Assembly (NCBI GenBank): GCA_022820805.1
Contig: JAJEEV010000041.1
Location: forward strand, 62,001-126,000
Reading direction: 5' to 3'
DNA from: Acidimicrobiia bacterium
Lineage (GTDB): Bacteria > Actinomycetota > Acidimicrobiia > Acidimicrobiales > Aldehydirespiratoraceae
DNA length: 64,000 nt
The notes beneath the pieces are model-generated. The model did no database searches. It worked only from the letters and a program-made list of their open reading frames with translations, and was not told the origin of the DNA. Each line of letters begins with the position of its first letter. Position 1 is the stretch's first letter. A program made the translations under genes and the position numbers. Below are positions 1-64,000 of the stretch, in pieces.

Positions 1-333
1 CCGGGCCAGGGTGACGGCCGCGCTGGTGACCCTGATGCCCCGGTCCCACACCGCGCCGGACACGAAGCGCTTCACGCTGCCGCCCATGTGGGCCATGTGC
101 CCCAGGCGGGGCGCGGCCGCCACCACGTCGGCGTCGAGCTGGGCCACTCCCCAGCCGGTGATGCAGGCGTCGGCGGCAGCCAGGACGGCCATCAGGTCCT
201 GCTTGGAGGCCGGCTCGTCGCCGGGGTGGTGCACGACCTCGGCCGCGGCCGCGAGGTCGGCCAGTGCCTCTGCGCTGAACATCCGCCGGTAGTGGGACTG
301 CCCGATGGTGATGGCGACGGTCGGTCTGGTCAC
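1..333 (-). CDS. D-2-hydroxyacid dehydrogenase family protein, N-terminal part (runs off window)
   Basis: The reading frame stays open from a GTG at 333 to the window edge (111 codons). The protein begins [19 protein letters not shown] and continues with a segment like the substrate-binding N-terminal domain of NAD-dependent D-2-hydroxyacid dehydrogenases, including AADACITGWG and APRLGHMAHMGGSVKRFV (around residues 45-85). The NAD-binding domain and catalytic residues lie outside the window. Its GTG overlaps the stop of the upstream sugar kinase by 4 nt (GTGA), so translation is probably coupled. In this context it may oxidise or reduce a hydroxyacid or sugar acid made by the same operon. 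The family call is moderately sure; the substrate is unknown. Confidence 0.75.
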   Translation of the reverse strand, partial: MTRPTVAITIGQSHYRRMFSAEALADLAAAAEVVHHPGDEPASKQDLMAVLAAADACITGWGVAQLDADVVAAAPRLGHMAHMGGSVKRFVSGAVWDRGIRVTSAAVTLAR

Positions 334-1559
334 GCTTCTTCCCCCGAGTACGTCCACCCTAGGGCTGCCGCGGCCAGCCGGGCCGCGCCGACCGCGGGCC
401 AGCTGGCGTCGGCGCGTGGGACCACCGGCCGGTCGGCCTCGCCGGCGATCATCTCGATCAGCTCATCGAACCGGGTCCCTCCGCCCACCATGACCACGTC
501 GTCTCCGCCGGAGGCCATCTCTCCCGCCGCTGCGAGCGCCGCTCCCACCTCGCGGGCGCAGGTCTCGAAGACGGCCGTCGCCCTGTCCCCCGGGTTCTGG
601 GCGATCAACGCTCCCAGCCCGCCCAGGTTGGTGGACGCGGTCCAGCACCCAGTCACCACGTGGGGGCTGAGGTTCAGACCGGGGGGAAGGGCCGCGGCTT
701 CGGCCCGGTCGGTGACGACGGTCAGGACCCAAGCCGTGCCGGCCGACAGGAACACGTCGCCCGGCTCGACCGCGCCCAGCCCCAGCGCGGCGCAGGCCTG
801 ATCATGGCCGCCCACCGCCACCGGGGTGCCAGCTTCGAGGCCGAGCGAGGCGGCAGCCTCGCCGGTCAGCACGCCCGTCACCGTGCCGGACTCGCAGATG
901 GGCGAGAGCACGCCCGGTTCGACGCCGGCGACCCGGCACAGCTCGGGGCTCCAGGTGCGGGTCGACACGTCCATCAACTGCATCCCGGCCGCGTTGGACG
1001 GGTTGGTGGCCCACTGCCCCGTCAATCGGAACATGAGGTAGTCGTCCACGGAGGCCCAGCGGGCAGCCGCGACCCGGTCCCCTCCCCCGTCGGGGTCCGA
1101 GCCGGACGCCTGAAGCCAGGCGATGGTCGGCAGGCCGGCCCCGGGGGCGGGCGCCCAGCCGCTGAGAGCCCTGATCCGGTCGACAACCTCGCGGGACCAG
1201 CCCTGCACCACATCCCGGGATCGGGTGTCCATCCAGGTGAAGGCCACGGTGGCGGGCCCGCCCGGCGGCACCGGGATCACCGAGCCGCTCTGGGCGGCCA
1301 GGGCCAGCGCCTCCACCGTGCTCCCCCGGTCGAGCGCGCCGACCGCGCTCCTGCCCGCGGCGGCCACGGCCCGCCAGATCTCGTCGGGGTCCTGCTCGCT
1401 GCCGCCGGCCGGGGTCGAGCGGGTGGTGATCGGATCGGATCCGGCGGTGGCCAGGATCCGGCCGGCCCGGTCCGCGACAACGGCCTTGGCCGAGGTGGTG
1501 CCCGCGTCCAGTCCCAGGACGACCCCGCCGGACTCGGCGCAGGAGCCGACCCCGCTCAC
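330..1559 (-). CDS. FGGY-family carbohydrate kinase
   Basis: ATP-dependent sugar or polyol kinase of the actin-like ATPase fold, 409 aa, somewhat shorter than the 480-500 aa usual for the family. The N-terminal phosphate-binding motif [13 protein letters not shown] is at residues 16-28. The presumed catalytic aspartate is D253 in GGHDQ, followed by the SAGTAWV loop (about 275-281), and the C-terminal adenosine motif VGGGTRF is near 357. The start is GTG, 4 nt after the aldolase stop codon, and its own stop overlaps the dehydrogenase start. Pairing with a DhnA/LsrF-type aldolase suggests the phosphorylated product is cleaved by the neighbour, as in LsrK/LsrF-type pathways. The actual sugar cannot be read from sequence. 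Confidence 0.88.
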
Positions 1560-1563
1560 CGGG

Positions 1564-2343
1564 TCATCCTCCGAGCGTTGCTAGGGCGTCCTCGACACCG
1601 GCGCCGTCGTGCACGACTGCGGCCACAGCCCGGGCCATGGCCGTCGGGTTCTCGCTCTGGAACACGTTGCGGCCCATGGCCACACCGGCCGCGCCGGCAT
1701 CGACGGCGGTGCGGATGTTGGCCAGCGTCGCCGCCTCCGAGCCCTTGGAGCCTCCGAGGATCACCACCGGCGCGAAGGTCGACGCCGTCACCCGGGCGAA
1801 GTCCTCGCAGTACGGCGCCTTTATGAAGTCGGCCCCCAACTCGGCCCCCAGCCGGGCCGCGAAGGCCACCGCGTCGGGGCCCCGGAGCTCCGGCGGAGAG
1901 TCGAACCCTCCGGGCACCATCTCGGCCATCACCGGCAGGTCCGACCGGTGGGCCTCGCCGATGGTGTGGGCCAGGTTGCGCAGCGTTTCCGCCTCCGCGT
2001 CCGAACCCGGCAGGGCGGTAACGGCCAGAGCGTCGGCCCCTACTCGCAGCGCGTCCTCGACTCCGAAGAAATGCCCCACCGAACCGCCGCTGGGCGCGCC
2101 GAGGTTGCTCTCGGAGCCATCGCTGCGCAGGATCAGCCCGACCCCCTCCAGTTCGGCCCCGAAGCTCCTGGCGATCCCGTAGGAGGTCAGGACGGCATCG
2201 GGCCCGCCCGCCACGATCGCCGCGATCGTCTCGCCCGGGCTCTCGAAGCCGGCACAGGGACCATCGATGAGCCCGTGGTCCAGAGCGATGATCACCGCCC
2301 GGCCATCCGGGGCGAAGATGTGGTCGAGTCGCGGTGATGCCAT
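1564..2343 (-). CDS. Class I aldolase, DhnA/DeoC/LsrF-like
   Basis: A 259-aa TIM-barrel aldolase. ALDHG near residue 20 and the lysine K175 in ADFIKAPY match the Schiff-base region of the DhnA/LacD/LsrF group, and GGSKG (197-201) with GRNVFQ (224-229) form the phosphate-binding end. It should cleave a phosphorylated ketose or thiolyse a phosphorylated diketone without a metal. It lies 9 bp downstream of the F420-type oxidoreductase and 4 bp upstream of the FGGY kinase, so kinase and aldolase probably act consecutively. Substrate unknown; LsrF-like AI-2 processing is one possibility but no Lsr transporter is present in the window. Confidence 0.85.
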
Positions 2344-2352
2344 GGAGAGAAT

Positions 2353-3327
2353 CTAGGGCCGCGCCCCGGCGATGATGGGCAACGACTCGGTCAGCACCGA
2401 GAGGTTCTCGTCGAGCTCGGAGGACAGGGCGTCGATGAGCACGCCGGACAGACCATGGTCGCGAGCCAGCTGCCCGACCTCGGTCCGGCACTCGTCAGGG
2501 GTTCCCGACACCTGGTAGCGCCGGAGCAGGTCCCCGCTCACCAGCCCGTCCACCAGTTCGGGCTGGTTGCTCGAAGCCGCGTGCTCCACCACCGCGATGT
2601 CGTCGGGAGCCAGGCCCAGCGACTCCAGCACCCGCCGGGGCGAGTCCATAAGCACGAACGACAGGGTGCGGCGCTGGCCCTCCAGCAACTCTGGCGTGTA
2701 GCAGATCCGGCCCAGGTAGAAGCGCTCCGGACCGGGCCGGTCGGCTGCGGTCGCGGCCGCGTCGACGAGGCTGAGGGCGGCTCCCAGGTCGGGCTTGACG
2801 GTGAGGACCACACCGTCGGCCTCCTGCCCGGCCAGGTCCAGCAGGCGCGGGCCCCGGCTCGCGATCCAGACCGGGATCGACTGGGGCCCCATCCCGAGCC
2901 GGGCCCGGTCGAGCGAGCACGTCTCACCCTTCCAGCTCACCTCCTGGCCCGACCACAGCGCCTTGAGCACCCGCAGCGCGTCGGACACCACCCGGGCCGG
3001 TCGGGCCCGCTCTATTCCCATCGGGCTGAGCACCATGGACCCCCCGGCCAGAAGAACGACCACGAGGCGGCCGCCCGACAGCTCGTTCACGGTGGCCGCG
3101 GCCGCGGCGGTCACCGCAGGATGGCGGGTGTAGCCATTGGTGAGCACGCCCAGAGTGATCCGTTCGGTGGCGCCGGCGATGGCGCCCAGACAGGCGTAGA
3201 CGTCGGGATGGAACCCCTCATCGGCCACCAGGCAGTAGTCGTACCCGAGCCGCTCGGCCTCCACAGCCACCGAGATGACGTCGCGCGCCGGCATCAGCGG
3301 CACGATGTGGACTCCGGCAGAGACCAT
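2353..3327 (-). CDS. LLM-class F420-dependent oxidoreductase
   Basis: A 324-aa luciferase-like (bacterial luciferase/Mer-type) TIM barrel. Typical features are the N-terminal AERLGYDYCLVADEG segment, ITLGVLTNGYTRHPAVTAAAAATV around residues 55-80, IPVWIASRGPRLLDLAGQEADGVV (about 150-175), and a C-terminal SGTPDECRTEVGQLARDHGLSGVLI motif of actinobacterial F420-dependent members. It probably carries out hydride transfer with reduced F420, or acts as a flavin monooxygenase; the cofactor cannot be proved from sequence. It is the second gene of the minus-strand operon, 47 bp after the SDR. Confidence 0.85.
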   Translation of the reverse strand: MVSAGVHIVPLMPARDVISVAVEAERLGYDYCLVADEGFHPDVYACLGAIAGATERITLGVLTNGYTRHPAVTAAAAATVNELSGGRLVVVLLAGGSMVLSPMGIERARPARVVSDALRVLKALWSGQEVSWKGETCSLDRARLGMGPQSIPVWIASRGPRLLDLAGQEADGVVLTVKPDLGAALSLVDAAATAADRPGPERFYLGRICYTPELLEGQRRTLSFVLMDSPRRVLESLGLAPDDIAVVEHAASSNQPELVDGLVSGDLLRRYQVSGTPDECRTEVGQLARDHGLSGVLIDALSSELDENLSVLTESLPIIAGARP

Positions 3328-3374
3328 GACGGCTCAGGCAGCCGCTTCCGGGGTCACGAGATCAGCCCGGCCTC

Positions 3375-4127
3375 TCAGCCGTGGGCGTGCTTGCGGTGCC
3401 CGTAGCGCTGGCCGCCGTCCACCGTCAGGACCTCGCCGGTGATGTAGTCGGCCTCGATGAGGAACCGGACCGCCTGCCCCATCTCCTCGGGGGTGCCCCA
3501 ACGCCCGACCAGCGTCTCGTCGGCCACCCTCTGGTAGGTGGCCTCGTCGTAGTCGGCGGGGCGCAGGGCCGGCCCGGGAACGACCGCGTTGGCCCTGACG
3601 GTGGGGGCCAGCTCCAGGGCCAGCTGGCGGGTCAACGAGATGATCGCTCCCTTCCCGACGGCATGGCCCGCGAACCCGGGCCAGGGCTCGAAGGCGCTCA
3701 GGTCGCCGATGCTCACGATCACGCCGCCGCCGTTGGCCAGCATGACCGGGGCCACCCGGTTGGCGCAGTAGAAGGGGCCGTGAACGAGCGTGTCGATGGA
3801 ACGGTGCCACACCGCGAGGTCATCGGTCGGGAACTCGCCGAGAGCGAAGGTGGAGGCGTTGTTGACGAGCACATCGATGGTGCCGAAACGGTCGGTGGCC
3901 GCGGCGACCATGGCCTGGACCTGGCTGTCGTCGGCCACGTCGGCCCGCACCGGCAGGGCCTGCACACCCAGCGCTTCGGCGTCGGCCGCGGTCCGGCGGG
4001 CCTCGTCGGCCGAGCTGTTGTAGTTGATGACCACGTTGGCGCCGGCCCGGGCCAGGGTCAAGGTGATGCCCCGGCCCACCCGCTTGGCTCCCCCGGTCAC
4101 CAGGGCCGTCCGGCCGGCAAGATCCAT
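3375..4127 (-). CDS. SDR-family protein, PTR1/FolM-like, with His in place of the catalytic Tyr
   Basis: A 250-aa Rossmann-fold protein. The cofactor motif [10 protein letters not shown] (residues 11-20) resembles pteridine reductase-type SDRs (TGGxxRxG), followed by NNAS at 89-92 and the C-terminal [15 protein letters not shown]. The usual YxxxK motif reads H155-A-V-G-K159, and the position 13 residues earlier is D142, as in PTR1/FolM-type enzymes. The catalytic tyrosine is therefore replaced by histidine, so activity is uncertain. I chose the ATG at 4127 because the Rossmann strand starts six residues later; an in-frame extension to 4232 would run into nucS upstream. It is divergent from nucS, 79 bp apart. 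Confidence 0.8.
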
Positions 4128-4193
4128 CGAGAGAGTATGCCACCGCGCTGCGGGCTCGGATTCAGCGGGCGCGACCGTCCCGGTCGCTGCGGC

Positions 4194-4199
4194 TAGCTT
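4194..4199 (+). promoter_or_regulatory. -10 box (TAGCTT) of leaderless nucS
   Basis: TAGCTT lies 7 nt before the GTG start of nucS, which places the transcription start on or next to the start codon. There is no Shine-Dalgarno sequence. Confidence 0.55.
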
Positions 4200-4206
4200 G
4201 TTGGCG

Positions 4207-4875
4207 GTGCGGCTCGTGATCGCCCGCTGCACCGTCGACTACGACGGGCGGCTGCAGGCTCATCTTCCCTCCGCCGTCCGCCTCATCATGGTCAAGGCCG
4301 ACGGCTGCGTGGCCATCCACGCCGACGGCGGCGCTTACAAGCCGCTCAACTGGATGAACGCCCCGAACCGCCTCGTCATAGACGCCGACGCCGGAGTGTG
4401 GCGCGTGACGGCCCCCGGCCGCAGCGACAGCCTCACCATCAAAATCGAGGAGATCCTGCACGACAGCACCCACGAGATGGGCACCGACCCCGGCCTCCAG
4501 AAGGACGGGGTGGAGGCCCAGATGCAGGAACTCCTCGCCGGCAACCCCGAGACCATCGAGGACGGCTTCACCCTCGTGCGCCGGGAGTTCCCGACGGCCA
4601 TCGGCCCGGTGGACCTGCTGTGCCGGGACGCGGCCGGCGCGGCGGTGGCGATCGAGGTGAAGCGCAACGGCGAGATCGACGGCGTGGAGCAGTTGACCCG
4701 GTACCTGCACTACCTGAACTCCGACCCGAGCCTGGCCCCGGTCCGGGGCGTGTTCGTGGCCCGGACAATCAAACCCCAGGCCAGAGTGCTCGCAGCCGAC
4801 CGATCCATCGACTGCGTGGAGGTCGACTACGACGAGTTGCGGGGCATCGAGTCCCCGGAGCTGCGATTGTTCTAG
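4207..4875 (+). CDS. nucS: Endonuclease NucS (non-canonical mismatch repair)
   Basis: Mismatch-specific double-strand endonuclease that replaces MutS/MutL in most Actinobacteria. The 222-aa protein begins [16 protein letters not shown], closely matching mycobacterial NucS, and contains FKADG-type (VKADG) and YKPLNWM motifs in the N-terminal DNA-binding domain. The C-terminal RecB-like nuclease has D136 (GPVDLLCRD) and E150-V-K152. The protein ends in SPELRLF, resembling the C-terminal sliding-clamp tail known for the family. The GTG at 4207 is chosen from alignment with known NucS N-termini; upstream in-frame ATGs lie inside the divergent SDR. Confidence 0.95.
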
Positions 4876-4923
4876 GCGGATCAGCACCGGGGGCGGGTGA
4901 CCGGTGCCGTCGACGGCTGCGGA

Positions 4924-4929
4924 TACCCT
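4924..4929 (+). promoter_or_regulatory. -10 box (TACCCT) of leaderless VanW gene
   Basis: TACCCT sits 6 nt before the GTG at 4936. This supports that GTG rather than the in-frame GTG at 4897, which would lie upstream of the promoter box. Confidence 0.5.
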
Positions 4930-4935
4930 CGAATC

Positions 4936-6807
4936 GTGCTGACACGGCTGCGGCGGGGCGAGGTCCGGCTATCGCGGCTGTGGCAGTTCATCGTCGGGCT
5001 GGGGTTGATCGCTGCCCTTCTGATCGTCGGGTGGCAGGTGTACGAGTCGCGCCAGGACTCCGAGATCCGCGAGGGCGCGGTCGTGGCGGGCGTGGACATC
5101 GGCGGACTCGAACCCGAGGCGGCTGTCACCGCGCTCGAACCGGTCGTGCAGGAGGTCGCCGACACCGTCATCGAACTGCAGTTCCTGGACCAGACCGTCA
5201 CCGTCACCGCCGCCGAGCTGGGAATCTCCCTGGACGCGGAGCAGACCCTGGCCGATGCCGACAACCCTGCGCCGCCGGTGGTCCGGCCCGCAGCATGGCT
5301 CTACGACCTGTTCGCCAGCCGTGAGGTGAGCCCGGCCGTGACGACGGACCTGGGAACCCTGGCCACCACGGTCGATCCCTACACCGATCCCGAGACGCCC
5401 AGGATCGAACTGGTCGACGGGGCCTTCAGGCCGGTGCTCAGCACCGACGTGCCGGTGCCCGACATGGAGTTGCTGGCCGAGCGGCTGGAGGCCGCCGTAC
5501 TCCAGAACTTCGGCGGCACCGCGGTCGTGGAGGTTCCAATCGGCGGCATGGAGCCGGCCGACCCGATCGCGGTCGCGCTGGCCACCGCTCTGGCGGTGCG
5601 GGCCAACAACATCACCGCAGGCGGGGTCTCACTCCAGCTCGAGGGTGCTCCCGAGGTGTTCAGCATCGGCGAGCTGGCGATGCGCAGCTTCATCGTCCTG
5701 GAAGGCGAGCAGCACGACGCGCAGCTGGCCCTCGCGGAGGGGATCGCCGACACCCTCGCCAGCCTCTTCGTAGGGATCGGCACCGAGGGAACCCCGGCCA
5801 CGCTCGGTCTCGACGAGGCCGGCAGCGTCACCATCTCCGACGGTGTCGCGGGGTTCAAGTGCTGCCACGAGACCGCTCCCGAGGTGCTGATGGCCGGGAT
5901 GATCGAGGGCCAGAACCCGGTAATCCTGCCGGCTGCCCCCGCGCCCCATCCCCGCGGGCGCGAGTGGGCCGAGTCGATGGGAATCCGCGAGGTGACCGGC
6001 GAGTTCACCACCAACTTCAAGGCGGGCGAGGACCGGGTCATCAACATCGCCCGCATCGCGGAACTGACCCGGGGCGCGATCATCGAGCCGGGCCAGCAGT
6101 TCTCGGTCAACGAGTACGTCGGCCCCCGCACCATGGCCAAGGGATTCGTCCCGGCCGGGATGATCCTCAACGGCGTGTTCGTGGACTCCGTGGGAGGAGG
6201 CGTCTCGCAGTACGCCACGACCCTGTTCAACGCCGTGTTCTTCGCGGGGCTCGACTTCGTGCGCTACCAGAGCCACACGATCTATCTGAGCCGCTACCCG
6301 TATGGGCGCGAGGCCACCGTCTCCTACCCCGCCCCCGACCTGGTGTTCGAGAACAACACTCCCTACGGCGTGATGCTGTGGCCCACGACGACCGACACCT
6401 CCATAACGGTCAGGCTCTACTCGACGCCGTGGGTGCTCTCCGAGCAGACGGGTCAATGGACCCGCGCCGTCGGGACCTCGTGCACCCGGGTCACCACCGA
6501 GCGCACCCGCACCTGGCTGGAGGACGGGCGGATCGAGACCGACACGGTGGGGGCCCAGTACCGTCCCGAGGGGATCAACTGCGACGGCAGCCCCTCGGTC
6601 ACGACCACGACCACGTCGACGATCCCGCCGGAGGGGTCCATACCGCCGGAGGAAAGCGAGTACCAGGGCACGCAAGAGGGTGAGAGCGACCAACTCGAGC
6701 CCCTCGACAGCAGCGACGGCGACGGCGGCGGCTCCCAGCAGGGCGAGTCGGGCAGCACCGACGACGGCTCGGACAGCCCTCCCACGACCACGACTCCTGA
6801 ACAGTGA
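4936..6807 (+). CDS. VanW-domain membrane-anchored envelope protein
   Basis: About 623 aa. A short basic N-terminus is followed by one membrane helix (FIVGLGLIAALLIVGW, around 17-33), so the rest is extracytoplasmic. The ectodomain contains putative peptidoglycan-binding repeats starting at VAGVDIGGLEPEAAVTAL and a C-terminal VanW domain (about residues 345-500: FTTNFKAGEDRVINIARIAEL, GQQFSVNEYVGPRT, GGGVSQYATTLFNAVFFAGLD). The tail is rich in Ser, Thr, Pro, Glu and Asp and is probably disordered. An unusual GFKCCHET pair of cysteines precedes the VanW domain. VanW-domain function is poorly defined; a cell-wall role is inferred. It shares a 4-nt GTGA overlap with the PAP2 gene. Confidence 0.88.
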   Translation: MLTRLRRGEVRLSRLWQFIVGLGLIAALLIVGWQVYESRQDSEIREGAVVAGVDIGGLEPEAAVTALEPVVQEVADTVIELQFLDQTVTVTAAELGISLDAEQTLADADNPAPPVVRPAAWLYDLFASREVSPAVTTDLGTLATTVDPYTDPETPRIELVDGAFRPVLSTDVPVPDMELLAERLEAAVLQNFGGTAVVEVPIGGMEPADPIAVALATALAVRANNITAGGVSLQLEGAPEVFSIGELAMRSFIVLEGEQHDAQLALAEGIADTLASLFVGIGTEGTPATLGLDEAGSVTISDGVAGFKCCHETAPEVLMAGMIEGQNPVILPAAPAPHPRGREWAESMGIREVTGEFTTNFKAGEDRVINIARIAELTRGAIIEPGQQFSVNEYVGPRTMAKGFVPAGMILNGVFVDSVGGGVSQYATTLFNAVFFAGLDFVRYQSHTIYLSRYPYGREATVSYPAPDLVFENNTPYGVMLWPTTTDTSITVRLYSTPWVLSEQTGQWTRAVGTSCTRVTTERTRTWLEDGRIETDTVGAQYRPEGINCDGSPSVTTTTTSTIPPEGSIPPEESEYQGTQEGESDQLEPLDSSDGDGGGSQQGESGSTDDGSDSPPTTTTPEQ

Positions 6808-7334
6808 CCATGCGATCGGGCAACGAGCACATCGAAAGCATCGACGAGGCCGTCGACGGCTGGTGGGACCGCAACCTCCGGGGCAGGCCCGTCCTCGACC
6901 GGATCATGTACTCGGCATCGGAGGCGGCCAACCACTCGATGCTCTGGTACGCCCTGGGAGCGGCCCAGTCGGCGGTGCGCCGCGACGCCCGCCCCGCCTG
7001 GCAGCTGGGTGTCGCCCTGCTGGGTGAGGCCGCGGTGGTGAACGGCGTCATCAAGACGATCTTCGGGCGGCGCAGACCGGTGTACTCGGGACCACGGCCC
7101 CACTCGCTGCGCCAACCGCTCACCAGCAGCTTCCCCAGCGGCCACGCCAGCGCGGCCATGGTGGCCGCTTCGCTGCTGTCGCGCCGAAGCGGCTGGTCGC
7201 CCGCCTACTACGCCCTGGCGGCTTTGGTGGCGCTGAGCCGGATCCACGTGCGCATCCATCACGCCAGCGACGTGACCGCGGGCGTGGCCGTCGGAGCGGT
7301 GCTCGGCTGGCTGGCTCGCCGGCTGCTGCGCTGA
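6804..7334 (+). CDS. PAP2-family phosphatase (membrane phosphoesterase)
   Basis: A 176-aa type 2 phosphatidic acid phosphatase. The three signature motifs are present: KTIFGRRRP (around 88-96), PSGH (around 113-116) and SRIHVRIHHASDV (around 143-155), with hydrophobic segments between them. Such enzymes dephosphorylate lipid phosphates or undecaprenyl pyrophosphate at the membrane; the substrate here is unknown. The GTG at 6804 overlaps the VanW stop by 4 nt; an ATG two codons later (6810) is an alternative start. Coupling to the VanW gene suggests envelope metabolism. Confidence 0.88.
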   Translation: MTMRSGNEHIESIDEAVDGWWDRNLRGRPVLDRIMYSASEAANHSMLWYALGAAQSAVRRDARPAWQLGVALLGEAAVVNGVIKTIFGRRRPVYSGPRPHSLRQPLTSSFPSGHASAAMVAASLLSRRSGWSPAYYALAALVALSRIHVRIHHASDVTAGVAVGAVLGWLARRLLR

Positions 7335-7412
7335 CACTCCCGGAGTGGCGCGACGCCGGCCGGCCGCGGGCGTGGGCTCCCGGAGGCACCGGCATACGAA
7401 GCTGCGCGGGTA

Positions 7413-7435
7413 GGTGCAAGCCCGTCGCTTGCACC
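7413..7435. terminator. Perfect 9-bp hairpin, possible terminator or attenuator
   Basis: GGTGCAAGC (7413-7421), loop CCGTC, and GCTTGCACC (7427-7435) form a perfect stem 78 bp after the PAP2 stop. There is no T-tract, so factor-independent termination is not certain. Confidence 0.5.
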
Positions 7436-7442
7436 GGGGTCT

Positions 7443-7502
7443 CTCCCGCTCTTGTTCGCTGCGCTCACGGGCCGCTCGGGCCACGGCCTCGCTCCGTATG
7501 AG
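7443..7502 (+). repeat. Dispersed 60-bp repeat, copy 1
   Basis: This segment is matched by 28661-28719 in reverse-complement orientation, with one single-base indel as the only difference (59 of 60). Both copies are intergenic. It contains short self-complementary stretches (GGCCG/CGGCC) but no coding potential I can support. It could be a REP-like or small non-autonomous element. Confidence 0.75.
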
Positions 7503-7511
7503 CCATTCGCT

Positions 7512-7528
7512 CGCCTACCCGCTCGGCC
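7512..7528 (+). repeat. 17-bp sequence shared with the parA promoter region
   Basis: CGCCTACCCGCTCGGCC occurs here and identically at 15245-15261. In both places it lies 8-12 nt upstream of a TANNNT -10 box, so it may be a promoter-associated element. Two copies could also be chance in GC-rich DNA. Confidence 0.35.
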
Positions 7529-7536
7529 TTTCTAAG

Positions 7537-7542
7537 TAGGAT
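7537..7542 (+). promoter_or_regulatory. -10 box (TAGGAT) of leaderless SDR
   Basis: TAGGAT lies 6 nt before the GTG at 7549, with no Shine-Dalgarno sequence. Confidence 0.55.
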
Positions 7543-7548
7543 CGGCCT

Positions 7549-8352
7549 GTGCGACTCGAGGGTGCGGTCACGGTCGTCACCGGTGCCGCCAGCGGCATCG
7601 GACGCTCGCTGGCGAGGGCGCTCGCGCTCGACGCCGGCGCCGTGGTGGTGGTGGCCGACGTCGACGCGCCCGGAGCGGAGGAGGTCGCTGCCGACATCGC
7701 GGCGGAGGCCGGAGCAGGCGCGACGACCGGATTCGCGGCCGGGATCGACGTCACCGACGGGGACGCGGTCGTCTCGCTGATCGAGAGGGTCGAATCAAGC
7801 CTGGGACCCATCGAGCTGTGGTGCGGCAACGCGGGCATCTCCCGTCTGGGCGGGGTCGAGCAGCCCGACCAAGAATGGAACCAGGTCTGGGACGTGAACG
7901 TGATGGCCCATGTGATCGCCTGCCGGCATCTCGTGCCGAGGTGGGTGGAGCGCGGGTCGGGCCACCTGCTCGTGACCGCCTCGGCCGCGGGCCTGCTGAC
8001 GAACTTCGGGACCGCTTCCTACGCGGTCACCAAGCACGCCGCGGTCGGCCTCGCCGAGTGGATCGCCATCACCCACGGCGACGACGGTGTGCGGGTCTCG
8101 TGCCTCTGCCCCCAGGGGGTGCGCACACCGATGACCGAGAACGAGGGCGCGGTGGCGGTGGACCAGGTGAAGGCGCTGGGACTCATCGAGCCCGAGGAGG
8201 TGGCCGCGGTGACCCTCGAGGCGCTGCGGGAGGACCGGTTCCTGATCCTCCCGCATCCCGAGGTGGCCACCTACGAGCAGCGCCGGGCCGGTGACCGGCA
8301 GCGCTGGCTGGACGGCATGCGCAGGATACAGAGGAGGCTGCTGAGCTCCTGA
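7549..8352 (+). CDS. SDR-family NAD(P)-dependent oxidoreductase
   Basis: A 267-aa classical short-chain dehydrogenase. It has TGAASGIG at residues 11-18, an acidic D following the second strand (VVVADVDA, suggesting NAD(H)), CGNAGIS in the NAG position, and the active-site segment VTASAAGLLTNFGTASYAVTK with Ser, Tyr and Lys all present. Substrate unknown. The gene is monocistronic, starts with a leaderless GTG, and converges on the F420-type oxidoreductase gene 24 bp away. Confidence 0.88.
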   Translation: MRLEGAVTVVTGAASGIGRSLARALALDAGAVVVVADVDAPGAEEVAADIAAEAGAGATTGFAAGIDVTDGDAVVSLIERVESSLGPIELWCGNAGISRLGGVEQPDQEWNQVWDVNVMAHVIACRHLVPRWVERGSGHLLVTASAAGLLTNFGTASYAVTKHAAVGLAEWIAITHGDDGVRVSCLCPQGVRTPMTENEGAVAVDQVKALGLIEPEEVAAVTLEALREDRFLILPHPEVATYEQRRAGDRQRWLDGMRRIQRRLLSS

Positions 8353-8376
8353 CCGCTAGCCGGCGCTCGTGACCGT

Positions 8377-9357
8377 CTAGCCGGCGGAGGGCGCCAGGGC
8401 CCTCACCACCTCGAAGGGGTCGATGCCCTCGGCCGGCAGCACCATGGGCGCCGGGCAGGTCACGCCGTTGTCCATGAAGCGCTGGATGTGCCGGCGGCAC
8501 TCGTCGGGTGAGCCGTGCACCAGCAGCTCGTCCACCACCTGCTCCGGGATCTTGTCCAGCGAGCCCCGACGGTCGCCCGCATCCCACTGGTCCCAATGCT
8601 CGCCGAGGGCGTCGGTCCGCCCGAGCCAGGCGTGGAAGGCCCGGTAGACGGGCACGTTGATGTAGGCAGCGAGCAGCCGCCGTCCCGCGGTCACGGCTGC
8701 CTGCCGGTCGGGCGTGGGCATTACGAAGATGCGGGCCACGACCTCGGCCGTCGGGCTCTCGTCCCTGATGATGCCGCAGACCCTCGTGACGTCGGACGCC
8801 GACAGCCAGTTGATGATGGCACCGTCGCTCTCGCGGGCCGCTAGTCGCAGCATTCGCTCGCGGAGGGCGGCCACGAAGATCGGCACCGGCTCGTTGACGG
8901 GGACCCCGAGCCGGAATCCCCGCACCGAGAACGTGTCGTAGTCCTCGGTGACCTTCTCGCCGCTGAGGGCGGCGCGCAGGAAGCGGACCGTGTCCTGCAC
9001 CCGCTTGTAGGGCCGGTCGAAATCGACCGCGTTCCAGTCGCCGACGATGACGGCCGACGACGTGCCGATGCCGAGGACGAAGCGTCCCGGAGCGGCGGAG
9101 GCCAGGGATGCCGCCGACTGGGCCAGCAGGGCCGGACCGCGGGTGTTGGCGGGCACGACCGCCGTTCCGAGCCGCAGAGCCGGAGCCCACACCGAGGCGA
9201 GAGCGAGGGTGGTGAAGCCGTCGAAGCCGTTGGCCTCCGACGACAAGACGTCGGTGTAGCCCAGGTCGACGAGCTCCTCGAAGGACGCTCGCTGGGCGTG
9301 CAGGGGCCCCATGAAGGGGACCGTGATGCCGTGGCGCTGGGTCGGCGTCTCACTCAT
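8377..9357 (-). CDS. LLM-class F420-dependent oxidoreductase
   Basis: A 326-aa luciferase-like TIM barrel with FEELVDLGYTDVLSSEANGFDGFTTLALAS near the N-terminus, LRLGTAVVPANTRGPALLAQSAASL (around 66-90), and the C-terminal GSPDECRRHIQRFMDNGVTCPAPMVLP. These are typical of actinobacterial F420-linked family members with unknown substrates. It stands alone and is divergent from a small conserved-looking gene, with mirrored promoter sequences between them. F420 versus FMN use is inferred from the family only. Confidence 0.83.
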   Translation of the reverse strand: MSETPTQRHGITVPFMGPLHAQRASFEELVDLGYTDVLSSEANGFDGFTTLALASVWAPALRLGTAVVPANTRGPALLAQSAASLASAAPGRFVLGIGTSSAVIVGDWNAVDFDRPYKRVQDTVRFLRAALSGEKVTEDYDTFSVRGFRLGVPVNEPVPIFVAALRERMLRLAARESDGAIINWLSASDVTRVCGIIRDESPTAEVVARIFVMPTPDRQAAVTAGRRLLAAYINVPVYRAFHAWLGRTDALGEHWDQWDAGDRRGSLDKIPEQVVDELLVHGSPDECRRHIQRFMDNGVTCPAPMVLPAEGIDPFEVVRALAPSAG

Positions 9358-9359
9358 GC

Positions 9360-9393
9360 GGACAGGATGTCACACCCCCTGGCCATCATGTCC
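9360..9393. promoter_or_regulatory. Symmetric inverted repeat between divergent starts
   Basis: GGACAGGATG (9360-9369) and CATCATGTCC (9384-9393) are inverted repeats matching at 9 of 10 bases. Each arm lies exactly 2 nt from one of the divergent ATG codons (9357 and 9396). Each start therefore has a CATCNT box 6 nt upstream, a weak leaderless-type -10, and the repeat could also be an operator. Confidence 0.4.
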
Positions 9394-9395
9394 AC

Positions 9396-9590
9396 ATGAC
9401 CGATCAACTGGTTCTCATAGACATCATCACCCCCGGCCAGCCCGACTCGCAGCAGAGCTGGCAGCTCGACTCGACCACATGCGAGATCGGCCGGCGCGGC
9501 GTGGCCCGGGCCCGCAGAGCCCTGCAGGCCGCCCGTACCCCGGCCCAGGCCGCTACCGTCGACGGCAGCGACCTCCCCGCCGCAGCCTGA
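9396..9590 (+). CDS. Small hypothetical protein (64 aa)
   Basis: MTDQLVLIDIITPG, then WQLDSTTCEIGRRGVARARRALQAAR and a short Ala-rich tail. The central stretch looks like a single basic amphipathic helix. Similar short proteins with a W-x-LD-x-x-T-x-x-x-GRRG-x-x-x-AR-x-AL pattern seem familiar to me from actinobacterial genomes, but I cannot assign a function. It is divergent from an F420-type oxidoreductase and shares the mirrored promoter region. Confidence 0.55.
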   Translation: MTDQLVLIDIITPGQPDSQQSWQLDSTTCEIGRRGVARARRALQAARTPAQAATVDGSDLPAAA

Positions 9591-9710
9591 TCCCGGGCGC
9601 GAGCACCCAATCGCACCGGCCCCGCCGGCCGGAGGCCACCGTTAGTCGCAATCAACCGCGCCCCCGGGCGACCGCGCCCCGGCCGGCCTCACACCAGGAG
9701 AGCATCCGCT

Positions 9711-10436
9711 ATGAGCGCTCCATCGCCCAGAGCACTGCCGCCCGTCCGCCTCCGGCGGCTGAGGGCTGGACGCGAGCAGGACAGTCGATCTCGCCGGTGG
9801 CGAACGGGCGCGGCGGGTGTCCTAGTGCTGGTGGTCGCCAGCTCATGTGGCACCGGAGCCCGCGACCCCGGTGCCACAACCGGGGACCGGACCGGGGCAG
9901 GAGCTCTCGGACCCGCGGAGGGTGTTGCTGGTGCACGCGCACCGCCGACGGAGCCCGCCGCCGGCAACGATGCCGCCGGCAGCGTCAGGGGTGGGGGCGA
10001 CTGGACTCCCAACGCCACCGTCGAGCGGGTCGTCGACGGCGACACCATCGACGTGATGATCGGGGGTCGCCGTGAGACCGTGCGTCTCATCGGGATCGAC
10101 GCTCCCGAGTCGGTGGCGCCCACCCGCCCGGTGCAGTGCTTCGGCAAGGAGGCGTCGCTGCATCTCGAGGCCGTGCTCCCGGCCGGGACGGAGATCACTC
10201 TGGTGCGCGACGTCGAGGTCCGTGACGTCTACCAGCGTCTCCTTGGCTATGTGGTGCGATCGGGCGACGGCCTGTTCGTCAATCTGGAACTGGTCGCGGC
10301 CGGCTACGCCGCGGTGCTGAACTACCCGCCGAACGATCACTATGCCGATGTCCTGAGCCTCGCCGAGGCGGGCGCGGTCGCAGCTGGTCGCGGCCTGTGG
10401 GGCCAGTGCGGCGGCCCTGACGTCCCGCTGGAGTGA
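9711..10436 (+). CDS. Thermonuclease-family (SNase-like) lipoprotein
   Basis: A 241-aa secreted or anchored nuclease. A basic N-terminus leads into GVLVLVVASSC, a lipobox with C46, so it is probably lipidated after export. A low-complexity Gly/Ala/Pro linker follows, then a staphylococcal-nuclease OB-fold domain from about residue 102. The expected catalytic residues are R126 and E133 (VRLIGIDAPE) and R176 (QRLLGYV), with VDGDTID at 108-114 as calcium-binding region. AGGAGAG is the ribosome binding site, about 10 nt before the ATG. Likely role: extracellular Ca-dependent DNA/RNA hydrolysis. Confidence 0.87.
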   Translation: MSAPSPRALPPVRLRRLRAGREQDSRSRRWRTGAAGVLVLVVASSCGTGARDPGATTGDRTGAGALGPAEGVAGARAPPTEPAAGNDAAGSVRGGGDWTPNATVERVVDGDTIDVMIGGRRETVRLIGIDAPESVAPTRPVQCFGKEASLHLEAVLPAGTEITLVRDVEVRDVYQRLLGYVVRSGDGLFVNLELVAAGYAAVLNYPPNDHYADVLSLAEAGAVAAGRGLWGQCGGPDVPLE

Positions 10437-10488
10437 GGCTCGGTACCGGCCGGCATGGCGTCGGGTGAGAGGCGGCCCGACAGTCAGA

Positions 10489-10494
10489 TACCGT
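10489..10494 (+). promoter_or_regulatory. -10 box (TACCGT) of leaderless YdjC-like gene
   Basis: TACCGT lies 7 nt before the GTG at 10502; no Shine-Dalgarno sequence. Confidence 0.55.
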
Positions 10495-10501
10495 CAAGGG
10501 C

Positions 10502-11341
10502 GTGGAATCGCTGGTAGAGCGCCTCGGGCACCCGCCTGACGCGAAGCTCGTGATCGTCAGCGCCGACCGCATCGGCACCACCCACTCCTCCACGGCCGGC
10601 GGCTATCAGGCGCTGCGGGAGGGAGCCGCGACGACCGGCACGATCGTCATGCCCGGAGTCTGGGCGCGGCACGCGGCCGAGCTCTACCGGGGAGAGGACC
10701 TCGGCGTCCACCTGACGCTCAATTCCGAGCTCGACTGCTTCCGGTGGGGGCCGATTACCAACGCCCCGAGCCTTCTCGACGGCGACGGCGGGTTTCCCCG
10801 GACGCTGCACGACCTGTGGGATCACGCGGATCTCGACGAGGTCCGGCGCGAGTGCCGGGCCCAACTCGAGCGGGCCGTGCTGTGGGGGTTCGACGTCACT
10901 CACCTGACCACGCACATGGCTGCCCTGCAGCAGCGGCCGGAGTTCTTCGACGTGCTGATGGACCTCGCGGCGTCGTTCGACCTGCCGGTGCGGCTCGAGG
11001 GCCCCGAGGTCGAGGCCAACGCGGGATTCCCGTTCCGGTCACTGGCAGAGTCTGAGGGAATCGTCTTCCCGGACCACTTCCGGCTCGTGCGGGGAAACGC
11101 CCGACATCACGTCTCCGAGCAACTGGCCGACCTTGCGCCCGGGGTCACCGAGCTGTCCCTCTGTCCTGCGCTCGACGAGCCCGAGATCCACGCCATCGAT
11201 CCCACCGCTGCCGGCCGGGTCGACGACCTCGTGCTGGCTCTGTCCGGCGACATGGCCGAACTCATCGAGCGGTCCGGCGCCATCACGGTCGGGTACCGCG
11301 CTCTTCGCAGCGCCCAGAGGAGGGCCCGGCACCGGATCTGA
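10502..11341 (+). CDS. YdjC/ChbG-like carbohydrate deacetylase family protein
   Basis: A 279-aa protein with the layout of YdjC/ChbG deacetylases: a strand VIVSAD, then STAGGYQALREGAATTGTIVMPG, the metal-site motif DLGVHLTLNSE, and THLTTHMAAL. In characterised members the first motif usually reads ADDFG and supplies a metal-ligand aspartate; here it reads ADRIG, so the second Asp is replaced by Arg. The histidines are kept. It may still deacetylate a small sugar or act on another substrate. Start GTG is supported by the -10 box. Confidence 0.75.
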   Translation: MESLVERLGHPPDAKLVIVSADRIGTTHSSTAGGYQALREGAATTGTIVMPGVWARHAAELYRGEDLGVHLTLNSELDCFRWGPITNAPSLLDGDGGFPRTLHDLWDHADLDEVRRECRAQLERAVLWGFDVTHLTTHMAALQQRPEFFDVLMDLAASFDLPVRLEGPEVEANAGFPFRSLAESEGIVFPDHFRLVRGNARHHVSEQLADLAPGVTELSLCPALDEPEIHAIDPTAAGRVDDLVLALSGDMAELIERSGAITVGYRALRSAQRRARHRI

Positions 11342-11362
11342 CGCTGCGGCACGCGCCCGCTC

Positions 11363-11737
11363 TCAGCGCAGAGCGGCCAGTGCCTCCCCGAGAGCGGCCG
11401 ACCGAAGCAGCGGGCGCCACCCGTCGAACATCAGCACCTGGTCTCCCTCGAGCTTCATCCGGCCCGACATGTAGGCCGCCTCCACCGACAGGTCGCCCCG
11501 CCAGACCTCCATGAAGTCCGCATACGTGCAGCCGACGACCACATCAGGCTGCGGGTGGCGTCCCGCCGACACCCGCACCCGGCCGGCCTCCACGACCGCA
11601 ACGAAGGCGACCGCGCCCCCGGGTGCGCCGCTCACAGTGATCTGGGCCACTCCGTCGGCCGCGTCGCCGGCATCGACAGCCTCCAGAGCCGAATCGACGG
11701 CTTGCAACCAGCCGCCTTCCAGAGGCTCGGAGGCCAT
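11363..11737 (-). CDS. SCP2-like sterol-carrier-fold protein
   Basis: A 124-aa protein with the SCP2-like fold pattern: an amphipathic N-terminal segment, AQITVSGAPGGAVAFVAVVEAGRVRV strands, then PDVVVGCTYADFMEVWRGDLSVEAAYMSGRMKLEGD, the typical 'SCP2 sterol-binding' segment, and a C-terminal helix. It starts one base after the mca stop (TGACATG), so both are translated together. Related folds occur in mycothiol-dependent enzymes such as maleylpyruvate isomerase, which may explain the pairing with mca. Ligand unknown. Confidence 0.75.
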   Translation of the reverse strand: MASEPLEGGWLQAVDSALEAVDAGDAADGVAQITVSGAPGGAVAFVAVVEAGRVRVSAGRHPQPDVVVGCTYADFMEVWRGDLSVEAAYMSGRMKLEGDQVLMFDGWRPLLRSAALGEALAALR

Positions 11738-11738
11738 G

Positions 11739-12620
11739 TCAGCCGGTATCGCCCGGCGGCCGCAGCCCCGCGAACAGATCACGCTCCGGCAGCGACTCGG
11801 GCTGCGGTCCGCGGGCCAGCACGTAGTCGTCGTATGGATGGATCGATCGCTCCACTTCGGCCGGCAACCCGAACCAGAACGTCGACTCCGGGTCGATCTG
11901 GGTGGCGTGGGCCAGCAGACCCTCGATGCGCGCGTCGATGAACCCGTCCACCGGAACCTGGGTGGTGATCTTGTCGTCGGTGGACGGCCGCTTGAACCAC
12001 CACTCGTTGTACGGCGACTCCAGGCCGAGATCCTGGAACGCCTGGTGGCGCTCCTCGATGCGCTTGCGCGACCACAGGGTGTAGTAGAGCTTGGCCGGGG
12101 ACCAGGGCTCGCCCAGATCCGGGCGATACTCAGGGTCGCCGGCTCGTTCGAAGGCGGGAACGGAGACGTCGTGGACCCGTATGTGGTCCGGATGCATGTA
12201 GCCGCCCTGGTCCTCGGGATAGGTGACGATGACGTGGGGCCGGTGGCGGCGGATCAGGGCCACCAGCCGGGCCACCGCCTCCTCCATGTCGGCCCTGGCG
12301 AAGCAGTCGGGATGGTTGTTGGCCTCCGATCCCTCCATGCCCGAGTCGCGATAACCGAGCATCTCCACCTGCTCGTAGCCGATGACCTCGGCCGCCCGGG
12401 CCAGCTCCGCGGCCCGTATCTCGGCCAGCTTGTCGGCCATCGAGGGACCGTCGAGCGCCGGGTTGAGGATCTCTCCCTCCTCGCCGCCGGTGCAGCACAC
12501 CAGCACGGTGCGCACCCCCTCGGCGTGGTAGCGGGCCACCGTGGGCGCACCCTTGGACGCCTCGTCATCGGGATGCGCGTGGACGGTGAGCAGGCAGAGC
12601 CGTTCGGGCGGAGTCGCCAT
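11739..12620 (-). CDS. mca: Mycothiol S-conjugate amidase (Mca)
   Basis: A 293-aa PIG-L/LmbE-family zinc amidase. VHAHPDDEASKG (13-24) carries the zinc-binding AHPDDE motif, TGGEEGEILNPALD matches the Mca consensus, and HPDH (143-146) supplies the third ligand. The C-terminal LLAHATQIDPES and WSPAKLYYT segments are characteristic of Mca as opposed to MshB. Mca cleaves mycothiol-toxin conjugates to a mercapturic acid and GlcN-Ins, so the organism makes mycothiol. A leaderless-type box precedes the ATG. The downstream SCP2-like gene is coupled. Confidence 0.92.
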   Translation of the reverse strand: MATPPERLCLLTVHAHPDDEASKGAPTVARYHAEGVRTVLVCCTGGEEGEILNPALDGPSMADKLAEIRAAELARAAEVIGYEQVEMLGYRDSGMEGSEANNHPDCFARADMEEAVARLVALIRRHRPHVIVTYPEDQGGYMHPDHIRVHDVSVPAFERAGDPEYRPDLGEPWSPAKLYYTLWSRKRIEERHQAFQDLGLESPYNEWWFKRPSTDDKITTQVPVDGFIDARIEGLLAHATQIDPESTFWFGLPAEVERSIHPYDDYVLARGPQPESLPERDLFAGLRPPGDTG

Positions 12621-12628
12621 GGCCGGTG

Positions 12629-12634
12629 AAGCTA
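12629..12634 (-). promoter_or_regulatory. -10 box (TAGCTT) of leaderless mca
   Basis: On the minus strand TAGCTT lies 8 nt before the mca ATG; it is the same hexamer as at nucS. Confidence 0.5.
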
Positions 12635-12673
12635 CCGCTGCGGCGCGCCCGAGCGCGCAGCTTCTCGGTGCTG

Positions 12674-13915
12674 CTAGGAGGCCGGCACCGCCGACCGGAG
12701 CGGTTCGAGGACCATTTCCGTGTCGTCATCGGCGTTGGTGAGCATCCAGCCGCAGATCTCGGCCAGGCGCTCGCGCCCCTCGTCGGGCCCACTGGCGATC
12801 AGAGCATCGCCGGACTCGATCTGGACCGCGCCGCGCGGCCGGTAGCGGTACTGGCCCCCGCGCCGGATGGCCAGCACCGTGAAGCCGGGCTCGATGTTCA
12901 GCCTCAGGCGGCCCAGCGTCTGGCCGTCAGCCTCCGAGCCCTTCGCCACCGGCACATGCACCACCACGTCCTCACTGTCGCCCAGCGCCACTGCCAGGAT
13001 CGGGTGGATCTGCTCCTGGCGCTCGATGATCCACACCATCTGCTGGGCCTGGTCGCCAAGATCCTCAGCGGCCTGGGACAGGTGCAGCAGGCCGCGCAGA
13101 CCCGGCTGGTCGACCTGCTCCCCGGCCGCCCGCAGCACCCACTCCTCGAGCCGATCCTTCATCTCGTCGAGACGGTCTTCGAGGTGGCGCACCTCGGCGG
13201 CCAGGCTCTCGTCTCGCAGCACCAGCGCCGAATACGCCAGACCGACGGCCACCTCCGAAAGGTCCTTCATCTCGACCAGCACGTTGGTGGCCCGCCGAAG
13301 ATCCGAGGCGCGGGGCCCGACGGGCTCCTTAGGCGGCGACCACTCCGGCGATCCCGCCAGGGCTCGCAGTTCGACGATCCCGTCGGGCGATCCCCTCAGG
13401 AACAGGACGTCGTCGGGCACGAGCACGGTCTCGCCGCCCACATCGGTGATCCATTCCCGCTCGCGGCGCACCGCCATCACCCGCATGCCCATCTTGGCCG
13501 GCATCTCGTGGTCGGCCAGGTGCCGGTGCGCGAGCAACGAACCGTCGGACACGAGCACCCGGTGCGACACCTCCTCGGCTGCGCTCAGCTCGGCCACCAA
13601 CTCGGGCGGGATGCCGACTCGGTGGGTGACGATCCGGGCGATGTCGACCGCGTCATTGGCGATGCGCTCGATGGCGGAGATCACCTGAAGCACCGACGAC
13701 ATGCCATCGGCGTCGCGCGGATGGCGGACTGCGAGAATGCACACCGCCCTCATGTCCTGGACGAGATGGCTCATGCGCTCCTCGAGTTCGCTCACCTCGT
13801 CGGCCATGTCGGGATCACCGAAATACAGCGCCGCGTAGGCGAGGTCCACCATCAACTCGGACGTGTCCTTGGCCTCCGCCAGCATCTCGCGCAGATTGCG
13901 AGGTCTGTCTTCCAT
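12674..13915 (-). CDS. PhoU/TrkA_C-domain regulatory protein (transport-associated)
   Basis: A 413-aa soluble protein made of two similar halves. Each half has a PhoU-like helical domain (about 1-95 and 215-310) followed by a TrkA_C (RCK_C) domain (about 110-190 and 320-400; for example GMRVMAVRREREWITDVGGETVLVPDDVLFLRG). TrkA_C domains bind small ligands and gate ion transporters. It starts 40 bp after the MgtE-type transporter gene, behind a good AGGAGA site, so it probably regulates that transporter. Direct evidence for the ligand is lacking. Confidence 0.85.
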   Translation of the reverse strand: MEDRPRNLREMLAEAKDTSELMVDLAYAALYFGDPDMADEVSELEERMSHLVQDMRAVCILAVRHPRDADGMSSVLQVISAIERIANDAVDIARIVTHRVGIPPELVAELSAAEEVSHRVLVSDGSLLAHRHLADHEMPAKMGMRVMAVRREREWITDVGGETVLVPDDVLFLRGSPDGIVELRALAGSPEWSPPKEPVGPRASDLRRATNVLVEMKDLSEVAVGLAYSALVLRDESLAAEVRHLEDRLDEMKDRLEEWVLRAAGEQVDQPGLRGLLHLSQAAEDLGDQAQQMVWIIERQEQIHPILAVALGDSEDVVVHVPVAKGSEADGQTLGRLRLNIEPGFTVLAIRRGGQYRYRPRGAVQIESGDALIASGPDEGRERLAEICGWMLTNADDDTEMVLEPLRSAVPAS

Positions 13916-13955
13916 CAGGTCTCCTCTGGATTCATCGTAGGTATCGCAGTGCCCC

Positions 13956-15194
13956 TCATGCCACGCCCACCACCACGACGGCGACGATCAGGGTGAAGGC
14001 CCCGACCAGGTCCAGTGATGAGGTGACCATGGGAATCCCGTATGTGTCCGGGTCCACCCCGAACCGCACCGCCGCGAGCGTCCCGTAATAGGCGACCACC
14101 ACCACCAGCACCGTGGCCAGCACACCCCCGAAGACGGCCACGCCCACCAGCTCCGCCATCGTGGGCCCTGCGTGACCGGTCAGGCCGCCCGCGGCGGATG
14201 CCACTAGCCCCAGGAGCGCGAACACCGGGATGGCCAGCGCGAACGTGGTGGCGAGGTCGACCCGGGCCGCTCCCGACGGCAGGGCTCCGGGCCGGACCAG
14301 ACCGAGGTGGAGCTTCGTGGACAGCCGGCTGGAGAGCACTCCGCCCAGCGCGCCGGCGGTGCTCAGATACCCGGGCAGCAGGACGAGCAGGACGGGAAAC
14401 TCGAGGAAGTCGTCGATGCGCTTCTCGACGGTGATGCCCGCCACCAGATCGAGCAACCCGGCAACGGCCAGCACCGGCAGCGACTCGCGGGTGATCGCCC
14501 GCAGATCCTCCATCCTGCTGCGCAACCCCCATAGTGCCGAAGCGACCGCCAGCACGGCGAGAGCCCAGGCCACCGACGGCGTGATGATGTCGACCCCGGC
14601 GAGTTCGGCCGCCACAACCAGCGAGGGAAGGGTCACCACGTCGCCGGCAACCGTGACCATTGGAGCCACGACGTTGTCGAGGTCCCAGCCGAAGCGGACC
14701 GCCCCGGCCGTGGTGGCCAGCGTGATGGCCAGCACGACGAATGCGGCCAGCAGGCACCCGAGCGCTGAGATCACCACGAAGTCGGCCAGGCTCATGGTCG
14801 GCGAGACGTTGAAGGCCAGCGCCGCTCCCTTGGCCATGACGGCCAAGGCCACACCGAGCACCAGGCTCAGGCCGACCGACGCGATGGCGTTCTGCATCAT
14901 GACCGAGTCCCGGCCTCCCGAGCGGAACGTCCCGGCGTGGATGGCAGTGCCGAGCCGGCTGCCCAGCGCGCCGAAGATGTTGCCCTTCACCGCGATCGCG
15001 GCCGGAACCAGGAGGAGCAGGCCCGGCAACTCCTCGAGGGTGTCGGTGATGGCTGCGAGGATCAGGCCGGCCACCAGGCTGGCGACGGCCGCCATCACCA
15101 GGGCGCCGAAGGCGCTCCGGACCGCGAGCAGGTCCCGCGCCCAGCGCGCCACCGCTCGCCTGAGCGTTACCAGGGTCCGACTGCGGGCGGCCAT
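13956..15194 (-). CDS. MgtE-type divalent cation transporter, duplicated membrane domain
   Basis: A 412-aa integral membrane protein with about ten hydrophobic segments. It contains two copies of the MgtE/SLC41 transmembrane domain: the first around AAIAVKGNIFGALGSRLGTAIH and the second around LLPGYLSTAGALGGVLSSRLSTKLHLG. There is no cytosolic N-domain or CBS domain, unlike classical MgtE; regulation may instead come from the adjacent PhoU/TrkA_C protein. Likely substrate Mg2+ or Co2+. A 16-bp inverted repeat touches the start codon. Confidence 0.87.
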   Translation of the reverse strand: MAARSRTLVTLRRAVARWARDLLAVRSAFGALVMAAVASLVAGLILAAITDTLEELPGLLLLVPAAIAVKGNIFGALGSRLGTAIHAGTFRSGGRDSVMMQNAIASVGLSLVLGVALAVMAKGAALAFNVSPTMSLADFVVISALGCLLAAFVVLAITLATTAGAVRFGWDLDNVVAPMVTVAGDVVTLPSLVVAAELAGVDIITPSVAWALAVLAVASALWGLRSRMEDLRAITRESLPVLAVAGLLDLVAGITVEKRIDDFLEFPVLLVLLPGYLSTAGALGGVLSSRLSTKLHLGLVRPGALPSGAARVDLATTFALAIPVFALLGLVASAAGGLTGHAGPTMAELVGVAVFGGVLATVLVVVVAYYGTLAAVRFGVDPDTYGIPMVTSSLDLVGAFTLIVAVVVVGVA

Positions 15195-15210
15195 GGAGCA
15201 AGTGTGCTCC
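15195..15210. promoter_or_regulatory. Inverted repeat directly before the MgtE-type start codon
   Basis: GGAGCA-AGTG-TGCTCC is a perfect 6-bp inverted repeat that abuts the start codon of the transporter. It could be an operator or a 5' hairpin covering the initiation region; its minus-strand arm also reads as a GGAGC ribosome binding site. Confidence 0.4.
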
Positions 15211-15244
15211 GTCAGAGGCAGGTTCAGCGCGATCCGGCCCGTCC

Positions 15245-15261
15245 CGCCTACCCGCTCGGCC
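15245..15261 (+). repeat. 17-bp sequence shared with the 7549 SDR promoter region
   Basis: Identical to 7512-7528 and likewise upstream of a TANNNT box. Confidence 0.35.
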
Positions 15262-15273
15262 CCCTGGGGTGGC

Positions 15274-15279
15274 TACCGT
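15274..15279 (+). promoter_or_regulatory. -10 box (TACCGT) of leaderless parA-like gene
   Basis: TACCGT lies 7 nt before the GTG at 15287 and indicates this start rather than the in-frame ATG at 15269, which would precede the box. Confidence 0.55.
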
Positions 15280-15286
15280 TCCAGAT

Positions 15287-16081
15287 GTGGCAGTGATCGC
15301 ACTGGTCAACCAGAAGGGCGGCGTCGGCAAGACGACCACCGCCCTGGGGCTGGCATCGGCAGCGTGGACGCGCCAGGTTCCGAGCCTCGTCATCGACCTG
15401 GACCCCCAGGGCAACGCCACGACCGGCCTGGGACTCTGGCAGCCAGCCGCGACCGTGGACGAGGCCTTGGAATCGGACCGTCCAGGGATCATCGAGGACC
15501 TGGCCCTGGCGTCGAGGTGGCCCGACGGCAATGGTCTCCCGCCGCGGATCGTGCCATCCACCCCGGCGCTGGCGGGGCGGGAGCGTCAGATGCTCTCCGA
15601 CACCGTCGGTGCTCAGGACAGGCTCCGGGTGGCCCTGTCGGGACACCAGAGCCTGGTACTGATCGACTGTCCCCCGTCGCTCGGCCTCCTGACGATCAAC
15701 GCCCTGTTCGCAGCCGACGCTGCCCTGGTCGTGACCGAGCCGAGTGCGTGGGCCTCCGACGGAGTCAGCGAGATCCTGCGGACCATCGACCGAGTCGCGG
15801 CCCGCAAGCCGGCAGGGCTCACAGTGGCGGGCGTCGCCGTGAACCGTCTCGCCCGGACCCGGGACTCGCGCTACTGGCATGAGCAGCTCATCGCCGACCA
15901 CGGCCGGTTGGTCCTGCCGCCCGTGCGCCTGCGGGCGGCAGTCGCGGAGGCTGCGGCCCGCTCGCTCCCGATCCACGCCCTTCCGCCCCGGCGGGGCGCA
16001 GCCGAGGCGTGCGCCGAGTTCGACGAGATCTACGATCGGGTGGTCGGTGAGGAACGTCCGGAGGACCGCAATGGCCTATGA
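15287..16081 (+). CDS. ParA-family (deviant Walker) ATPase
   Basis: A 264-aa ParA/Soj/MinD-type ATPase. The deviant Walker A motif is KGGVGKTT near residue 10, followed by VIDLDPQGNATTGLG (A' region) and LVLIDCPPSLGLLTINAL (Walker B). It lacks an N-terminal DNA-binding extension. No parB follows; instead a small membrane protein overlaps its end by 11 nt. It could position a cargo or membrane complex rather than segregate the chromosome, and the nearby topoisomerase genes make a chromosome role possible. Confidence 0.88.
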   Translation: MAVIALVNQKGGVGKTTTALGLASAAWTRQVPSLVIDLDPQGNATTGLGLWQPAATVDEALESDRPGIIEDLALASRWPDGNGLPPRIVPSTPALAGRERQMLSDTVGAQDRLRVALSGHQSLVLIDCPPSLGLLTINALFAADAALVVTEPSAWASDGVSEILRTIDRVAARKPAGLTVAGVAVNRLARTRDSRYWHEQLIADHGRLVLPPVRLRAAVAEAAARSLPIHALPPRRGAAEACAEFDEIYDRVVGEERPEDRNGL

Positions 16082-16337
16082 CCCGCAGCGCGACCGGCCC
16101 AGGCACCGGCCCGATCCCCAGGGCGCCGCGGCCGTCGACTCGATCCTCGACTCCGAGGTGGCTGTGCCGCCGCGGCCTGCCCACGAGCCCGAAGCCGTGC
16201 CTGTCGCGGGGGCAGCACCGCAGCCAGCGGGCACCTGGAGCGACCGGCTGCTGTACTCCGCGGGAGTCTCGACCCTGCTCGGCGCGGGGGCCGTCCTTGT
16301 GACGCTGTGGTGGTTGTGGAGGCGCTTGAGGCGCTGA
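16071..16337 (+). CDS. Small single-pass membrane protein, ParA-associated
   Basis: An 88-aa protein. It has a charged, Pro-rich N-terminal two-thirds, then one hydrophobic segment (LLYSAGVSTLLGAGAVLVTLWWLW) and a basic WRRLRR end, so it is probably tail-anchored. The ATG at 16071 follows GGAGG by 5 nt and overlaps the ParA-like gene by 11 nt. I do not recognise the family. Tight coupling suggests it is the membrane partner of the ATPase. Confidence 0.7.
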   Translation: MAYDPQRDRPRHRPDPQGAAAVDSILDSEVAVPPRPAHEPEAVPVAGAAPQPAGTWSDRLLYSAGVSTLLGAGAVLVTLWWLWRRLRR

Positions 16338-16370
16338 GGCCCCTCGGCAGGGCTCTAGCTCACCCGCATC

Positions 16371-17261
16371 TCAGCCTGCGAGTCTCATCAGGTACTCGTC
16401 CTCGTCGGCTCGCTGCTGTGCTCGGCGGAGGTTCTCGGCCTGACCCTCAGGGCAGTGCTCGACGTACGCGCAGTAGCCACAGAGAGGACCCGGCCTGGCC
16501 TCGAACTCATCCGCGTCGCAGGCCGCCGCGATGGCGCTCCACGTCGACTCCAACTGGCCTATGGCATCTCCGATCTCGTCGGGAGTCACCGACGTGGCCA
16601 CGATCCGCTGGCCCAGGTACAGCAGTTGAGCCCTCACCGGCTGCTCGCCCGTCTCCTCTGCGACGGCCGCTGCATACAGCAGGACCTGCTGCAGGCGAGC
16701 GGGCGCGTAGCGGGCCGTGGGAGCGCGCCCCGACTTGTAGTCACTGACCACGAGGCTGTCGTCCTCCCTCTCGAGGCGATCGACCACGCCCCTGAACGGC
16801 ACGTTGCCCAGCGTCACCGACATCTGCTCCTCGGTGGCCTCCACCTCGACAGCCGCCGGGTCCTCCAAGTGCCAAAGACCCTCGATCGCGTGCCAGGCCC
16901 GCCAACGGAAGGCCTTGGCCTCGTCGTCGCTCAGCTCCAGGTCCCGGTAGTCCTCGCCGCCGGCCAGCTCGGGCCACGTTGCCCGGGCGATGCGCTTGGC
17001 CTCGGCCTGGCTGCGGTGCGAGGGATCCCTCTGCATCAGCAGCTCCAGCACCCGGTGGGCGAAGGTTCCCACCAGGGCCTCGACTCCGGGAGGCTCGGGA
17101 AGGCGCTCGACATAGCGGAACCTCCACCGGCGGGGACACTGCTCGAAGGTGGACGCGCCGGACGGCGACAGTCGCTGCGGCGGCGCCGGAGCACCGCGCC
17201 CATCCAACGCTCCGGGGGCGCCCGGATCGAGGATGTCGCCCGGATCGAACTCGAGCTGCAT
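16371..17261 (-). CDS. RecB/Cas4-like PD-(D/E)XK nuclease with Fe-S cysteines
   Basis: A 296-aa protein of the PDDEXK_1 superfamily. It opens with LSPSGASTFEQCPRRWRFRYVE (the conserved S-x-S-x-x-x-F-x-x-C-P-x-x-x element), then TFAHRVLE, FRGVVDRLE with VVSDYKSG (the D and D-Y-K catalytic pair), and QQVLLYA. The cysteine in FEQCP plus the C-terminal GPLCGYCAYVEHCPEG triplet would coordinate a 4Fe-4S cluster as in AddB and Cas4. A role in DNA repair is likely. It lies 75 bp downstream of the topoisomerase B subunit on the same strand. Confidence 0.87.
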   Translation of the reverse strand: MQLEFDPGDILDPGAPGALDGRGAPAPPQRLSPSGASTFEQCPRRWRFRYVERLPEPPGVEALVGTFAHRVLELLMQRDPSHRSQAEAKRIARATWPELAGGEDYRDLELSDDEAKAFRWRAWHAIEGLWHLEDPAAVEVEATEEQMSVTLGNVPFRGVVDRLEREDDSLVVSDYKSGRAPTARYAPARLQQVLLYAAAVAEETGEQPVRAQLLYLGQRIVATSVTPDEIGDAIGQLESTWSAIAAACDADEFEARPGPLCGYCAYVEHCPEGQAENLRRAQQRADEDEYLMRLAG

Positions 17262-17278
17262 CCTGCAGTTCTACCTCA

Positions 17279-17293
17279 CCGGTGTGACACCGG
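17279..17293. terminator. 15-bp palindrome between topoisomerase B subunit and nuclease
   Basis: CCGGTGT-G-ACACCGG is a perfect odd palindrome about 45 nt after the topoisomerase B stop and 17 bp before the nuclease ATG. It could be a short terminator hairpin or an operator for the nuclease gene. Confidence 0.4.
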
Positions 17294-17336
17294 CCCGGAT
17301 GCCTCGACCTGCTCTGGCGGAAGCCAGGTCACTGGG

Positions 17337-19571
17337 TCAAATGTCGAGGGTCGCCTCGTCCACGAGGGAGGAGTTCTCGACCAGGTAGTCGCGGCGCTGG
17401 GCCACGTCGTTGCCCATCAGGACATCGAACATGTCGGCCGCGGCTTCGGCCTGCTGGGCGTCGGCCATCGTGAGGCGGCGCAGGGTCCGGGTGGCGGGAT
17501 CCAGCGCGCAGTGCCGCAGTTCGTCGGTGTTCATCTCCCCGAGGCCCTTGAAGCGCTGCCACTTGATGCTGTCGACCTTGCGCCTTCCCCGGGTCAGCTC
17601 AGCGGTGATCCGGTCGCGCTCCTCGTCGGAGAACGCCCGGAAGGTACGCTCGCCGACTTTCGCGGTATAGAGCGGCGGCTGGGCCGAGAAGACCCGGCCC
17701 TGGGCGAGCATCTCCCGCATGTAGCCGTGGATCAGCGTGAGCAGCAGGCATCGAATATGGCTGCCGTCGACATCGGCGTCGCACAGGATGACGATGCGGC
17801 CATAGCGGGCGGCCTCGATGTCGAAGGCGTCGCCCGCGCCCGCGCCCATGGCGGTGAAAATCGCCTGCGCCTCGGCGTTGTCGAGCACCTGCTTGGCGCT
17901 TGCCTTGGCGGCGTTCACGATCTTGCCCCGCAGCGGCAGGATGGCCATGAACTCGGAGTCCCGGCCCCGCTTGGCCGGTCCGGCGGCCGAGTCCCCCTCA
18001 ACGAGGATCAACTCGGCCTCGGGGCCGTGAACCCTGCAGTCGGCCAGCTTGTCCGGCATGCCCGTGGAGCCGAGGCTGGCCGCCTTGCGCTTATTGTCGA
18101 GCATCTGCTTCGAGGCGACCCGGTTCGTCACCGCCGCGGCCACCTTGTCGCTTATGGCCTTGACCTGGGACCGGGGCCCGCCGCCCGGCTCGAACCACTC
18201 CTTGAGCTGCTCGTAGGTGACCCTGGCCACGATGCCCTCGACCGCGGGCGTACCCAGCTCCTGCTTGGTCTGGCCCCGGAACTGCGGCTCCGAGAAGGTC
18301 ACCTTGACCGCGGCGACGAGGCCCTCGCGCACATCGTCCTTGGTGGCATTGGTCTTGCCGCTCTTGGCACCCGCGCCACCGCTGCGAGCCAGGCGGGCCA
18401 GCTTGCGATTGTCCTTCAGCAGCACGTTGTTGACTACTCGCGTCAGCGCCTTGTCGAAGCCAGCCAGGTGCGTACCGCCCGAGCTGGTGGGAATCGTGTT
18501 CACGAACGACACCACGTCGCCGTCGTATCCCGCTATCCAGCGCAGCGCGATGTCGACGGTGCACTCCCGCTCCACCTCGGTGATCTTGCCGTCGACTGGG
18601 ACCTTCTCTGTGAACGTCTCGATGCCGTTGGCGATGATCACCCCGCTCACCGCGCCCTCTCCAGCACTCTCGGAACGCTCCCTAACCATGTCCGCCAGCC
18701 CGCCCCTGCTCACGAAGACGAAGGGCTCGCCCTCCGCGCCGGGTCGGCGGTCGTCCACCGTCATCCGGAGCCCGGGAACGAGGAAGCACATCTGGCGGAC
18801 CCGGCGACGCACCTCGTCGGCGTCGATGCGTGCCTCAGGGTGGAACAGTGCCATGTCGGGCCAGAACCGCACGGTGGTGCCGGTCGCCTTGGTTCGCCGG
18901 CTGACGGGCCGCACATCGTTGCTGGGCCTGAACTTGCCGCCGATGAAATGGCCGGGCTCCTGGTTCGAGAAGCTCAACTCGTGCACATACCCGTCGCGTC
19001 GCACTTCAGCATCGAGACGAGTCGACAGAGCGTTCACAACCGACGCCCCCACGCCGTGCAGCCCGCCGGAGGCCTTGTACGCACCCTCGCCGAACTTGCC
19101 GCCCGCGTGCAGTTCGGTGAACACGACTTCGAGGGCCGACACGTCACGGTCGGGATGCTTGTTGACGGGGATGCCGCGCCCGTTGTCGGTCACCTCGACC
19201 GATCCGTTTCGATGCAGCGTCACGCCTACCTTGGTGGCGAAGCCGGCAGCGGCCTCGTCCACGGCATTGTCCACGATCTCCCAGACGAGGTGCATGAGAC
19301 CCTCGGAGCCGTTGCCGCCGATGTACATGGCTGGACGCTTGCGGACGGCCTCGAGCCCTTCGAGCGTCTCGATGGAGTCGGCGTCGTAGGTGTCGCCGTC
19401 GCTGGCGGCGGCCGCCGTAGGGGTGGAATCGCCGGAACCGGCGGAGCCGTCGGGATGGCGGCCGTTGGAGCCGCCGCGGCGGGGCGCGCCGTTGGCGGCG
19501 CCCGCGCCAGAGGGCGCGTGAGCACCGGCATCCGGGTCCGCGACGCTGCCCGCGGTCAAGGGCAGGGTCAT
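17337..19571 (-). CDS. Type IIA DNA topoisomerase subunit B (GyrB/ParE-like)
   Basis: A 744-aa ATPase subunit of a gyrase or topoisomerase IV. After a low-complexity Gly/Ala-rich leader come the GHKL ATPase motifs (LEAVRKRPAMYIG, EIVDNAVDEA, DNGRGIPV, ASGGLHGVGASVVNALS), the transducer domain, and the Toprim motifs EGDSAAG and DADVDGSHI, followed by WQRFKGLGEM. I chose ATG 19571; a TTG at 19634 would overlap the A-subunit gene. Codon order is A subunit then B subunit, 43 bp apart. Whether it acts as gyrase or decatenase depends on the partner; the pair may be additional to a standard gyrBA elsewhere. Confidence 0.9.
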   Translation of the reverse strand: MTLPLTAGSVADPDAGAHAPSGAGAANGAPRRGGSNGRHPDGSAGSGDSTPTAAAASDGDTYDADSIETLEGLEAVRKRPAMYIGGNGSEGLMHLVWEIVDNAVDEAAAGFATKVGVTLHRNGSVEVTDNGRGIPVNKHPDRDVSALEVVFTELHAGGKFGEGAYKASGGLHGVGASVVNALSTRLDAEVRRDGYVHELSFSNQEPGHFIGGKFRPSNDVRPVSRRTKATGTTVRFWPDMALFHPEARIDADEVRRRVRQMCFLVPGLRMTVDDRRPGAEGEPFVFVSRGGLADMVRERSESAGEGAVSGVIIANGIETFTEKVPVDGKITEVERECTVDIALRWIAGYDGDVVSFVNTIPTSSGGTHLAGFDKALTRVVNNVLLKDNRKLARLARSGGAGAKSGKTNATKDDVREGLVAAVKVTFSEPQFRGQTKQELGTPAVEGIVARVTYEQLKEWFEPGGGPRSQVKAISDKVAAAVTNRVASKQMLDNKRKAASLGSTGMPDKLADCRVHGPEAELILVEGDSAAGPAKRGRDSEFMAILPLRGKIVNAAKASAKQVLDNAEAQAIFTAMGAGAGDAFDIEAARYGRIVILCDADVDGSHIRCLLLTLIHGYMREMLAQGRVFSAQPPLYTAKVGERTFRAFSDEERDRITAELTRGRRKVDSIKWQRFKGLGEMNTDELRHCALDPATRTLRRLTMADAQQAEAAADMFDVLMGNDVAQRRDYLVENSSLVDEATLDI

Positions 19572-19614
19572 GGCCCCAGGTGGTCCATCCGCCTGGTTCG
19601 GGGGCACCACCGCG

Positions 19615-22161
19615 TCACCACCTCCCCGGCGCAAGCACGTGGATTCGCCGGTCGCCGCGCTGCGGAGAGCGATAGCGCGCCGTGGGGACTTCTCGCACGG
19701 GCACAGGGTGGGGATCGATCTTGCGAGGATTGTCGTCCTGCCCCATTAGAGCCAGCATGCCCTCGGCCGCGCCCACCGCCGCAGCAACCACGGACTCAGC
19801 GGGCAGCAGCTTGACTACCAGCACGCCCTGTGTGCCTCTCCCCTGTGTCGGCAACTCGGAGCAGGGGGTGACCTTGATGCCGCCCGTGGCGCCGCCGGCA
19901 CCGGCGCCTGTGCTGGTTGCGACGACCAGTGCGGCGTCATCGAACACAGCACCCGCACCCACCGGGGTTGCGCCGTCGCGCAGCTTCATGCCCGCCATTC
20001 CCGCCGCGGCCCGGCGCTGCAGCCGCACCGAGGACGCCTCCAGGCGCAGAGCCCGCCCGTCGCTGGCCGCGACCACGACATCAGCATCCTCGGATGCGGT
20101 GAAGGCGCAGGCCACACGGTCATCGGCTCCCAGTGCGATCAAGGACGACCCCGCAGGCGAGCCGAGAACCTCGTCGGCTTGGAGCCGCTTGATGACACCG
20201 CCGGCAGTGACCATCACCAGCCGGTCGTCCCCGCCGGCGACGAGGGCCAGGACCGTCTCTGCCGATTCCAGATCGAGGACGGTCGAAGCATCGACGCCCC
20301 GGACCCGGTTGGATGCCTCTTCGATCTCGCCTCCGAGCACCGTGAACACCCTCCCGGCGGAGGTGACCGCGGCTACCGGCGCCCCGGTCGAGGCCACCGC
20401 CCGGGCGGCGATCAGATCGTGGCGTCCGGGTGACGCCCGCCTCTGCCCCTTCAAGGACGCCCGCCCGATGTTGCCGCTCGTCGACACCGTCACCACGCAC
20501 GGCAGGTCGCGCCCCGCCTCGGCCTGCTCGGCCGAGCCTGCCGAGGCGGCGTCACCGCTCGAATGGCTGGCGGACTCGCGTTCCAGGACCTCCGCCGCGA
20601 CGATCCGGCTGCGGCGGGGCCGTCCGTGATCGGCGACGATGCGCCGCAGCTCACTCCGGACTATGGACCGCTGGCGACGCCGGCTCGAGAGGATCTCCTT
20701 CAGATCCTCGATGTCGGCCCGCAGCCCGGCCTCCTCCTCCTCGAGCTTCTGGCGCTCCAGCGCAGTGAGGCGCCGCAGCGCCATGTCGAGTATGTGGTTT
20801 GCCTGGACCTCGGTGAGGCCGTAGCGCGCCATGAGCCCGGCACGGGCCTCAGCCGCGTCCTGGGAGGCACGGATCAGGGCCACGACTTCGTCGATGTTGT
20901 CGAGGGCGACAAGCAGGCCCTCGACAACGTGAAGCCGCTCGTCCGCCCGCCTCAGCCGGTAACGGCTGCGGCGCACCACCACCTGGAGGCGGTGAGCAAC
21001 GTGGTGCTCGCACAGCTCCCGGAGCCCGACGGTCGTGGGAACACCGTCGACCAGCACCACATTGTTGACGCTCACGCTCTCCTCCAGGGGTGTGAGCCGG
21101 TAGAGCTCGGACAGCGCGGCGTCGGGGTCGATTCCCGGCTTGAGGTCGATCTGCAGCCGGAGGCCTTCCATATCGCTCAGATCGGCGATTCCGGCGACGC
21201 TCTGCAGCCGGCCGGCTCCGACGAGTTCGGTGATCCGGGAGACGACCCGTTCGGGACCGACGAGATGGGGCAGTTCGGTCACGACCACTGCCCGGCGGCG
21301 CCGGGTCACGGCTTCGATGCTGGCCCGGGCCCGAACCCTGATCGATCCCCGGCCGCTGTCGTAGGCCGCCTTGAGGCCCTCGTCGGCGACCACGATGCCG
21401 CCGCCGGGGAAGTCGGGCCCGGGCAGGACTGCCATGAGTTCGTCGATCGCCGGCTTCGCCTTGCGCCTCCGGACCGGCTTGCCGCCTTGTGACGCGGGGC
21501 CGGCATCGGTCGCCGCGCCGCTGGGCTGCTTGCTCATCACCAGCTCGATGGCCGCGCCGACCTCGGCCAGGTTGTGGGGCAGCATGGTGGTGGCCATGCC
21601 CACCGCGATTCCCGCCGTTCCGTTGACCAGCAGGTTGGGCATTGCCGCCGGCAGCACGACCGGCTCGGTGTCCTCGCCGTCGTAGGTGGGCCGGAAGTCG
21701 ACGGTGTCCTCGTCGAGCTCGCCGACCATGTCCATGGCGGCCTCGCTCAGCCTGCATTCGGTGTAGCGGGCCGCCGCGGGCGGGTCGTCGAGGCTGCCGA
21801 AGTTGCCCTGCGGATCCACCAGCGTCACCATGCGGCTGAAGTCCTGGCCCATGCGTACGAGGGTGTCGTAGATGGCGGCGTCGCCGTGGGGGTGGTAGCG
21901 ACCCATGGTGTCGCCGACCACGCGGGCCGACTTGCGGTACGGGGTGCCGGGCCGCAATCCCATCTGGAGCATCGACCACAGCACGCGGCGCTGCACCGGC
22001 TTGAGCCCGTCCCGCACATCGGGGATGGCTCGGGATGTGATGACGGACAGCGCGTAGGCGAGGAACGAGTCACTCATCTCCTCCGCTACGGGTATGTCCT
22101 CGACATGGCGGGCCGGGACCGGATCGAGGGTCGCGGTCGTCAGTTGCTGTTGTGGTGACAC
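19615..22161 (-). CDS. Type IIA DNA topoisomerase subunit A (GyrA/ParC-like)
   Basis: An 848-aa breakage-reunion subunit. It has IPDVRDGLKPVQRRVLW at 47-63, YHPHGDAAIYDTLVRMGQ at 89-106, the catalytic tyrosine Y133 in AARYTE, and NLLVNGTAGIAVGMAT. A long coiled-coil domain and a C-terminal beta-pinwheel follow. The GyrA box (QRRGGKG type) is degenerate (KGQRRASPGRHD), which points to topoisomerase IV-like activity. The quinolone-site residue equivalent to E. coli GyrA S83 is A95. Start GTG 22161 is preceded by GGAG 7 nt upstream. Confidence 0.9.
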   Translation of the reverse strand: MSPQQQLTTATLDPVPARHVEDIPVAEEMSDSFLAYALSVITSRAIPDVRDGLKPVQRRVLWSMLQMGLRPGTPYRKSARVVGDTMGRYHPHGDAAIYDTLVRMGQDFSRMVTLVDPQGNFGSLDDPPAAARYTECRLSEAAMDMVGELDEDTVDFRPTYDGEDTEPVVLPAAMPNLLVNGTAGIAVGMATTMLPHNLAEVGAAIELVMSKQPSGAATDAGPASQGGKPVRRRKAKPAIDELMAVLPGPDFPGGGIVVADEGLKAAYDSGRGSIRVRARASIEAVTRRRRAVVVTELPHLVGPERVVSRITELVGAGRLQSVAGIADLSDMEGLRLQIDLKPGIDPDAALSELYRLTPLEESVSVNNVVLVDGVPTTVGLRELCEHHVAHRLQVVVRRSRYRLRRADERLHVVEGLLVALDNIDEVVALIRASQDAAEARAGLMARYGLTEVQANHILDMALRRLTALERQKLEEEEAGLRADIEDLKEILSSRRRQRSIVRSELRRIVADHGRPRRSRIVAAEVLERESASHSSGDAASAGSAEQAEAGRDLPCVVTVSTSGNIGRASLKGQRRASPGRHDLIAARAVASTGAPVAAVTSAGRVFTVLGGEIEEASNRVRGVDASTVLDLESAETVLALVAGGDDRLVMVTAGGVIKRLQADEVLGSPAGSSLIALGADDRVACAFTASEDADVVVAASDGRALRLEASSVRLQRRAAAGMAGMKLRDGATPVGAGAVFDDAALVVATSTGAGAGGATGGIKVTPCSELPTQGRGTQGVLVVKLLPAESVVAAAVGAAEGMLALMGQDDNPRKIDPHPVPVREVPTARYRSPQRGDRRIHVLAPGRW

Positions 22162-22411
22162 GGTCGTCTCCGGACTCTTCTTCTCGAGGCTTCGCGTGCT
22201 CCGCCTACCGCCGCGGGCCCTGCCCGACGTGGGTTGAGGTGCGGCTCACTTACAGGATTGACGGTAGCGGCTGAGACCTGATGGTTCGGTGACCCCAACG
22301 GTCCCTGTCGAGGCCTCCGCATCGTGCGCACCGGCCAGTCGGCAGCGACCATCTCAAGTGGAGATGGGCCACCCTCACCCCGCCCTGTCGACTCGGGTGG
22401 CTGCCACCCCA
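22162..22411. other. Intergenic region between HNH gene and topoisomerase A gene
   Basis: About 250 bp without a gene I can support. It should hold the promoter of the topoisomerase operon near its left end (GGAG ribosome binding site just before 22161) and a hairpin at 22349-22367. A 91-codon open frame crosses it but shows no ribosome binding site, box or protein-like composition. Confidence 0.6.
22349..22367. terminator. 7-bp hairpin downstream of the HNH gene
   Basis: CCATCTC, loop AAGTG, GAGATGG. It is about 45 nt past the HNH stop on the minus strand, with no T-tract, so it is a weak terminator candidate. Confidence 0.35.
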
Positions 22412-23869
22412 TCACCGGCTCCCGGCAGCCGGCGGACTGCGGCCTGGTGATCCGACCCCGGCTCCCGTCCTGCCACCCGCCAGCACGCCGGCCTGAGCGA
22501 AGTTGGCGTGTCCGTTCAACCCAGCCGCCGGCTCAACCGCGTCCGCGCGCCGCGTTCCGGGAGCGGACCGGCGCGGAGCCGTGGACCAAGCGACTACCCC
22601 GTAGGCGTCGACATCGCGCACGACGCGCCGGTTGCTCCGATGCAGCCACAGATGGCAGCCATTGCACAGTGCAACGAGGTTCTCGATGTCCGTCGGACCC
22701 TCATCGGCGAGGAACTCGTCGACGTGGTGGAGCCTGCACCGGTGCATCGGGGCCCGGCACAGCACGCACCCACGGTCGCGTAGCGCCACGGCCACGTATT
22801 GGTCGAGGGTTGCGAGCCGCCGGGTGCGGCCCAGCCACAGCGGCTGGCCGTTGCCGCCGAAGATGGCGCCAACGAGCCGATCGTCGGGCGAGATGCTGTC
22901 GAGCACCGTGGGGGGTACCGGCCCGACGCCGATGATCTCGCACGAACCGTCTCGATCGGTTCCGTCTACGACTCCCGCCGTCACCGCGATGATCCTGCCC
23001 GGCGGCAGACGACGAGTCCCCCGGGGGCCATCGTCGGCCGCGAGCGGCTCGTAGGTCAGCGCATCCCGTCCCGTGCAGAGTTCGAAGACGGCGTCCATCG
23101 TGCGCTGCTTGTTGCTGCGTACTGCGTCGGGAGTGCCGTCGCGGCCGCCGTCCTTGCGCCACAAGTAGTCCCTGCGTTCGTCCACCGCCTGCTCCAGCAG
23201 GCCGAAGCTGACGGGATCCATCTCGCCGTTGAGCACTCCCATGCCGTCGCTGCCGACGAACAGATCGGCCTTGCGGCTGTTGCGCTGTCCCTTGAGCAGG
23301 TCACCACCGGCCGAGGGATCATGCCGCTGCGCAAACCTCCGAGCGAAGCGGCTGAACGACCCGGCGTCCCGGGTCGTCGCCTGATACAGCAACTCGTCGG
23401 AGCCGTCCACAGTGCCTGCTCCGCACTGTCGGGCCGCGGCTCCGAGAGCGAACACACTCTCCAGCGGCAGCTCCCCGCTGTCGACCAGCCGACCGACGTT
23501 GGGCATCTCCTCCACCTGACGGGCCACGTCAGTCACCCGCCTCGCAGACCGCCCCGACAGCCTCGCCCCAGCAACCAGCGCCTCCCGTGCCGAACCGACC
23601 CTCAATTCCTCCAACCCGCTGACAGCACGCAGCGTCAGCGCATCGGTCAGCGCCTTCACGCGGCCCGCCCCCGCCACCACCCGGCACAACTCGTCCTCGC
23701 CCAGCCCGTCCAACGAGACCGAGCGCAAGACCTCGCAGGCCGCCTCCAAGATCTCCCCCGGCGAGGAGTCGGCAAGCACCCGATCGTTGTCGAGCCGAAG
23801 AGCCTCGGGAGCCGCCGAGCCACCCCCTGGCCACCCGCCATCACGAGTCAGAACACCTGTTCGCTCCAT
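22412..23869 (-). CDS. DUF222 / HNH endonuclease-domain protein
   Basis: A 485-aa actinobacterial '13E12-repeat' type protein. The N-terminal two-thirds is the helical DUF222 domain (AACEVLRSVSLDGL through FARRFAQRHDPSAGG). The C-terminal HNH domain reads CVLCRAPMHRCRLHHVDEFLADEGPTDIENLVALCNGCHLWLH, with zinc-type CxxC pairs, His-His, Asn and the final His. The tail is low-complexity. Proteins of this type are often multicopy and mobile-looking; a nuclease role is likely but the biology is unclear. Start ATG 23869 is chosen from the leaderless box; a GTG at 23887 lies upstream of it. Confidence 0.87.
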   Translation of the reverse strand: MERTGVLTRDGGWPGGGSAAPEALRLDNDRVLADSSPGEILEAACEVLRSVSLDGLGEDELCRVVAGAGRVKALTDALTLRAVSGLEELRVGSAREALVAGARLSGRSARRVTDVARQVEEMPNVGRLVDSGELPLESVFALGAAARQCGAGTVDGSDELLYQATTRDAGSFSRFARRFAQRHDPSAGGDLLKGQRNSRKADLFVGSDGMGVLNGEMDPVSFGLLEQAVDERRDYLWRKDGGRDGTPDAVRSNKQRTMDAVFELCTGRDALTYEPLAADDGPRGTRRLPPGRIIAVTAGVVDGTDRDGSCEIIGVGPVPPTVLDSISPDDRLVGAIFGGNGQPLWLGRTRRLATLDQYVAVALRDRGCVLCRAPMHRCRLHHVDEFLADEGPTDIENLVALCNGCHLWLHRSNRRVVRDVDAYGVVAWSTAPRRSAPGTRRADAVEPAAGLNGHANFAQAGVLAGGRTGAGVGSPGRSPPAAGSR

Positions 23870-23876
23870 GGCGGCA

Positions 23877-23882
23877 ACTCTA
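23877..23882 (-). promoter_or_regulatory. -10 box (TAGAGT) of leaderless HNH gene
   Basis: TAGAGT lies 7 nt before the ATG at 23869 on the minus strand. The DNA just upstream (about 23905-23945) is unusually AT-rich for this window. Confidence 0.5.
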
Positions 23883-23999
23883 TCCACCCCCTACGACAAC
23901 ACAACCTGATAACTCATAAATATTCTTGAGATTGACTATAAATGCTCCGAGGCTGCGAGCCTGGCCAGCGATCAAGTGATGCGGCTCGACAGCCGGAGG

Positions 24000-25202
24000 T
24001 CAAGCCGTGTCGACCAGGACGCGGTGGTAGACGGCCCGGACGGCCAGGGCCTCTCGCAACTCCTCGGTCATCTCCTCGGCGAACTCCGACCGGTACCCGG
24101 CGTCGAGCACGACCGAGACCGCGAACTGCAGTCCGGAGAACAGGCCGATGAAGGCCGACACCAGCACCAGCGGCCGGGTGAACAGCAGATCCTCGCCCCA
24201 CAGAGGGATCCGCACCGCCCACGACTCCGCCCACGTCAACTGGGACAGCGTGGTCCAGTCCAGCAGGGTCGCCTCCCGCACCGTGAATATCCCGAACAGC
24301 ACGTAGAACGCGGTCACGATCAGCGCCACCAGCATGATCTGGATGCTCTGGGCCACGAACAGGAGCAGGCTCACGTTGAACCGGGCGCCGCGGCTCAACC
24401 GCGGCGAGTCGGGCGGCGCGGCCGAGTCCCCGGGCACCAGCGGACCAACCGGCGTGCCTGCACACCGGGACCGCACATCGGACCACGATGAGAACCGGGC
24501 CAAGTCCACCGCCAGACGCCGGACCGAGATCGTCACGAACAGCGTCCCCACCGCCACCAGCAGCGCAGCCACCATCCCGAAGTAGGGCAGCGTGAAGTCG
24601 TGGGCCACCTGCCACATCTCGGAATTGAGAAAGATGAAGGCCGAGAACACCAGCAGGATCGGCAGCGACTTGGCCAGGAGCGTCGTCATCCGGCCGATCT
24701 GGCGACCCAGCTGGCCCAGTGACCACCGCACCATCGGAACCAACCCCCAGCTGGTGACGAGGTAGGCCACACCGAGCACCACGGCGTTGACCACCACGAA
24801 GAACCCGGCGTCCTCGGCGACAGAACCGGTGGCGCCGAGCCCGGCGAAGACCGCCGGCAGCCCGAGATACGCCAGGATCTCCCAGAGGCCGACCCGGTCG
24901 GGCAGCTGCCACAGCCGCCGGCCCCGCAACCGGTTGACCAGAGCCACTACCGCCGCGGCCACCGCCAGCCCCAACACGAACACCCCGGCCTGGGCCCAGC
25001 TGCGCCACCGGTCGCCGAACACGAGGAAGAACTCCAGGAACACGACGAGGGCCAGGAACGGCGCCGCCCGGGTGAGCACGTCGGTGCTGGCCGAGTAGTC
25101 GTGTATCAGATGCGGCAACCCCTGCCGGACGAACCACCGCTCGCAACGGCCCCGCTCAGCAACGAGGTCGAGTTCTTCGCTCACGCCGTCCGCGGACCCC
25201 AC
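24000..25202 (-). CDS. Polytopic membrane protein of unknown function
   Basis: A 400-aa protein with a soluble N-terminal ~40 residues (LVAERGRCERWFVRQGLPHLIHDY), then about eight hydrophobic segments, for example FLALVVFLEFFLVFG, AGVFVLGLAVAAAVVAL, FFVVVNAVVLGVAYLV, LPILLVFSAFIFL, and IMLVALIVTAFYVLFGIF. The C-terminal end is soluble and acidic (FAEEMTEELREALAVR). I do not recognise a characterised family, and no transporter motif is visible. The leaderless GTG start shares a 54-bp divergent promoter region with the SnoaL-like gene. Confidence 0.7.
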   Translation of the reverse strand: MGSADGVSEELDLVAERGRCERWFVRQGLPHLIHDYSASTDVLTRAAPFLALVVFLEFFLVFGDRWRSWAQAGVFVLGLAVAAAVVALVNRLRGRRLWQLPDRVGLWEILAYLGLPAVFAGLGATGSVAEDAGFFVVVNAVVLGVAYLVTSWGLVPMVRWSLGQLGRQIGRMTTLLAKSLPILLVFSAFIFLNSEMWQVAHDFTLPYFGMVAALLVAVGTLFVTISVRRLAVDLARFSSWSDVRSRCAGTPVGPLVPGDSAAPPDSPRLSRGARFNVSLLLFVAQSIQIMLVALIVTAFYVLFGIFTVREATLLDWTTLSQLTWAESWAVRIPLWGEDLLFTRPLVLVSAFIGLFSGLQFAVSVVLDAGYRSEFAEEMTEELREALAVRAVYHRVLVDTA

Positions 25203-25207
25203 GACGA

Positions 25208-25229
25208 AAGACCCTAACCAGACCCTAAC
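25208..25229 (-). promoter_or_regulatory. 11-bp-period direct repeat (OmpR/PhoB-type operator candidate)
   Basis: On the minus strand GTTAGGGTCTG is followed immediately by GTTAGGGTCTT, two 11-bp units identical at 10 positions. One-helical-turn tandem repeats are typical of binding sites for OmpR/PhoB-family regulators. The unit nearest the gene contains the TAGGGT -10 box of the 25202 gene, so binding would repress it or compete with polymerase. Confidence 0.5.
25211..25216 (-). promoter_or_regulatory. -10 box (TAGGGT) of leaderless membrane-protein gene
   Basis: TAGGGT lies 8 nt before the GTG at 25202 on the minus strand, inside the direct repeat. Confidence 0.45.
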
Positions 25230-25244
25230 GGTGGCGGTCCTGCG

Positions 25245-25250
25245 TATCGT
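25245..25250 (+). promoter_or_regulatory. -10 box (TATCGT) of leaderless SnoaL-like gene
   Basis: TATCGT lies 6 nt before the ATG at 25257, which favours that start over the GTG at 25254. Confidence 0.55.
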
Positions 25251-25256
25251 GGGGTG

Positions 25257-25706
25257 ATGGACCTGCAGACCCTCATTGACCGGGCCGAGATCACGGACCT
25301 GCTCACCCGCTACGCCCGAGCCGTCGACCGCCAGGACTGGGAGCTGTTCCGCAGCGTCTTCACCCCCGACGCCCGCATCGACTACACCCAGGTCGGCGGC
25401 ATCGCCGGCGACCTCGACACCGTCGTCGGCTTCCTGTCAGAGGCCTTGGCCGTGTTCGAGGCCATGCAGCACCTGATCTCCAACATCGACATCGCCATCG
25501 ACGGCGACGAGGCCAAGGTGACGGCCATGGTCTACAACCCGCTGAAGCTGCCGAACACCCCCGTGTGGGCCACCGGCGGCTGGTACCACCACGAACTGGT
25601 CCGCACCGCCGAGGGCTGGAGAAGCCACTCGCTGCTGGAGGAGGCCAGTTGGTTCCACGGCGTCCCCGAGCCCGCCAAGCCCTCCGGCGAGGACCCGGCC
25701 GCATAG
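25257..25706 (+). CDS. Nuclear transport factor 2 / SnoaL-like protein
   Basis: A 149-aa cone-shaped alpha+beta barrel protein. It shows the typical DRAEITDLLTRYARAVDRQDWELFRSVFTPDARIDY start, the middle segment EAMQHLISNIDIAIDGDEAKVTAMVYN, and GGWYHHELVRTAEGWRSHSLLEEASW. Members include small isomerases, cyclases, dehydratases and ligand-binding proteins; no specific reaction is assignable. It precedes a CoA-transferase and a Nudix hydrolase on the same strand. Confidence 0.83.
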   Translation: MDLQTLIDRAEITDLLTRYARAVDRQDWELFRSVFTPDARIDYTQVGGIAGDLDTVVGFLSEALAVFEAMQHLISNIDIAIDGDEAKVTAMVYNPLKLPNTPVWATGGWYHHELVRTAEGWRSHSLLEEASWFHGVPEPAKPSGEDPAA

Positions 25707-25752
25707 GGCCTGCGCACACACCGGCCCGGGACCCCGCAAGGATCGAAGCACA

Positions 25753-26943
25753 GTGCCCGGCCCGCTGCACGGCGTACGCGTCGTCGAGATGTCCGTGGCC
25801 GTGACCGGTCCACTGGCGGTGAGCCTGCTGGTCGATCAGGGCGCCGATGTGGTCAAGGTCGAGGAGCCCGGCTACGGCGACCAGGGCCGCTACGTGGGGG
25901 TTGTTTCCGGCGGGATATCGGCCCTGTTCCAGATGTGCAACCGGGGCAAGCGCTCGATCGCGGTGGACTGCACTGAGCCGAGGGGCCGAGAGATCGTGCT
26001 CGAGCTATGCGCCGGGGCCGACGTGTTCGTGCAGAACATGCGGCCGGGCGTCATCGAGCGTCTGGGGCTCGGCTACGACACCGTCTCGGCCCGCAATCCC
26101 GGCATCGTCTACCTGTCGCTGTCGGGGTTCGGTCCCGACGGCCCCTACTCGCACCGACGGGTGTACGACTCGGTGATCCAGGCCCAGTCCGGGCTGGTGG
26201 GCAACCAGACCGGCATCAACGACGAGTCCCCGCGCTTCCTGCGCCAGGCCGCGGCCGACAAGATCACCGCCTACACCGCCGCGCATGCCGTCACGTCGGC
26301 CCTGTTCGCCCGGGAGCGGGGCGCCGGGGGCCAGCATGTGCAGCTGGCGATGCTCGACGCCGCGGTGGGGTTCCTGTTCGCGGACTCGGCCGCCCATGAA
26401 GTCGCCCTCGACAACGACCAGCGCCACCTGGCCCAGTCCTTCTCGGCTCACCAGCGCGCCATCGCCTTCGCCGACGGTCATGCGGTGGTGGCGGCAGTGA
26501 CCGACTCCGAGTTCCACGGCATGGCCCGGGCCGTCGGGGTGGACTCGTCGGACCCCCGGGTGGCCACGATGACCGACCGCCAGAAGAACCGGCCCCAGAC
26601 GAGCGAGGTCTTCCGGGCAGTGCACGCGGCCGCGGCCACCATGCCCCTGGCCGAGGCGGTGGAAGCGCTAGACCGCCACGAGGTCCCCTTCGGGGTCGTG
26701 CTGGGCGTGGAGGACGTCGCCACCGACCCCCAGGCAGTCCACAACGAGATCTTCACCGAGCACGACCACCCCCACATGGGCCGGATCCGCCAGCCCCGAC
26801 CCGCCCCCCGGTTCTCGGCCACCCCGGCCGAGCTGCGCGAGCCGTCCTCACCCGCCCACGGACAACACACCGACGAGGTGCTCGCAGAGCTGGGGTGGGA
26901 GGATCGGATCGATGAGCTGAGAACCGGCGGCGTGATCAAGTGA
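25753..26943 (+). CDS. CaiB/BaiF (class III) CoA-transferase family protein
   Basis: A 396-aa family III acyl-CoA transferase. It has GVRVVEMSVAVTGPLAVSLLVDQGADVVKVEEPGYGD (1-45), NRGKRSIAVD, ADVFVQNMRPGVIERLGLGYD, YLSLSGFGPDGPY, and the region YDSVIQAQSGL where the catalytic aspartate of the family is expected. GGQHVQLAMLDAAV follows. It transfers CoA between an acyl-CoA and a carboxylic acid; substrates unknown. The start is GTG 25753 after AAGGA. Its stop overlaps the Nudix GTG. Confidence 0.87.
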   Translation: MPGPLHGVRVVEMSVAVTGPLAVSLLVDQGADVVKVEEPGYGDQGRYVGVVSGGISALFQMCNRGKRSIAVDCTEPRGREIVLELCAGADVFVQNMRPGVIERLGLGYDTVSARNPGIVYLSLSGFGPDGPYSHRRVYDSVIQAQSGLVGNQTGINDESPRFLRQAAADKITAYTAAHAVTSALFARERGAGGQHVQLAMLDAAVGFLFADSAAHEVALDNDQRHLAQSFSAHQRAIAFADGHAVVAAVTDSEFHGMARAVGVDSSDPRVATMTDRQKNRPQTSEVFRAVHAAAATMPLAEAVEALDRHEVPFGVVLGVEDVATDPQAVHNEIFTEHDHPHMGRIRQPRPAPRFSATPAELREPSSPAHGQHTDEVLAELGWEDRIDELRTGGVIK

Positions 26944-27719
26944 ACGACTCCACCGGATCTGAGGCTGACAGCCGGAAGCTGGCCGCCTACCAGCGCGAGG
27001 TGCTGCAGTTCGACGAGTGGCGCCAGCAGCTGGAACGCAACGGCGAGGCGCCCGCCATCCCGGCCGCCACGGTGGTCGTGCTGCGAGACGGTCCCGGCGG
27101 CCTCGAGTCGCTGATGCTGCGCAAGAACTCCAGGCTCGCGTTCGGCGGCATGTGGGTGTTCCCCGGCGGCCGCATCGACGACACCGACCATGACGGCACC
27201 GGCGACCTGATCGCGGCCGCCCGCAACGCCGCGGCCCGCGAGGCCGGCGAGGAGGCCGCGATCGTGCTCGACCCGGCGGACCTGGTGCACTTCTCGTACT
27301 GGATCCCGCCGCCGCTGGCGCCCAAGCGCTTCGCCACCTGGTTCTTCGCGGCCGAGGCGCCGTCGCAGGACGTCAGCATCGACGAGGGGGAGATCGTCCA
27401 CCACGAATGGATGACGCCGCAGGGGGCCAGGCGCCGCCGCGACGCCGGTGAGATCGAGTTGATCGCCCCGACCTGGGTCACCCTTCACACCATCGGCCGG
27501 TTCACGACCGTGGCCGGCGCACTGGAGGGTCTCGGCCGGCGGCGCTCCCGCCGCTACGAGACCCGCATCGGGCAGGGCGAGCACGGCCCGGTTTCGCTGT
27601 GGTACGGAGACGCCGGTTACGACACGGCCGATCCGTCGGTACCGGGCCCCCGCCACCGCCTGGAGATCACCCCGGACGGCTACCTGTTCGACGAGTCCGG
27701 CTGCGACGACTCGGGCTAG
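26940..27719 (+). CDS. Nudix hydrolase (NUDT7/NUDT19-like)
   Basis: A 259-aa Nudix-fold protein. FGGMWVFPGGRIDDTD is followed by an interrupted Nudix box ending AARNAAAREAGEEAAI, whose REAGEE glutamates bind the metal. The longer length and insertion are like eukaryotic NUDT7/NUDT19-type acyl-CoA diphosphatases. The overlap with an acyl-CoA transferase gene supports a CoA-ester role, such as removing unwanted acyl-CoA, but this is inference. It converges with, and overlaps by 4 nt, the alpha/beta hydrolase gene. Confidence 0.85.
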   Translation: MNDSTGSEADSRKLAAYQREVLQFDEWRQQLERNGEAPAIPAATVVVLRDGPGGLESLMLRKNSRLAFGGMWVFPGGRIDDTDHDGTGDLIAAARNAAAREAGEEAAIVLDPADLVHFSYWIPPPLAPKRFATWFFAAEAPSQDVSIDEGEIVHHEWMTPQGARRRRDAGEIELIAPTWVTLHTIGRFTTVAGALEGLGRRRSRRYETRIGQGEHGPVSLWYGDAGYDTADPSVPGPRHRLEITPDGYLFDESGCDDSG

Positions 27720-28621
27720 CCGGCCACCGGCCGGGCCAGCAGGTCCTCGATCAGCGCGACGAGCTCCAGGGGCCTGTCGCCCTGGATGGAATGGCCGGCG
27801 CCGTCGACCACCACATGGACGGTGCCGGGAAGCCGCCGCATCCACTCGGCCACATCGGCGTCGTCGATCACGCTCCAGGCCCCGCCCTGCCACAGCGCGG
27901 TCGGCGCCGAGACGCCCGAGACCTTGTCCCACAGACCGTCGAACGCGATCTCCGCTCCCCCGCCGTCCTTCCAGTCCCGTATCCGGTCGTAGTTCCAGGT
28001 CCAGCGACCCTCCTCGGATTCGTGGGCGTTGTGGAGCACGCCCCGGCGAAGCGACGACTCGCTGCGGGTCGGGTTGTGCTTCATGGTGCGTTCCAGGATC
28101 GCCTCGAAGCTGTCGAAGTGCTCGGGGCCGTCGATGAAGGCGATGATGGGCTCGGCCTTCTTGTGGTCGGTGCCCGGCGTCACGTCCACGATCCCCAGCC
28201 GCGGCACGAGATGGCCATGATCGGCGGCGAGGCAGATGGCGGTCAGGCCGCCAAGGGACATTCCCACCACGGCCTGGGCGGAGGGGGCCAGCGCCTCCAC
28301 CGCCACGGCCAGGTCGCCGGCCATCGAGACCGGCCCGTAGTCGTGGGCCGGCCGGTGGTCCGAGTGCCCGTGGCCGGGCAGGTCCACGGCGAGCAGCGGC
28401 CTCCCCAGCGCCAGCGCCACCGTGTCCCAGGTGTGCGCGTTCTGGGCCCCGCCGTGCACGAGAACCAGCTCGGGCTCGGCCGTGCCCCACACCAGCGCCG
28501 ACAATCGAAGTCCCGACGGCAGCGCCACCGACTCCCGGCGGACCGTGGGCGGACCGGACCACTCGATCCCGTACTCGGCCGCGTTCTCTGCGAGCAGCCC
28601 GAACTCGTCGTAATCGACCAT
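27716..28621 (-). CDS. Alpha/beta hydrolase
   Basis: A 301-aa alpha/beta-fold hydrolase. LVLVHGGAQNAHTWD carries the oxyanion HGG, GMSLGGLTAICLA contains the nucleophile Ser, and GAGHSIQGDRPLELV contains the catalytic His; the Asp is probably in the WSVIDDADV region. It may hydrolyse an ester or C-C bond. It stands as a single leaderless gene. Substrate unknown. Confidence 0.85.
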   Translation of the reverse strand: MVDYDEFGLLAENAAEYGIEWSGPPTVRRESVALPSGLRLSALVWGTAEPELVLVHGGAQNAHTWDTVALALGRPLLAVDLPGHGHSDHRPAHDYGPVSMAGDLAVAVEALAPSAQAVVGMSLGGLTAICLAADHGHLVPRLGIVDVTPGTDHKKAEPIIAFIDGPEHFDSFEAILERTMKHNPTRSESSLRRGVLHNAHESEEGRWTWNYDRIRDWKDGGGAEIAFDGLWDKVSGVSAPTALWQGGAWSVIDDADVAEWMRRLPGTVHVVVDGAGHSIQGDRPLELVALIEDLLARPVAG

Positions 28622-28627
28622 CCAGCG

Positions 28628-28633
28628 ATCCTA
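28628..28633 (-). promoter_or_regulatory. -10 box (TAGGAT) of leaderless alpha/beta hydrolase
   Basis: TAGGAT lies 6 nt before the ATG at 28621 on the minus strand. Confidence 0.55.
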
Positions 28634-28660
28634 GAGGCCGAGCGGTGGGTCCGACTCCAG

Positions 28661-28719
28661 CTCATACGGGCGAGGCCGTGGCCCGAGCGGCCCGTGAGCG
28701 CAGCGAACAAGAGCGGGAG
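28661..28719 (-). repeat. Dispersed 60-bp repeat, copy 2
   Basis: Reverse-complement copy of 7443-7502 with one base missing. It lies between the promoter of the hydrolase and the 3' end of the ABC permease gene. Confidence 0.75.
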
Positions 28720-28721
28720 TG

Positions 28722-29534
28722 CTAAACAGCCTGGGCGCGGCTCCGGCGGCGGGATGTCCGGCCGGAGGTCACGGGCGGGTCCCAGCTGAACCGCCACGCA
28801 GCCACCGCGGCGCCCGCCACCAGCCACAGGGCCAGCACTCCCAGCCGGTGCCACTCGATGGCCGGAGCCGCCGAGAACGGGTTCATGGCCTCGCCGAAGG
28901 CCAGGCCGAAGTGCTTGAGCGGGAAGATGTCCCCGAGCAGGTCCAGCCAGCTCGGCGTCTCGCTGCCGAACGGAACGAAGATGTTGGAGATGAACGCCAT
29001 CGGCAGCAGCGTGGCGTTGGCTATCGGTACGGCCATGGACACCGACCGGGCCAGCGAGGCCAACCCAAGGCCGAGCGCGGCGAACGAGGCCGAACCTACC
29101 GCGAAGGTCAGGAGCATGGCCGGCACCTTGGCCGCCTCGACGTTCACCCCGTAGGCGACCACGCCGAGCACGACCATGGCGGCGACTCCCAGCGCCGCGA
29201 TCCACACCGCCGACACCACCACGCCGCCCAGGTAGGCCCGGCGCGGCATGGGCGTGCCCCTGACCCGCTTGAGGATGCCGAGCTCGCGGCGGCTGGCCAG
29301 GTTGATGCCGATGCCGGTGTAGGTGGACGACGCCGCCGCGAACACGGCCAGGCCCGGCGTGTAGAACTGGCTGCTGTTGACCCGGCCGTACACCGTGTCG
29401 AAGGCGTCGTTGCCGAAGATGGCGGTGAACAGCACCAGCATCAGGATCGGGAACACCAGGGTGAAGAAGGCGGCCACCGGGGTGCGCCAGAAGATCCGGT
29501 TCTGGTGGCGTGCGGCCCGCCAGAGCGACCTCAT
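28722..29534 (-). CDS. ABC-2 type transporter permease
   Basis: A 270-aa membrane protein with six hydrophobic segments of the ABC-2 export type (daunorubicin-resistance DrrB-like). FWRTPVAAFFTLVFPILMLVLFTAIFG is the first helix region. It has the conserved cytoplasmic segment SRRELGILKRVRGTPMPRRAYLGG and the later FIPFGSE-like part (NIFVPFGSETPSWL). Its start overlaps the upstream ATPase stop by 4 nt (ATGA), so the two form one exporter. Substrate unknown. Confidence 0.88.
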   Translation of the reverse strand: MRSLWRAARHQNRIFWRTPVAAFFTLVFPILMLVLFTAIFGNDAFDTVYGRVNSSQFYTPGLAVFAAASSTYTGIGINLASRRELGILKRVRGTPMPRRAYLGGVVVSAVWIAALGVAAMVVLGVVAYGVNVEAAKVPAMLLTFAVGSASFAALGLGLASLARSVSMAVPIANATLLPMAFISNIFVPFGSETPSWLDLLGDIFPLKHFGLAFGEAMNPFSAAPAIEWHRLGVLALWLVAGAAVAAWRFSWDPPVTSGRTSRRRSRAQAV

Positions 29535-30466
29535 GAGCCGGCGTCCGCCTCGCCGAGGCTGTCGTCGCCTTCAACGAGTCCCAGATAGACGTCCTCGAGG
29601 CTCGGGCTCGAGACGGTCAGTCCCTCCAGCTCGATCCCCCGCTGGGCGGCCCATGTCGTGAGGTGGGCGAGGTCAGCGGTGGGAGTGTCGGTGGTGATCT
29701 CCACATGGCGGCCCCGCCCGACGATCTCTCCCGACACCGGGGCGAGCAGGTCCGGCACCGGCTCGACCCTGTCGGGCACGGCGAACCGGATCAGCGCCGA
29801 TCCGGCCGTGGCCCTCAGCTCCGCCGGTGTGCCCTCGGCCACGATCCGGCCCTTGGCCAGCACGGCCACCCGGTCGGCCAGGTGCTCGGCCTCGTCGAGG
29901 TAGTGGGTGGTGAGCAGCACGGCCCGCTGCTCCGACGCGAGCCTCTCGACCAGCTCCCAGCCCCGCCGCCGGGCCGCAGGGTCGAAGCCGGTGGTCGGCT
30001 CGTCCAGGAACACCACGTCGGGGTCGCCGGCCAGCCCGAGAGCCATGTCGATGCGCCGCTGCTGACCTCCCGACAGGGTGGAGATGCGGGCATCGGCCTT
30101 CTCGCCCAGCTCCACCAGCTCGATCAGTTCGGGGGCTGGGACCGGCCGCGAGTAGGCCGCGCCGTAGAAGTCGATGGCCTCGCGCACCGTCAGCTCCGGG
30201 TCGATGCCCGAGGTCTGCAGCACGATGCCGATGCGGTCGCGGAACGACGGAGGCGCAGCGGCCGGGTCGGTGTCCAGCACCCGCACCGTGCCCGAACTCC
30301 GGCTGCGGTGCCCCTCCAGGATCTCGACGATGGTCGACTTGCCCGCGCCGTTGGGGCCCAGCAGGGCGAACACCTCACCCCGCTCAACCTCGAACGACAC
30401 GCCGTCCACGGCCCGTACCGCGCCGTAGTCCTTCACGAGATCGCTGACGGCTACCGCCGGGCTCAC
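29531..30466 (-). CDS. ABC transporter ATP-binding protein (DrrA-like exporter)
   Basis: A 311-aa ATPase. Walker A is GPNGAGKST, the signature motif is LSGGQQRRIDMALGLAGDPDVVFLDEPTTGFDP (signature plus Walker B), and the H-loop is LLTTHYLDEAEHLADRV. A C-terminal extension of about 90 residues is typical of drug-export ATPases. I chose GTG 30466 because a TAGCGT box lies 8 nt upstream; ATG 30493, nine codons longer, with TATCGT 5 nt upstream, is a close alternative. It forms an exporter with the downstream permease. Confidence 0.88.
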   Translation of the reverse strand: MSPAVAVSDLVKDYGAVRAVDGVSFEVERGEVFALLGPNGAGKSTIVEILEGHRSRSSGTVRVLDTDPAAAPPSFRDRIGIVLQTSGIDPELTVREAIDFYGAAYSRPVPAPELIELVELGEKADARISTLSGGQQRRIDMALGLAGDPDVVFLDEPTTGFDPAARRRGWELVERLASEQRAVLLTTHYLDEAEHLADRVAVLAKGRIVAEGTPAELRATAGSALIRFAVPDRVEPVPDLLAPVSGEIVGRGRHVEITTDTPTADLAHLTTWAAQRGIELEGLTVSSPSLEDVYLGLVEGDDSLGEADAGS

Positions 30467-30474
30467 GGTCGCGC

Positions 30475-30480
30475 ACGCTA
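30475..30480 (-). promoter_or_regulatory. -10 box (TAGCGT) of leaderless ABC ATPase gene
   Basis: TAGCGT lies 8 nt before the GTG at 30466 on the minus strand. A second candidate, TATCGT, lies 5 nt before the ATG at 30493. Confidence 0.4.
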
Positions 30481-30527
30481 TCAGCGGCTCCATCGGGCAC
30501 GATATGGGGGTGAGGCCGTTGCCGGGC

Positions 30528-30899
30528 ATGGTTCCAATCGCCGAGTACGCCAGCCGCTGGGAGGCCAACGTGGCCGCAGCCCGGCTCAAGGACGCGGGGT
30601 ACGAGGCGGCCGTGCTCGTGGATCCCGCCACCGAGGTCGCTCCCCATCACGTCACCGACCGCCTCGCCGTGCTGGTCGTGCGCACCGAGGCCGCCGATCC
30701 CGCGGCCGAGCTTCTCGGCCTCGAGCGACCCGATGTGGAGGCTGAGCACCTCGACGCTGCCTTCCACCAGCGCCGGTTCGCGGATCGCCCGGCCTGGGTG
30801 CGCTACCTGACCTGGGCCCTGATCATCGCCATCCCCGGACCGATCGCCATCGCGGGCCTGTTGCTGCTCTGGACCGTGCTGCGCAGCATGTTCCCATGA
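30528..30899 (+). CDS. DUF2007-like signal-transducing protein with C-terminal membrane helix
   Basis: A 123-aa protein. VPIAEYASRWEANVAAARLKDAGYEAAVLVDPA resembles the DUF2007 (GlnB-like ferredoxin fold) start, and RLAVLVVRTEAADPAAELLG matches its second half. The C-terminus has one membrane helix (LTWALIIAIPGPIAIAGLLLLWTVL). The start at 30528 follows the family's usual N-terminus; ATG 30504 is in frame upstream. Function unknown. Divergent from the ABC exporter. Confidence 0.7.
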   Translation: MVPIAEYASRWEANVAAARLKDAGYEAAVLVDPATEVAPHHVTDRLAVLVVRTEAADPAAELLGLERPDVEAEHLDAAFHQRRFADRPAWVRYLTWALIIAIPGPIAIAGLLLLWTVLRSMFP

Positions 30900-30946
30900 C
30901 CCGTGCATCGACCTCCGGGGCCTCCTGGCACCCGCAGCTGCCGCCG

Positions 30947-30952
30947 TAGGAT
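30947..30952 (+). promoter_or_regulatory. -10 box (TAGGAT) of P450 gene
   Basis: TAGGAT lies 9 nt before the ATG at 30962, at the long end of the leaderless spacing seen here. Confidence 0.45.
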
Positions 30953-30961
30953 GACCCGGCG

Positions 30962-32176
30962 ATGACGATCAAGCCAATCGATCCCCGGCCCCTCGACATC
31001 CTCGACGGCGACTTCTACGTCAACGACCCCTACTCCCGCTACGCCTGGCTGCGGGAGAACTCGCCGTGCCACTGGGACGACATCAACGAGCTGTGGGTGC
31101 TCACCCGTTACGACGACATCGTCGAAGTCGAGACCAACAAGCAGCTGTTCATCAGCTCCGACAGGGAGAAGGGCGGCTACCGGCCCAACCTCCCGGCCGA
31201 CCAGTCGATCATCGGCACCGACGACCCCCTGCACCAGGCCCGCCGCTCACTGGTGTCGCGCCGTTTCACCCCCAGGGCCGTGCAACAGTGGCGGGACCAT
31301 GTCACCGAGACCGTCGACGGCCTGCTCGACCCGGTGATCGAGCGGGGCCGCGCCCAGATCGTGGACGAGTTGGCCGCTCCCCTTCCGGCCAAGATGATCG
31401 GCCTGCTGCTCGGCTACGACGACGACCTGTGGCCCAAGCTGAAGCACTGGTCGGAGGCGTCCATCGCCACCGGCGGCGGTCCCCGGTACCGCAGCCCCGA
31501 AGGCGTCGAGGCCGTTCTGGAGTTCGCGGTGGCCTGCACCGAGCTGTACACCGCCAAGCAGGGATGCCCGGCCGGTGACCTGATGTCGCGCTGGATCGAG
31601 GCGGAATCCGACGGAGGCGGAATGGTGGGCGGCTCGCCGTTCGGCTTGGACCAGATCGTCTCCGACTCGCTGCTGGTACTCGACGGCGGGGCGGAGACGA
31701 CCCGAACCGTGATCGCCCGCACCCTTCTGGACCTGGCCGACCGGCCCGATGCCTGGGCCACACTCAAGGCGGGAGCCGATCTGGAGGTCGCAGTCGAGGA
31801 GTTCATCCGCTGGGTCACTCCCATCCACAACATGTGCCGCACGACCACCGCCGACACCGAGATCGCGGGCCAGACGGTCCGAATGGGACAGCAGTTGGTC
31901 ATGATGTACCCGTCGGCCAACCGCGATCCGGAGCACTTCACGGATCCCGAGACGTACGACGTCACCCGCAGCCCCAACAACCACATCGCCTTCGGCTTCG
32001 GCACCCACTTCTGCCTGGGAGCGGCGCTGGCCCGCCTGGAGATCCAGGTCTTCTTCGAGCGGCTGCTCCAGCGGGTGGACCACATCGAGCGCATCGAGGG
32101 AACCCCTCAGGTGGAGATGCCCAACGCCTTCGTCCACGGGCTGCTCGAGGCCCACCTAGCCTTCACCCCTGCCTGA
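30962..32176 (+). CDS. Cytochrome P450
   Basis: A 404-aa soluble bacterial class I P450. The I-helix oxygen-activation motif is GGAETTR (242-248), the K-helix ExxR pair is E280-R283, and the heme-binding loop FGFGTHFCLGAALARLE has the cysteine ligand at C351. DDPLHQARRSLVSRRFTPRAV is the C-helix region. It would need a ferredoxin and reductase, which are not adjacent. An SDR follows 35 bp downstream, so oxidation of an alcohol product is plausible; substrate unknown. Confidence 0.93.
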   Translation: MTIKPIDPRPLDILDGDFYVNDPYSRYAWLRENSPCHWDDINELWVLTRYDDIVEVETNKQLFISSDREKGGYRPNLPADQSIIGTDDPLHQARRSLVSRRFTPRAVQQWRDHVTETVDGLLDPVIERGRAQIVDELAAPLPAKMIGLLLGYDDDLWPKLKHWSEASIATGGGPRYRSPEGVEAVLEFAVACTELYTAKQGCPAGDLMSRWIEAESDGGGMVGGSPFGLDQIVSDSLLVLDGGAETTRTVIARTLLDLADRPDAWATLKAGADLEVAVEEFIRWVTPIHNMCRTTTADTEIAGQTVRMGQQLVMMYPSANRDPEHFTDPETYDVTRSPNNHIAFGFGTHFCLGAALARLEIQVFFERLLQRVDHIERIEGTPQVEMPNAFVHGLLEAHLAFTPA

Positions 32177-32211
32177 TCGGCCACACTCGCGAGACTGCAA
32201 GGAGTCGCACC

Positions 32212-33039
32212 GTGCCCGCATCCTCGTCGAACCTGTTCAGCTACGCCGGCAAGAAGGTGGTGCTCACCGGGGGCGCCAGCGGTGTCGGCGCGGCCGCCAC
32301 CGAGCTGCTGGCCGAGGCGGGCTGCACCGACCTCACCGTGCTCGACCGCAACGAGCCCACAGGTCCGGCCACTGCCTATGTGGCCGCCGACCTCAGCGAC
32401 CCCGACTCGATCGATGCGGCCTGCGAGGCCATCGGGGGCGGCGTGGACGTTCTGTTCAACAATGCGGGCGTGGCCGGGGTCCATTCCTCGGACTTCGTGA
32501 TGCGGGTCAACTACCTGGGGCTGCGCCGCCTTAGCGAGGGCCTGCTGCCCACCATGAACCGGGGTGGCGCCATCGTCAACACCGCGTCGGTGGCCGGCCA
32601 GCGCTGGCCCCAGCATCTGGCCGAGATCTCCAAGCTGATCGCGGTCGACGGCTGGGACGACGCCCTGGCCTGGATCGCGGACCACGGCGAGCTGATCGAT
32701 CCAGCGCCCTACGAGTTCTCCAAGGAGGTGGCCCAGGTGTGGACCATGCACGGCTCGCGCCGCAGCTACCTCGACTACGGAGTGCGCACCAACAGCGTCT
32801 GCCCGGGCGTGATCGACACTCCCCTGCTGCACGACTTCCGCCGCCACATGACCGAGCAGGTCATCGACTGGATGGTCGACCAGTCGGCGGGGATCCTCAC
32901 GCCCGCCGACATCGCCCGCACCCTGGTGATGCTCGGCACGGACGCCAGCGCGGCCATGAACGGCCACAACATGGTCGCCGACCACGGGTTCATGGCCTGG
33001 TTCACCACCAACCAGGTCGACTTCGCCGGGCTGGGCTGA
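32212..33039 (+). CDS. SDR, 3-alpha-hydroxysteroid dehydrogenase/carbonyl reductase-like
   Basis: A 275-aa short-chain dehydrogenase with TGGASGVGAAATELLAEAG at the N-terminus and NNAGVAG in the middle. The catalytic segment has a long insertion between the Ser (VNTASVAGQRW) and the YxxxK motif (PYEFSKE), about 40 residues apart. This is the layout of 3-alpha-hydroxysteroid dehydrogenase/carbonyl reductases. The start GTG at 32212 follows AAGGAG by 7 nt. It is probably co-transcribed with the P450, suggesting terpenoid or steroid-like substrates, which is inference. Confidence 0.83.
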   Translation: MPASSSNLFSYAGKKVVLTGGASGVGAAATELLAEAGCTDLTVLDRNEPTGPATAYVAADLSDPDSIDAACEAIGGGVDVLFNNAGVAGVHSSDFVMRVNYLGLRRLSEGLLPTMNRGGAIVNTASVAGQRWPQHLAEISKLIAVDGWDDALAWIADHGELIDPAPYEFSKEVAQVWTMHGSRRSYLDYGVRTNSVCPGVIDTPLLHDFRRHMTEQVIDWMVDQSAGILTPADIARTLVMLGTDASAAMNGHNMVADHGFMAWFTTNQVDFAGLG

Positions 33040-33067
33040 GCCCGGCACCCAGCCGCCCGCGCTCGCT

Positions 33068-33457
33068 CTAAGCGTCGTACTGGCGGAGCTCGACCTCGTT
33101 GCCGTCGGGGTCGCGGACGTAGACGGCCGAGCCCCAGCCCCGGGCTCCGAAGACCCGCGGCGCCCGGCGCACCAGCTCCACGTCGTCCTGCGCCACGATC
33201 GACTCCACGTCGCCGGTGACCCAGACCGCGAAGTGGTTGAGGTTCTCCCCGCTGCGCTCGGTCTCGAAGAGGTCGATGATGGTGCCCTCGTCGATGCGGA
33301 CCGACACGAACGGAGCCTCGCCCGCCTTCCACTCGTCGTACCGCTCCGGCTCGAGCCCGAGCCGGTCGCAGTACCAGCGCATCGACCGCTCGGCGTCGGC
33401 CACGTTCAACACGATGTGGTCCAGCCCCCGCACCCTCGCCGGGGACCCGCCGGCCAT
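33068..33457 (-). CDS. VOC-family (glyoxalase-fold) protein
   Basis: A 129-aa single vicinal-oxygen-chelate domain: RVRGLDHIVLNVADAERSMRWYCDRLGLEPE, then NLNHFAVWVTGDVESIVAQ, and AVYVRDPDGNEVELRQYD. The His in LDHIV, His in NLNHFAV and Glu in VELRQ are the expected metal ligands. It lies 2 bp after the carboxymuconolactone decarboxylase-family gene. Reaction unknown. Confidence 0.83.
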   Translation of the reverse strand: MAGGSPARVRGLDHIVLNVADAERSMRWYCDRLGLEPERYDEWKAGEAPFVSVRIDEGTIIDLFETERSGENLNHFAVWVTGDVESIVAQDDVELVRRAPRVFGARGWGSAVYVRDPDGNEVELRQYDA

Positions 33458-33459
33458 GG

Positions 33460-34026
33460 TCAGCCCGCCTGCGCCGTGGAGGACCCGGCCGCCGGAGCGG
33501 GATCGGGATCGGCGACGTTTATGACGAAGGCGAGCATGGTGTAGTAGCCCACAAGGGTCGTCAGCTCCACCACCCCTGCGGTGCCCAGACGGTCATGAGC
33601 GTCCGCATACGCCCCGTCGGACGCCCGGGCCGTGGCGCACATCTCCCGCACGAAGCCGACGATCACATCGTCGGGCGCCCGGACGGCGCGGCCGTCTCGC
33701 AAGGCTGCGATGGTGTCCTCGGCCACGCCGGCCTTGCGGGCCAGCCCGATGTGAGTGTCCCATTCGAAGGGGCAGGCATGAGCCGTGGCCAATGCGATGA
33801 TCGCCAACTCCCGGTCGTGGTCGCTCAGCGCGCCCTCGTAGCGGATCTCGTGGCCGAGCTCAGCCGCGGGCCGGGCCATCTCGGGCACGTGCAGCATCAC
33901 CTCGTAGGGGCGGATCATCGTGCCCCGGCTCTCGACGATCCAGTCGAACACCGCTAGTTGGGCCTCGCTGAGACCGTCGCGCTCGGTAAGCAGCGGAAGT
34001 CTGGACATCTGTTGCCGGGTCACCAT
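33460..34026 (-). CDS. Carboxymuconolactone decarboxylase (AhpD)-family protein
   Basis: A 188-aa helical protein with MLHVPEMARPAAELGHEIRYEGALSDHDRELAIIALATAHACPFEWDTHIGLARKAGV, typical of CMD-domain proteins. The AhpD CxxC motif is absent; HACPFEWDTH has one cysteine. It could be a decarboxylase, hydrolase or stress protein. The ATG at 34026 is preceded by GATAAT at 6 nt. The gene is translationally coupled to the VOC gene. Confidence 0.82.
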   Translation of the reverse strand: MVTRQQMSRLPLLTERDGLSEAQLAVFDWIVESRGTMIRPYEVMLHVPEMARPAAELGHEIRYEGALSDHDRELAIIALATAHACPFEWDTHIGLARKAGVAEDTIAALRDGRAVRAPDDVIVGFVREMCATARASDGAYADAHDRLGTAGVVELTTLVGYYTMLAFVINVADPDPAPAAGSSTAQAG

Positions 34027-34032
34027 GGACCC

Positions 34033-34038
34033 ATTATC
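34033..34038 (-). promoter_or_regulatory. -10 box (GATAAT) of leaderless CMD-family gene
   Basis: GATAAT lies 6 nt before the ATG at 34026 on the minus strand; it differs from the consensus TATAAT only at the first base. Confidence 0.5.
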
Positions 34039-34125
34039 GCCCGAGCCCCGGCGCGGTCCCGAATCGGTCCCTGAGATGACGGCGCGGTATGGTCCGGCCG
34101 GCATCTCAGCACTCGGGAGGCAACC

Positions 34126-35550
34126 GTGAGTTCGTGGATCCTGATAAGCGGCGGAACCGTGATCGACGGCACCGGCTCTCCCGCGGTCGAGGACTGCACC
34201 GTGCTGGTGAAGGACGACGCGATCGAGGCTGTCGGCACCGACGTGAGCGACGGTCTGATCCCCCGCGGCGACGACGTGACCCGCATCGACGCCGCTGGCA
34301 AGACGGTCATGCCGGGCTTGATCGACGCCCACTGCCACACGTCCTTCGGCGAGTCCCGGATGCAGGAGGAGCAGGACCTCTACACCAGCCACGAGCTGCG
34401 AACCCTGCGCTCCGCGTGGAACGTCACCAAGGTCCTGAGGGCCGGGGTCACCGGGATATCCGATCCCGGCGGCAGCTACTTCATCGGGGTGGGCATCCGC
34501 GAGGGGATCGCTGAAGGGCTCATCCAGGGTCCCCGCATGACCACTTCGGGGCGCTTCCTGTCCACCAGCAACGGCATCAGCGACTGGTACCCGTCGTCGG
34601 TGGGAGTGCCCGACTCCAGCATCGGCAAGGTGGTCAACACCGCCGACGAGATGGTCACCGAGGTCCGCCACCAGGTCAAGAACGGCGTCAACCTGATCAA
34701 GATCGGCGACAGCGTGCTCGGTGACTTCGAGGCGTTCTCGCGTGACGAGGTCAAAGCGATGTCGGACGCCGCCCACCGGCTCAACAAGCGCATCACCATG
34801 CACGCCCGGGGCTCCAACAACGTCGACTCGGCGGTGGCGGCCGAGCTCGACTGGATCATGCACGGCAACACCCTGCGCGACGACACCATCGAGCGGCTGG
34901 CCGACTCCCAGATCCCGCTGGCGCCGGCGCTGCTGCTGCTGGGCAACCTGGGCGAGTTCGGTGAGGCCGCCGGAGTGCCGGCCGAGACCCGCAGCGCCTA
35001 CTCCCGCCTGCTGGACGACACCGCGGGCTGCCTCAACAAGGCCCGCGAGGCTGGGGTGCCCATCATCACCGGCACCGACACCGGCTTCGCGGCGACCCCC
35101 TACGGCGAGTGGCACGCCCGCGAGCTCGAGCTGCTGATGCGCTACGCCGGCATGACCGCGCTGGAGGCCATCAAGGCGGCCACCCACGACTGCGCGATCG
35201 TGCTGGGCGAGGAGAACGACGTGGGCTCGCTGGTAGCCGGCAAGGGCGCCGACATCATCGTCGTCGACGGCGACCCGCTCGCCGACATCCGGGTCCTGTG
35301 CGACAAGAGGCGCATCGAGACTGTGATCCTGCGGGGCGAGGTCCAGGTCTTCGACGACGAGGTGCTGGCCCAGCGCCGTCCCTTCGATCGGGCCCAGACC
35401 ATCTGCCCGTCCGACATCACCTACGACCTGATCTTCAACGGGGGCGGCGCCACCCAGCCCGACCCGCGCGACTTCGACTCCGACGGCGAGCGGGAACTGC
35501 TGAGCCAACTCGACGAGCTCGCCAGCACCGCGGCCCAAGAGTCGAACTGA
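34126..35550 (+). CDS. Metal-dependent amidohydrolase family protein
   Basis: A 474-aa amidohydrolase-superfamily enzyme (imidazolonepropionase/prolidase-like branch). The composite beta domain begins ISGGTVIDGTG, then TVMPGLIDAHCHTSFGE gives the first metal-binding HxH. Further ligands are expected in MHARGSNN and WIMHGN, and the catalytic Asp in GTDTGFAATPYGEWHARELELL. GKGADIIVVDGDPLADI closes the beta domain. A GGGAGG site precedes the GTG by 6 nt. It hydrolyses an amide or ester of unknown identity and is followed by an alpha/beta hydrolase. Confidence 0.88.
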   Translation: MSSWILISGGTVIDGTGSPAVEDCTVLVKDDAIEAVGTDVSDGLIPRGDDVTRIDAAGKTVMPGLIDAHCHTSFGESRMQEEQDLYTSHELRTLRSAWNVTKVLRAGVTGISDPGGSYFIGVGIREGIAEGLIQGPRMTTSGRFLSTSNGISDWYPSSVGVPDSSIGKVVNTADEMVTEVRHQVKNGVNLIKIGDSVLGDFEAFSRDEVKAMSDAAHRLNKRITMHARGSNNVDSAVAAELDWIMHGNTLRDDTIERLADSQIPLAPALLLLGNLGEFGEAAGVPAETRSAYSRLLDDTAGCLNKAREAGVPIITGTDTGFAATPYGEWHARELELLMRYAGMTALEAIKAATHDCAIVLGEENDVGSLVAGKGADIIVVDGDPLADIRVLCDKRRIETVILRGEVQVFDDEVLAQRRPFDRAQTICPSDITYDLIFNGGGATQPDPRDFDSDGERELLSQLDELASTAAQESN

Positions 35551-35589
35551 CAGGCACCCGACCCGCATCCCCCGGAGGTGGCACGCGCC

Positions 35590-36441
35590 ATGATCCAGTA
35601 CCCGCTCGGCGCGGCCGGAACCCTGACCCGCGTCCTCGAGGCCGGCCGGGGCGACAAGACGATGCTGCTCGTGCACGGGGTGGGGGCACGGGCCGATCGT
35701 TGGCGCCTCAACCTCGAGGGCTTCGCCGATGCCGGATATCACCCCTACGCGGTCGATCTGCCCGGGCACGGGCTGGCCGCCAAGGGCGACGGGTTCGCCC
35801 ATTCCGTCCCGAACTACGCGACGTTCGCCCGGGCCGTGCTCGACGAGATCGGATCCGACCGCGCCTACCTGGTCGGAACCTCGCTGGGCGGCCACATCCT
35901 GGCCACGGTCACTTGCGAGATCCCCGAGAGGGTGGCCGGACTCGTGCTCGTCGGCACGCTGGGGATGGCCCCGATCGGCCCGGAGGCCCGGAAGCGCACC
36001 GCGGGCCTGATCGGTGACGCCTCGCCCGAGATGGTCGACCGCAAGCTCCACAGCGTGCTCCACGACGACAACCTCGTCACCGCGGACCTGCACCGCGAGG
36101 AGGTCCTGATCAACAACTCGCCCGGCGCGGCCGAAGCCTTCGAAGGCATCTCGGGCTACTTCGCCAACCACATCGACGACCACGTCGTGGGCCAGCGGCT
36201 GGCCGAGGCGGGCCGCGACGTGCCGATCCTGCTGGTGTGGGGCCGCGAGGACCTGGGCTTCCCGCTCTCCATGGGCAAGGCGGCCCACGAGCTGCTGGCC
36301 GGCTCGCGCCTGGCGATCATGGACAACGCCGCCCACGCCCCCTACTTCGAGCGTCCCGACACGTTCAACGCCATCGTCACCCAGTTCTTCGCCGGTCGCC
36401 TCGGCTCCGAGCCGTTGGACGGCGTCGAGCTGCGCGGCTGA
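35590..36441 (+). CDS. Alpha/beta hydrolase
   Basis: A 283-aa hydrolase. LLVHGVGARADRW is the oxyanion loop, VGTSLGGHILA has the nucleophile Ser, WGREDLGFPLSMG the probable Asp, and NAAHAPYFERPDTFN the His, as in meta-cleavage-product hydrolase relatives. The ATG at 35590 follows GGAGG by about 10 nt; a GTG at 35578 overlaps that site. It is 39 bp after the amidohydrolase, probably in the same operon. Confidence 0.87.
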   Translation: MIQYPLGAAGTLTRVLEAGRGDKTMLLVHGVGARADRWRLNLEGFADAGYHPYAVDLPGHGLAAKGDGFAHSVPNYATFARAVLDEIGSDRAYLVGTSLGGHILATVTCEIPERVAGLVLVGTLGMAPIGPEARKRTAGLIGDASPEMVDRKLHSVLHDDNLVTADLHREEVLINNSPGAAEAFEGISGYFANHIDDHVVGQRLAEAGRDVPILLVWGREDLGFPLSMGKAAHELLAGSRLAIMDNAAHAPYFERPDTFNAIVTQFFAGRLGSEPLDGVELRG

Positions 36442-36497
36442 CCCGCCCGGGCGGGGAACCGCCGGCGCCCGACGAGAGCCGCCGCGATCGCTGCCGC

Positions 36498-36503
36498 TAT
36501 GGT
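36498..36503 (+). promoter_or_regulatory. -10 box (TATGGT) of leaderless diiron-protein gene
   Basis: TATGGT lies 8 nt before the ATG at 36512. Confidence 0.45.
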
Positions 36504-36511
36504 GCCGCCCC

Positions 36512-37252
36512 ATGTCTGCAGAAACTGACGACCTCCTGCGACGCATCGACGAGACCGTCGAGGCCGAGCACATCAAGTTCCACCCGCTGGTCAGCGCCAT
36601 CTGCGAGGGAAACGCCTCCCGGAAGTCCCTGAGGGGCTTCGCCAGGCAGTTCTTCTTCGTGGGGCCCAAGCCCAACCCGAGGCCCCACTGCGCGGTGTAC
36701 GCCTACGCACCGGAGGGCGACCCCGACATCGAGCACCTGTGGTTCGGCGACGTGCTGATGGAGGAGGCCACCGGCAGCCACTCCGGCACCGGCCACCACC
36801 TCCAGATCTACTTCAACTGGTGCGCCACGCTCGGTCTGTCGGCGGAGGAGATGATGGCCACCGACGCCATCCCGGAGACGGCCGCGTTCGAGCAGTGGCG
36901 CTACTTCAACGCCTTCAAGGGCGACTGGATCGCGGCCATCGCCGGCATCGCCTTCATCGAGGGAGCCTCGGCCAAGCGCAACGACATGCTCATCGAGTCG
37001 TTCGTGAAGGACTACGGCTACACCAAGGGCTCCGAGGGGCTGACTTACTGGGAGATCCACGCCTCGGAGATCGAGGAGGACCACGGCGACATCGGGCCGG
37101 CCATCGTGCGCCGCTACGCCAACGACGACTACACCCGGACCCGGGTCTGGAACGCGGTCCGGCGCAGCATCGACCTGCAGTGGCTGGCCTTCGACGGCAT
37201 GTACCGGGCCTTCTTCGAGGACGACCCCCGCTACAAGCGCTGGCAGGAGTAG
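36512..37252 (+). CDS. Heme-oxygenase-like diiron (HDO/PqqC/TenA-fold) protein
   Basis: A 246-aa all-helical protein of the iron-containing redox enzyme group. Candidate metal ligands are E84 (or E85) and H90 in LMEEATGSH, E150 in IAFIEG, and H183, E188 and H191 in EIHASEIEEDH. The last motif is H-x4-E-x2-H rather than the usual H-x3-D-x2-H, as if one residue were inserted. Known relatives catalyse decarboxylation, N-oxygenation or C-C cleavage. Substrate unknown; the leaderless start suggests its own promoter after the hydrolase. Confidence 0.8.
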   Translation: MSAETDDLLRRIDETVEAEHIKFHPLVSAICEGNASRKSLRGFARQFFFVGPKPNPRPHCAVYAYAPEGDPDIEHLWFGDVLMEEATGSHSGTGHHLQIYFNWCATLGLSAEEMMATDAIPETAAFEQWRYFNAFKGDWIAAIAGIAFIEGASAKRNDMLIESFVKDYGYTKGSEGLTYWEIHASEIEEDHGDIGPAIVRRYANDDYTRTRVWNAVRRSIDLQWLAFDGMYRAFFEDDPRYKRWQE

Positions 37253-37257
37253 CCCGG

Positions 37258-38565
37258 CTAGTCCCGGCTCGTCCGGTCCGGGCTCGCGGTGGGAGCAGTG
37301 GCCCAGAGAGACTGAATGGGCCGCAGGTAGAGGCGGTCGCCGACTGTTAGGTGCTGCTGGCCTGTATGGAGCAGGACGCCGGCACGGAAGTCGCCAGGGG
37401 ATGCGGCGTCGAGGCGGTCGCGCAGCCAGGCCACATGCCGCAGGTCCTCGGCCCGCGGCGAACTGGTGGCTTTGATCTCCACGGCCGTCACCGCGCCGTC
37501 GGGGCTCTCCAGCAGCAGGTCGACCTCTCGGCCGTCATGGTCGCGATAGTGGTGCGCCCGCTCTGCCGGGCGCGACGCCGATAGCTGGCGGACCATCTCG
37601 TTGACAGCGAAGCTCTCGAACAGCGGTCCGGCCGACGGCGACGTCGGAGCGGTCAGCGAGTTGGGGCCGACGCCTAGGAGATTGGCCGCGAGCCCGGTGT
37701 CGGTGACGTGGATCTTGGGTCGCCGCACGGCACGCGACGGCAGGCGACGAGACCACGCAGGCAGGCGGTGCATCAGGAACACAGTCTCCATCCAGTCCAG
37801 GTACGACTCCATCGTGGCCCGGTCGACACCCAGGCGGCTTGACACGGCTTGCACGTTGAGTTCGCTGGACGTGCTCGCGGCGATCCAGCGGACCAGCGGC
37901 GCCAGTACCGACCGGCGTCGCAGATCGCCGAGCGCAACGACATCGCGTTCGATGACCGTCTCGACGTAGCTCTCGAACCAGCCCGGCCGCGGTCCGCTGC
38001 CCATGGCCACGATCTCGGGGAATCCACCCCGGCAGACCAGGCTCATGCAGGCGCGGCGACCTGAGCGCGGCGAACCGGCCGGTGCTGGCGCACGGGCCGG
38101 CGTGTCGAAGCCTTCTATCCAGTCCCAGACCCCCGGTGCCGGGCACCCGGCGAGTTCGGCCTGTGACAGCGGCCACAGGCGGAGGATGCGGACGCGTCCG
38201 GCGAGCGACTCGCTGATCGTGGGGACGGTGAGGAAGTTCGTGGAGCCGGTGAGCAGGAACCGGCCCCGGGCAGGGTCGGCGTCTACGATCTGCTTCAGGG
38301 CGCGCACCACGCGGTCGCCGCCGAGTTGGACCTCGTCCACGACCAGCGGGTGGGCCTGGTCAAGCAGGAAGCCGTGCGGATCGGCCGCGGCGGCGTCACG
38401 GGTGGCCTCGTCGTCTAGTGACGCGTATGTTCCGCCGCGCTGGTCCGCCAGCAGTCTCGCCAACGTGGACTTGCCGCACTGTCGAGGACCGTGGAGAACC
38501 ACCGCGCGGAAGCCGTCCAAGGCCTCGTGCAGGCGGGGCAGCAGGTGACGGGAAACGATCTCCAC
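37258..38565 (-). CDS. AAA ATPase with DUF4143 (AAA_14 family)
   Basis: A 435-aa protein. The N-terminal ATPase has Walker A GPRQCGKST (26-34), Walker B LVVDEVQ, and LLTGSTNFL (sensor). The C-terminal DUF4143 domain has a PD-(D/E)XK-like fold, with DGREVDLLLE and VTAVEIKAT as likely active-site strands. A helix-turn-helix-like middle segment (QAVSSRLGVDRATMESYLDWM) lies between. The family is common, laterally mobile and poorly understood. The promoter side is markedly AT-rich, unlike its surroundings. Confidence 0.87.
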   Translation of the reverse strand: MEIVSRHLLPRLHEALDGFRAVVLHGPRQCGKSTLARLLADQRGGTYASLDDEATRDAAAADPHGFLLDQAHPLVVDEVQLGGDRVVRALKQIVDADPARGRFLLTGSTNFLTVPTISESLAGRVRILRLWPLSQAELAGCPAPGVWDWIEGFDTPARAPAPAGSPRSGRRACMSLVCRGGFPEIVAMGSGPRPGWFESYVETVIERDVVALGDLRRRSVLAPLVRWIAASTSSELNVQAVSSRLGVDRATMESYLDWMETVFLMHRLPAWSRRLPSRAVRRPKIHVTDTGLAANLLGVGPNSLTAPTSPSAGPLFESFAVNEMVRQLSASRPAERAHHYRDHDGREVDLLLESPDGAVTAVEIKATSSPRAEDLRHVAWLRDRLDAASPGDFRAGVLLHTGQQHLTVGDRLYLRPIQSLWATAPTASPDRTSRD

Positions 38566-38571
38566 GCTACC

Positions 38572-38577
38572 AGCCTA
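38572..38577 (-). promoter_or_regulatory. -10 box (TAGGCT) of leaderless ATPase gene
   Basis: TAGGCT lies 6 nt before the GTG at 38565 on the minus strand. Confidence 0.5.
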
Positions 38578-38596
38578 GCCGATAATCCTAGATTTT

Positions 38597-38610
38597 GAGT
38601 ATAGATACTC
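38597..38610. promoter_or_regulatory. Palindrome upstream of the ATPase gene
   Basis: GAGTAT-AG-ATACTC, a perfect 6-bp inverted repeat in a ~60-bp AT-rich stretch. ATCCTAG is also repeated directly on both sides (38585 and 38631). It is positioned to be an operator for the ATPase promoter. Confidence 0.4.
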
Positions 38611-38727
38611 CAAGTTTTATTGCAACTCTGATCCTAGTTTCTCAGCACAGATCGAGCGCGGCCCGGCCACACCCGCACGTCTCCCGTCTCTCGGGACGGA
38701 ATCAACCGGGCTTCTCGCAGCTCTTAG

Positions 38728-38742
38728 GCACCAAATTGGTGC
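38728..38742. promoter_or_regulatory. 15-bp palindrome between dioxygenase beta and ATPase genes
   Basis: GCACCAA-A-TTGGTGC is a perfect odd palindrome 35 bp after the end of the dioxygenase operon and 163 bp upstream of the ATPase start. It may be a regulator site; the stem is too short for a convincing terminator. Confidence 0.4.
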
Positions 38743-38776
38743 GGAGGGTATGCCCCCCTCGCTCGGACTCCCCGGG

Positions 38777-39250
38777 TCAGATCGGGGTTGAGAGCATCCT
38801 GGCCACCGCGAAGGTGTCGTTGACGACGATCTTCTCGGAGAACAGCGGCTGACCGTTGTCGAAGACCACCCGGTCGCGGTAGGTCCCGACCGCGAAGAGG
38901 TCGGTCTCCCCGTCGAGAGTCGACTGGTACAGCGAGAAGTTGGCCTGCGCGGTCCACACGCCGTCGCCCTCCTGGTGCGTCCGGACCATGCCGAGCACGT
39001 GCTTGTCGGTGTGGAGGTTGTAGAGGTTGGCCTCCCTCAGCGACACCACCCGGTCGCGCAGCATGCCCTTGTTGTGGCAGGACAGGAGCTCCAGGGGGTA
39101 GCCGGCATCGACGTTCTCCCGCGACAGGATCTTGTAGGTGCAGTCGTCGGTGAACAGCTCGACCCAGTCCTCGAGCCGGTCCTCGTCGATCAGGTGGACG
39201 TAGTCGATCATCAACGCCACTACGGCGTCGCGCTCGCTCCCTGCGCCCAT
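38777..39250 (-). CDS. Aromatic-ring-hydroxylating dioxygenase beta subunit-like protein
   Basis: A 157-aa cone-shaped (SnoaL-fold) protein: YVHLIDEDRLEDWVELFTDDCTYKIL, then LREANLYNLHTDKHVLGMV, and LFAVGTYRDRVVFDNGQPLFSEKIVVNDT, all typical of ring-hydroxylating dioxygenase small subunits. Its ATG shares one base with the stop of the alpha subunit (TGATG). It is probably structural in an alpha3beta3 oxygenase. Confidence 0.85.
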   Translation of the reverse strand: MGAGSERDAVVALMIDYVHLIDEDRLEDWVELFTDDCTYKILSRENVDAGYPLELLSCHNKGMLRDRVVSLREANLYNLHTDKHVLGMVRTHQEGDGVWTAQANFSLYQSTLDGETDLFAVGTYRDRVVFDNGQPLFSEKIVVNDTFAVARMLSTPI

Positions 39251-40509
39251 CAGGCCGCCTGCTCGCCGTCGATGCCCATCAGCTCGTAGTAGTACGACCA
39301 GAAGCCCCGGATCGGGATCTCGGTCACGAGGTAGTCGTGGTCCGCGATCTCGCCCTTGCCGCCGATCTCGACGATGCCGTGCTCGTCCTGCTCGCGCTTG
39401 ACCGCCCGATGGACCATCTCGACGGCCTCGCCGTCCTCCATGGAGATGAGCCCGCCCGGGCCGACCAGGTTGGCCTGGTTGAGGCGGTGCTGGGTCATCT
39501 TCTCGTCGTCGTCGGTGTAGCCGAAGTAGGTCCAGTACAGCTCCAGCTCGCCCGGACCGCGGGTCTGGATCTGGCGGGTGCAGAGGCTGTTGGTGATCTG
39601 CTGCATCACCATGTTGGGGAAGATCGACAGGATGGTCAGCGACACGTCGTCGGGGTACTCCTTGTCGTACTGCAGCATCGACGGGTCCTCGAGGCGGAAT
39701 CCCTTGTCGAAGACCTTCTGGGTGCCGGCGAACGCCTCGGCGTCGGCGTCGTCGTCGCTGGTGCCCATCATGGAGTAGCTGATGTTGTGGCGGTGACGGT
39801 CGTCCATCTTCACCCCGCCGCGCTGGGTGGGCCGGTAGAGGCCGAAGGTGGCGTGGAACATGTGCAGCAGTGCCCCGTGGTTCGGGTCTCGCACGTTGTC
39901 GTTGTAGAGCTTCCAGTTGCCGAGGATGCGCTGGCGCTGGTAGCCGAGCAGGCTGAGGGGCCGGTTGAAGACCCGGTCGAGCTCGGCCCGGACATTGTCA
40001 CCCAGGTAGTCGACCAGCGGTTCGGTGTCGTCGGAGAACGTCCCGAACAGCACGCCCCTGTAGCTCTCCACCCGCATCGACGTGAGCTTCACCGACTTGA
40101 TGTCGAAGTCCGGCGGCAGCCCGCCCCGGCCCATATGCCCCTTGGCGAACGGCACCGCCCGCAGCTGGCCCTTCAGGTCGTAGGACCATTGGTGGTACAG
40201 GCAGGTGTGCATGGTGGCGTTGCCCCGGCACTCTCGCTTGAGCATCGAGCCGCGGTGCATGCACCGGTTCACGAACGCGGAGACCTGCCCGTCGCGCTGG
40301 CGGTTGACCAGCACCGGCGTGTCGCCCACGTAGGTGGTGATGAAGTCGCCGGTGTTGGGGATCTCGGCCTCCAGGGCCAGGTACGACCAGGTCGGGCCCC
40401 GGAAGATCCGCTCCTGCTCCTCCACGTAGATGTCCTCGTCGAGGTAGGCGCCGAACGGGATCCGGCTGAAGTCGTCGGTGGGCCACTCCAGGCTCATCGC
40501 GGTTGACAT
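39250..40509 (-). CDS. Rieske non-heme iron ring-hydroxylating dioxygenase alpha subunit
   Basis: A 419-aa oxygenase component. The Rieske 2Fe-2S site is C83-M-H85 and C103-L-Y-H106. The catalytic mononuclear iron site is in YNDNVRDPNHGALLH: bridging D208, ligands H211 and H216, with the carboxylate ligand further on. The start ATG 40509 follows AAAGGAG by about 9 nt. It forms an oxygenase with the coupled beta subunit. No ferredoxin or reductase gene is adjacent. Substrate unknown. Confidence 0.92.
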   Translation of the reverse strand: MSTAMSLEWPTDDFSRIPFGAYLDEDIYVEEQERIFRGPTWSYLALEAEIPNTGDFITTYVGDTPVLVNRQRDGQVSAFVNRCMHRGSMLKRECRGNATMHTCLYHQWSYDLKGQLRAVPFAKGHMGRGGLPPDFDIKSVKLTSMRVESYRGVLFGTFSDDTEPLVDYLGDNVRAELDRVFNRPLSLLGYQRQRILGNWKLYNDNVRDPNHGALLHMFHATFGLYRPTQRGGVKMDDRHRHNISYSMMGTSDDDADAEAFAGTQKVFDKGFRLEDPSMLQYDKEYPDDVSLTILSIFPNMVMQQITNSLCTRQIQTRGPGELELYWTYFGYTDDDEKMTQHRLNQANLVGPGGLISMEDGEAVEMVHRAVKREQDEHGIVEIGGKGEIADHDYLVTEIPIRGFWSYYYELMGIDGEQAA

Positions 40510-40550
40510 TGCACGAGCTCCTTTCGGATGTGCGCTGAGGGCTCGGCCTC

Positions 40551-41519
40551 TCAGGCGTATTCGGCGCCGGCCACCGCGGCCAGGCGGCGCCGGTATTCGA
40601 GGGCGGGCTCGTCGGCCACCCGCAGGTGCAGTTCCGCGGTGATGTCGAGCGGCAGCATCTCGGGCCTCTGGTTCTCGACGATGTGGCGGTCCTGCTCGAT
40701 GACCTTCTGGTGGAAGGCGGCCACCTCCTCGTCGGTCTGGTCCCGGCGGCCCTTGATGCCGACGTACTCCCAGAAGCGCACCTTGTTGATCGAGACCGGC
40801 TGGTTGGCGATGAACACCACCGTGCTCTGGGACTCCGCGGTGATCAGCAGGCGCCAGCTGAAGGGGATCTCCACCCAGGTCTTCTGGGTGACCAGCTCGT
40901 CGGCGTCGCCGAACATGGCCTCGTCCACGTCGTGGCGCCTGGCCGAGAAGGCGTAGCCCCGGTCGGTCTCCTCCATGTCGAAGGGCGCGATGACGGTGGC
41001 GGCCGGGTCGGCCAGCAGGCCGGGATGCACGATCGGCAGGTGGGACGTGTCGATGGCGTTCTCCACGAAACGGGCCGCGCTGGCCTGCCAGGTCCACTCG
41101 CCCGGCCTGATCATGTGGAACTCGTCGTCGAAGTACTCGGGGAACTCCGGCACTTCGGCGACGGGCTCCTCGAGCGCCACATAGACCAGCCCGTAGTGCT
41201 CGGCGGTCCGGTAGGCGGGCACTCTCGCCTGCGACGGGATCCGCTGGCGGTCGGGCGGTTGGGACGGGATGTGCACGCACTTGCCGTCGGTGTCGTAGGT
41301 CCAGCCGTGGTAGGGGCACACGATGCAGCCGTCGGCGTTCACCGAACCGAGCGACAGGGGCGTGCCCCGGTGAATGCACAGATCCTGCAGGGCGTGGATC
41401 TCGCTGCCGGAGCGGAACACCACCAGGTCCTCGTCGAGAAGGGTGGTCTTGATGGGGCCGCTGTCAAGCTCCTCAACGGCGGCCACCGGGTGCCAGTACT
41501 GGCGCAGCGCGTTGCTCAT
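40551..41519 (-). CDS. Rieske non-heme iron oxygenase (VanA/PaO-like, single-component type)
   Basis: A 322-aa oxygenase beginning MSNALRQYWHPVA. Rieske ligands are C48-I-H50 and C68-P-Y-H71; the iron site is NAIDTSHLPIVH, with D157, H160 and H165. Such enzymes perform demethylation or hydroxylation with a separate reductase. ATG 41519 follows GGGGGAAGG. It is clearly similar to the 50486 oxygenase (shared ALRxYWHPVA, CPYHGWxYD, IPSQARV, ENAID). It lies upstream of the dioxygenase alpha/beta pair on the same strand. Confidence 0.9.
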   Translation of the reverse strand: MSNALRQYWHPVAAVEELDSGPIKTTLLDEDLVVFRSGSEIHALQDLCIHRGTPLSLGSVNADGCIVCPYHGWTYDTDGKCVHIPSQPPDRQRIPSQARVPAYRTAEHYGLVYVALEEPVAEVPEFPEYFDDEFHMIRPGEWTWQASAARFVENAIDTSHLPIVHPGLLADPAATVIAPFDMEETDRGYAFSARRHDVDEAMFGDADELVTQKTWVEIPFSWRLLITAESQSTVVFIANQPVSINKVRFWEYVGIKGRRDQTDEEVAAFHQKVIEQDRHIVENQRPEMLPLDITAELHLRVADEPALEYRRRLAAVAGAEYA

Positions 41520-41555
41520 GCCTTCCCCCAATTGGCTCGGATTGGGACGGTGGCA

Positions 41556-41561
41556 ACTATA
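41556..41561 (-). promoter_or_regulatory. -10 box (TATAGT) for the 41519-38777 Rieske operon
   Basis: TATAGT on the minus strand lies 36 nt before the ATG at 41519. This leaves room for a short leader that contains the GGGGGAAGG ribosome binding site, in contrast to the leaderless genes. No clear -35 is visible. Confidence 0.45.
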
Positions 41562-41615
41562 TGTCAGACGGTTAGGTGGATGGCCATGCCGCCGCCGGCC
41601 TGCCCGGGCCCGCGC

Positions 41616-42602
41616 TCAGCCTCGGGCCTCCAGTCCGGCGATCTCGGCCACGGCCGCGATGGTCGGGCGAGGATCCGCGGCCAGCGGGCCGAGATTCACA
41701 GTGTCGATCCCGGCCGACTCGAGCCAGGCCAGCTTGTCCTCGGCGTACTTGCGGTCGCCGGCGAATGCCACCCGCTGCACCGCCGAGTCGGGCACGACCG
41801 CCGCGGCCCGGCGGGCTTCCTGGAACTCGCGGCCGCTGTAGTTGGCGTCGATCAGCTCGATCAGATCGTCGGGCATGCCCGCAGCCCGCGCCGCCGGCGG
41901 CGACGCCTTGGCCAGCCAGGCCACGATGGCCCGGGCCGACTCGATGGCGGCCGGCTCGTCGTCGTCGACCGCGCCGTAGAGACAACAGGCGGTCTCGAAG
42001 CGGTCCACGGCACTGTCGCGCCGTCCCTGCTGGAGGTGATCGAGGGCGTGTTGCAGCGGCTCCGGCCACAGTCCCACCAGCATGAGGACTCCGTCGGCGT
42101 GGCGCCCTGCGGTCTCGAGCGTGCGGGGCCCCGTCGCCGACACGAAGATCGGGATGGAGCCCACGGCCGACCGCAGGTGCGAGCCCACTAGCCGCTGACG
42201 CCCAATCTGGGCGTCCACGGTCTCGCCCCGCCAGAGCCGCCGCATAGCGTCCATGTGCTCGACGAGGGTCGACAGCTCGGCCCTGGAGAAGCCCAGCTCG
42301 ATCAAGGGCCTCTCTCCGATCCCCGTCCCGCAGACCACCCGGCCGCGGCCGAGCTGGTCGAGCGAGCGGAAGACGTTGGCGGTGATGCCGGTGTGGCGGG
42401 TCAACGGGTTCGTCACCGAGGTGCCGAACCTGAGGCGGGAGGTGGCCTGCAGGGCCAGCGTGGCGTACACGTAGGCGTCGCCGCAGTGCAGCGACGAGTC
42501 CCCGACCCAGAGGTCGTCGTAGCCGAGTTGCTCGATCCAGCGGGCCAGCTCCACGAACTCGGCCGGTTCGGCCACCGCCTGGAGCGTGACCCCGTACCTC
42601 AC
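41616..42602 (-). CDS. LLM-class F420-dependent oxidoreductase
   Basis: A 328-aa luciferase-like protein: VELARWIEQLGYDDLWVGDSSLHCGDAYVYATLALQATSRLRFGTSVTNPLTRHTGITANV is the conserved N-terminal half, and CGTGIGERPLIELG and IPIFVSATGPRTLETAGRHADGVLM follow. It is similar to F420-dependent Mer-like enzymes. The start is GTG 42602, 55 bp downstream of the cupin gene and probably co-transcribed with it. Substrate unknown. Confidence 0.85.
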   Translation of the reverse strand: MRYGVTLQAVAEPAEFVELARWIEQLGYDDLWVGDSSLHCGDAYVYATLALQATSRLRFGTSVTNPLTRHTGITANVFRSLDQLGRGRVVCGTGIGERPLIELGFSRAELSTLVEHMDAMRRLWRGETVDAQIGRQRLVGSHLRSAVGSIPIFVSATGPRTLETAGRHADGVLMLVGLWPEPLQHALDHLQQGRRDSAVDRFETACCLYGAVDDDEPAAIESARAIVAWLAKASPPAARAAGMPDDLIELIDANYSGREFQEARRAAAVVPDSAVQRVAFAGDRKYAEDKLAWLESAGIDTVNLGPLAADPRPTIAAVAEIAGLEARG

Positions 42603-42657
42603 CGGCAGATCCTCATCTTGGGGCCGGCGCGGTGAGTCGAACTGGAGGCCCGAGCGC

Positions 42658-43056
42658 CTACTCGGGCGTGGGTGAGAAGCCGTACACCAGCATGCCCGGC
42701 ACGTCGCCCACGCACTCGAGTTGGTACTGCCAGCCTGCGGGAAGGTAGACCGCGTCGTTCGGGCCGAACTCCAGGACCCCCTCGTCCCAGGTGAGGCGGA
42801 AGTCGCCGTGGAGGATGAAGTAGACCTCCTCCAGGTAGCCGTAGTGGTGGTCGTTGGGCTCGAGTTCGTCGTCGGCCTGGGTGGACCAGCGGTTGGTCCT
42901 CTCGCCGGGCTGCACCCACGCCACGCCCAGCAGCATGTTGGAGCCGCACCGGGCGTTGGTGATCATCCTGGCGATGCGGACCTTGGTGGGTGCGTCCTCA
43001 GGCGCCTTGACCTCGACGGACGACAGGGGAACGACCTGGGGCTTGTTCTTGGCCAC
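42658..43056 (-). CDS. Cupin-domain protein
   Basis: A 132-aa single cupin. The metal-binding first motif region is DDELEPNDHHYGYLEEVYFILHGDFRLTWDEG, and the second is FGPNDAVYLPAGWQYQLEC. The first motif supplies HH and E ligands; the second motif's usual His is replaced by Gln or Tyr, so metal binding is uncertain. The leaderless GTG at 43056 is supported by TACACT. It is divergent from an alpha/beta hydrolase. Confidence 0.82.
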   Translation of the reverse strand: MAKNKPQVVPLSSVEVKAPEDAPTKVRIARMITNARCGSNMLLGVAWVQPGERTNRWSTQADDELEPNDHHYGYLEEVYFILHGDFRLTWDEGVLEFGPNDAVYLPAGWQYQLECVGDVPGMLVYGFSPTPE

Positions 43057-43062
43057 GCCGGG

Positions 43063-43068
43063 AGTGTA
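43063..43068 (-). promoter_or_regulatory. -10 box (TACACT) of leaderless cupin gene
   Basis: TACACT lies 6 nt before the GTG at 43056 on the minus strand. Confidence 0.55.
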
Positions 43069-43121
43069 TGACCCTGTCGCGGCGGGCGCAGATGCACGCG
43101 CCGGGAGCCTGGAGGGCGCGA

Positions 43122-43940
43122 GTGACAGGACCGATGATCTCCGCAGAGACCGCCGGGGTGGCCTACGACGAGGCCGGACAGGGCCCGGCCGTGGTCTTCA
43201 GCCACGGCTCCATGATGGACCGCACGATGTTCGAGCCGCAGTTGCGGGCCCTCCGTGACAGCTACCGGGTCGTGGCCTTCGACCACCGGGCCCGCGGCAC
43301 CCGCTGGGAGGGGCCCTACAGCCTCTACGACCTCGCCGACGACTGCGTCCGCCTGCTGGACAGCCTCGAGATCGAGCGCTGTGTGCTTGCCGGGATGTCG
43401 ATGGGCGGCTGGACAGCTCTGCGCGTCGTGTTGGGCCACCCGGACCGCATCGACGGTCTGGTTCTCATCGCCAGCAGCGGTCTGAGCTACTCCGACGCCG
43501 AAAGGTCGGGTTGGGAGCAGCACTACCGGCCGTTGCTCAGCGCGCCGAGCGTCGGCCGCGAGTTCGCGCTCGGAGAGGCCCGGATCTGCTTCTCGGACTC
43601 GACCCGCCGGGACCGCCCGGGGATGGTCGGACACTGGGTGGAGCGCTGGGCCGGCTACCGCGGCGCCGCCGTGTACCACGAGGTGTGCTCCTGGCTCATG
43701 CAGGACGACATCAGCGAGCGTCTGGCCGCCATCGATGTGCCGACGATGGCCGTCCACGGCCTCGCCGACGAGGCCATCGCGATCGAGGACGCCCGCACCA
43801 CCGTGGCCGCTATGCCGTCGGCTTCCCTGGTGACGATCCCCGGCGCGGGCCACACCGTGAACCTCGAGAGTCCGGCCCGGGTCAACGAGGCCCTGCGGGC
43901 CTTTCTGGCCGAGGTCTACGGGGAACCGTCCGGAGGCTGA
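43122..43940 (+). CDS. Alpha/beta hydrolase
   Basis: A 272-aa hydrolase. VVFSHGSMMDRTMFE is the oxyanion loop, FDHRARGTRW follows strand 4, AGMSMGGWTALRV carries the nucleophile Ser, and the C-terminal GAGHTVNLESPARVNEAL carries the His. The Asp is probably in HGLADEAI. The GTG at 43122 follows GGAGGG by about 5 nt; an ATG at 43068 and one at 43134 are alternatives. Possible ester or ring-fission-product hydrolase near the Rieske genes. Confidence 0.85.
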   Translation: MTGPMISAETAGVAYDEAGQGPAVVFSHGSMMDRTMFEPQLRALRDSYRVVAFDHRARGTRWEGPYSLYDLADDCVRLLDSLEIERCVLAGMSMGGWTALRVVLGHPDRIDGLVLIASSGLSYSDAERSGWEQHYRPLLSAPSVGREFALGEARICFSDSTRRDRPGMVGHWVERWAGYRGAAVYHEVCSWLMQDDISERLAAIDVPTMAVHGLADEAIAIEDARTTVAAMPSASLVTIPGAGHTVNLESPARVNEALRAFLAEVYGEPSGG

Positions 43941-43967
43941 ACCGCCGCTCCGCCGTGAAGAGTCGGT

Positions 43968-44471
43968 CTAGGGCGCAGGCGCCGTGGCCGGGCTCGCCCA
44001 CGTCAGCCACCGCTCAGGAGCGAGGGTGACGATGGCCCGGTCCTCGGCCCACACGATCGATTCGTCGGTCGGTCGGTAACGCCCGAGGACGGCCTCCGTT
44101 GTGGCCCGCACGCAGGCCTCGTCGTCCTCCATCGTCGTGATGGACGCGAGTCCGAAGGCCACCGCGGCAACCGTCCCGCGTCCTGAGCCGTCGCGCTCGA
44201 GGTCCTCGCCAACGCAGAAGGTCGCCCGGGCGTCGCGCCGAAGGTTGTCCAGGTGCAGCCGGCTGGCGCCGAGGGAGAACAGGAGCACCGGTGACTCCCA
44301 CAGGAACCAGATCGGTGTCACGTGCGGCCAGCCATCAGCACGAATCGTGGCCAGCCGGCCGTCGTGGCGCTGCTCGAGGAAGTCATGTCGTGCACCGGGG
44401 CTCAGCGCATTGGCCGCTGTCGCGGTCGTGTAGTCCAGAAGGGACTCCGCTGGCGCCTTTCTGTCAGACAT
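43968..44471 (-). CDS. Pyridoxamine 5'-phosphate oxidase-like (split-barrel) protein
   Basis: A 167-aa FMN- or F420-binding split barrel: LEQRHDGRLATIRADGWPHVTPIWFLWESPVLLFSLGASRLHLDNLRRDARATFCVGED is the characteristic core. Family members include F420-dependent reductases and heme-degrading proteins. The ATG at 44471 is preceded by GGAG. It converges on the hydrolase gene and is divergent from the ABC importer operon. Confidence 0.82.
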   Translation of the reverse strand: MSDRKAPAESLLDYTTATAANALSPGARHDFLEQRHDGRLATIRADGWPHVTPIWFLWESPVLLFSLGASRLHLDNLRRDARATFCVGEDLERDGSGRGTVAAVAFGLASITTMEDDEACVRATTEAVLGRYRPTDESIVWAEDRAIVTLAPERWLTWASPATAPAP

Positions 44472-44571
44472 TTTGTCTCCGGCTTAGCTAGACGGCGCGA
44501 TTGGTGCAACGCTATGGGCTAGCAGATGGGGGCCCGGGTCACCCGACCTGGCATTCGGAAGGAGACAAATC

Positions 44572-45813
44572 GTGAAGCGCGTACTCATCGCGTTGCTGGC
44601 TGTCGGCCTCGTGGCCGTCGCCGCTTGCAGCGGAGACACCGCAGAGGACGAGGGGCCGATCAAGTACGGCTTCCTCAACGGACAGTCCGGCGACTACGGC
44701 CCGTGGGGCCACTGGGCTCTGGCCGCAGCGGAAGTGGCGGTCGAGGAACTCAACGCCGGTGGCGGCGTGCTTGGCCGCCAGGTCGAGTTGGTAGTCGAGG
44801 ACAACGGATCCACGCCTGAGGGCGCGGTCTCGGGCTTCGCCGAGCTGACCGAGGTCGATGGAATCCACGCCCTCGGCGGCATCGAGTCCGACGGGATGAT
44901 CGCCATCTTCGACACCGTGCACGAGCTGCAGATACCGACCATCTGCAGCACCTGCGGCACGACCGAGCTTGACAACACCGGCGGTGACATGGTGTTCCGG
45001 ATCATCCCCTCCGACACCGACAACGGCATCGTCGGGGCCCAGGTGGCCCGCGACGAGGGATACCGCAACGTGGCCATGCTGGTCGAGCTGAGCGAGGGAA
45101 CCGAGAGTCCCGCCAACGTCTTCAAGGCCGTCTTCACCGAGCAGATGGGCGGGACCATCACCGAGGACGTCCGCTTCAACGCCGGTGAGACCACCTACGC
45201 GGCCCAGGTCGCCCAGGCTTTCGAGTCCAACCCCGACGCCGTCTATATCGCAGCCGGCTTCGAGACCGGCGTGCCGATCCTCAACGAGTGGCAGCGCCGG
45301 GGCTACACCGACATCCCGATGATCTTCACGACCGACCTGCTCAGCCCGGAGATCGCCGAGATCGTCAGCGGGGTCGAGGGAGCCTCGGCCATCGTCGGCG
45401 CCACCGCCTACGACACCGAGAACAACCCGGCCTGGGACGCCTACGTGCCTCGCTTCGAGGAGAAGATCGGCGATCCGCCCGAGATCGCGTTCTACGACGC
45501 CTGGCAGTACGACCAGTACATCATCCTGGGTCTGGCCACCGTGAAGGCCGGCACCACCGACGGTGCCGCCGTCGCCGCGGCCATCTCCGAGATCGCCAAC
45601 CCGCCCGGCGTGGAGGTCTTCAGCTACGCCCAGGGCCTGGCCGAACTCGAGGCCGGCAACGACATCGACTACCACGGCACCACCTCCAACCTGAACCTCA
45701 ACAGCGTGGGCAACCTGCTGTCGCCGGTGATGGCCGTCATCCACGTGGAGGACGGGGACTGGGCCGTGCGCGAGAACATCGAGCTCGACCCGACGCTGGT
45801 GAAGCCGTCCTGA
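44572..45813 (+). CDS. HAAT-family ABC transporter substrate-binding lipoprotein (LivK-like)
   Basis: A 413-aa periplasmic-binding-protein-type (type I fold) lipoprotein. The signal peptide VKRVLIALLAVGLVAVAAC has the lipobox Cys at C19. The mature part has IKYGFLNGQSGDYGPWGHWALAAAEVAVEELNAGGGVLGRQVELVVEDNGSTPEGAV, typical of branched-chain-amino-acid/urea/amide binding proteins. GTG 44572 follows GGAAGGAG by 8 nt. It is the first gene of the large catabolic locus and a hairpin follows it. In this context it may bind an amide-like or N-heterocyclic compound rather than leucine. Confidence 0.9.
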   Translation: MKRVLIALLAVGLVAVAACSGDTAEDEGPIKYGFLNGQSGDYGPWGHWALAAAEVAVEELNAGGGVLGRQVELVVEDNGSTPEGAVSGFAELTEVDGIHALGGIESDGMIAIFDTVHELQIPTICSTCGTTELDNTGGDMVFRIIPSDTDNGIVGAQVARDEGYRNVAMLVELSEGTESPANVFKAVFTEQMGGTITEDVRFNAGETTYAAQVAQAFESNPDAVYIAAGFETGVPILNEWQRRGYTDIPMIFTTDLLSPEIAEIVSGVEGASAIVGATAYDTENNPAWDAYVPRFEEKIGDPPEIAFYDAWQYDQYIILGLATVKAGTTDGAAVAAAISEIANPPGVEVFSYAQGLAELEAGNDIDYHGTTSNLNLNSVGNLLSPVMAVIHVEDGDWAVRENIELDPTLVKPS

Positions 45814-45834
45814 GCCCGACGCGAGCCTGACTTC

Positions 45835-45865
45835 GGCGACCGGCCCGGCCTCCGGGCCGGTCGCC
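45835..45865 (+). terminator. Strong 14-bp hairpin between binding protein and permease genes
   Basis: GGCGACCGGCCCGG, loop CCT, CCGGGCCGGTCGCC form a perfect stem 21 nt after the binding-protein stop, with no T-tract. It probably stabilises the 3' end of the binding-protein mRNA or attenuates read-through, giving more binding protein than permease. Confidence 0.65.
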
Positions 45866-45890
45866 CAGGTTCCCTCCCGGGGAGTCGCCC

Positions 45891-46760
45891 GTGCAAAACG
45901 TCGTCTTCGGGATCGTCACCGGCAGCATCCTGGCCGTGGCGACCCTCGGCTTCGCGCTGGTGCGCCAGACCGAGAACTTCCTCAATATCGCGCACGCCCA
46001 GATGATGGCGCTGGGCGCGTTCGTCGGGGTGGTGCTGGTGGACACCTACGGCATGAACATCTTCCTGGCCGGCGCCATAACGGTGGTAGGGCTCGGCGCC
46101 GTGGGTGTTGTGCTGTCGGCGGTCTTCTTCCAGCCGGTCCGCCACCAGGGCGGCACCGTGCTGCTGTTCACGTCCATCGGCCTGGCGCTGATGATGTACG
46201 CCGCGATACTGGCGCTGTTCGGGACCCAGGCCCGCTTCTACCCGGACGTCTCCGGCAGCCTCCACCGCTTCGCGGGCATCGGCATCGCCACCAACGAGTT
46301 GGTGATCATCGGATTGGCGGTCGGCAGCATCGCCGCGCTCCAGCTGTTCCTCAACTCCACCGGGCTGGGCCGGGCGATCCGGGCGGTGGCCAGCAACGAC
46401 GACCTGGCCCGGGTCAGGGGCGTGCCGGTGCGCACCGTCTCCAACACCATCTGGTTCATCAGCTCCGCGTTCGGCGCCATGGCCGGCGTGATGCTGGGCG
46501 TTCTGGGCGCCGTCAACACCGAGATCGGCTGGCACAACATCCTGATCGTGCTGGCTGCCGCGGTGCTGGGAGGGCTGCGCAGCATCACCGGTGTGATCCT
46601 GGCCGGGCTGCTGCTGGGGATCATGATGGACGTCTCCGCGCTGATCATCCCCACCGCCTACCGGCCGGTGGTGGCCTTCGGGGTGCTGGTGGCCGTGCTG
46701 ATCCTGCGGCCCGAGGGGATCCTGTCCATCCAGCGCCGCAAGGACGCGGTGGTCGCATGA
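45891..46760 (+). CDS. livH: HAAT-family ABC transporter permease (LivH-like)
   Basis: A 289-aa permease with about eight hydrophobic segments: VFGIVTGSILAVATLGFALVRQTENFLNIAHAQMMALGAFVGV is the conserved LivH start, and GLGRAIRAVASNDDLARVRGVPV is the cytoplasmic loop that contacts the ATPase. GTG 45891 follows GGGGAG. Second gene of the import operon; its substrate is set by the binding protein. Confidence 0.88.
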   Translation: MQNVVFGIVTGSILAVATLGFALVRQTENFLNIAHAQMMALGAFVGVVLVDTYGMNIFLAGAITVVGLGAVGVVLSAVFFQPVRHQGGTVLLFTSIGLALMMYAAILALFGTQARFYPDVSGSLHRFAGIGIATNELVIIGLAVGSIAALQLFLNSTGLGRAIRAVASNDDLARVRGVPVRTVSNTIWFISSAFGAMAGVMLGVLGAVNTEIGWHNILIVLAAAVLGGLRSITGVILAGLLLGIMMDVSALIIPTAYRPVVAFGVLVAVLILRPEGILSIQRRKDAVVA

Positions 46761-46791
46761 TCGCCGCGGTCATCTCCGGGACGGCAGCGCC

Positions 46792-47769
46792 ATGACCAAC
46801 CCGATCTTCTGGGTGGGCGTGCTGACGCTGGCCATGATCTACGCCAGCCTGGCCATGTCGCTCAACGTCGAGTCCGGCTGGGGCGGGATGTGGGACCTCG
46901 GCATCGCGGGGCTGCTGGCCGCGGGCAGCTACTGCTATGTGATCCTCACCGCGAGCGACCCGGATCTCGGCATGCGGTTCGCGCCGGGGTTGTCCATGTG
47001 GGTGGCCTGGCCGCTGTCGGCGCTGTTCACCGGGCTGGTGGCGTTCGCCATCGGCGCGCCCGCGCTCCGGTTGAGGCGCGAGTACTTCCTGATCACGACG
47101 CTGGCCTTCGCGGAGATCATCCGCCAGCTGGTGGTCATCCAGGCCGACCTCACCCGGGGCACCGTCGGCATAGCCAACATCAACCGCCCCTTCGACAGCT
47201 TCGTGACCGGACGCGACTACAACTACGTGCTGCTCGGCATCGCGGTCGTCACCGCCGCCGTCATGTACGTCGTCACCCGCCAGGTCGGGATCTCGCCTTT
47301 CGGCCGGACGCTGCGGGCCGCCCGCGACAATGAGGCCGTCGCCCTTGCGCTGGGCAAGCGGGTCAACCGGATGAGGATCAAGACCTTCGTGCTGACCGGA
47401 GTCCTCATCGGGGCGACCGCTCCCGTCTACCTGTTCTACATCAGGGCCATCTCACCGCAGCTGTTCGCTCCGGGCATCACCTTCACGGTGTGGACGGCGC
47501 TGGTCATCGGCGGCCTCGGCAGCATCAGGGGCGGCCTTGCCGGCGCCTTGGTGCTGATCGTGTTCACAGAGGCCGTGGGCCTGATCGAGGTCGACCCCGC
47601 CCATATCAACATCCTGGTCGCCATCGAGCCCTTCCTGGTGGGCCTGCTGCTGGTCCTCGTGCTTCGTTTCCGTCCGGACGGGCTTTTCTCGGAACGAAGT
47701 TCCTTCGGGGCGGCCAGGCGCTCGGCCGGGGACCCCGCCGGCGACGCGGCGCGGGTCGCGGGCGGATAG
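46792..47769 (+). CDS. livM: HAAT-family ABC transporter permease (LivM-like)
   Basis: A 325-aa permease with about nine hydrophobic segments. LNVESGWGGMWDLGIAGLLAAGSY and REYFLITTLAFAEIIRQLV are typical of LivM. GRTLRAARDNEAVALALGKRVNRMRIKTFVLTG is the ATPase-contact loop, and TVWTALVIGGLGSIRGGLAGALVL follows. It lies 31 bp after the LivH-like gene and 9 bp before the LivG-like gene. Confidence 0.88.
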   Translation: MTNPIFWVGVLTLAMIYASLAMSLNVESGWGGMWDLGIAGLLAAGSYCYVILTASDPDLGMRFAPGLSMWVAWPLSALFTGLVAFAIGAPALRLRREYFLITTLAFAEIIRQLVVIQADLTRGTVGIANINRPFDSFVTGRDYNYVLLGIAVVTAAVMYVVTRQVGISPFGRTLRAARDNEAVALALGKRVNRMRIKTFVLTGVLIGATAPVYLFYIRAISPQLFAPGITFTVWTALVIGGLGSIRGGLAGALVLIVFTEAVGLIEVDPAHINILVAIEPFLVGLLLVLVLRFRPDGLFSERSSFGAARRSAGDPAGDAARVAGG

Positions 47770-47778
47770 GGATCCGGC

Positions 47779-48552
47779 ATGGAGCTGGTGCTCGACACAG
47801 TCCGCAAGACCTTCGGCGGTGTCGTCGCGGTCGACGATGTGTCGGCGGTGATGCCCCAGGACAAGATCACTGCGCTGATCGGACCCAACGGCGCGGGCAA
47901 GACCACCCTGTTCAACGCCATCACCGGCTTCGATCCCCCGGACCGGGGCTCGATCAGCTTCGGCGACCGCCGCATCGACGGCCTGCCACCGTGGCGGGTG
48001 GCCGAACTGGGGCTCATCAGGACCTTCCAGACCCCGGTCGGCTTCACCACCCTCACCGTGCGCGAGAGCATGCTCGCCGCGGCCACTCCCCACTTCGCGG
48101 AGACGCCGGTCGGTGCTCTCGGCCTGAGTCGCCGGGCCCGGGACCACGAGCGGGCGTCAGCGGCCCGGGCCGAGGAGATCACGGCTGAGTTGGGCATGTC
48201 GGACCTGCTCGACGTCCGTACCGACGAGCTGTCCGCCGGCGACCGCAAGCTGCTCGAGTTCGCCCGCTCGCTGATGGCCGAGCCCAAGCTGCTCCTGCTC
48301 GACGAGCCGGCTGCCGCGGTCGCCCCGGCCAACATCGGACGGCTGTCCCAACTGGTTCGGCGACTCCGTGACGAGCGGGGGCTGGGCAGCCTGATAATCG
48401 ACCACAACCTCTCGTTCCTCATGCAGATCGCCGACGAGGTCCACGTACTCGACCGGGGCGCGCTGCTGGCTTCGGGACCGCCCGCCGAGATCGCCGCGGA
48501 CCCCGAGGTGATGCGGGTCTATCTCGGCGAGGAGACGGACGGCGACGGATGA
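47779..48552 (+). CDS. livG: HAAT-family ABC transporter ATP-binding protein (LivG-like)
   Basis: A 257-aa ATPase: GPNGAGKTTLFNAITGF (Walker A), LSAGDRKLLEFARSLMAEPKLLLLDEPAAAVAP (signature plus Walker B), and IDHNLSFLMQIADEVHVLDRG. The conserved GLIRTFQTPVGFTTLTVRESM segment marks it as LivG-like. The stop overlaps the start of the LivF-like gene by 4 nt. Confidence 0.9.
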   Translation: MELVLDTVRKTFGGVVAVDDVSAVMPQDKITALIGPNGAGKTTLFNAITGFDPPDRGSISFGDRRIDGLPPWRVAELGLIRTFQTPVGFTTLTVRESMLAAATPHFAETPVGALGLSRRARDHERASAARAEEITAELGMSDLLDVRTDELSAGDRKLLEFARSLMAEPKLLLLDEPAAAVAPANIGRLSQLVRRLRDERGLGSLIIDHNLSFLMQIADEVHVLDRGALLASGPPAEIAADPEVMRVYLGEETDGDG

Positions 48553-49283
48553 GCGAGCCCGTCCTGCGAGTCGAGGCCCTCGAGGCCGGGTACGGGGGCT
48601 TCCCGGTGCTGCACGGCGTCGACCTCGAAGTGGCCGCCGGTGAGATCGTCGCGGTCGTCGGGCCCAACGGCGCGGGCAAGTCCACGCTGCTGAAGACGAT
48701 CTTCCGCCTGCTGCCGGCCCAGGGCGGGTCCGTGAGTTTCGAGGGCAGAAACCTGCAGCGCCATCCGACGCACAGCCTGGCCGAGCTCGGCATGGGCTAC
48801 GTGCCCCAGGAGCACAACACCTTCCCCGACCTGAGCGTGCGCGACAACCTGTCGGTGGCGTTGCGGGGATCCAGCCCGGTGGAGATCCGCCGGCGGGTTG
48901 CCGAGGTGGCCGAGTCGTACCCGGCTCTGCGCGACCGGATGAGCCAGAACGCCAGCACACTGTCGGGCGGTGAGCGCCAGATGCTGGCCCTGGCCAGCGC
49001 CATGATCACCGGACCCCGCTTCCTGGCCCTCGACGAGCCCACCACCGGACTGGCGCCCTCCATCGTGCGGGAGCGCATCAACGACATCCTCCGCATCCGC
49101 GACTCGGGCACCACCCTCATGTGGGTGATCGAGGAGAGCCCGCTCATCTGCCTGCCCCACTGCGATCGGGTGTACGTGATGCAGGCCGGGGTGCTGGGCG
49201 CGCCGGTGTCGAGCCGGGAGGTCCTCGAGGACGCCGCGCTCCAGTCGCTCTTCTTCGGTGTCGACCACGCTGACGGCGGCTAG
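48549..49283 (+). CDS. livF: HAAT-family ABC transporter ATP-binding protein (LivF-like)
   Basis: A 244-aa ATPase: GPNGAGKSTLLKTIFRLL (Walker A), ELGMGYVPQEHNTFPDLSVRDNLSV (LivF-type Q-loop), LSGGERQMLALASAMITGPRFLALDEPTTGLAPSIV, and a H-loop position with Glu in WVIEESPLI. The usual His of the switch loop therefore seems to be Glu, an oddity. It completes the importer and is followed 58 bp later by the ring-opening amidohydrolase. Confidence 0.9.
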   Translation: MSEPVLRVEALEAGYGGFPVLHGVDLEVAAGEIVAVVGPNGAGKSTLLKTIFRLLPAQGGSVSFEGRNLQRHPTHSLAELGMGYVPQEHNTFPDLSVRDNLSVALRGSSPVEIRRRVAEVAESYPALRDRMSQNASTLSGGERQMLALASAMITGPRFLALDEPTTGLAPSIVRERINDILRIRDSGTTLMWVIEESPLICLPHCDRVYVMQAGVLGAPVSSREVLEDAALQSLFFGVDHADGG

Positions 49284-49341
49284 ACCGACTGTCGCCCGTG
49301 CGATCCCCCTCGAACGTAGACCACCCACAGGAGTGAGCTAG

Positions 49342-50448
49342 ATGCCCATCATCGTCCGCAAGATCCCCTTCGAGTTCGTTTCCGACACCGGCGGGCTGCT
49401 GGCCGAGATCGAGAACGGATCGTTCACCGCCGACCAGATAATCGGCGTGATCGGCAAGACGGAGGGCAACGGCGGGGTCAACGACTTCTCGCGGATCCTG
49501 GCCGACCGGGTGTTCCGCGACTTCCTCAACACCCACGGCACCCGCCCGACCTCGGAGATCGACAAGATGCCGATCGTTTGGTCGGGGGGCACCGACGGGG
49601 TCATCGCGCCCCACATGAACGTCTTCGCCCGGGTTCCCGATGACGGCAGCGCCACCGACGAGAAGCGGCTGGCAGTCGGTGTGAGCATGTCCGAGCCGAT
49701 CCTGCCCGAGGAGATCGGCCGGCTCCCGATGGTGGAAAAGGTAGCCGACGGCGTGCGGGCCGCCATGGCCGACGCGGGCATCAGCGATCCGGCCGATGTC
49801 CATTTCGTTCAGTCCAAGACCCCGCTGCTGACCCGCGAGCGCATCGAGGACGCCCGCAGCCGGGGCGAGACGGTAGTGATGACCGACACCATGGAGTCGA
49901 TGGCGGTGTCCAACGCCACTGCGGCCCTCGGCATCGGGTACGCCGTCGGGGAGTTCGACCTGCCCCGCGAGGACCAGATCGCCAGCGACCTCGACCTCTA
50001 CTCCGCGGTGGCATCCTGCTCCTCGGGCGTGGAACAGGATCCGGCCCAGATCGTGGTGGTCGGCAACAAGGCCGGCGCGGGCGGGGACTTCCGCATCGGC
50101 CACGCCGTCATGCGTGACGCCCTCGACTTCGACGGCATCTACGACGCCATCCGCTCGGCCGGCCTGGACCTTCCCGACCGGCCCCATCCCAGCGACCTCG
50201 GCGATGCGGTGGTCAACTGCTTCATCAAGTGCGAGACCGACCCCTCGGGTCGGCTCCGGGGCCGGCGGCTGGTGTCGATCAACGACTCCGACATCCACCA
50301 CACCCACCACACCAAGGGCGCGGTCGGGGCGGTCGCGGCCGCCGCCATCGGGGATCCGGCGGTGTACTGCTCGGTGGCGGCGCTCCAGCAGGGCCCCGCG
50401 GGCGGTGGCATGGTGGCCGCCATCGTCGACATGTCGAAGGCGCCCTGA
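49342..50448 (+). CDS. Ring-opening amidohydrolase (cyanuric acid hydrolase/barbiturase family)
   Basis: A 368-aa protein of the rare AtzD/TrzD/barbiturase family, which opens cyclic imides by amide hydrolysis. It consists of three similar repeats, each giving a Lys and a Ser to the active site: K39 (GKTEGNGGVNDFSR) with S81 (WSGGTDG), K159 (VQSKTPLLT) with S227 or S228 (ASCSSG), and K296 (KCETD) with S344 (VYCSVAALQQGPAGGG). The three symmetric substrate-binding arginines of cyanuric acid hydrolases are only partly kept: R51 is present, but the other two positions read N191 and H322/K325. The substrate is therefore probably not cyanuric acid. GGAGTGAGCTAG before ATG contains the ribosome binding site. 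Confidence 0.9.
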   Translation: MPIIVRKIPFEFVSDTGGLLAEIENGSFTADQIIGVIGKTEGNGGVNDFSRILADRVFRDFLNTHGTRPTSEIDKMPIVWSGGTDGVIAPHMNVFARVPDDGSATDEKRLAVGVSMSEPILPEEIGRLPMVEKVADGVRAAMADAGISDPADVHFVQSKTPLLTRERIEDARSRGETVVMTDTMESMAVSNATAALGIGYAVGEFDLPREDQIASDLDLYSAVASCSSGVEQDPAQIVVVGNKAGAGGDFRIGHAVMRDALDFDGIYDAIRSAGLDLPDRPHPSDLGDAVVNCFIKCETDPSGRLRGRRLVSINDSDIHHTHHTKGAVGAVAAAAIGDPAVYCSVAALQQGPAGGGMVAAIVDMSKAP

Positions 50449-50485
50449 TCTTGAGGTAGACCTCCAATACAGCAGGAGAACTCCG

Positions 50486-51487
50486 ATGCTCGACCAGGCA
50501 CAGCAGCTCGACCAGGCCCTGCGGCACTACTGGCACCCGGTGGCGGTCTCCGAGGAGGTCACGGCCGAGCCCCTGCAGGTGAAGCTGCTGGGCGAGACGA
50601 TCGTGCTGTACCGCGACTCGGAGGGACTGGTGGCGCTGCGCGACAAGTGCGTGCACCGGGGGGTGGCCCTGTCGGGCGGGTGCATCCGCGACGGGCTGTT
50701 GATGTGCCCCTACCACGGATGGCAGTACGACCGCACCGGGAAAGTGGCGTTCATCCCGGCGCTGGGAACCGGCGGGGCCATACCGAGCCAGGCCCGGGTC
50801 GACCGCTACAACGTGCGCGAGGACCATGGCGCGGTCTGGATCGCGCCTGCCGGACCGGTCGCCGATCTGCCTCCCTGGCCCGACGACGACTGGAGCAGCG
50901 ACGACTGGCACGTGTTCCTGGTGGGCACGTGGCGCTGGCAGTCGTCCGCAGGACGGATGCTGGAGAACGCCATCGACTTCGCCCACTTCAACTTCGTGCA
51001 CGAGGGCTTCACCGAGCTGGCCGACGGGGCGTTCATCAAGCCCTTCGAGGTAGAGGTGACCGGCGACGGCATGAGGTACGCCTACGACGACAGCGTGCTG
51101 TTGCGCGACTACACGCTGCACCTGCCGTTCACGCTGCACGACCGCAAGTCGGTGGTGGCCGTCAGCGGCGGGGTTACCTGGTCCGAGCAGGGCGAGTCGA
51201 AGGCCGGCGACATCACCACCATCACCTTCATCGCCTCGCCCACCGACCGGGCCGAGACGCGCATCTTCTCGTGGTTGTCGCGCAACCACTCCTTCGACAC
51301 CTCCGACGCCGACTTCGGGGCCGGGTTCCACGAGGTGATGGAGCAGGACCGCATCGTGGTCGAGGCCCAGGATCCGGCCGAGTTGCCCCTGGACCCTCGC
51401 GAGGAGCTGCACCTCAAGCTGGCCGACTCCGGGTCGATCGTCTACCGCAAGCTCCTGCGAGAACTCTCTACCGCCGGACCCGCGTGA
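50486..51487 (+). CDS. Rieske non-heme iron oxygenase (VanA/PaO-like)
   Basis: A 333-aa oxygenase. Rieske ligands are C55-V-H57 and C74-P-Y-H77; the iron site is NAIDFAHFNFVH, with D164, H167 and H172. It is a paralogue of the 40551 gene. ATG 50486 follows AGGAG. It lies between the ring-opening amidohydrolase and the molybdenum hydroxylase, and its stop overlaps the latter's first gene by 4 nt, so it probably acts on the same substrate, by hydroxylation or N- or O-demethylation. Confidence 0.92.
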   Translation: MLDQAQQLDQALRHYWHPVAVSEEVTAEPLQVKLLGETIVLYRDSEGLVALRDKCVHRGVALSGGCIRDGLLMCPYHGWQYDRTGKVAFIPALGTGGAIPSQARVDRYNVREDHGAVWIAPAGPVADLPPWPDDDWSSDDWHVFLVGTWRWQSSAGRMLENAIDFAHFNFVHEGFTELADGAFIKPFEVEVTGDGMRYAYDDSVLLRDYTLHLPFTLHDRKSVVAVSGGVTWSEQGESKAGDITTITFIASPTDRAETRIFSWLSRNHSFDTSDADFGAGFHEVMEQDRIVVEAQDPAELPLDPREELHLKLADSGSIVYRKLLRELSTAGPA

Positions 51488-51999
51488 CCGGTTCAGGGTC
51501 GCCGCACCCGTGGCTCGGCCCCGATGAGGCGGCCCCGGTCGCCCTGACCGTCAACGGGACCGCGCTGGAGGTTCGCGTCCCACCGAGGCGGACACTGGCC
51601 GACGCCCTGCGCGACGCGGGCTGCACCAGCGTGCGGCTCGGCTGCGAGCACGGGGTGTGCGGCACCTGCACGATCCTGCTCGACGGCTCGGCGGTGCGCT
51701 CGTGCCTGATGCTGGCCGTCCAGGGGCAGGGTCACCACATCGAGACGGTCGAGAGCCTCGCCGGCGGAGACGGGCTCGGACCCCTCCAGCAGGCCTTCGA
51801 CGACAACGACGCCCTGCAGTGCGGGTTCTGCACCCCCGGCTTCCTCATGCTGATCGAGAGCTTGATGCGCTCTGAGCCCGGGGCTGGCGAGGAACGGGTC
51901 CGTGAGGTGGTGTCCTCGAATCTGTGCCGCTGCACGGGCGGAGGCCCTGTGGTGGCGGCGGCACAGCAGGCGCTGGCCTCAAACCGGGACGGCCGGTGA
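51484..51999 (+). CDS. Molybdenum hydroxylase small (2Fe-2S) subunit
   Basis: A 171-aa iron-sulfur subunit of the xanthine oxidase family. The plant-type cluster uses C54, C59, C62 and C74 (GCEHGVCGTC and later C); the second cluster uses C113, C116, C148 and C150 (CGFC and CRC). The GTG at 51484 overlaps the Rieske stop by 4 nt. It transfers electrons from the molybdenum centre to the FAD subunit. Confidence 0.93.
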   Translation: MTGSGSPHPWLGPDEAAPVALTVNGTALEVRVPPRRTLADALRDAGCTSVRLGCEHGVCGTCTILLDGSAVRSCLMLAVQGQGHHIETVESLAGGDGLGPLQQAFDDNDALQCGFCTPGFLMLIESLMRSEPGAGEERVREVVSSNLCRCTGGGPVVAAAQQALASNRDGR

Positions 52000-52859
52000 A
52001 GCCCGCCCCGTTCGCCTACGCGGCCGCGGGCACGCTCGATGAAGCGGTCGAGCTGCTCGGCGAGGCCGGCGAGGACGCCAAGCTGCTGGCCGGCGGCCAG
52101 AGCCTGCTCCCGCTGCTCTCGTTCCGGCTGGCCCGCCCCAGCCACATCGTCGACATCGGTGCCGTCGAGGACCTGGACTCGATCCACGAGGACCACGGGC
52201 AGCTGCGCGTCGGCGCGCTGGTGCGCCATGCGACCCTCGAGCAGGCCGATCTGCACGGCCCCTGGAGGGCGCTCAAGGAAGCGGCTTCGCTGATCGGCCA
52301 CCTGCCCATAAGGGTCAGGGGGACCCTCGGCGGGAGCCTGGCCCATGCCGACCCGGCCGGCGAGCTCGGCGTGGTCGCCGCGGCCCTCGACGCCGAGATC
52401 GTCCTCAGGAGCGTCCGGGGCCTGCGCACCGTGCCGGCCGGCGCGTTCTTCCTGGCCCCGCTGATGACCGCGGCCGATGCCGACGAGGTCCTGGTCGAGG
52501 CCCGGTTCCCGGCTCCGGGTGACGGGTTCCGGTCGGTGTTCGAGGAGTTCAGCCCCCGGGCGGGCGACTTCGCCTACGCCTCGGTGGCCGCCGGGTGCAG
52601 GATGGCTGACGACGGATCGGCCCATGACGTGAGGCTTGCCCTCGGCAGTGTCGGCCCGACGCCGTTGCGGGCCCGCGAGGCCGAGGAGGCGCTGTCGGGC
52701 TCGATGCTCGACGACGCCGCCATCGTCGAGGGCGCCCGCTTGGCCGCGGCCGGGTGCGACCCCGCAGCGGGCGACTGGCACGCCGGCGGCGAGTATCGCC
52801 GAGCGCTTGTGGCGAACCTGGTGGAGCGGGCGTTGCGGCGGCTGAGGCAGCCGGCATGA
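51996..52859 (+). CDS. Molybdenum hydroxylase medium (FAD) subunit
   Basis: A 287-aa FAD-binding subunit of the CO dehydrogenase/xanthine dehydrogenase type. KLLAGGQSLLPLLSFRLARP is the first FAD-binding loop and RVRGTLGGSLAHADPAGEL the second. Starts with GTG overlapping the previous stop (GTGA), and its stop overlaps the next start (ATGA). Confidence 0.92.
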   Translation: MKPAPFAYAAAGTLDEAVELLGEAGEDAKLLAGGQSLLPLLSFRLARPSHIVDIGAVEDLDSIHEDHGQLRVGALVRHATLEQADLHGPWRALKEAASLIGHLPIRVRGTLGGSLAHADPAGELGVVAAALDAEIVLRSVRGLRTVPAGAFFLAPLMTAADADEVLVEARFPAPGDGFRSVFEEFSPRAGDFAYASVAAGCRMADDGSAHDVRLALGSVGPTPLRAREAEEALSGSMLDDAAIVEGARLAAAGCDPAAGDWHAGGEYRRALVANLVERALRRLRQPA

Positions 52860-55150
52860 GCGGGCCCCGCAGCCGGCTCATCGGCAGCCCGGAGCCCCGG
52901 CGCAAGAACCGCGAGCTGCTAAGAGGCGAGGGCACCTACGTGGCCGACATCCGCCTTGAGGGCCAGCTGCACGCGAGGGTGGTGCGCAGCCCGGCGGCCC
53001 ACGGCCGGCTGCTGGGCGTCGACACCTCCGAAGCTCTGGGGATCCCCGGTGTGGTGGCCGCCCTCACCGCCGCCGACATCGACGACATCAGGATCCCGAT
53101 CCGGCTCCCGTTCGCGGAGTCGCCCGAGGCGAACAGGGTGCTGCAGGCGCCGCTGGCCACCGACGTGGTCCGTTACGTCGGTGAACCGGTCGCGGTCGTG
53201 GTGGCCGACGATCCCTATGCAGCCGAGGACGCGGCCGAGCACGTCCTGGTGGACATCGACGAGCTGGAGCCGGTCCTCGACCTCGCAGCCTCGTCCGAGT
53301 CCTCGCAACCCCTGGTGCACGAGCACTTCGGGAGCAACACCGTCAACCGGCTGGCCTACCGGTACGGGGACGCCGCCGCAGTGTTCGAGCAGGCGGACGT
53401 GGTGGTTCACCGGCGGCTGAGGGTCCATCGCCTCGCGGCGGCGCCGATGGAGACCCGCGGGCTGGTCGCCGACTTCGACCCCGCGTCGGGCGTGCTCACC
53501 GTGTGGGGCGGCGCCAAGGTCAAGCACTTCACCCGGGGCCTGCTCAGCACGGTGCTGGGACTGGAACCCACCGACGTCCGTGTGATCGAGGTGGAGGTCG
53601 GGGGCGGATTCGGGACCCGGGGCGAGCCCTACCCCGAGGACATCCTCGTGGCGCTGCTCGCGCAGCGACTCCAGCGGCCCGTGCAGTGGATTGAGGACCG
53701 CTGGGAGCACATGGTCGCCACCAACCATGCCCGCGAGCAGGAGCACGACATCGAGATGGCCGCCGACCGCGACGGACGGCTGCTGGGCTTCCGGGTGCGG
53801 GGCTGGTGCGATCACGGCGCCTATGTCCGCACCCAGGGGCTGCTGCCGGCGGTGCTGCCCATGTTCCACCTGCCGGGCCCCTACCAGTGGCAGGCGTTCA
53901 GCATGGACCTCGACGCGGTGCTGACCAACCGGACCCCGGTCGGGACCTACCGCGGCCCGGGCATGACCGAGGCGACCTTCATCCGCGAGCGCATGGTCGA
54001 CCTCGTGGCCGCCGAGCTGCAAATGGACCCGGTCCAGCTGCGGCGCCGGAACCTGATCGCGGAGGAGTCGATGCCGTTCACCTTCATGCCGGGCCCCGGC
54101 TCGGGGGCCGTGATGCCGATCATGTACCAGGGCGGCGACTTCCCCGCAGCGTTCGACGAGCTGCTCGACGCGGCCGGCTACGACCAGCTCCGCGACTGGA
54201 GGCGCGAGGCTCGATCCGGTGGCCGCCATGCCGGCGTCGGCGTCTCGGCCTACATCGAGTTCGCCGCGGTCGGCCCCTTCGAGGACGTCGACATCGTCGG
54301 CGACGACCAGGGGGTCGTCATCAAGGCCGCGGTCGGATCGCTGGGCCAGGGGATCGAGACCGCGCTGGCCCAGATAGCGGCCGAGCTTCTCGACGTGCCG
54401 CTCGACGACGTGGCCGTCGAGTTCCATGACACGGCCGAGCTGCCGCAGGGCTTCGGGGCCTTCGCCAGCCGCTCCACCGTCCTGGCCGGCAACGCCATCG
54501 CGGCCGCCGTCGACGAGATGAGGGCCAAGGCTGCACACCTGCTCGGATGCGCCCCCGGCGAGGTGGAGTTCCGTGGTGGCGTCGCCACCGGCGGAGACCG
54601 CGGCTCGGTGCGGCTCGCCGAGATCGGCCCCACCCGGGGCCGCTTCGAGAAGGAGGGGCTGACCGCGTCCTTCGGCGGGGCGGTGTGCTCAGTGTCGGTG
54701 GACCCCGCCGACGGCCGGGTCCGGGTGCACCGCTTCGCGCTGGCCCACGACGTGGGTCGAGCCGTCAATCCCCGGCTCCTGCGGGGCCAGCTCGCCGGCG
54801 CCGCGGCCCAGGGCATCGGCGGAGCGCTCTTCGAGGAGCTCGCCTTCGACGGGAACGGGCAGCCGCTGTCGGTGACCCTCGCGGACTACATGATGCCCAC
54901 CGCGGCCGAACTACCCGACGTGGAGGTGGCCATCATCGAGCACGGCAGCGGATCCAACCCGCTGGGCATCAAGGGCGGTGGCGAGGCCGGGATGGTGGGC
55001 TCCTTCGGGGCGGTCGCCAACGGTGTGGCCGATGCCGTCGGCGAGGGCGCCGAGGTTCTCAGCAGCTCCGTGAGTCCGGCTCGAATCTGGCATGCCCTGA
55101 ATGACCCCAGCGAGCCCGCCGGGACCGGTAAGCCAGCACAGGAGGCATAG
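52856..55150 (+). CDS. Molybdenum hydroxylase large (molybdopterin) subunit
   Basis: A 764-aa catalytic subunit. It has LLRGEGTYVADI (N-terminal), VGGGFGTRGEPYPEDILVALLA (dithiolene-side loop) and GTYRGPGMTEATFIRERMVD near residue 364. IKGGGEAGMVGSFGAVANGVADA near 707 carries the catalytic glutamate. The active-site loop reads TYRGPG, not the AYxCSFR of true CO dehydrogenases, so it is a substrate hydroxylase. It probably hydroxylates a carbon next to ring nitrogen, which would suit imide formation ahead of the amidohydrolase. Confidence 0.92.
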   Translation: MSGPRSRLIGSPEPRRKNRELLRGEGTYVADIRLEGQLHARVVRSPAAHGRLLGVDTSEALGIPGVVAALTAADIDDIRIPIRLPFAESPEANRVLQAPLATDVVRYVGEPVAVVVADDPYAAEDAAEHVLVDIDELEPVLDLAASSESSQPLVHEHFGSNTVNRLAYRYGDAAAVFEQADVVVHRRLRVHRLAAAPMETRGLVADFDPASGVLTVWGGAKVKHFTRGLLSTVLGLEPTDVRVIEVEVGGGFGTRGEPYPEDILVALLAQRLQRPVQWIEDRWEHMVATNHAREQEHDIEMAADRDGRLLGFRVRGWCDHGAYVRTQGLLPAVLPMFHLPGPYQWQAFSMDLDAVLTNRTPVGTYRGPGMTEATFIRERMVDLVAAELQMDPVQLRRRNLIAEESMPFTFMPGPGSGAVMPIMYQGGDFPAAFDELLDAAGYDQLRDWRREARSGGRHAGVGVSAYIEFAAVGPFEDVDIVGDDQGVVIKAAVGSLGQGIETALAQIAAELLDVPLDDVAVEFHDTAELPQGFGAFASRSTVLAGNAIAAAVDEMRAKAAHLLGCAPGEVEFRGGVATGGDRGSVRLAEIGPTRGRFEKEGLTASFGGAVCSVSVDPADGRVRVHRFALAHDVGRAVNPRLLRGQLAGAAAQGIGGALFEELAFDGNGQPLSVTLADYMMPTAAELPDVEVAIIEHGSGSNPLGIKGGGEAGMVGSFGAVANGVADAVGEGAEVLSSSVSPARIWHALNDPSEPAGTGKPAQEA

Positions 55151-55153
55151 CCC

Positions 55154-56104
55154 ATGATCATCGACAGCCACGTGCACCTGTTCCCGGCGCAATGGCAGCC
55201 GAAGGGTCACATGCCGCCCGACCTCTTCGACGTGTCACGGCAGCTCGAGCGCATGGAGCAGGGAGGGATCACCACCTCGATCGTCTCCGACCCGCACATC
55301 TGGTACGGGGACCTCGACACCGCGGACATCGAGCAGGTCCGCACCTACAACGACTTCGTCGCCGACCTTCAACGCGACCATCCGGGAACCCTGGCCGGGC
55401 TGGCCACGGCGGTCCCCTGGCGCGGCGACGAGCACCTCGCCGAGGCCCGGCGAGCAGTTGAGGAGCTCGGGCTGTCCGGCTTCGCAATGCCCACCAGCGA
55501 CCAGAACCGGTACCTCGACAGCGTGCCGGCCGGGTTCTGGGACCACGTGACGGGCGTCGGGGCGCCGATCTTCGTGCACCCGGGCGGCCAGACCGTCGGC
55601 CAGGACCTCATGGGCATCTACCGCATGGGCGAGGTCTGCGGGCGCCCGCTGGACATGACGGTCACCCTCGCCCGGTTCATCCTCACCGGCACCTACGAGC
55701 GGTTCCCGCAACTGGAGCTGCTCTGCGCTCACGCCGGCGGCGCCATCACCACCATCGCCGACCGGCTCGACTTCGGGCACGAGCTGCGCGACTACGCCCC
55801 CCTCGGGCCGTGGGGAGAGGTGGAGCTGGCCGAGCCGCCGTCGAGCCATGTCACCAAGCTCTTCCTCGACACGGTCACCTTCGGGAGCCGGACGCTGAGG
55901 ATGGCGGTGCAGACCGTGGGCTCCGAACACGTCTGCTTCGGCACCGACTGCCCGCCGGTGCCGTGGACCGTCGAGAGGCACCTCGCCGTCGTGGACGAGC
56001 TGGGCCTGAGCGACGACCAGCGCGCCGACGTTCTGGGACGCAACGCCGAGCGACTCTTCCTCACCCACACAGCCGAGCCCGCAGGGGGAGGCCACCATGC
56101 CTGA
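55154..56104 (+). CDS. Amidohydrolase 2 / ACMSD-like TIM-barrel metal enzyme
   Basis: A 316-aa member of the ACMSD/gamma-resorcylate decarboxylase group. MIIDSHVHLF gives H6 and H8; further ligands are expected in FVHPGGQ and LLCAHAGGAI, and the Asp in CFGTDCPP. Such enzymes decarboxylate or hydrolyse ring-derived acids using Zn or Mn. It lies 3 bp after the molybdenum hydroxylase and overlaps the DapA-family gene by 8 nt. Confidence 0.88.
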   Translation: MIIDSHVHLFPAQWQPKGHMPPDLFDVSRQLERMEQGGITTSIVSDPHIWYGDLDTADIEQVRTYNDFVADLQRDHPGTLAGLATAVPWRGDEHLAEARRAVEELGLSGFAMPTSDQNRYLDSVPAGFWDHVTGVGAPIFVHPGGQTVGQDLMGIYRMGEVCGRPLDMTVTLARFILTGTYERFPQLELLCAHAGGAITTIADRLDFGHELRDYAPLGPWGEVELAEPPSSHVTKLFLDTVTFGSRTLRMAVQTVGSEHVCFGTDCPPVPWTVERHLAVVDELGLSDDQRADVLGRNAERLFLTHTAEPAGGGHHA

Positions 56105-57116
56105 GTACACCCCGACCGACGCCCGGGAATGGGCGCTGGAGAACCTCGAAGGATGCTGCGGCTGCGTGCTGCCCACATTCACCGGCGACCTGTCGACGCT
56201 GAACGAGGCCGCCATACGCCACGACGTCGACATGGAGCGCGAGCTCGGCATGCGCGCCGTCCTGGTGGTGAGCGAGGGGGGCACCACCCTCGCGGAGTAC
56301 CGCCGGATGCTGGAGATCGTCATCGACGCGGCCGGCGACCTCATGGTGGTCGTCCAGGCGTCGCAGCCGACCTGGGACCTGCAGCAGCTCACCATCGAGT
56401 GGGGCGCTGAGCTGGGGGCCGACCTGGTGCTGCCGTCCTACCCGTTGACGTTCTACCCGCGTGACCTCGACGAGCTCTACGAGGCCAGCAAGGCGATGAT
56501 CGACCGCTCGCCTCTGGGCGTGCTGCTGTTCGCCATCGACCAGTGGAACTTCGCCCGCCTGCACCCGGCCGCGTTCCCGGTGCAGCTGCTGGAGAGGCTC
56601 GTGGCCGGCTGCGGGATGCTGGTCGGGGTCAAAAACGAGATCGGCCTGCCGTACACGGGAGGCATGGACGATGTCTTCCGGCTCCTGGGCGACCAGATCG
56701 TGGTGACCGATCCGATGGAGTCGAACGCGCCCATCTGGATCCGGCACTACGGCATGAAGTACATGGGGACGTCGAACTACGAGGCCTTCGGACCCCGCAT
56801 CCCGCAGATGCTCGAGCTGCTCGGCGACCCCGAGACCTGGGATGCGGGAATGGAGCTGTACTGGCGGAACACGCCTGTCCGCAAGGCCAACAGCGCCACC
56901 GTGAGCCCGGTCGTGGCCAGCACCGGGATGGTGCCCCGGAGCATCTGGAAGTACCAGGGCTGGCTCAACGGCTTCAACGGGGGGCCGCTGCGGGCCCCGC
57001 TGGCCCGCATCAACGCGGCCCAGATGGGCATCATCCGCAAGGGCGCCGTCGATGCCGGCCTCGATGTCACCGACGACGGTGACGACGTGTTCTGGGTGGG
57101 CAGGAACCCGGCGTGA
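56097..57116 (+). CDS. DapA/DHDPS-family lyase
   Basis: A 339-aa TIM-barrel protein. The Schiff-base lysine is K179 in VGVKNEIG, and the usual GTTGE motif is altered to SEGGTT (59-64). Tyr in LPSYPLTFY may act as the proton relay. Family members perform aldol cleavage or condensation of pyruvate-like keto acids, or dehydratase reactions. It may release a keto acid from the opened ring. The stop overlaps the next gene's GTG by 4 nt. Confidence 0.85.
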   Translation: MPEYTPTDAREWALENLEGCCGCVLPTFTGDLSTLNEAAIRHDVDMERELGMRAVLVVSEGGTTLAEYRRMLEIVIDAAGDLMVVVQASQPTWDLQQLTIEWGAELGADLVLPSYPLTFYPRDLDELYEASKAMIDRSPLGVLLFAIDQWNFARLHPAAFPVQLLERLVAGCGMLVGVKNEIGLPYTGGMDDVFRLLGDQIVVTDPMESNAPIWIRHYGMKYMGTSNYEAFGPRIPQMLELLGDPETWDAGMELYWRNTPVRKANSATVSPVVASTGMVPRSIWKYQGWLNGFNGGPLRAPLARINAAQMGIIRKGAVDAGLDVTDDGDDVFWVGRNPA

Positions 57117-58120
57117 CGGCACTCGGGGACCGGCCGCTGTTCCTGGACGGCGACCTCGTCGACGCGCTCGCCTCGGTGGAGGTAGGGCTGGACGCGGCCC
57201 GGGTCTCCGCGGGCGCCGAGGCCGTCACGGGACGGGTGCAGATCGCCGATGACCGGATCTGGATGCGGGTGCTGGCCGGCATCGTGCCCGAGCTCGGCAT
57301 AGTCGGCTACAAGGAGTTCCACCGCGTCGGGCAGCGGGTGCGGTACCACGTGAGCATCTTCGACCGCGACACCGCCGACATGATCGGCGTCGTCGACGGC
57401 CGGCGCATCACCAGCCTCCGCACCGCTTCCACCGCCGCGCTGGCGTTCGAGCATGTCGACGACGGACAACCCAAGAGGCTGGCCGTCATAGGCAGCGGCG
57501 AGGAGGCCAAGGAGGGCCTGCGGGCGGTGGCTGCGGTGTCGACGCTGGCCGAGGTGGCGGTGTTCAGCCCCACGCCGGCCAACCGGGAGGCGTTCTGCGC
57601 CCTGCTCGGCCCGGTGGCGGGGGTGCCCGTACATCCGGTGGCCTCCGTCGACGCTGCGCTGGCCGGCGCCCAGCAGGCGTACGTGGCGACGTCGTCGGCC
57701 GGCCCGGCGTTCCTCGACGCTCGCCAGGTAGCGCATCTCGACATGCTGGCCGGGATCGGATCGACGCGGCCCAACCAGCGCGAGCTGATCGGCGACGTGT
57801 TCACCGAGGCCTCCCAGGTGGTGTTCGACTGCGCCGACGCCCGCCACGAGCCGGGCGACGTGATCGAGGCGGTCGAGCGGTTCGGGTTCGACCCCGACGG
57901 GGCCCTGCTGTTGAAGGACTGGCTGGAGTCACCGTACGAGCGGACCGGCGGGGGCCCGCTGGTGTTCAAGTCCATCGGCACTGTCGAGCAGGACCTGGCC
58001 CTCGCCCACCGGCTGCTGATCGCCGCCCACGAGCAGGGACTGGGCATCCCGGCACCCGAGATCGGCTCGCTGCGCATCATGCGGGACCCAGAGGCCGAGC
58101 GGGCGGGACAACGGGACTAA
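57113..58120 (+). CDS. Ornithine cyclodeaminase / mu-crystallin family protein
   Basis: A 335-aa NAD-binding protein. It has GYKEFHRVG with the likely substrate-carboxylate Lys, MIGVVDGRRITSLRTASTAALA, the Rossmann motif VIGSGEEAKEGLRAVAAVSTL, and TSSAGPAFL. The family includes ornithine cyclodeaminase, ketimine reductases and alanine dehydrogenases. In this operon it may reduce an imine or deaminate an amino acid arising from ring opening. It starts GTG, overlapping the DapA-family gene. Confidence 0.86.
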   Translation: MTALGDRPLFLDGDLVDALASVEVGLDAARVSAGAEAVTGRVQIADDRIWMRVLAGIVPELGIVGYKEFHRVGQRVRYHVSIFDRDTADMIGVVDGRRITSLRTASTAALAFEHVDDGQPKRLAVIGSGEEAKEGLRAVAAVSTLAEVAVFSPTPANREAFCALLGPVAGVPVHPVASVDAALAGAQQAYVATSSAGPAFLDARQVAHLDMLAGIGSTRPNQRELIGDVFTEASQVVFDCADARHEPGDVIEAVERFGFDPDGALLLKDWLESPYERTGGGPLVFKSIGTVEQDLALAHRLLIAAHEQGLGIPAPEIGSLRIMRDPEAERAGQRD

Positions 58121-58146
58121 GTTCCTGAGATGAGGGGGACAGCGTC

Positions 58147-59484
58147 ATGGCACTGATTGACACCGACGGCCGGTTCCGGGTCAGCCGTCGCATCTACCAC
58201 GACCCCGAGATCCATCGCCGTGAGCTGGACTCGATCTTCAAGAAGTCATGGTTCTTCGTGGGGCACGCCTCGGAGATTCCCGAGCCCGGCGACTACGTGA
58301 CCAGGCCGCTGGGCGCCGACCCGGTGATCGTGAACCGGGACCGCGACGGCAGCGTCCACGTGATGCTGAACTCCTGCTCGCACCGCGGCGTGATGCTCTG
58401 CCGTGCCGAACGGGGCCGCACCAAGGCCCACCGCTGCTCCTATCACGGCTGGGCCTACGGTCTCGACGGCGCGTGCCGGGCCGTGACCTACGAGAAGGAG
58501 GTGTACGGCCCGGACCTCGACAAGTCGCGCTTCGACCTTCGCTCGGCCCGGGTCGAGGTCCTGCACGGGCTGATATTCGCCACCTGGGACCACCGGGGAC
58601 CGTCGCTGGCCGAGGCCCTGGGCCACATGACCTACTACTTCGACGCGCTGTTCGGGAAGTTCGACAACGGGTTCGAGGTGATGGGCTCACCGGTGCGGAC
58701 CCGCATCTCCGCCAACTGGAAGGCCGAGACCGAGAACCTGTCCGGCGACGGCTACCACACCATGATCACCCACGAGACCGCCCTGCGGTTCGGGCTGTTC
58801 CCCAGCCCCGAGGACGTGGCCCCCTACGGCGATCCCATCGGCTCGAAGTTCCCCGGCCGGACGGTGCAGTGCGGCAACGGCCATACCATCCGGATCCAGC
58901 ACCTGCCCATCGAGACCCACCCGCCGGGCTTCCTCGGGTACCCGGAGCACCTCTGGCCCGAGATAGAGCGCAACCTCAAGCCGGGCCAGGTCGACATCAT
59001 GGCCCGCACGTCGGTCACCCACGGCAGCGTGTTCCCCAACCTCTCGTTCCTCGAGAACTTCAAGACCGCCACCGACGGGCCCGGCTCTATGTGCCGCTAC
59101 ACCCGGCTCACCCTCAAGGTCCCCGTCGACGAGGGCTCGACCGAGATCTGGTGGTGGCATCTCGTGCCGGCCGACGCCTCCGAGCACTGGAAGGAACGCT
59201 CGCAGCGGGCCTATCTCAGGACCAACGGCCCCGGCGGGATGTTCGAGCTCGACGACAACGAGAACTTCCTCGGCATGGCCGCGGCCAACAGCGGACCGGT
59301 CGGGCTCGACCAGCACTACGACTATGTGGCCGGCACCCACCATCCCGACGCCCATGGCCTGGAATGGCCCGGCCATGTGCAGGACGCCGACCGCAGCGAG
59401 CACACCCTGCGGGGCTTCCTCACCGAGTGGCGCCGCCGCATGGAGTTGACCGCAGTCTCCGAGCCGGCCGGGTCCGGCCGATGA
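58147..59484 (+). CDS. Rieske ring-hydroxylating dioxygenase alpha subunit
   Basis: A 445-aa oxygenase. Rieske ligands are C77-S-H79 and C97-S-Y-H100. The iron centre is in AETENLSGDGYHTMITHE, with bridging D201 and ligands H204 and H209. The sequence and length fit naphthalene/biphenyl-dioxygenase-type alpha subunits. ATG 58147 follows GAGGGGGA. The stop overlaps the beta-subunit start by 4 nt. No ferredoxin or reductase is encoded nearby. Confidence 0.92.
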   Translation: MALIDTDGRFRVSRRIYHDPEIHRRELDSIFKKSWFFVGHASEIPEPGDYVTRPLGADPVIVNRDRDGSVHVMLNSCSHRGVMLCRAERGRTKAHRCSYHGWAYGLDGACRAVTYEKEVYGPDLDKSRFDLRSARVEVLHGLIFATWDHRGPSLAEALGHMTYYFDALFGKFDNGFEVMGSPVRTRISANWKAETENLSGDGYHTMITHETALRFGLFPSPEDVAPYGDPIGSKFPGRTVQCGNGHTIRIQHLPIETHPPGFLGYPEHLWPEIERNLKPGQVDIMARTSVTHGSVFPNLSFLENFKTATDGPGSMCRYTRLTLKVPVDEGSTEIWWWHLVPADASEHWKERSQRAYLRTNGPGGMFELDDNENFLGMAAANSGPVGLDQHYDYVAGTHHPDAHGLEWPGHVQDADRSEHTLRGFLTEWRRRMELTAVSEPAGSGR

Positions 59485-60035
59485 CGAGGCTTCGCTGGGT
59501 CCACCCGACAACCACCGGGGACCCGGCACCGCTGCAGGTCCATCACGAGTTGGGCCTCTTCTACGCCTACGAGGCCGAGCTGCTCGACGAGTGGCGCCTC
59601 GACGAGTGGCTCCACCTCACCGACGAGGGCTTCACCTACCTCGTCCCGGTGCCGCTGGTGACCGACCAGCACCCGCAGCTCGGCTACGACCCGTCCGCCC
59701 TGTTCATGGACGAGACCCGTGACTCGATCGCAGAGAACTGGGTGGCCCGGCTGACCGACGAGAACATCGCGGTGTCGTGGGCTGATCGGCCTCCGGTGCG
59801 CACCCGCAGGTTCCTGTCGGCGCTGCGGGTCAGGTCCACGGACCACCCCCAGGAGTACCTGGCCCGAATGAACGTGCAGGCGTCGATGGCCCGGCACGGC
59901 ACCCAGCCCGGCGAGATGATCGGCGAGCGATTCGACGTCGTCCGTCGGTCCGGAGACTCGTTCCGCCTAGTGTCGCGGTTCGTGGTCCTGCTGAGCGCGA
60001 TAGTGGACGCGCCCCGCCCCCGGACCATCCTTTGA
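59481..60035 (+). CDS. Ring-hydroxylating dioxygenase beta subunit
   Basis: A 184-aa SnoaL-fold small subunit. HHELGLFYAYEAELLDEWRLDEWLHLTDEGFTYLVPV is typical, as are the later RTRRFLSALRVRSTDHPQEYLARMNV and ERFDVVRRSGDSFRLVSRFVVLLS. It overlaps the alpha subunit by ATGA and is probably its stable partner. Confidence 0.9.
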   Translation: MTRLRWVHPTTTGDPAPLQVHHELGLFYAYEAELLDEWRLDEWLHLTDEGFTYLVPVPLVTDQHPQLGYDPSALFMDETRDSIAENWVARLTDENIAVSWADRPPVRTRRFLSALRVRSTDHPQEYLARMNVQASMARHGTQPGEMIGERFDVVRRSGDSFRLVSRFVVLLSAIVDAPRPRTIL

Positions 60036-60052
60036 ACGGCAGAGGAGGAGCT

Positions 60053-60976
60053 ATGAGCATGAGACTGCGCAGGATCGACTTCGGGGTGCGCGACGTCGAG
60101 GCCCAGGCACACTTCCTGCGCGAGGCGTTCGCCCTGGTGCAGGAGGAGGACGGAGCCGGCGGCGCCCGGTTCTCCGCGCCGGGGTCGGTCGAGCCCGCGG
60201 TCGCGACTCTGCGGCCGGCCCCCGTCGACCGGGTCGATGCGGTGGCGTTCGCGGTCGAGAGCCCCGATCAGGTCGATCGGATGCACGCTCACCTCGCGGA
60301 CCTCGACGCCGGCGTGGTCGGCGGTCCCGGCCCGACCCCCGAGGGCGGGTACGGCTTCGAGTTGTTCGACCCGGAGGGCCATCTCCTGTCCATTGCGGCC
60401 GGCACGCCGACGCGGACCCCGCCGGGCCCCCGGCGGGGAAACGGCGTGCCCATGGACCTGAGTCACGTCGTGTTCAACAGCGGTGACATCGACGGGCTCT
60501 CGCGGTGGTACTGCGCCGCGCTCGGCTTCCGTATCACCGACTGGCTGGAGGACAAGCTCGTGTTCATGACCACCAGCCGCTACCACCATCAGATCGCGCT
60601 GGCCGCGAGCTCGGATCCGGGCCTGAACCATGTCGCCTTCGAGTGCGCCGACATCGACGACTTCATGCGGGCCACCGGCCGGACCATGCGGATGGGCCAC
60701 GAGGTGCTGTGGGGACCGGGCCGGCACGGTCCCGGCGACAACGCTTTCGCCTACTTCCGCTCGCCCGCCGGCTTCATCTGTGAGTTCACGACCGAACTCA
60801 AGGTCGTCGACAGCCCGGACTGGGTCGCGAGCACATGGCAGTCGGTGCCCGAGCAGTCGGACCTGTGGGGAACGTCGAACCCCCGGCCCAACGACGCCTT
60901 CAGGGGCGTGCCGGACCCGGGCCTGGGAATCCTCCCCGGCAGCCCCGAGGAACTCGAACTCCTGGTAGCCCGCTGA
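60053..60976 (+). CDS. Two-domain VOC extradiol-type dioxygenase
   Basis: A 307-aa protein with two VOC modules joined by a Pro/Arg-rich linker (118-132). The C-terminal domain has the H-H-E iron site: H138 in MDLSHVVF, H193 in LNHVAFEC, E244 in FICEFTTEL, plus the GPGRHGPGDNAFAYFRSPAG signature of biphenyldiol/catechol 2,3-dioxygenases. The N-terminal domain lacks the first His (RIDFGV) and looks non-catalytic, as in classical type I extradiol enzymes. ATG 60053 follows GAGGAGG. It probably cleaves the diol made by the Rieske dioxygenase. Confidence 0.85.
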   Translation: MSMRLRRIDFGVRDVEAQAHFLREAFALVQEEDGAGGARFSAPGSVEPAVATLRPAPVDRVDAVAFAVESPDQVDRMHAHLADLDAGVVGGPGPTPEGGYGFELFDPEGHLLSIAAGTPTRTPPGPRRGNGVPMDLSHVVFNSGDIDGLSRWYCAALGFRITDWLEDKLVFMTTSRYHHQIALAASSDPGLNHVAFECADIDDFMRATGRTMRMGHEVLWGPGRHGPGDNAFAYFRSPAGFICEFTTELKVVDSPDWVASTWQSVPEQSDLWGTSNPRPNDAFRGVPDPGLGILPGSPEELELLVAR

Positions 60977-60977
60977 C

Positions 60978-63269
60978 TCAGGCCGTCGCCGGGCTCGAAC
61001 GGCAGAGGGCGTGGAGGCGTTCGGGGGTGATGGGCAGCGACGTGACCGCCCCGGGGCGGTCGAGGGCGTCGTCGACAGCGGCCGCGATGACCGCTCCGCA
61101 GGCGTTGGTGCCGCCCTCGCCGGCGCCCTTGACGCCGAGCGGGTTCAGCGGGCTGGGAGCGTCCTCGGACAGCAGGATCTCCAGCTCGGGCATCTCGGCC
61201 GCGGTGGGCATCAGGTAGTCCATGAACGTGGTCACCTGGGGCTGGCCGATCTCGTCGTAGCTGAAGTCCTCGAACAGCGCCCCGCCGAAGCCCTGGGCCG
61301 CGCCGCCGACGATCTGGCCCTCCACCAGCATCGGGTTGATGGCCCGCCCGATGTCGTAGGCGATCACGTAGCGCTCTATCGACAGGCTGCCGGTGTCCGC
61401 ATCGAGGGCCACCACCCCGGCGTGCAGCCCGTACGGGTAGTTCATGTGGCTGGTCAGGTACCACTCCTCGGTCACCAGCCCCGGACGGCCATCGGCGTAG
61501 GGCGACGCAGGACCCAGCGCGGACGCGACCTCGCCCAGCGAGACCGCCCGGGTGGGCGAGCCGGCCACCCTCACCGCGCCGTCGACCAGCTCCAGGTCGG
61601 CGGGGTTGGCCTCCAGCATCTCGGCCGCGACCTCGATGGCCCGCTGTCGCAGCGCGAGGCTGGCGTCGTGGGTGGCGGTGCCCGCCATCACGGTCGCCCT
61701 GCTGGCGAAGGCGCCCATCCCGTAGGACATCTGATCGGTCTGGCCGTGGACCACCGAGATCCGGTCCAGGCCCACGTCGAGGGTCTCCGCGCAGATCTGG
61801 GCCATGACCGTCTCGAATCCCTGACCCACCGACGCCTCTCCGGTGGTTACCGTCACGCAGCCCGACGGGTCCACCTCGACCCGGCTCCCCGCGAAGGGGC
61901 CGAGGCCCGACTTCTCGACGAAGAAGCCGATGCCCAGACCGACCAGTTCGCCGGCTGCCCGCCGCTCGGCCAGCGACCAGGTCAGGGCCGGGTAGTCGAT
62001 GTGGCCCAGGACCCGGTCGAGCATCATCTCGTACTTGCCGGAGTCGTAGACGACCGCCGTGCCGAGGGCGTCGATGCCCCGCTCGAACGGCATCTCGGTG
62101 GGTGCGATCAGATTGCGGCGCCGTATCTCGGCCCGGTCGACTCCCAACTCGGCTGCGACCGCGTCGAGGGCCCTCTCCCGCACGAAGGTGCTCTCGTAGC
62201 GCCCCGGCGCCCGGTAGGTGCCGGCCGGGGTCTTGTTCGACAGTCGCACCCGGCCGGTCACGCGGTAGTTCGGGATCCGGTACGGGCCCGGCAGCATGGC
62301 CGCGGCCAGCGTCGCCACGGTCGCTCCGTGGGTGCGCACATAGGCGCCCTGATCGCTGACGAACTCCACCTCCAGACCCTCGATCACCCCCGAGTCGTCG
62401 GTGGCGACCCGCAGGCGGTGGCGCTGATCACGGGAGTGGTTCGCCGCCACCAGATGCTCGTGGCGGTCCTCGATCCACTTCACCGGCCGGCCCAGCCGCA
62501 ACGCCGCCAACGCCACCAGCACGTCCTCGGGGTACAGCTCGCCCCGCACGCCGAATCCGCCCCCCACATGGGCTTCACGCAGCACCACCCGCGACGGTGG
62601 CAGGCCCAGCATCGCAGCCAGGGCGTCGCGGTTCTGGAACGGGACCTTGGCCGCACCAAGGAACTCGAGCGTCTGTGTCGTGCGATGGTGCACCGCCAGC
62701 GCCCCCCGGCACTCCAGTGGCACGCCGGTGTGGCGCCCGACCCCGAATTCGGCCTCGATCACGTGCTCGGCCCGGGCGAAGGCGGCGTCGACATCGCCGG
62801 TCTGCTCGGTGAACACATAGGCCTCGGTGTCGAGCCGCCCGTCGAAGTCGCCGAGCGGACCGGTGGTGTCGAGCACCGGCGCCAGTTCCGACACCTCCAA
62901 GATCACGGCCTCCGCACCGTCCTCCGCGGTGTAGGGGTCGGTGGCGAAGACCACCGCGACCGGCTCGCCCACGTAGCGCACCCGCTCCTGGGCCAGGATC
63001 GGCTGGCGGTAGGGCACCATCTGGTCGGCACCTACCTGCCTGAAGTCGATGGGTGCGATGTCGGAGACATCGACGCCCGTCCAGACCGCGGCCACGCCGG
63101 GCACGGCCAGCGCCCCGGTGGCGTCTATCGACTCGATCGTGCCGTGGGCCGCGTGGGATCTGACGACCCGCATGTGGAGCTGGTGCGGAAGGCTGATGTC
63201 AGCGACGAAGCGGCCCTCGCCCCGCAGCAGGGGCCGGTCCTCCAGACGCGGGACCGACTCGCCGATCAC
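60978..63269 (-). CDS. Molybdenum hydroxylase large subunit (second system, large subunit B)
   Basis: A 763-aa molybdopterin subunit. It has LLRGEGRFVADI, VGGGFGVRGELYPEDVLVAL, GTYRAPGRYESTFVRERALD near residue 350, and VKGAGEGGTNACGAVIAAAVDDA near 718 with the catalytic Glu. The loop TYRAPG excludes CO dehydrogenase. I chose GTG 63269 because it overlaps the small-subunit stop by 4 nt; the frame is open to 63335. It converges tail-to-tail on the extradiol dioxygenase gene with 1 bp between stops, and is similar to the 52856 subunit. Confidence 0.92.
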   Translation of the reverse strand: MIGESVPRLEDRPLLRGEGRFVADISLPHQLHMRVVRSHAAHGTIESIDATGALAVPGVAAVWTGVDVSDIAPIDFRQVGADQMVPYRQPILAQERVRYVGEPVAVVFATDPYTAEDGAEAVILEVSELAPVLDTTGPLGDFDGRLDTEAYVFTEQTGDVDAAFARAEHVIEAEFGVGRHTGVPLECRGALAVHHRTTQTLEFLGAAKVPFQNRDALAAMLGLPPSRVVLREAHVGGGFGVRGELYPEDVLVALAALRLGRPVKWIEDRHEHLVAANHSRDQRHRLRVATDDSGVIEGLEVEFVSDQGAYVRTHGATVATLAAAMLPGPYRIPNYRVTGRVRLSNKTPAGTYRAPGRYESTFVRERALDAVAAELGVDRAEIRRRNLIAPTEMPFERGIDALGTAVVYDSGKYEMMLDRVLGHIDYPALTWSLAERRAAGELVGLGIGFFVEKSGLGPFAGSRVEVDPSGCVTVTTGEASVGQGFETVMAQICAETLDVGLDRISVVHGQTDQMSYGMGAFASRATVMAGTATHDASLALRQRAIEVAAEMLEANPADLELVDGAVRVAGSPTRAVSLGEVASALGPASPYADGRPGLVTEEWYLTSHMNYPYGLHAGVVALDADTGSLSIERYVIAYDIGRAINPMLVEGQIVGGAAQGFGGALFEDFSYDEIGQPQVTTFMDYLMPTAAEMPELEILLSEDAPSPLNPLGVKGAGEGGTNACGAVIAAAVDDALDRPGAVTSLPITPERLHALCRSSPATA

Positions 63270-63745
63270 GATCGCATCTGGTCTCGGGCCGAGTGCACCG
63301 AGGTGATGATGTTCTGGTAGCCGGTGCACCGGCACAGGTTCGACGCCAGCACCTCGCGCAGCTCCTCGTCACCGATGTCGGGACGGGACTCGAGAACCGA
63401 CGTGGCCAGCATCAGGAAGCCCGGTGTGCAGAAGCCGCACTGCAGCCCGTGATGCTCCCAGAAGGCCTGCTGGATGGGATGGAGGCTCTCGCCGTCGGCG
63501 AGTCCCTCCACCGTGCGGATCGCCTGGCCGGAGCACTGGACCGCGAACATGAGACAGGCCCGCACCGGCTCGTCGTCGACCAGCACGGTGCAGGCGCCGC
63601 ACACGCCGTGCTCGCAGCCGAGGTGGGTTCCGGTCAGCCCGCATTCCTCGCGCAACGTGTCGGCCAGGGTCTTGCGGGGCTCCACGGCCACGTCGTAGGG
63701 CTGGCCATTCACTGTCAGGGTCAACTCGGCACGGCGCGCGGTCAT
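63266..63745 (-). CDS. Molybdenum hydroxylase small (2Fe-2S) subunit (second system)
   Basis: A 159-aa iron-sulfur subunit. C44, C49, C52 and C64 hold the first cluster, and C103, C106, C138 and C140 the second (CGFC, CRC). It sits between two large-subunit genes, overlapping each by 4 nt. It shares strong similarity with the 51484 gene. No FAD subunit of this system lies within the window. Confidence 0.93.
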   Translation of the reverse strand: MTARRAELTLTVNGQPYDVAVEPRKTLADTLREECGLTGTHLGCEHGVCGACTVLVDDEPVRACLMFAVQCSGQAIRTVEGLADGESLHPIQQAFWEHHGLQCGFCTPGFLMLATSVLESRPDIGDEELREVLASNLCRCTGYQNIITSVHSARDQMRS

Positions 63746-63999
63746 TGTCGGCCTCCTGTGGTCGCGGGTTGTACCCGGCGGATCAGCTCCCGCACCCGGG
63801 CGGGGGTGGCCGGCATCTCGTTGACCTCGATCCCCAGGGGCGTCAGCGCGTCCGAGACGGCGTTCAGCACCGCGGCCGGGGCGCCGATGGCACCGCCCTC
63901 CCCCACCCCTTTGGCTCCGGTGATCGACGCGTCGGTGATGGTCTGGATATGGGTCACCTCGATGGTGGGGACCTCGGCCGCCGTCGGGGGAAGGAAGTC
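63742..63999 (-). CDS. Molybdenum hydroxylase large subunit, C-terminal end (runs off window)
   Basis: The visible 85 residues begin DFLPPTAAEVPTIEV, the C-terminal domain of a CoxL-like subunit, then SITGAKGVGEGGAIGAPAAVLNAVSDALTPLG with the catalytic Glu, and end at the stop 63742. It is a different protein from the 60978 large subunit, so this system encodes two large subunits. The 5' part lies outside the window. Confidence 0.85.
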   Translation of the reverse strand, partial: DFLPPTAAEVPTIEVTHIQTITDASITGAKGVGEGGAIGAPAAVLNAVSDALTPLGIEVNEMPATPARVRELIRRVQPATTGGRQ

Positions 64000-64000
64000 C

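Follow-up and report, generated by a model that had tools for sequence, protein, structure and literature searches.

A conserved Acidimicrobiia gene island apparently equipped to take up and break down a nitrogen-containing ring compound

PhdJ is a hydratase-aldolase of polycyclic aromatic degradation, and the Rieske oxygenases NdmA and NdmB are methylxanthine N-demethylases. Kynurenate breakdown, as described in old enzymology, involves oxygenase attack on the benzo ring and extradiol cleavage beside the ring fusion. The available text on the Lum pathway of lumichrome and flavin degradation in Nocardioides simplex describes pyrimidine-ring hydrolysis, a Mo-hydroxylase, a Rieske dioxygenase, an extradiol enzyme and a cupin, and names no family for LumH (PMC12746152). 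The island described here lies in a 64,000-nucleotide stretch of an Acidimicrobiia genome (contig JAJEEV010000041.1, positions 62,001 to 126,000), hereafter the window, and its gene content is not that of the published lumichrome set: the Mo-hydroxylase, Rieske alpha/beta pair, extradiol enzyme and pyrimidine-ring hydrolysis are shared, whereas the DapA-like, OCD, ACMSD-like and NdmA-like genes of the island are not listed in that text.

The island comprises 16 plus-strand genes at 44572–60976, where the original prediction had counted fourteen. The short overlaps that it described occur at 8 of the 15 gene junctions and measure 4 or 8 nt, the 8-nt overlap joining the ACMSD-like and DapA-like genes; gaps of 3 to 77 nt separate the remaining genes. 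The minus-strand flanks carry further oxygenase and Mo-hydroxylase genes, and the second Mo-hydroxylase set runs beyond the window with another Mo subunit (L054:3-2399, MoCoBD) and, by homology, an FAD subunit (L054:2116-2976). With about 20 adjoining genes whose order is shared with related species, the locus looks like an import and dismantling kit for a nitrogen-containing ring compound.

Table 1 Genes of the island and of its minus-strand flanks, in window positions; percentages are protein identities
Predicted product	Position	Strand	Basis and remarks
Second ring-hydroxylating dioxygenase beta	38777..39250	-	SnoaL_4, Ring_hydroxyl_B
Second ring-hydroxylating dioxygenase alpha	39250..40509	-	Rieske domain, motifs; start chosen at ATG 40509
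Second VanA/NdmA-type Rieske oxygenase	40551..41531	-	Rieske and VanA_C; 37% to the 50486 protein
Luciferase-like, F420-type oxidoreductase	41616..42602	-	
Cupin	42658..43056	-	Cupin_2 24 bits, below the cut-off of 27.2; 95% in L146
HAAT solute-binding protein	44572..45813	+	Peripla_BP_6 151.6 bits; 94% in L130
LivH-type permease	45891..46760	+	BPD_transp_2; 96–98% in L110, L112, L114
LivM-type permease	46792..47769	+	Named from position and conservation; 91–93% in L110, L112, L114
LivG-type ATPase	47779..48552	+	Named from position; 92–94% in L110, L112, L114
LivF-type ATPase	48549..49283	+	Named from position; 4-nt overlap with LivG; 90–93% in L110, L112, L114
Barbiturase-type AtzD-family ring-opening amidohydrolase	49342..50448	+	PF09663 442 bits, residues 5–363, whole length
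NdmA-like single-component Rieske oxygenase	50486..51487	+	PF00355, VanA_C; nearest solved relative NdmA N1-demethylase 6icp, 135.7 bits
Mo-hydroxylase [2Fe-2S] subunit	51484..51999	+	Fer2/Fer2_2, matched C-terminally in a longer scanned ORF; 4-nt overlaps
Mo-hydroxylase FAD subunit	51996..52859	+	FAD_binding_5, CO_deh_flav_C
Mo-hydroxylase Mo-cofactor subunit	52856..55150	+	MoCoBD_1/2
ACMSD-like amidohydrolase/decarboxylase	55154..56104	+	Amidohydro_2 86 bits; ACMSD 65.9, 5-carboxyvanillate decarboxylase 65.1 bits
DapA-fold lyase, hydratase-aldolase-like	56097..57116	+	Profile match to DHDPS; model pLDDT 90.5; Foldseek matches DHDPS, PhdJ
OCD/mu-crystallin family protein, ketimine reductase-like	57113..58120	+	PF02423 65 bits
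Naphthalene-dioxygenase-like ring-hydroxylating dioxygenase alpha (RieskeA)	58147..59484	+	2b1x 281 bits; motifs
Ring-hydroxylating dioxygenase beta (RieskeB)	59481..60035	+	PF00866 77 bits
Type I extradiol dioxygenase	60032..60976	+	Glyoxalase PF00903; catechol 2,3-dioxygenase models below cut-off
Second Mo-hydroxylase Mo subunit	60978..63335	-	MoCoBD; 89% in L110, L112, L114
Second Mo-hydroxylase [2Fe-2S] subunit	63266..63745	-	Fer2_2; 87–92% in L110, L112, L114

Searches with Pfam and NCBIfam recognised the HAAT solute-binding protein, AtzD/TrzD, the [2Fe-2S], FAD and Mo subunits, Amidohydro_2, OCD, the Rieske proteins with Ring_hydroxyl_A/B and the glyoxalase/extradiol protein. The enzyme classes originally named were recovered in this way for all but the DapA-like protein, whose assignment came from a profile of 19 relatives and a structural model. 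The start of the first Rieske protein is 50486, which corrects an earlier reading.

The AtzD protein is the sole PF09663 match in the host genome, and shares 58.7% identity with the solved barbiturase 5hwe versus 45.7% with a cyanuric acid hydrolase. Like other members of the barbiturase/cyanuric acid hydrolase family, it matches over its whole length and keeps the three Ser-Lys dyads (K39/S81, K159/S227 and K296/S344) as well as the equivalents of Arg52 (R51) and Glu230 (E231), with residue roles as given in the available text of PMC4051656. At the position of cyanuric acid hydrolase Arg188, for which that text gives Gln in barbiturases, the window protein has Asn191; Asn is also found in 5hwe and in a 38% relative (L057), and Arg in 6bum, L142 and L143. 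The C-terminal loop reads QQGPAGGGM, compared with HQGPEGGGP in 5hwe. In a tree the window protein groups with barbiturases, within a distinct clade shared with relatives of two other families. Judged by its sequence, the enzyme is probably a barbiturase-type member of the AtzD family, and cyanuric acid is disfavoured as its substrate because of the Asn at the Arg188 position and the grouping with barbiturases. A plasmid search with the protein returned 132 records; among the 30 matches listed, 28 were at 47.5% and two (Embleya and Nonomuraea) at 61–62%.

The adjoining Rieske protein carries a CxH..CxxH motif at residues 55–77 and a D..H....H motif at residues 164–172. NdmA is its nearest solved relative (about 136 bits), with SxtT nearly equal at 131.6; in the comparison with NdmA/NdmB, no reductase gene was recognised beside it. 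This nearest-structure reading, which had no place in the original prediction, suggests that the protein may N-demethylate an N-heterocycle. The solved structures nearest to the Mo subunit of the island are 6-hydroxypseudooxynicotine dehydrogenase, followed by CoxL and quinoline 2-oxidoreductase.

The metal ligands of ACMSD are an HxH motif, a His and an Asp; by motif search, the ACMSD-like protein has HVH at residues 6–8 and FGTD at 262–265. The DapA-like protein had no Pfam match and, as a single sequence, no PDB match; the profile built from 19 relatives finds dihydrodipicolinate synthases (DHDPS; best 58 bits), and the predicted structure is a DapA-type barrel. Foldseek placed PhdJ (6dan/6daq) at ranks 3, 10, 16, 21, 22 and 39, interspersed with numerous DHDPS and NAL entries. 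The protein resembles the PhdJ/NahE hydratase-aldolases in its DapA fold, in its Schiff-base lysine (Lys179, invariant in 19/19 sequences), in a full-length fold match to PhdJ and in its Rieske and extradiol neighbours. However, identity to PhdJ is 14–16%, DHDPS structures fit equally well, and the window gene is paired with an OCD gene. Phe145, likewise invariant in 19/19, aligns with Tyr133 of the DHDPS encoded by the host itself (hhalign probability 90.9), the catalytic Tyr of that enzyme, and this replacement makes retro-aldol chemistry of the usual kind uncertain. The RieskeA/B pair has its Rieske and mononuclear iron motifs as well as its beta subunit, and candidate ligands of the extradiol protein, by motif only, are His145, His200 and Glu251 (numbered from TTG 60032). 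Within the island, no gene was recognised as coding for a dihydrodiol dehydrogenase, a ferredoxin or a ferredoxin reductase. Reductases with PF14759 (Reductase_C) occur only on other contigs (C7, C10 and C48), one of them adjoining, by eye, a Rieske-ferredoxin-like ORF.

The order from LivH to the extradiol dioxygenase (15 genes) is identical in three other Acidimicrobiia MAG contigs (L110, L112 and L114; 71–98% protein identity), and two short contigs (L111 and L113; 72–93%) show the same sub-order. Pairwise dN/dS is 0.04–0.36 for every island gene with a counterpart; for the binding protein the comparison is with the congener G605 only, the L110, L112 and L114 loci beginning inside LivH. Identity is 88–98% for the front genes, 71–84% for the FeS, FAD and Mo subunits, RieskeB and the extradiol dioxygenase, 89–95% for RieskeA and 87–90% for DapA. 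The locus is a conserved catabolic island of one Acidimicrobiia genus. G605 itself keeps the HAAT importer, AtzD, the NdmA-like Rieske gene, the upstream Rieske/dioxygenase genes and a Mo remnant, with no DapA found anywhere in its genome.

Rare linkage of these genes in a neighbourhood comparison had been named in advance as counting against a single pathway. The order kept in the three long contigs speaks for linkage, but beyond the genus AtzD and the downstream module were not found side by side: DapA, OCD, RieskeA/B and extradiol genes were found at none of the 37 other AtzD loci fetched (out of 59 other places found, fragments included), and AtzD at none of the 15 DapA loci outside Acidimicrobiia. 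Four of 10 genomes with the DapA-type module outside Acidimicrobiia hold a barbiturase-type AtzD elsewhere. In a draw of 395 genomes from the class, strong matches numbered 27 for AtzD and 8 for DapA, shared by the host only (about 0.5 expected by chance), and at an E of 0.001 a further genome (G347) matched both weakly or in part; the number of genomes is too small for this draw to say much about co-occurrence.

An OCD relative (27–54%) is present at all 15 DapA loci outside Acidimicrobiia. Eight of them carry RieskeA and RieskeB, seven of these eight with an extradiol relative, seven with either a cyclase-family hydrolase or both a polysaccharide-deacetylase and an amidase, and four with an aldehyde dehydrogenase; such hydrolases and dehydrogenases would be needed if the module left behind an aldehyde and a hetero-ring. 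This module is present in Rhodococcus jostii, R. koreensis, Streptomyces atratus, Embleya scabrispora and others, with RieskeA, RieskeB, DapA, OCD and extradiol homologs at 31–57%; it differs from the island in its cyclase-family, or amidase and polysaccharide-deacetylase, hydrolases, in an often present aldehyde dehydrogenase, and in that AtzD is not nearby. Kynurenate is not claimed as its substrate, a title-level literature search having returned no bacterial genes for kynurenate. At L081–L087, peptidase- and peptide-transporter-like neighbours, seen by eye, prompted a hydroxyproline-type reading of the DapA/OCD pair, which we did not adopt.

Our preferred explanation, which we hold tentatively and regard as possible rather than probable, is that two older modules were fused into an island degrading an N-methylated, benzo-fused pyrimidine-type ring, with barbiturate opening last; the substrate, the reactions and the step order are all ones that we infer. 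Module 1 (the importer, the barbiturase-derived AtzD, the NdmA-like Rieske oxygenase and probably the Mo-hydroxylase) would act on a pyrimidine-type ring, and module 2 (the naphthalene-dioxygenase-like Rieske pair, the extradiol dioxygenase, the DapA-fold lyase and OCD, with the ACMSD-like enzyme) on an aromatic ring. The imported compound would undergo oxidative N-demethylation and Mo-dependent hydroxylation to a dione. Dihydroxylation and extradiol cleavage of the benzo ring would be followed by a hydratase-aldolase step freeing pyruvate and leaving a pyrimidine aldehyde. A Mo-hydroxylase would oxidise this aldehyde to an acid, the ACMSD-like enzyme would decarboxylate the acid to a barbiturate, and AtzD would open this barbiturate to ureidomalonate. 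The OCD protein may reduce an imine, without an assigned place in the scheme. We consider it rather unlikely that a complete naphthalene-style route operates on a quinazolinedione-like, possibly N-methylated benzo-fused pyrimidine. In such a route the benzo ring would be dihydroxylated, cleaved and lost as pyruvate, oxidation and decarboxylation would turn the remaining formyl-hydroxypyrimidine into barbiturate, and a barbiturase recruited to a new purpose would open it; to our knowledge, no barbiturase has yet been given a natural role other than in uracil and thymine oxidation.

The two-module explanation is favoured by the kept gene order and low dN/dS, by the barbiturase-type active site and tree position of AtzD, and by the nearest solved relatives of the NdmA-like oxygenase, the Mo subunit (6-hydroxypseudooxynicotine and quinoline enzymes) and RieskeA (naphthalene dioxygenase). 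Also in its favour are the resemblance of the DapA-like model to PhdJ and three outside loci where module 2 meets module-1-like enzymes, namely a VanA-type Rieske protein (39%) in L115 and a Mo subunit (29–31% to the window's) in L119 and L124. Against it stand the separation of AtzD from module 2 outside the genus, G605 without DapA, Phe145 in place of Tyr, the missing dihydrodiol dehydrogenase and electron-transfer partners in the island, the unclear role of OCD, and a class draw without co-occurrence beyond the host. The separation, the gene content of G605 and the stronger conservation of the front genes would suit two adjacent pathways, module 1 importing and degrading (N-methylated) pyrimidines via barbiturate and module 2 an unrelated bicyclic or nitrogen-containing aromatic. 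We regard this as no less possible than our preferred explanation, and likewise short of probable: the gene run is unbroken, with the 8-nt ACMSD/DapA overlap and an identical order in three long contigs, RieskeA and DapA are conserved like some front genes, four of ten module-type genomes also hold AtzD, and the Mo remnant of G605 may signal decay rather than independence. The single pathway originally proposed is partly supported: one conserved island in the genus, a barbiturase-type AtzD, a Mo-hydroxylase and a Rieske/extradiol branch are present, but elsewhere the two modules were not found side by side.

An ordinary pathway of oxidative uracil/thymine breakdown, accompanied by passenger genes, could account for a barbiturase-like AtzD and the adjoining Mo-hydroxylase, but appears improbable. 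Barbiturase relatives at 58–66% in this class have FdrA at 24 of 26 loci, AllH at 23 and AllG at 21, and 14 of the 26 carry a different, close-knit xanthine-dehydrogenase set. Beside the window AtzD this set is absent, Pfam scans found no AllH, FdrA or AllG among its neighbours, and the one AllG match of the host genome lies on contig C23. Furthermore, G605 has a second AtzD of the AllH/FdrA/AllG operon type (L132), and the genome of L112 a second AtzD at 63%. A variant of the Lum pathway in which AtzD opens the pyrimidine ring would explain the kinds of enzyme shared with the available text of PMC12746152, yet we consider it very unlikely. That text gives LumJ as a single 140-kDa protein, as against three subunits in the window, and contains no DapA or OCD step. 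Pfam scans of most ORFs of the window revealed no thiamin-dependent decarboxylase pair (LumKL), and the single P450 seen there (30962-32176, 404 aa) consists of a P450 domain only and is not multidomain.

In agreement with the original statement that no described pathway has this enzyme set, a title-level literature search found no such description. If our explanation is right, the island provides a testable gene set for fused N-heterocycle breakdown, connects an uncommon family of hydrolases with the degradation of aromatic rings, and indicates a way in which N-methylated alkaloid-like compounds may be recycled by actinobacteria that have not been cultured. Named strains of Rhodococcus, Streptomyces and Embleya share the wider Rieske/extradiol/DapA/OCD module, which makes its substrate approachable.

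The plus-strand run at 44572-60976 comprises sixteen genes, joined by 4- or 8-nt overlaps at 8 of 15 junctions and with a widest gap of 77 nt; the original prediction had named its enzymes correctly but counted fourteen genes. The island extends beyond this run, with minus-strand catabolic genes on both sides, and its upstream minus-strand stretch is conserved in one congener (G619) and partly in another (G605). The DapA-like protein of the run had no Pfam match, and the scanned genes between 38777 and 63745 included no recognisable transcription regulator. The window probably lies on a chromosome, as DNA gyrase/topoisomerase genes occur at 17337-22161. A coding-looking ORF of 400 aa on the minus strand (24000-25202) matches nothing in Pfam or NCBIfam at an E-value of 0.001.

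Genes of the island and the basis of their naming
Feature	Position	Strand	Remarks
Second dioxygenase alpha/beta pair	about 40509 to 38777	-	upstream
Second VanA/NdmA-type Rieske	40551	-	upstream; 37% to first Rieske (50486)
Luciferase-like F420-type enzyme	41616	-	upstream
Cupin	42658	-	upstream; Pfam score under family cut-off
Importer: HAAT binding protein, LivH permease		+	family matches
LivM, LivG, LivF	after LivH	+	named by position and conservation
AtzD/TrzD ring-opening amidohydrolase, Rieske/VanA_C oxygenase	first part of catabolic genes	+	family matches
Mo-hydroxylase: [2Fe-2S], FAD and Mo subunits		+	family matches
Amidohydro_2, DapA-like, OCD, Rieske alpha and beta, extradiol dioxygenase	last part of catabolic genes	+	family matches except DapA-like
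Second Mo subunit, FeS subunit	60978-63745	-	downstream
Further Mo subunit, FAD subunit (by homology)	L054:3-2976, outside window	-	continues downstream 60978-63745 set

A pattern-based, non-exhaustive genome scan yielded 20 loci with the DapA-like protein. The same order from LivH to the extradiol dioxygenase, together with the minus-strand Mo genes, was found in three long Acidimicrobiia contigs (L110, L112 and L114), and the short contigs L111 and L113 hold parts of the island only; L110 and L130 represent one and the same genome. Pairwise dN/dS against L110, L112, L114 and G605 was 0.04-0.36. Single stops in the ACMSD-like gene of L112 and the OCD genes of L110 and L114 fall within the final eight aligned residues and look like natural ends. 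The G605 locus L131 is a shrunken copy of the island: the importer, AtzD and the NdmA-like Rieske are intact, the Mo gene is broken, neither an FeS nor an FAD subunit turned up in the stretch from Rieske to Mo, and the ACMSD-to-extradiol genes are absent from the 20-kb locus. A genome-wide search of G605 found no DapA-like gene, and matches to the upstream Rieske/dioxygenase genes are present. Three other congeners (G324, G380 and G388) gave no AtzD match.

The original prediction read the island as a single pathway, and this reading is partly supported: the island is conserved, but AtzD and the Rieske/extradiol/DapA/OCD module were not seen side by side in the loci compared outside the genus. 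We fetched 37 of the 59 other AtzD places listed, fragments included (loci of at most 20 kb, several cut by contig ends). DapA, OCD, RieskeA, RieskeB and extradiol were found in 0/37 at E of 1e-10 or better, with a weak ACMSD match in one locus (L137, 31%) and a Rieske in one (L134, 37%). Conversely, AtzD was found in none of the 15 DapA loci outside Acidimicrobiia, all of which carry an OCD relative. RieskeA and RieskeB occur in eight of these (L115-L121 and L124), with extradiol in seven; the exception, L115, ends about 100 nt past OCD. Within the class, eight further DapA loci (L081-L088, 38-41%) likewise lack AtzD, and OCD adjoins DapA in seven, L088 stopping at DapA. Counting against a full split, ten genomes outside Acidimicrobiia that bear DapA were tested, and four of them, all from the Rieske-pair group, have an AtzD (58-63%) elsewhere in the genome. 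Among 395 genomes drawn from the class, AtzD had 27 matches and the DapA-like protein 8 at E of 1e-40 or better, with both in the host only; this draw is uninformative on co-occurrence, since only about 0.5 shared genomes are expected by chance.

Carriers of the module (L116-L121 and L124) are a Nanopelagicales MAG, Streptomyces atratus, Embleya scabrispora, Rhodococcus jostii, R. koreensis and two other MAGs. Its neighbours in other actinobacteria include cyclase-family hydrolases (5/8), aldehyde dehydrogenase (4/8) and polysaccharide-deacetylase plus amidase (2/8), with a VanA-type Rieske nearby in L115 and a Mo subunit in L119 and L124. The hydrolases and aldehyde dehydrogenase fit a route that yields an aldehyde and leaves a hetero-ring for a hydrolase that differs between lineages. 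Such catabolic genes also lie on two MAG contigs, L117 and L129, whose titles name Bifidobacterium breve and Klebsiella pneumoniae; these seem to be wrong titles or mixed bins.

The window AtzD, the sole PF09663 match in the host genome, shares 58.7% identity with 5hwe, a solved barbiturase, and 45.7% with the cyanuric acid hydrolase of Moorella; it retains Arg51, Glu231 and each of the three Ser-Lys dyads. At the site equivalent to Arg188 of the Azorhizobium enzyme, both it and 5hwe have Asn; according to the excerpt of PMC4051656, this site is Arg in every subgroup but two, one of which has Lys while the other, the barbiturases, has Gln. The Asn would thus fit the non-Arg class, but not the Gln which that excerpt gives for barbiturases. 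In a FastTree tree, six sequences of five genomes form the window clade (support 1.0), which joins eight relatives at 70-73% in a clade of 14 (support 1.0), drawn among barbiturase-operon sequences next to L132 (also of G605) and L050, the joining node carrying no support value. A RidA/YjgF protein of 437 aa adjoins AtzD in six of the eight sister relatives (L133, L134, L135, L136, L144 and L145); that of L134, the only one scanned, has three matched stretches. AtzD is thought to consist of YjgF units (excerpt of PMC3758960).

Relatives of the barbiturase type, at 58-66% to the window protein, were compared at 26 loci, several on cut contigs: L036 (L036:9416-18035, the query source), L033-L035, L037-L052, L058, L059, L132 and L139-L141. 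Oxamate-carbamoyltransferase-like genes lie beside them (FdrA 24/26, AllH 23/26, AllG 21/26), and 14/26, L036 included, have a xanthine-dehydrogenase set whose Mo subunit reaches at least 70%. This arrangement suggests uracil oxidation in which ureidomalonate is finally split by phosphorolysis into carbamoyl phosphate and malonamate. The host AllG gene (G000:C23:145723-146364; 40% to G605 AllG), on a different contig from AtzD, might process ureidomalonate.

Among solved structures, the 50486 Rieske comes nearest to NdmA, followed closely by SxtT; the Mo subunit comes nearest to 6-hydroxypseudooxynicotine dehydrogenase, CoxL and quinoline 2-oxidoreductase, and RieskeA to naphthalene dioxygenase 2b1x. 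The Amidohydro_2 protein is nearest to ACMSD and 5-carboxyvanillate decarboxylase, with uracil-5-carboxylate decarboxylase lower down. The DapA-like protein has the DapA fold and Schiff-base Lys179 and may act like a hydratase-aldolase; we do not class it as one, because Phe145 replaces the catalytic Tyr in 19/19 sequences. From these relatives and the module neighbours, we infer that the island may degrade an N-methylated benzo-fused pyrimidine-type ring, ending in barbiturate opening by AtzD; the OCD step is left without an assigned place in this reaction order.

The gene set differs from that of the lumichrome (Lum) system, as far as described in the excerpts of a commentary (PMC12752717) and the main paper (PMC12746152). 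Literature listings and abstract openings, which mostly do not cover subscription papers, gave no published description of the island, and the literature search found none of the Rieske/extradiol/DapA/OCD module. The island is real, conserved and catabolic, and is a new combination of known enzyme families.
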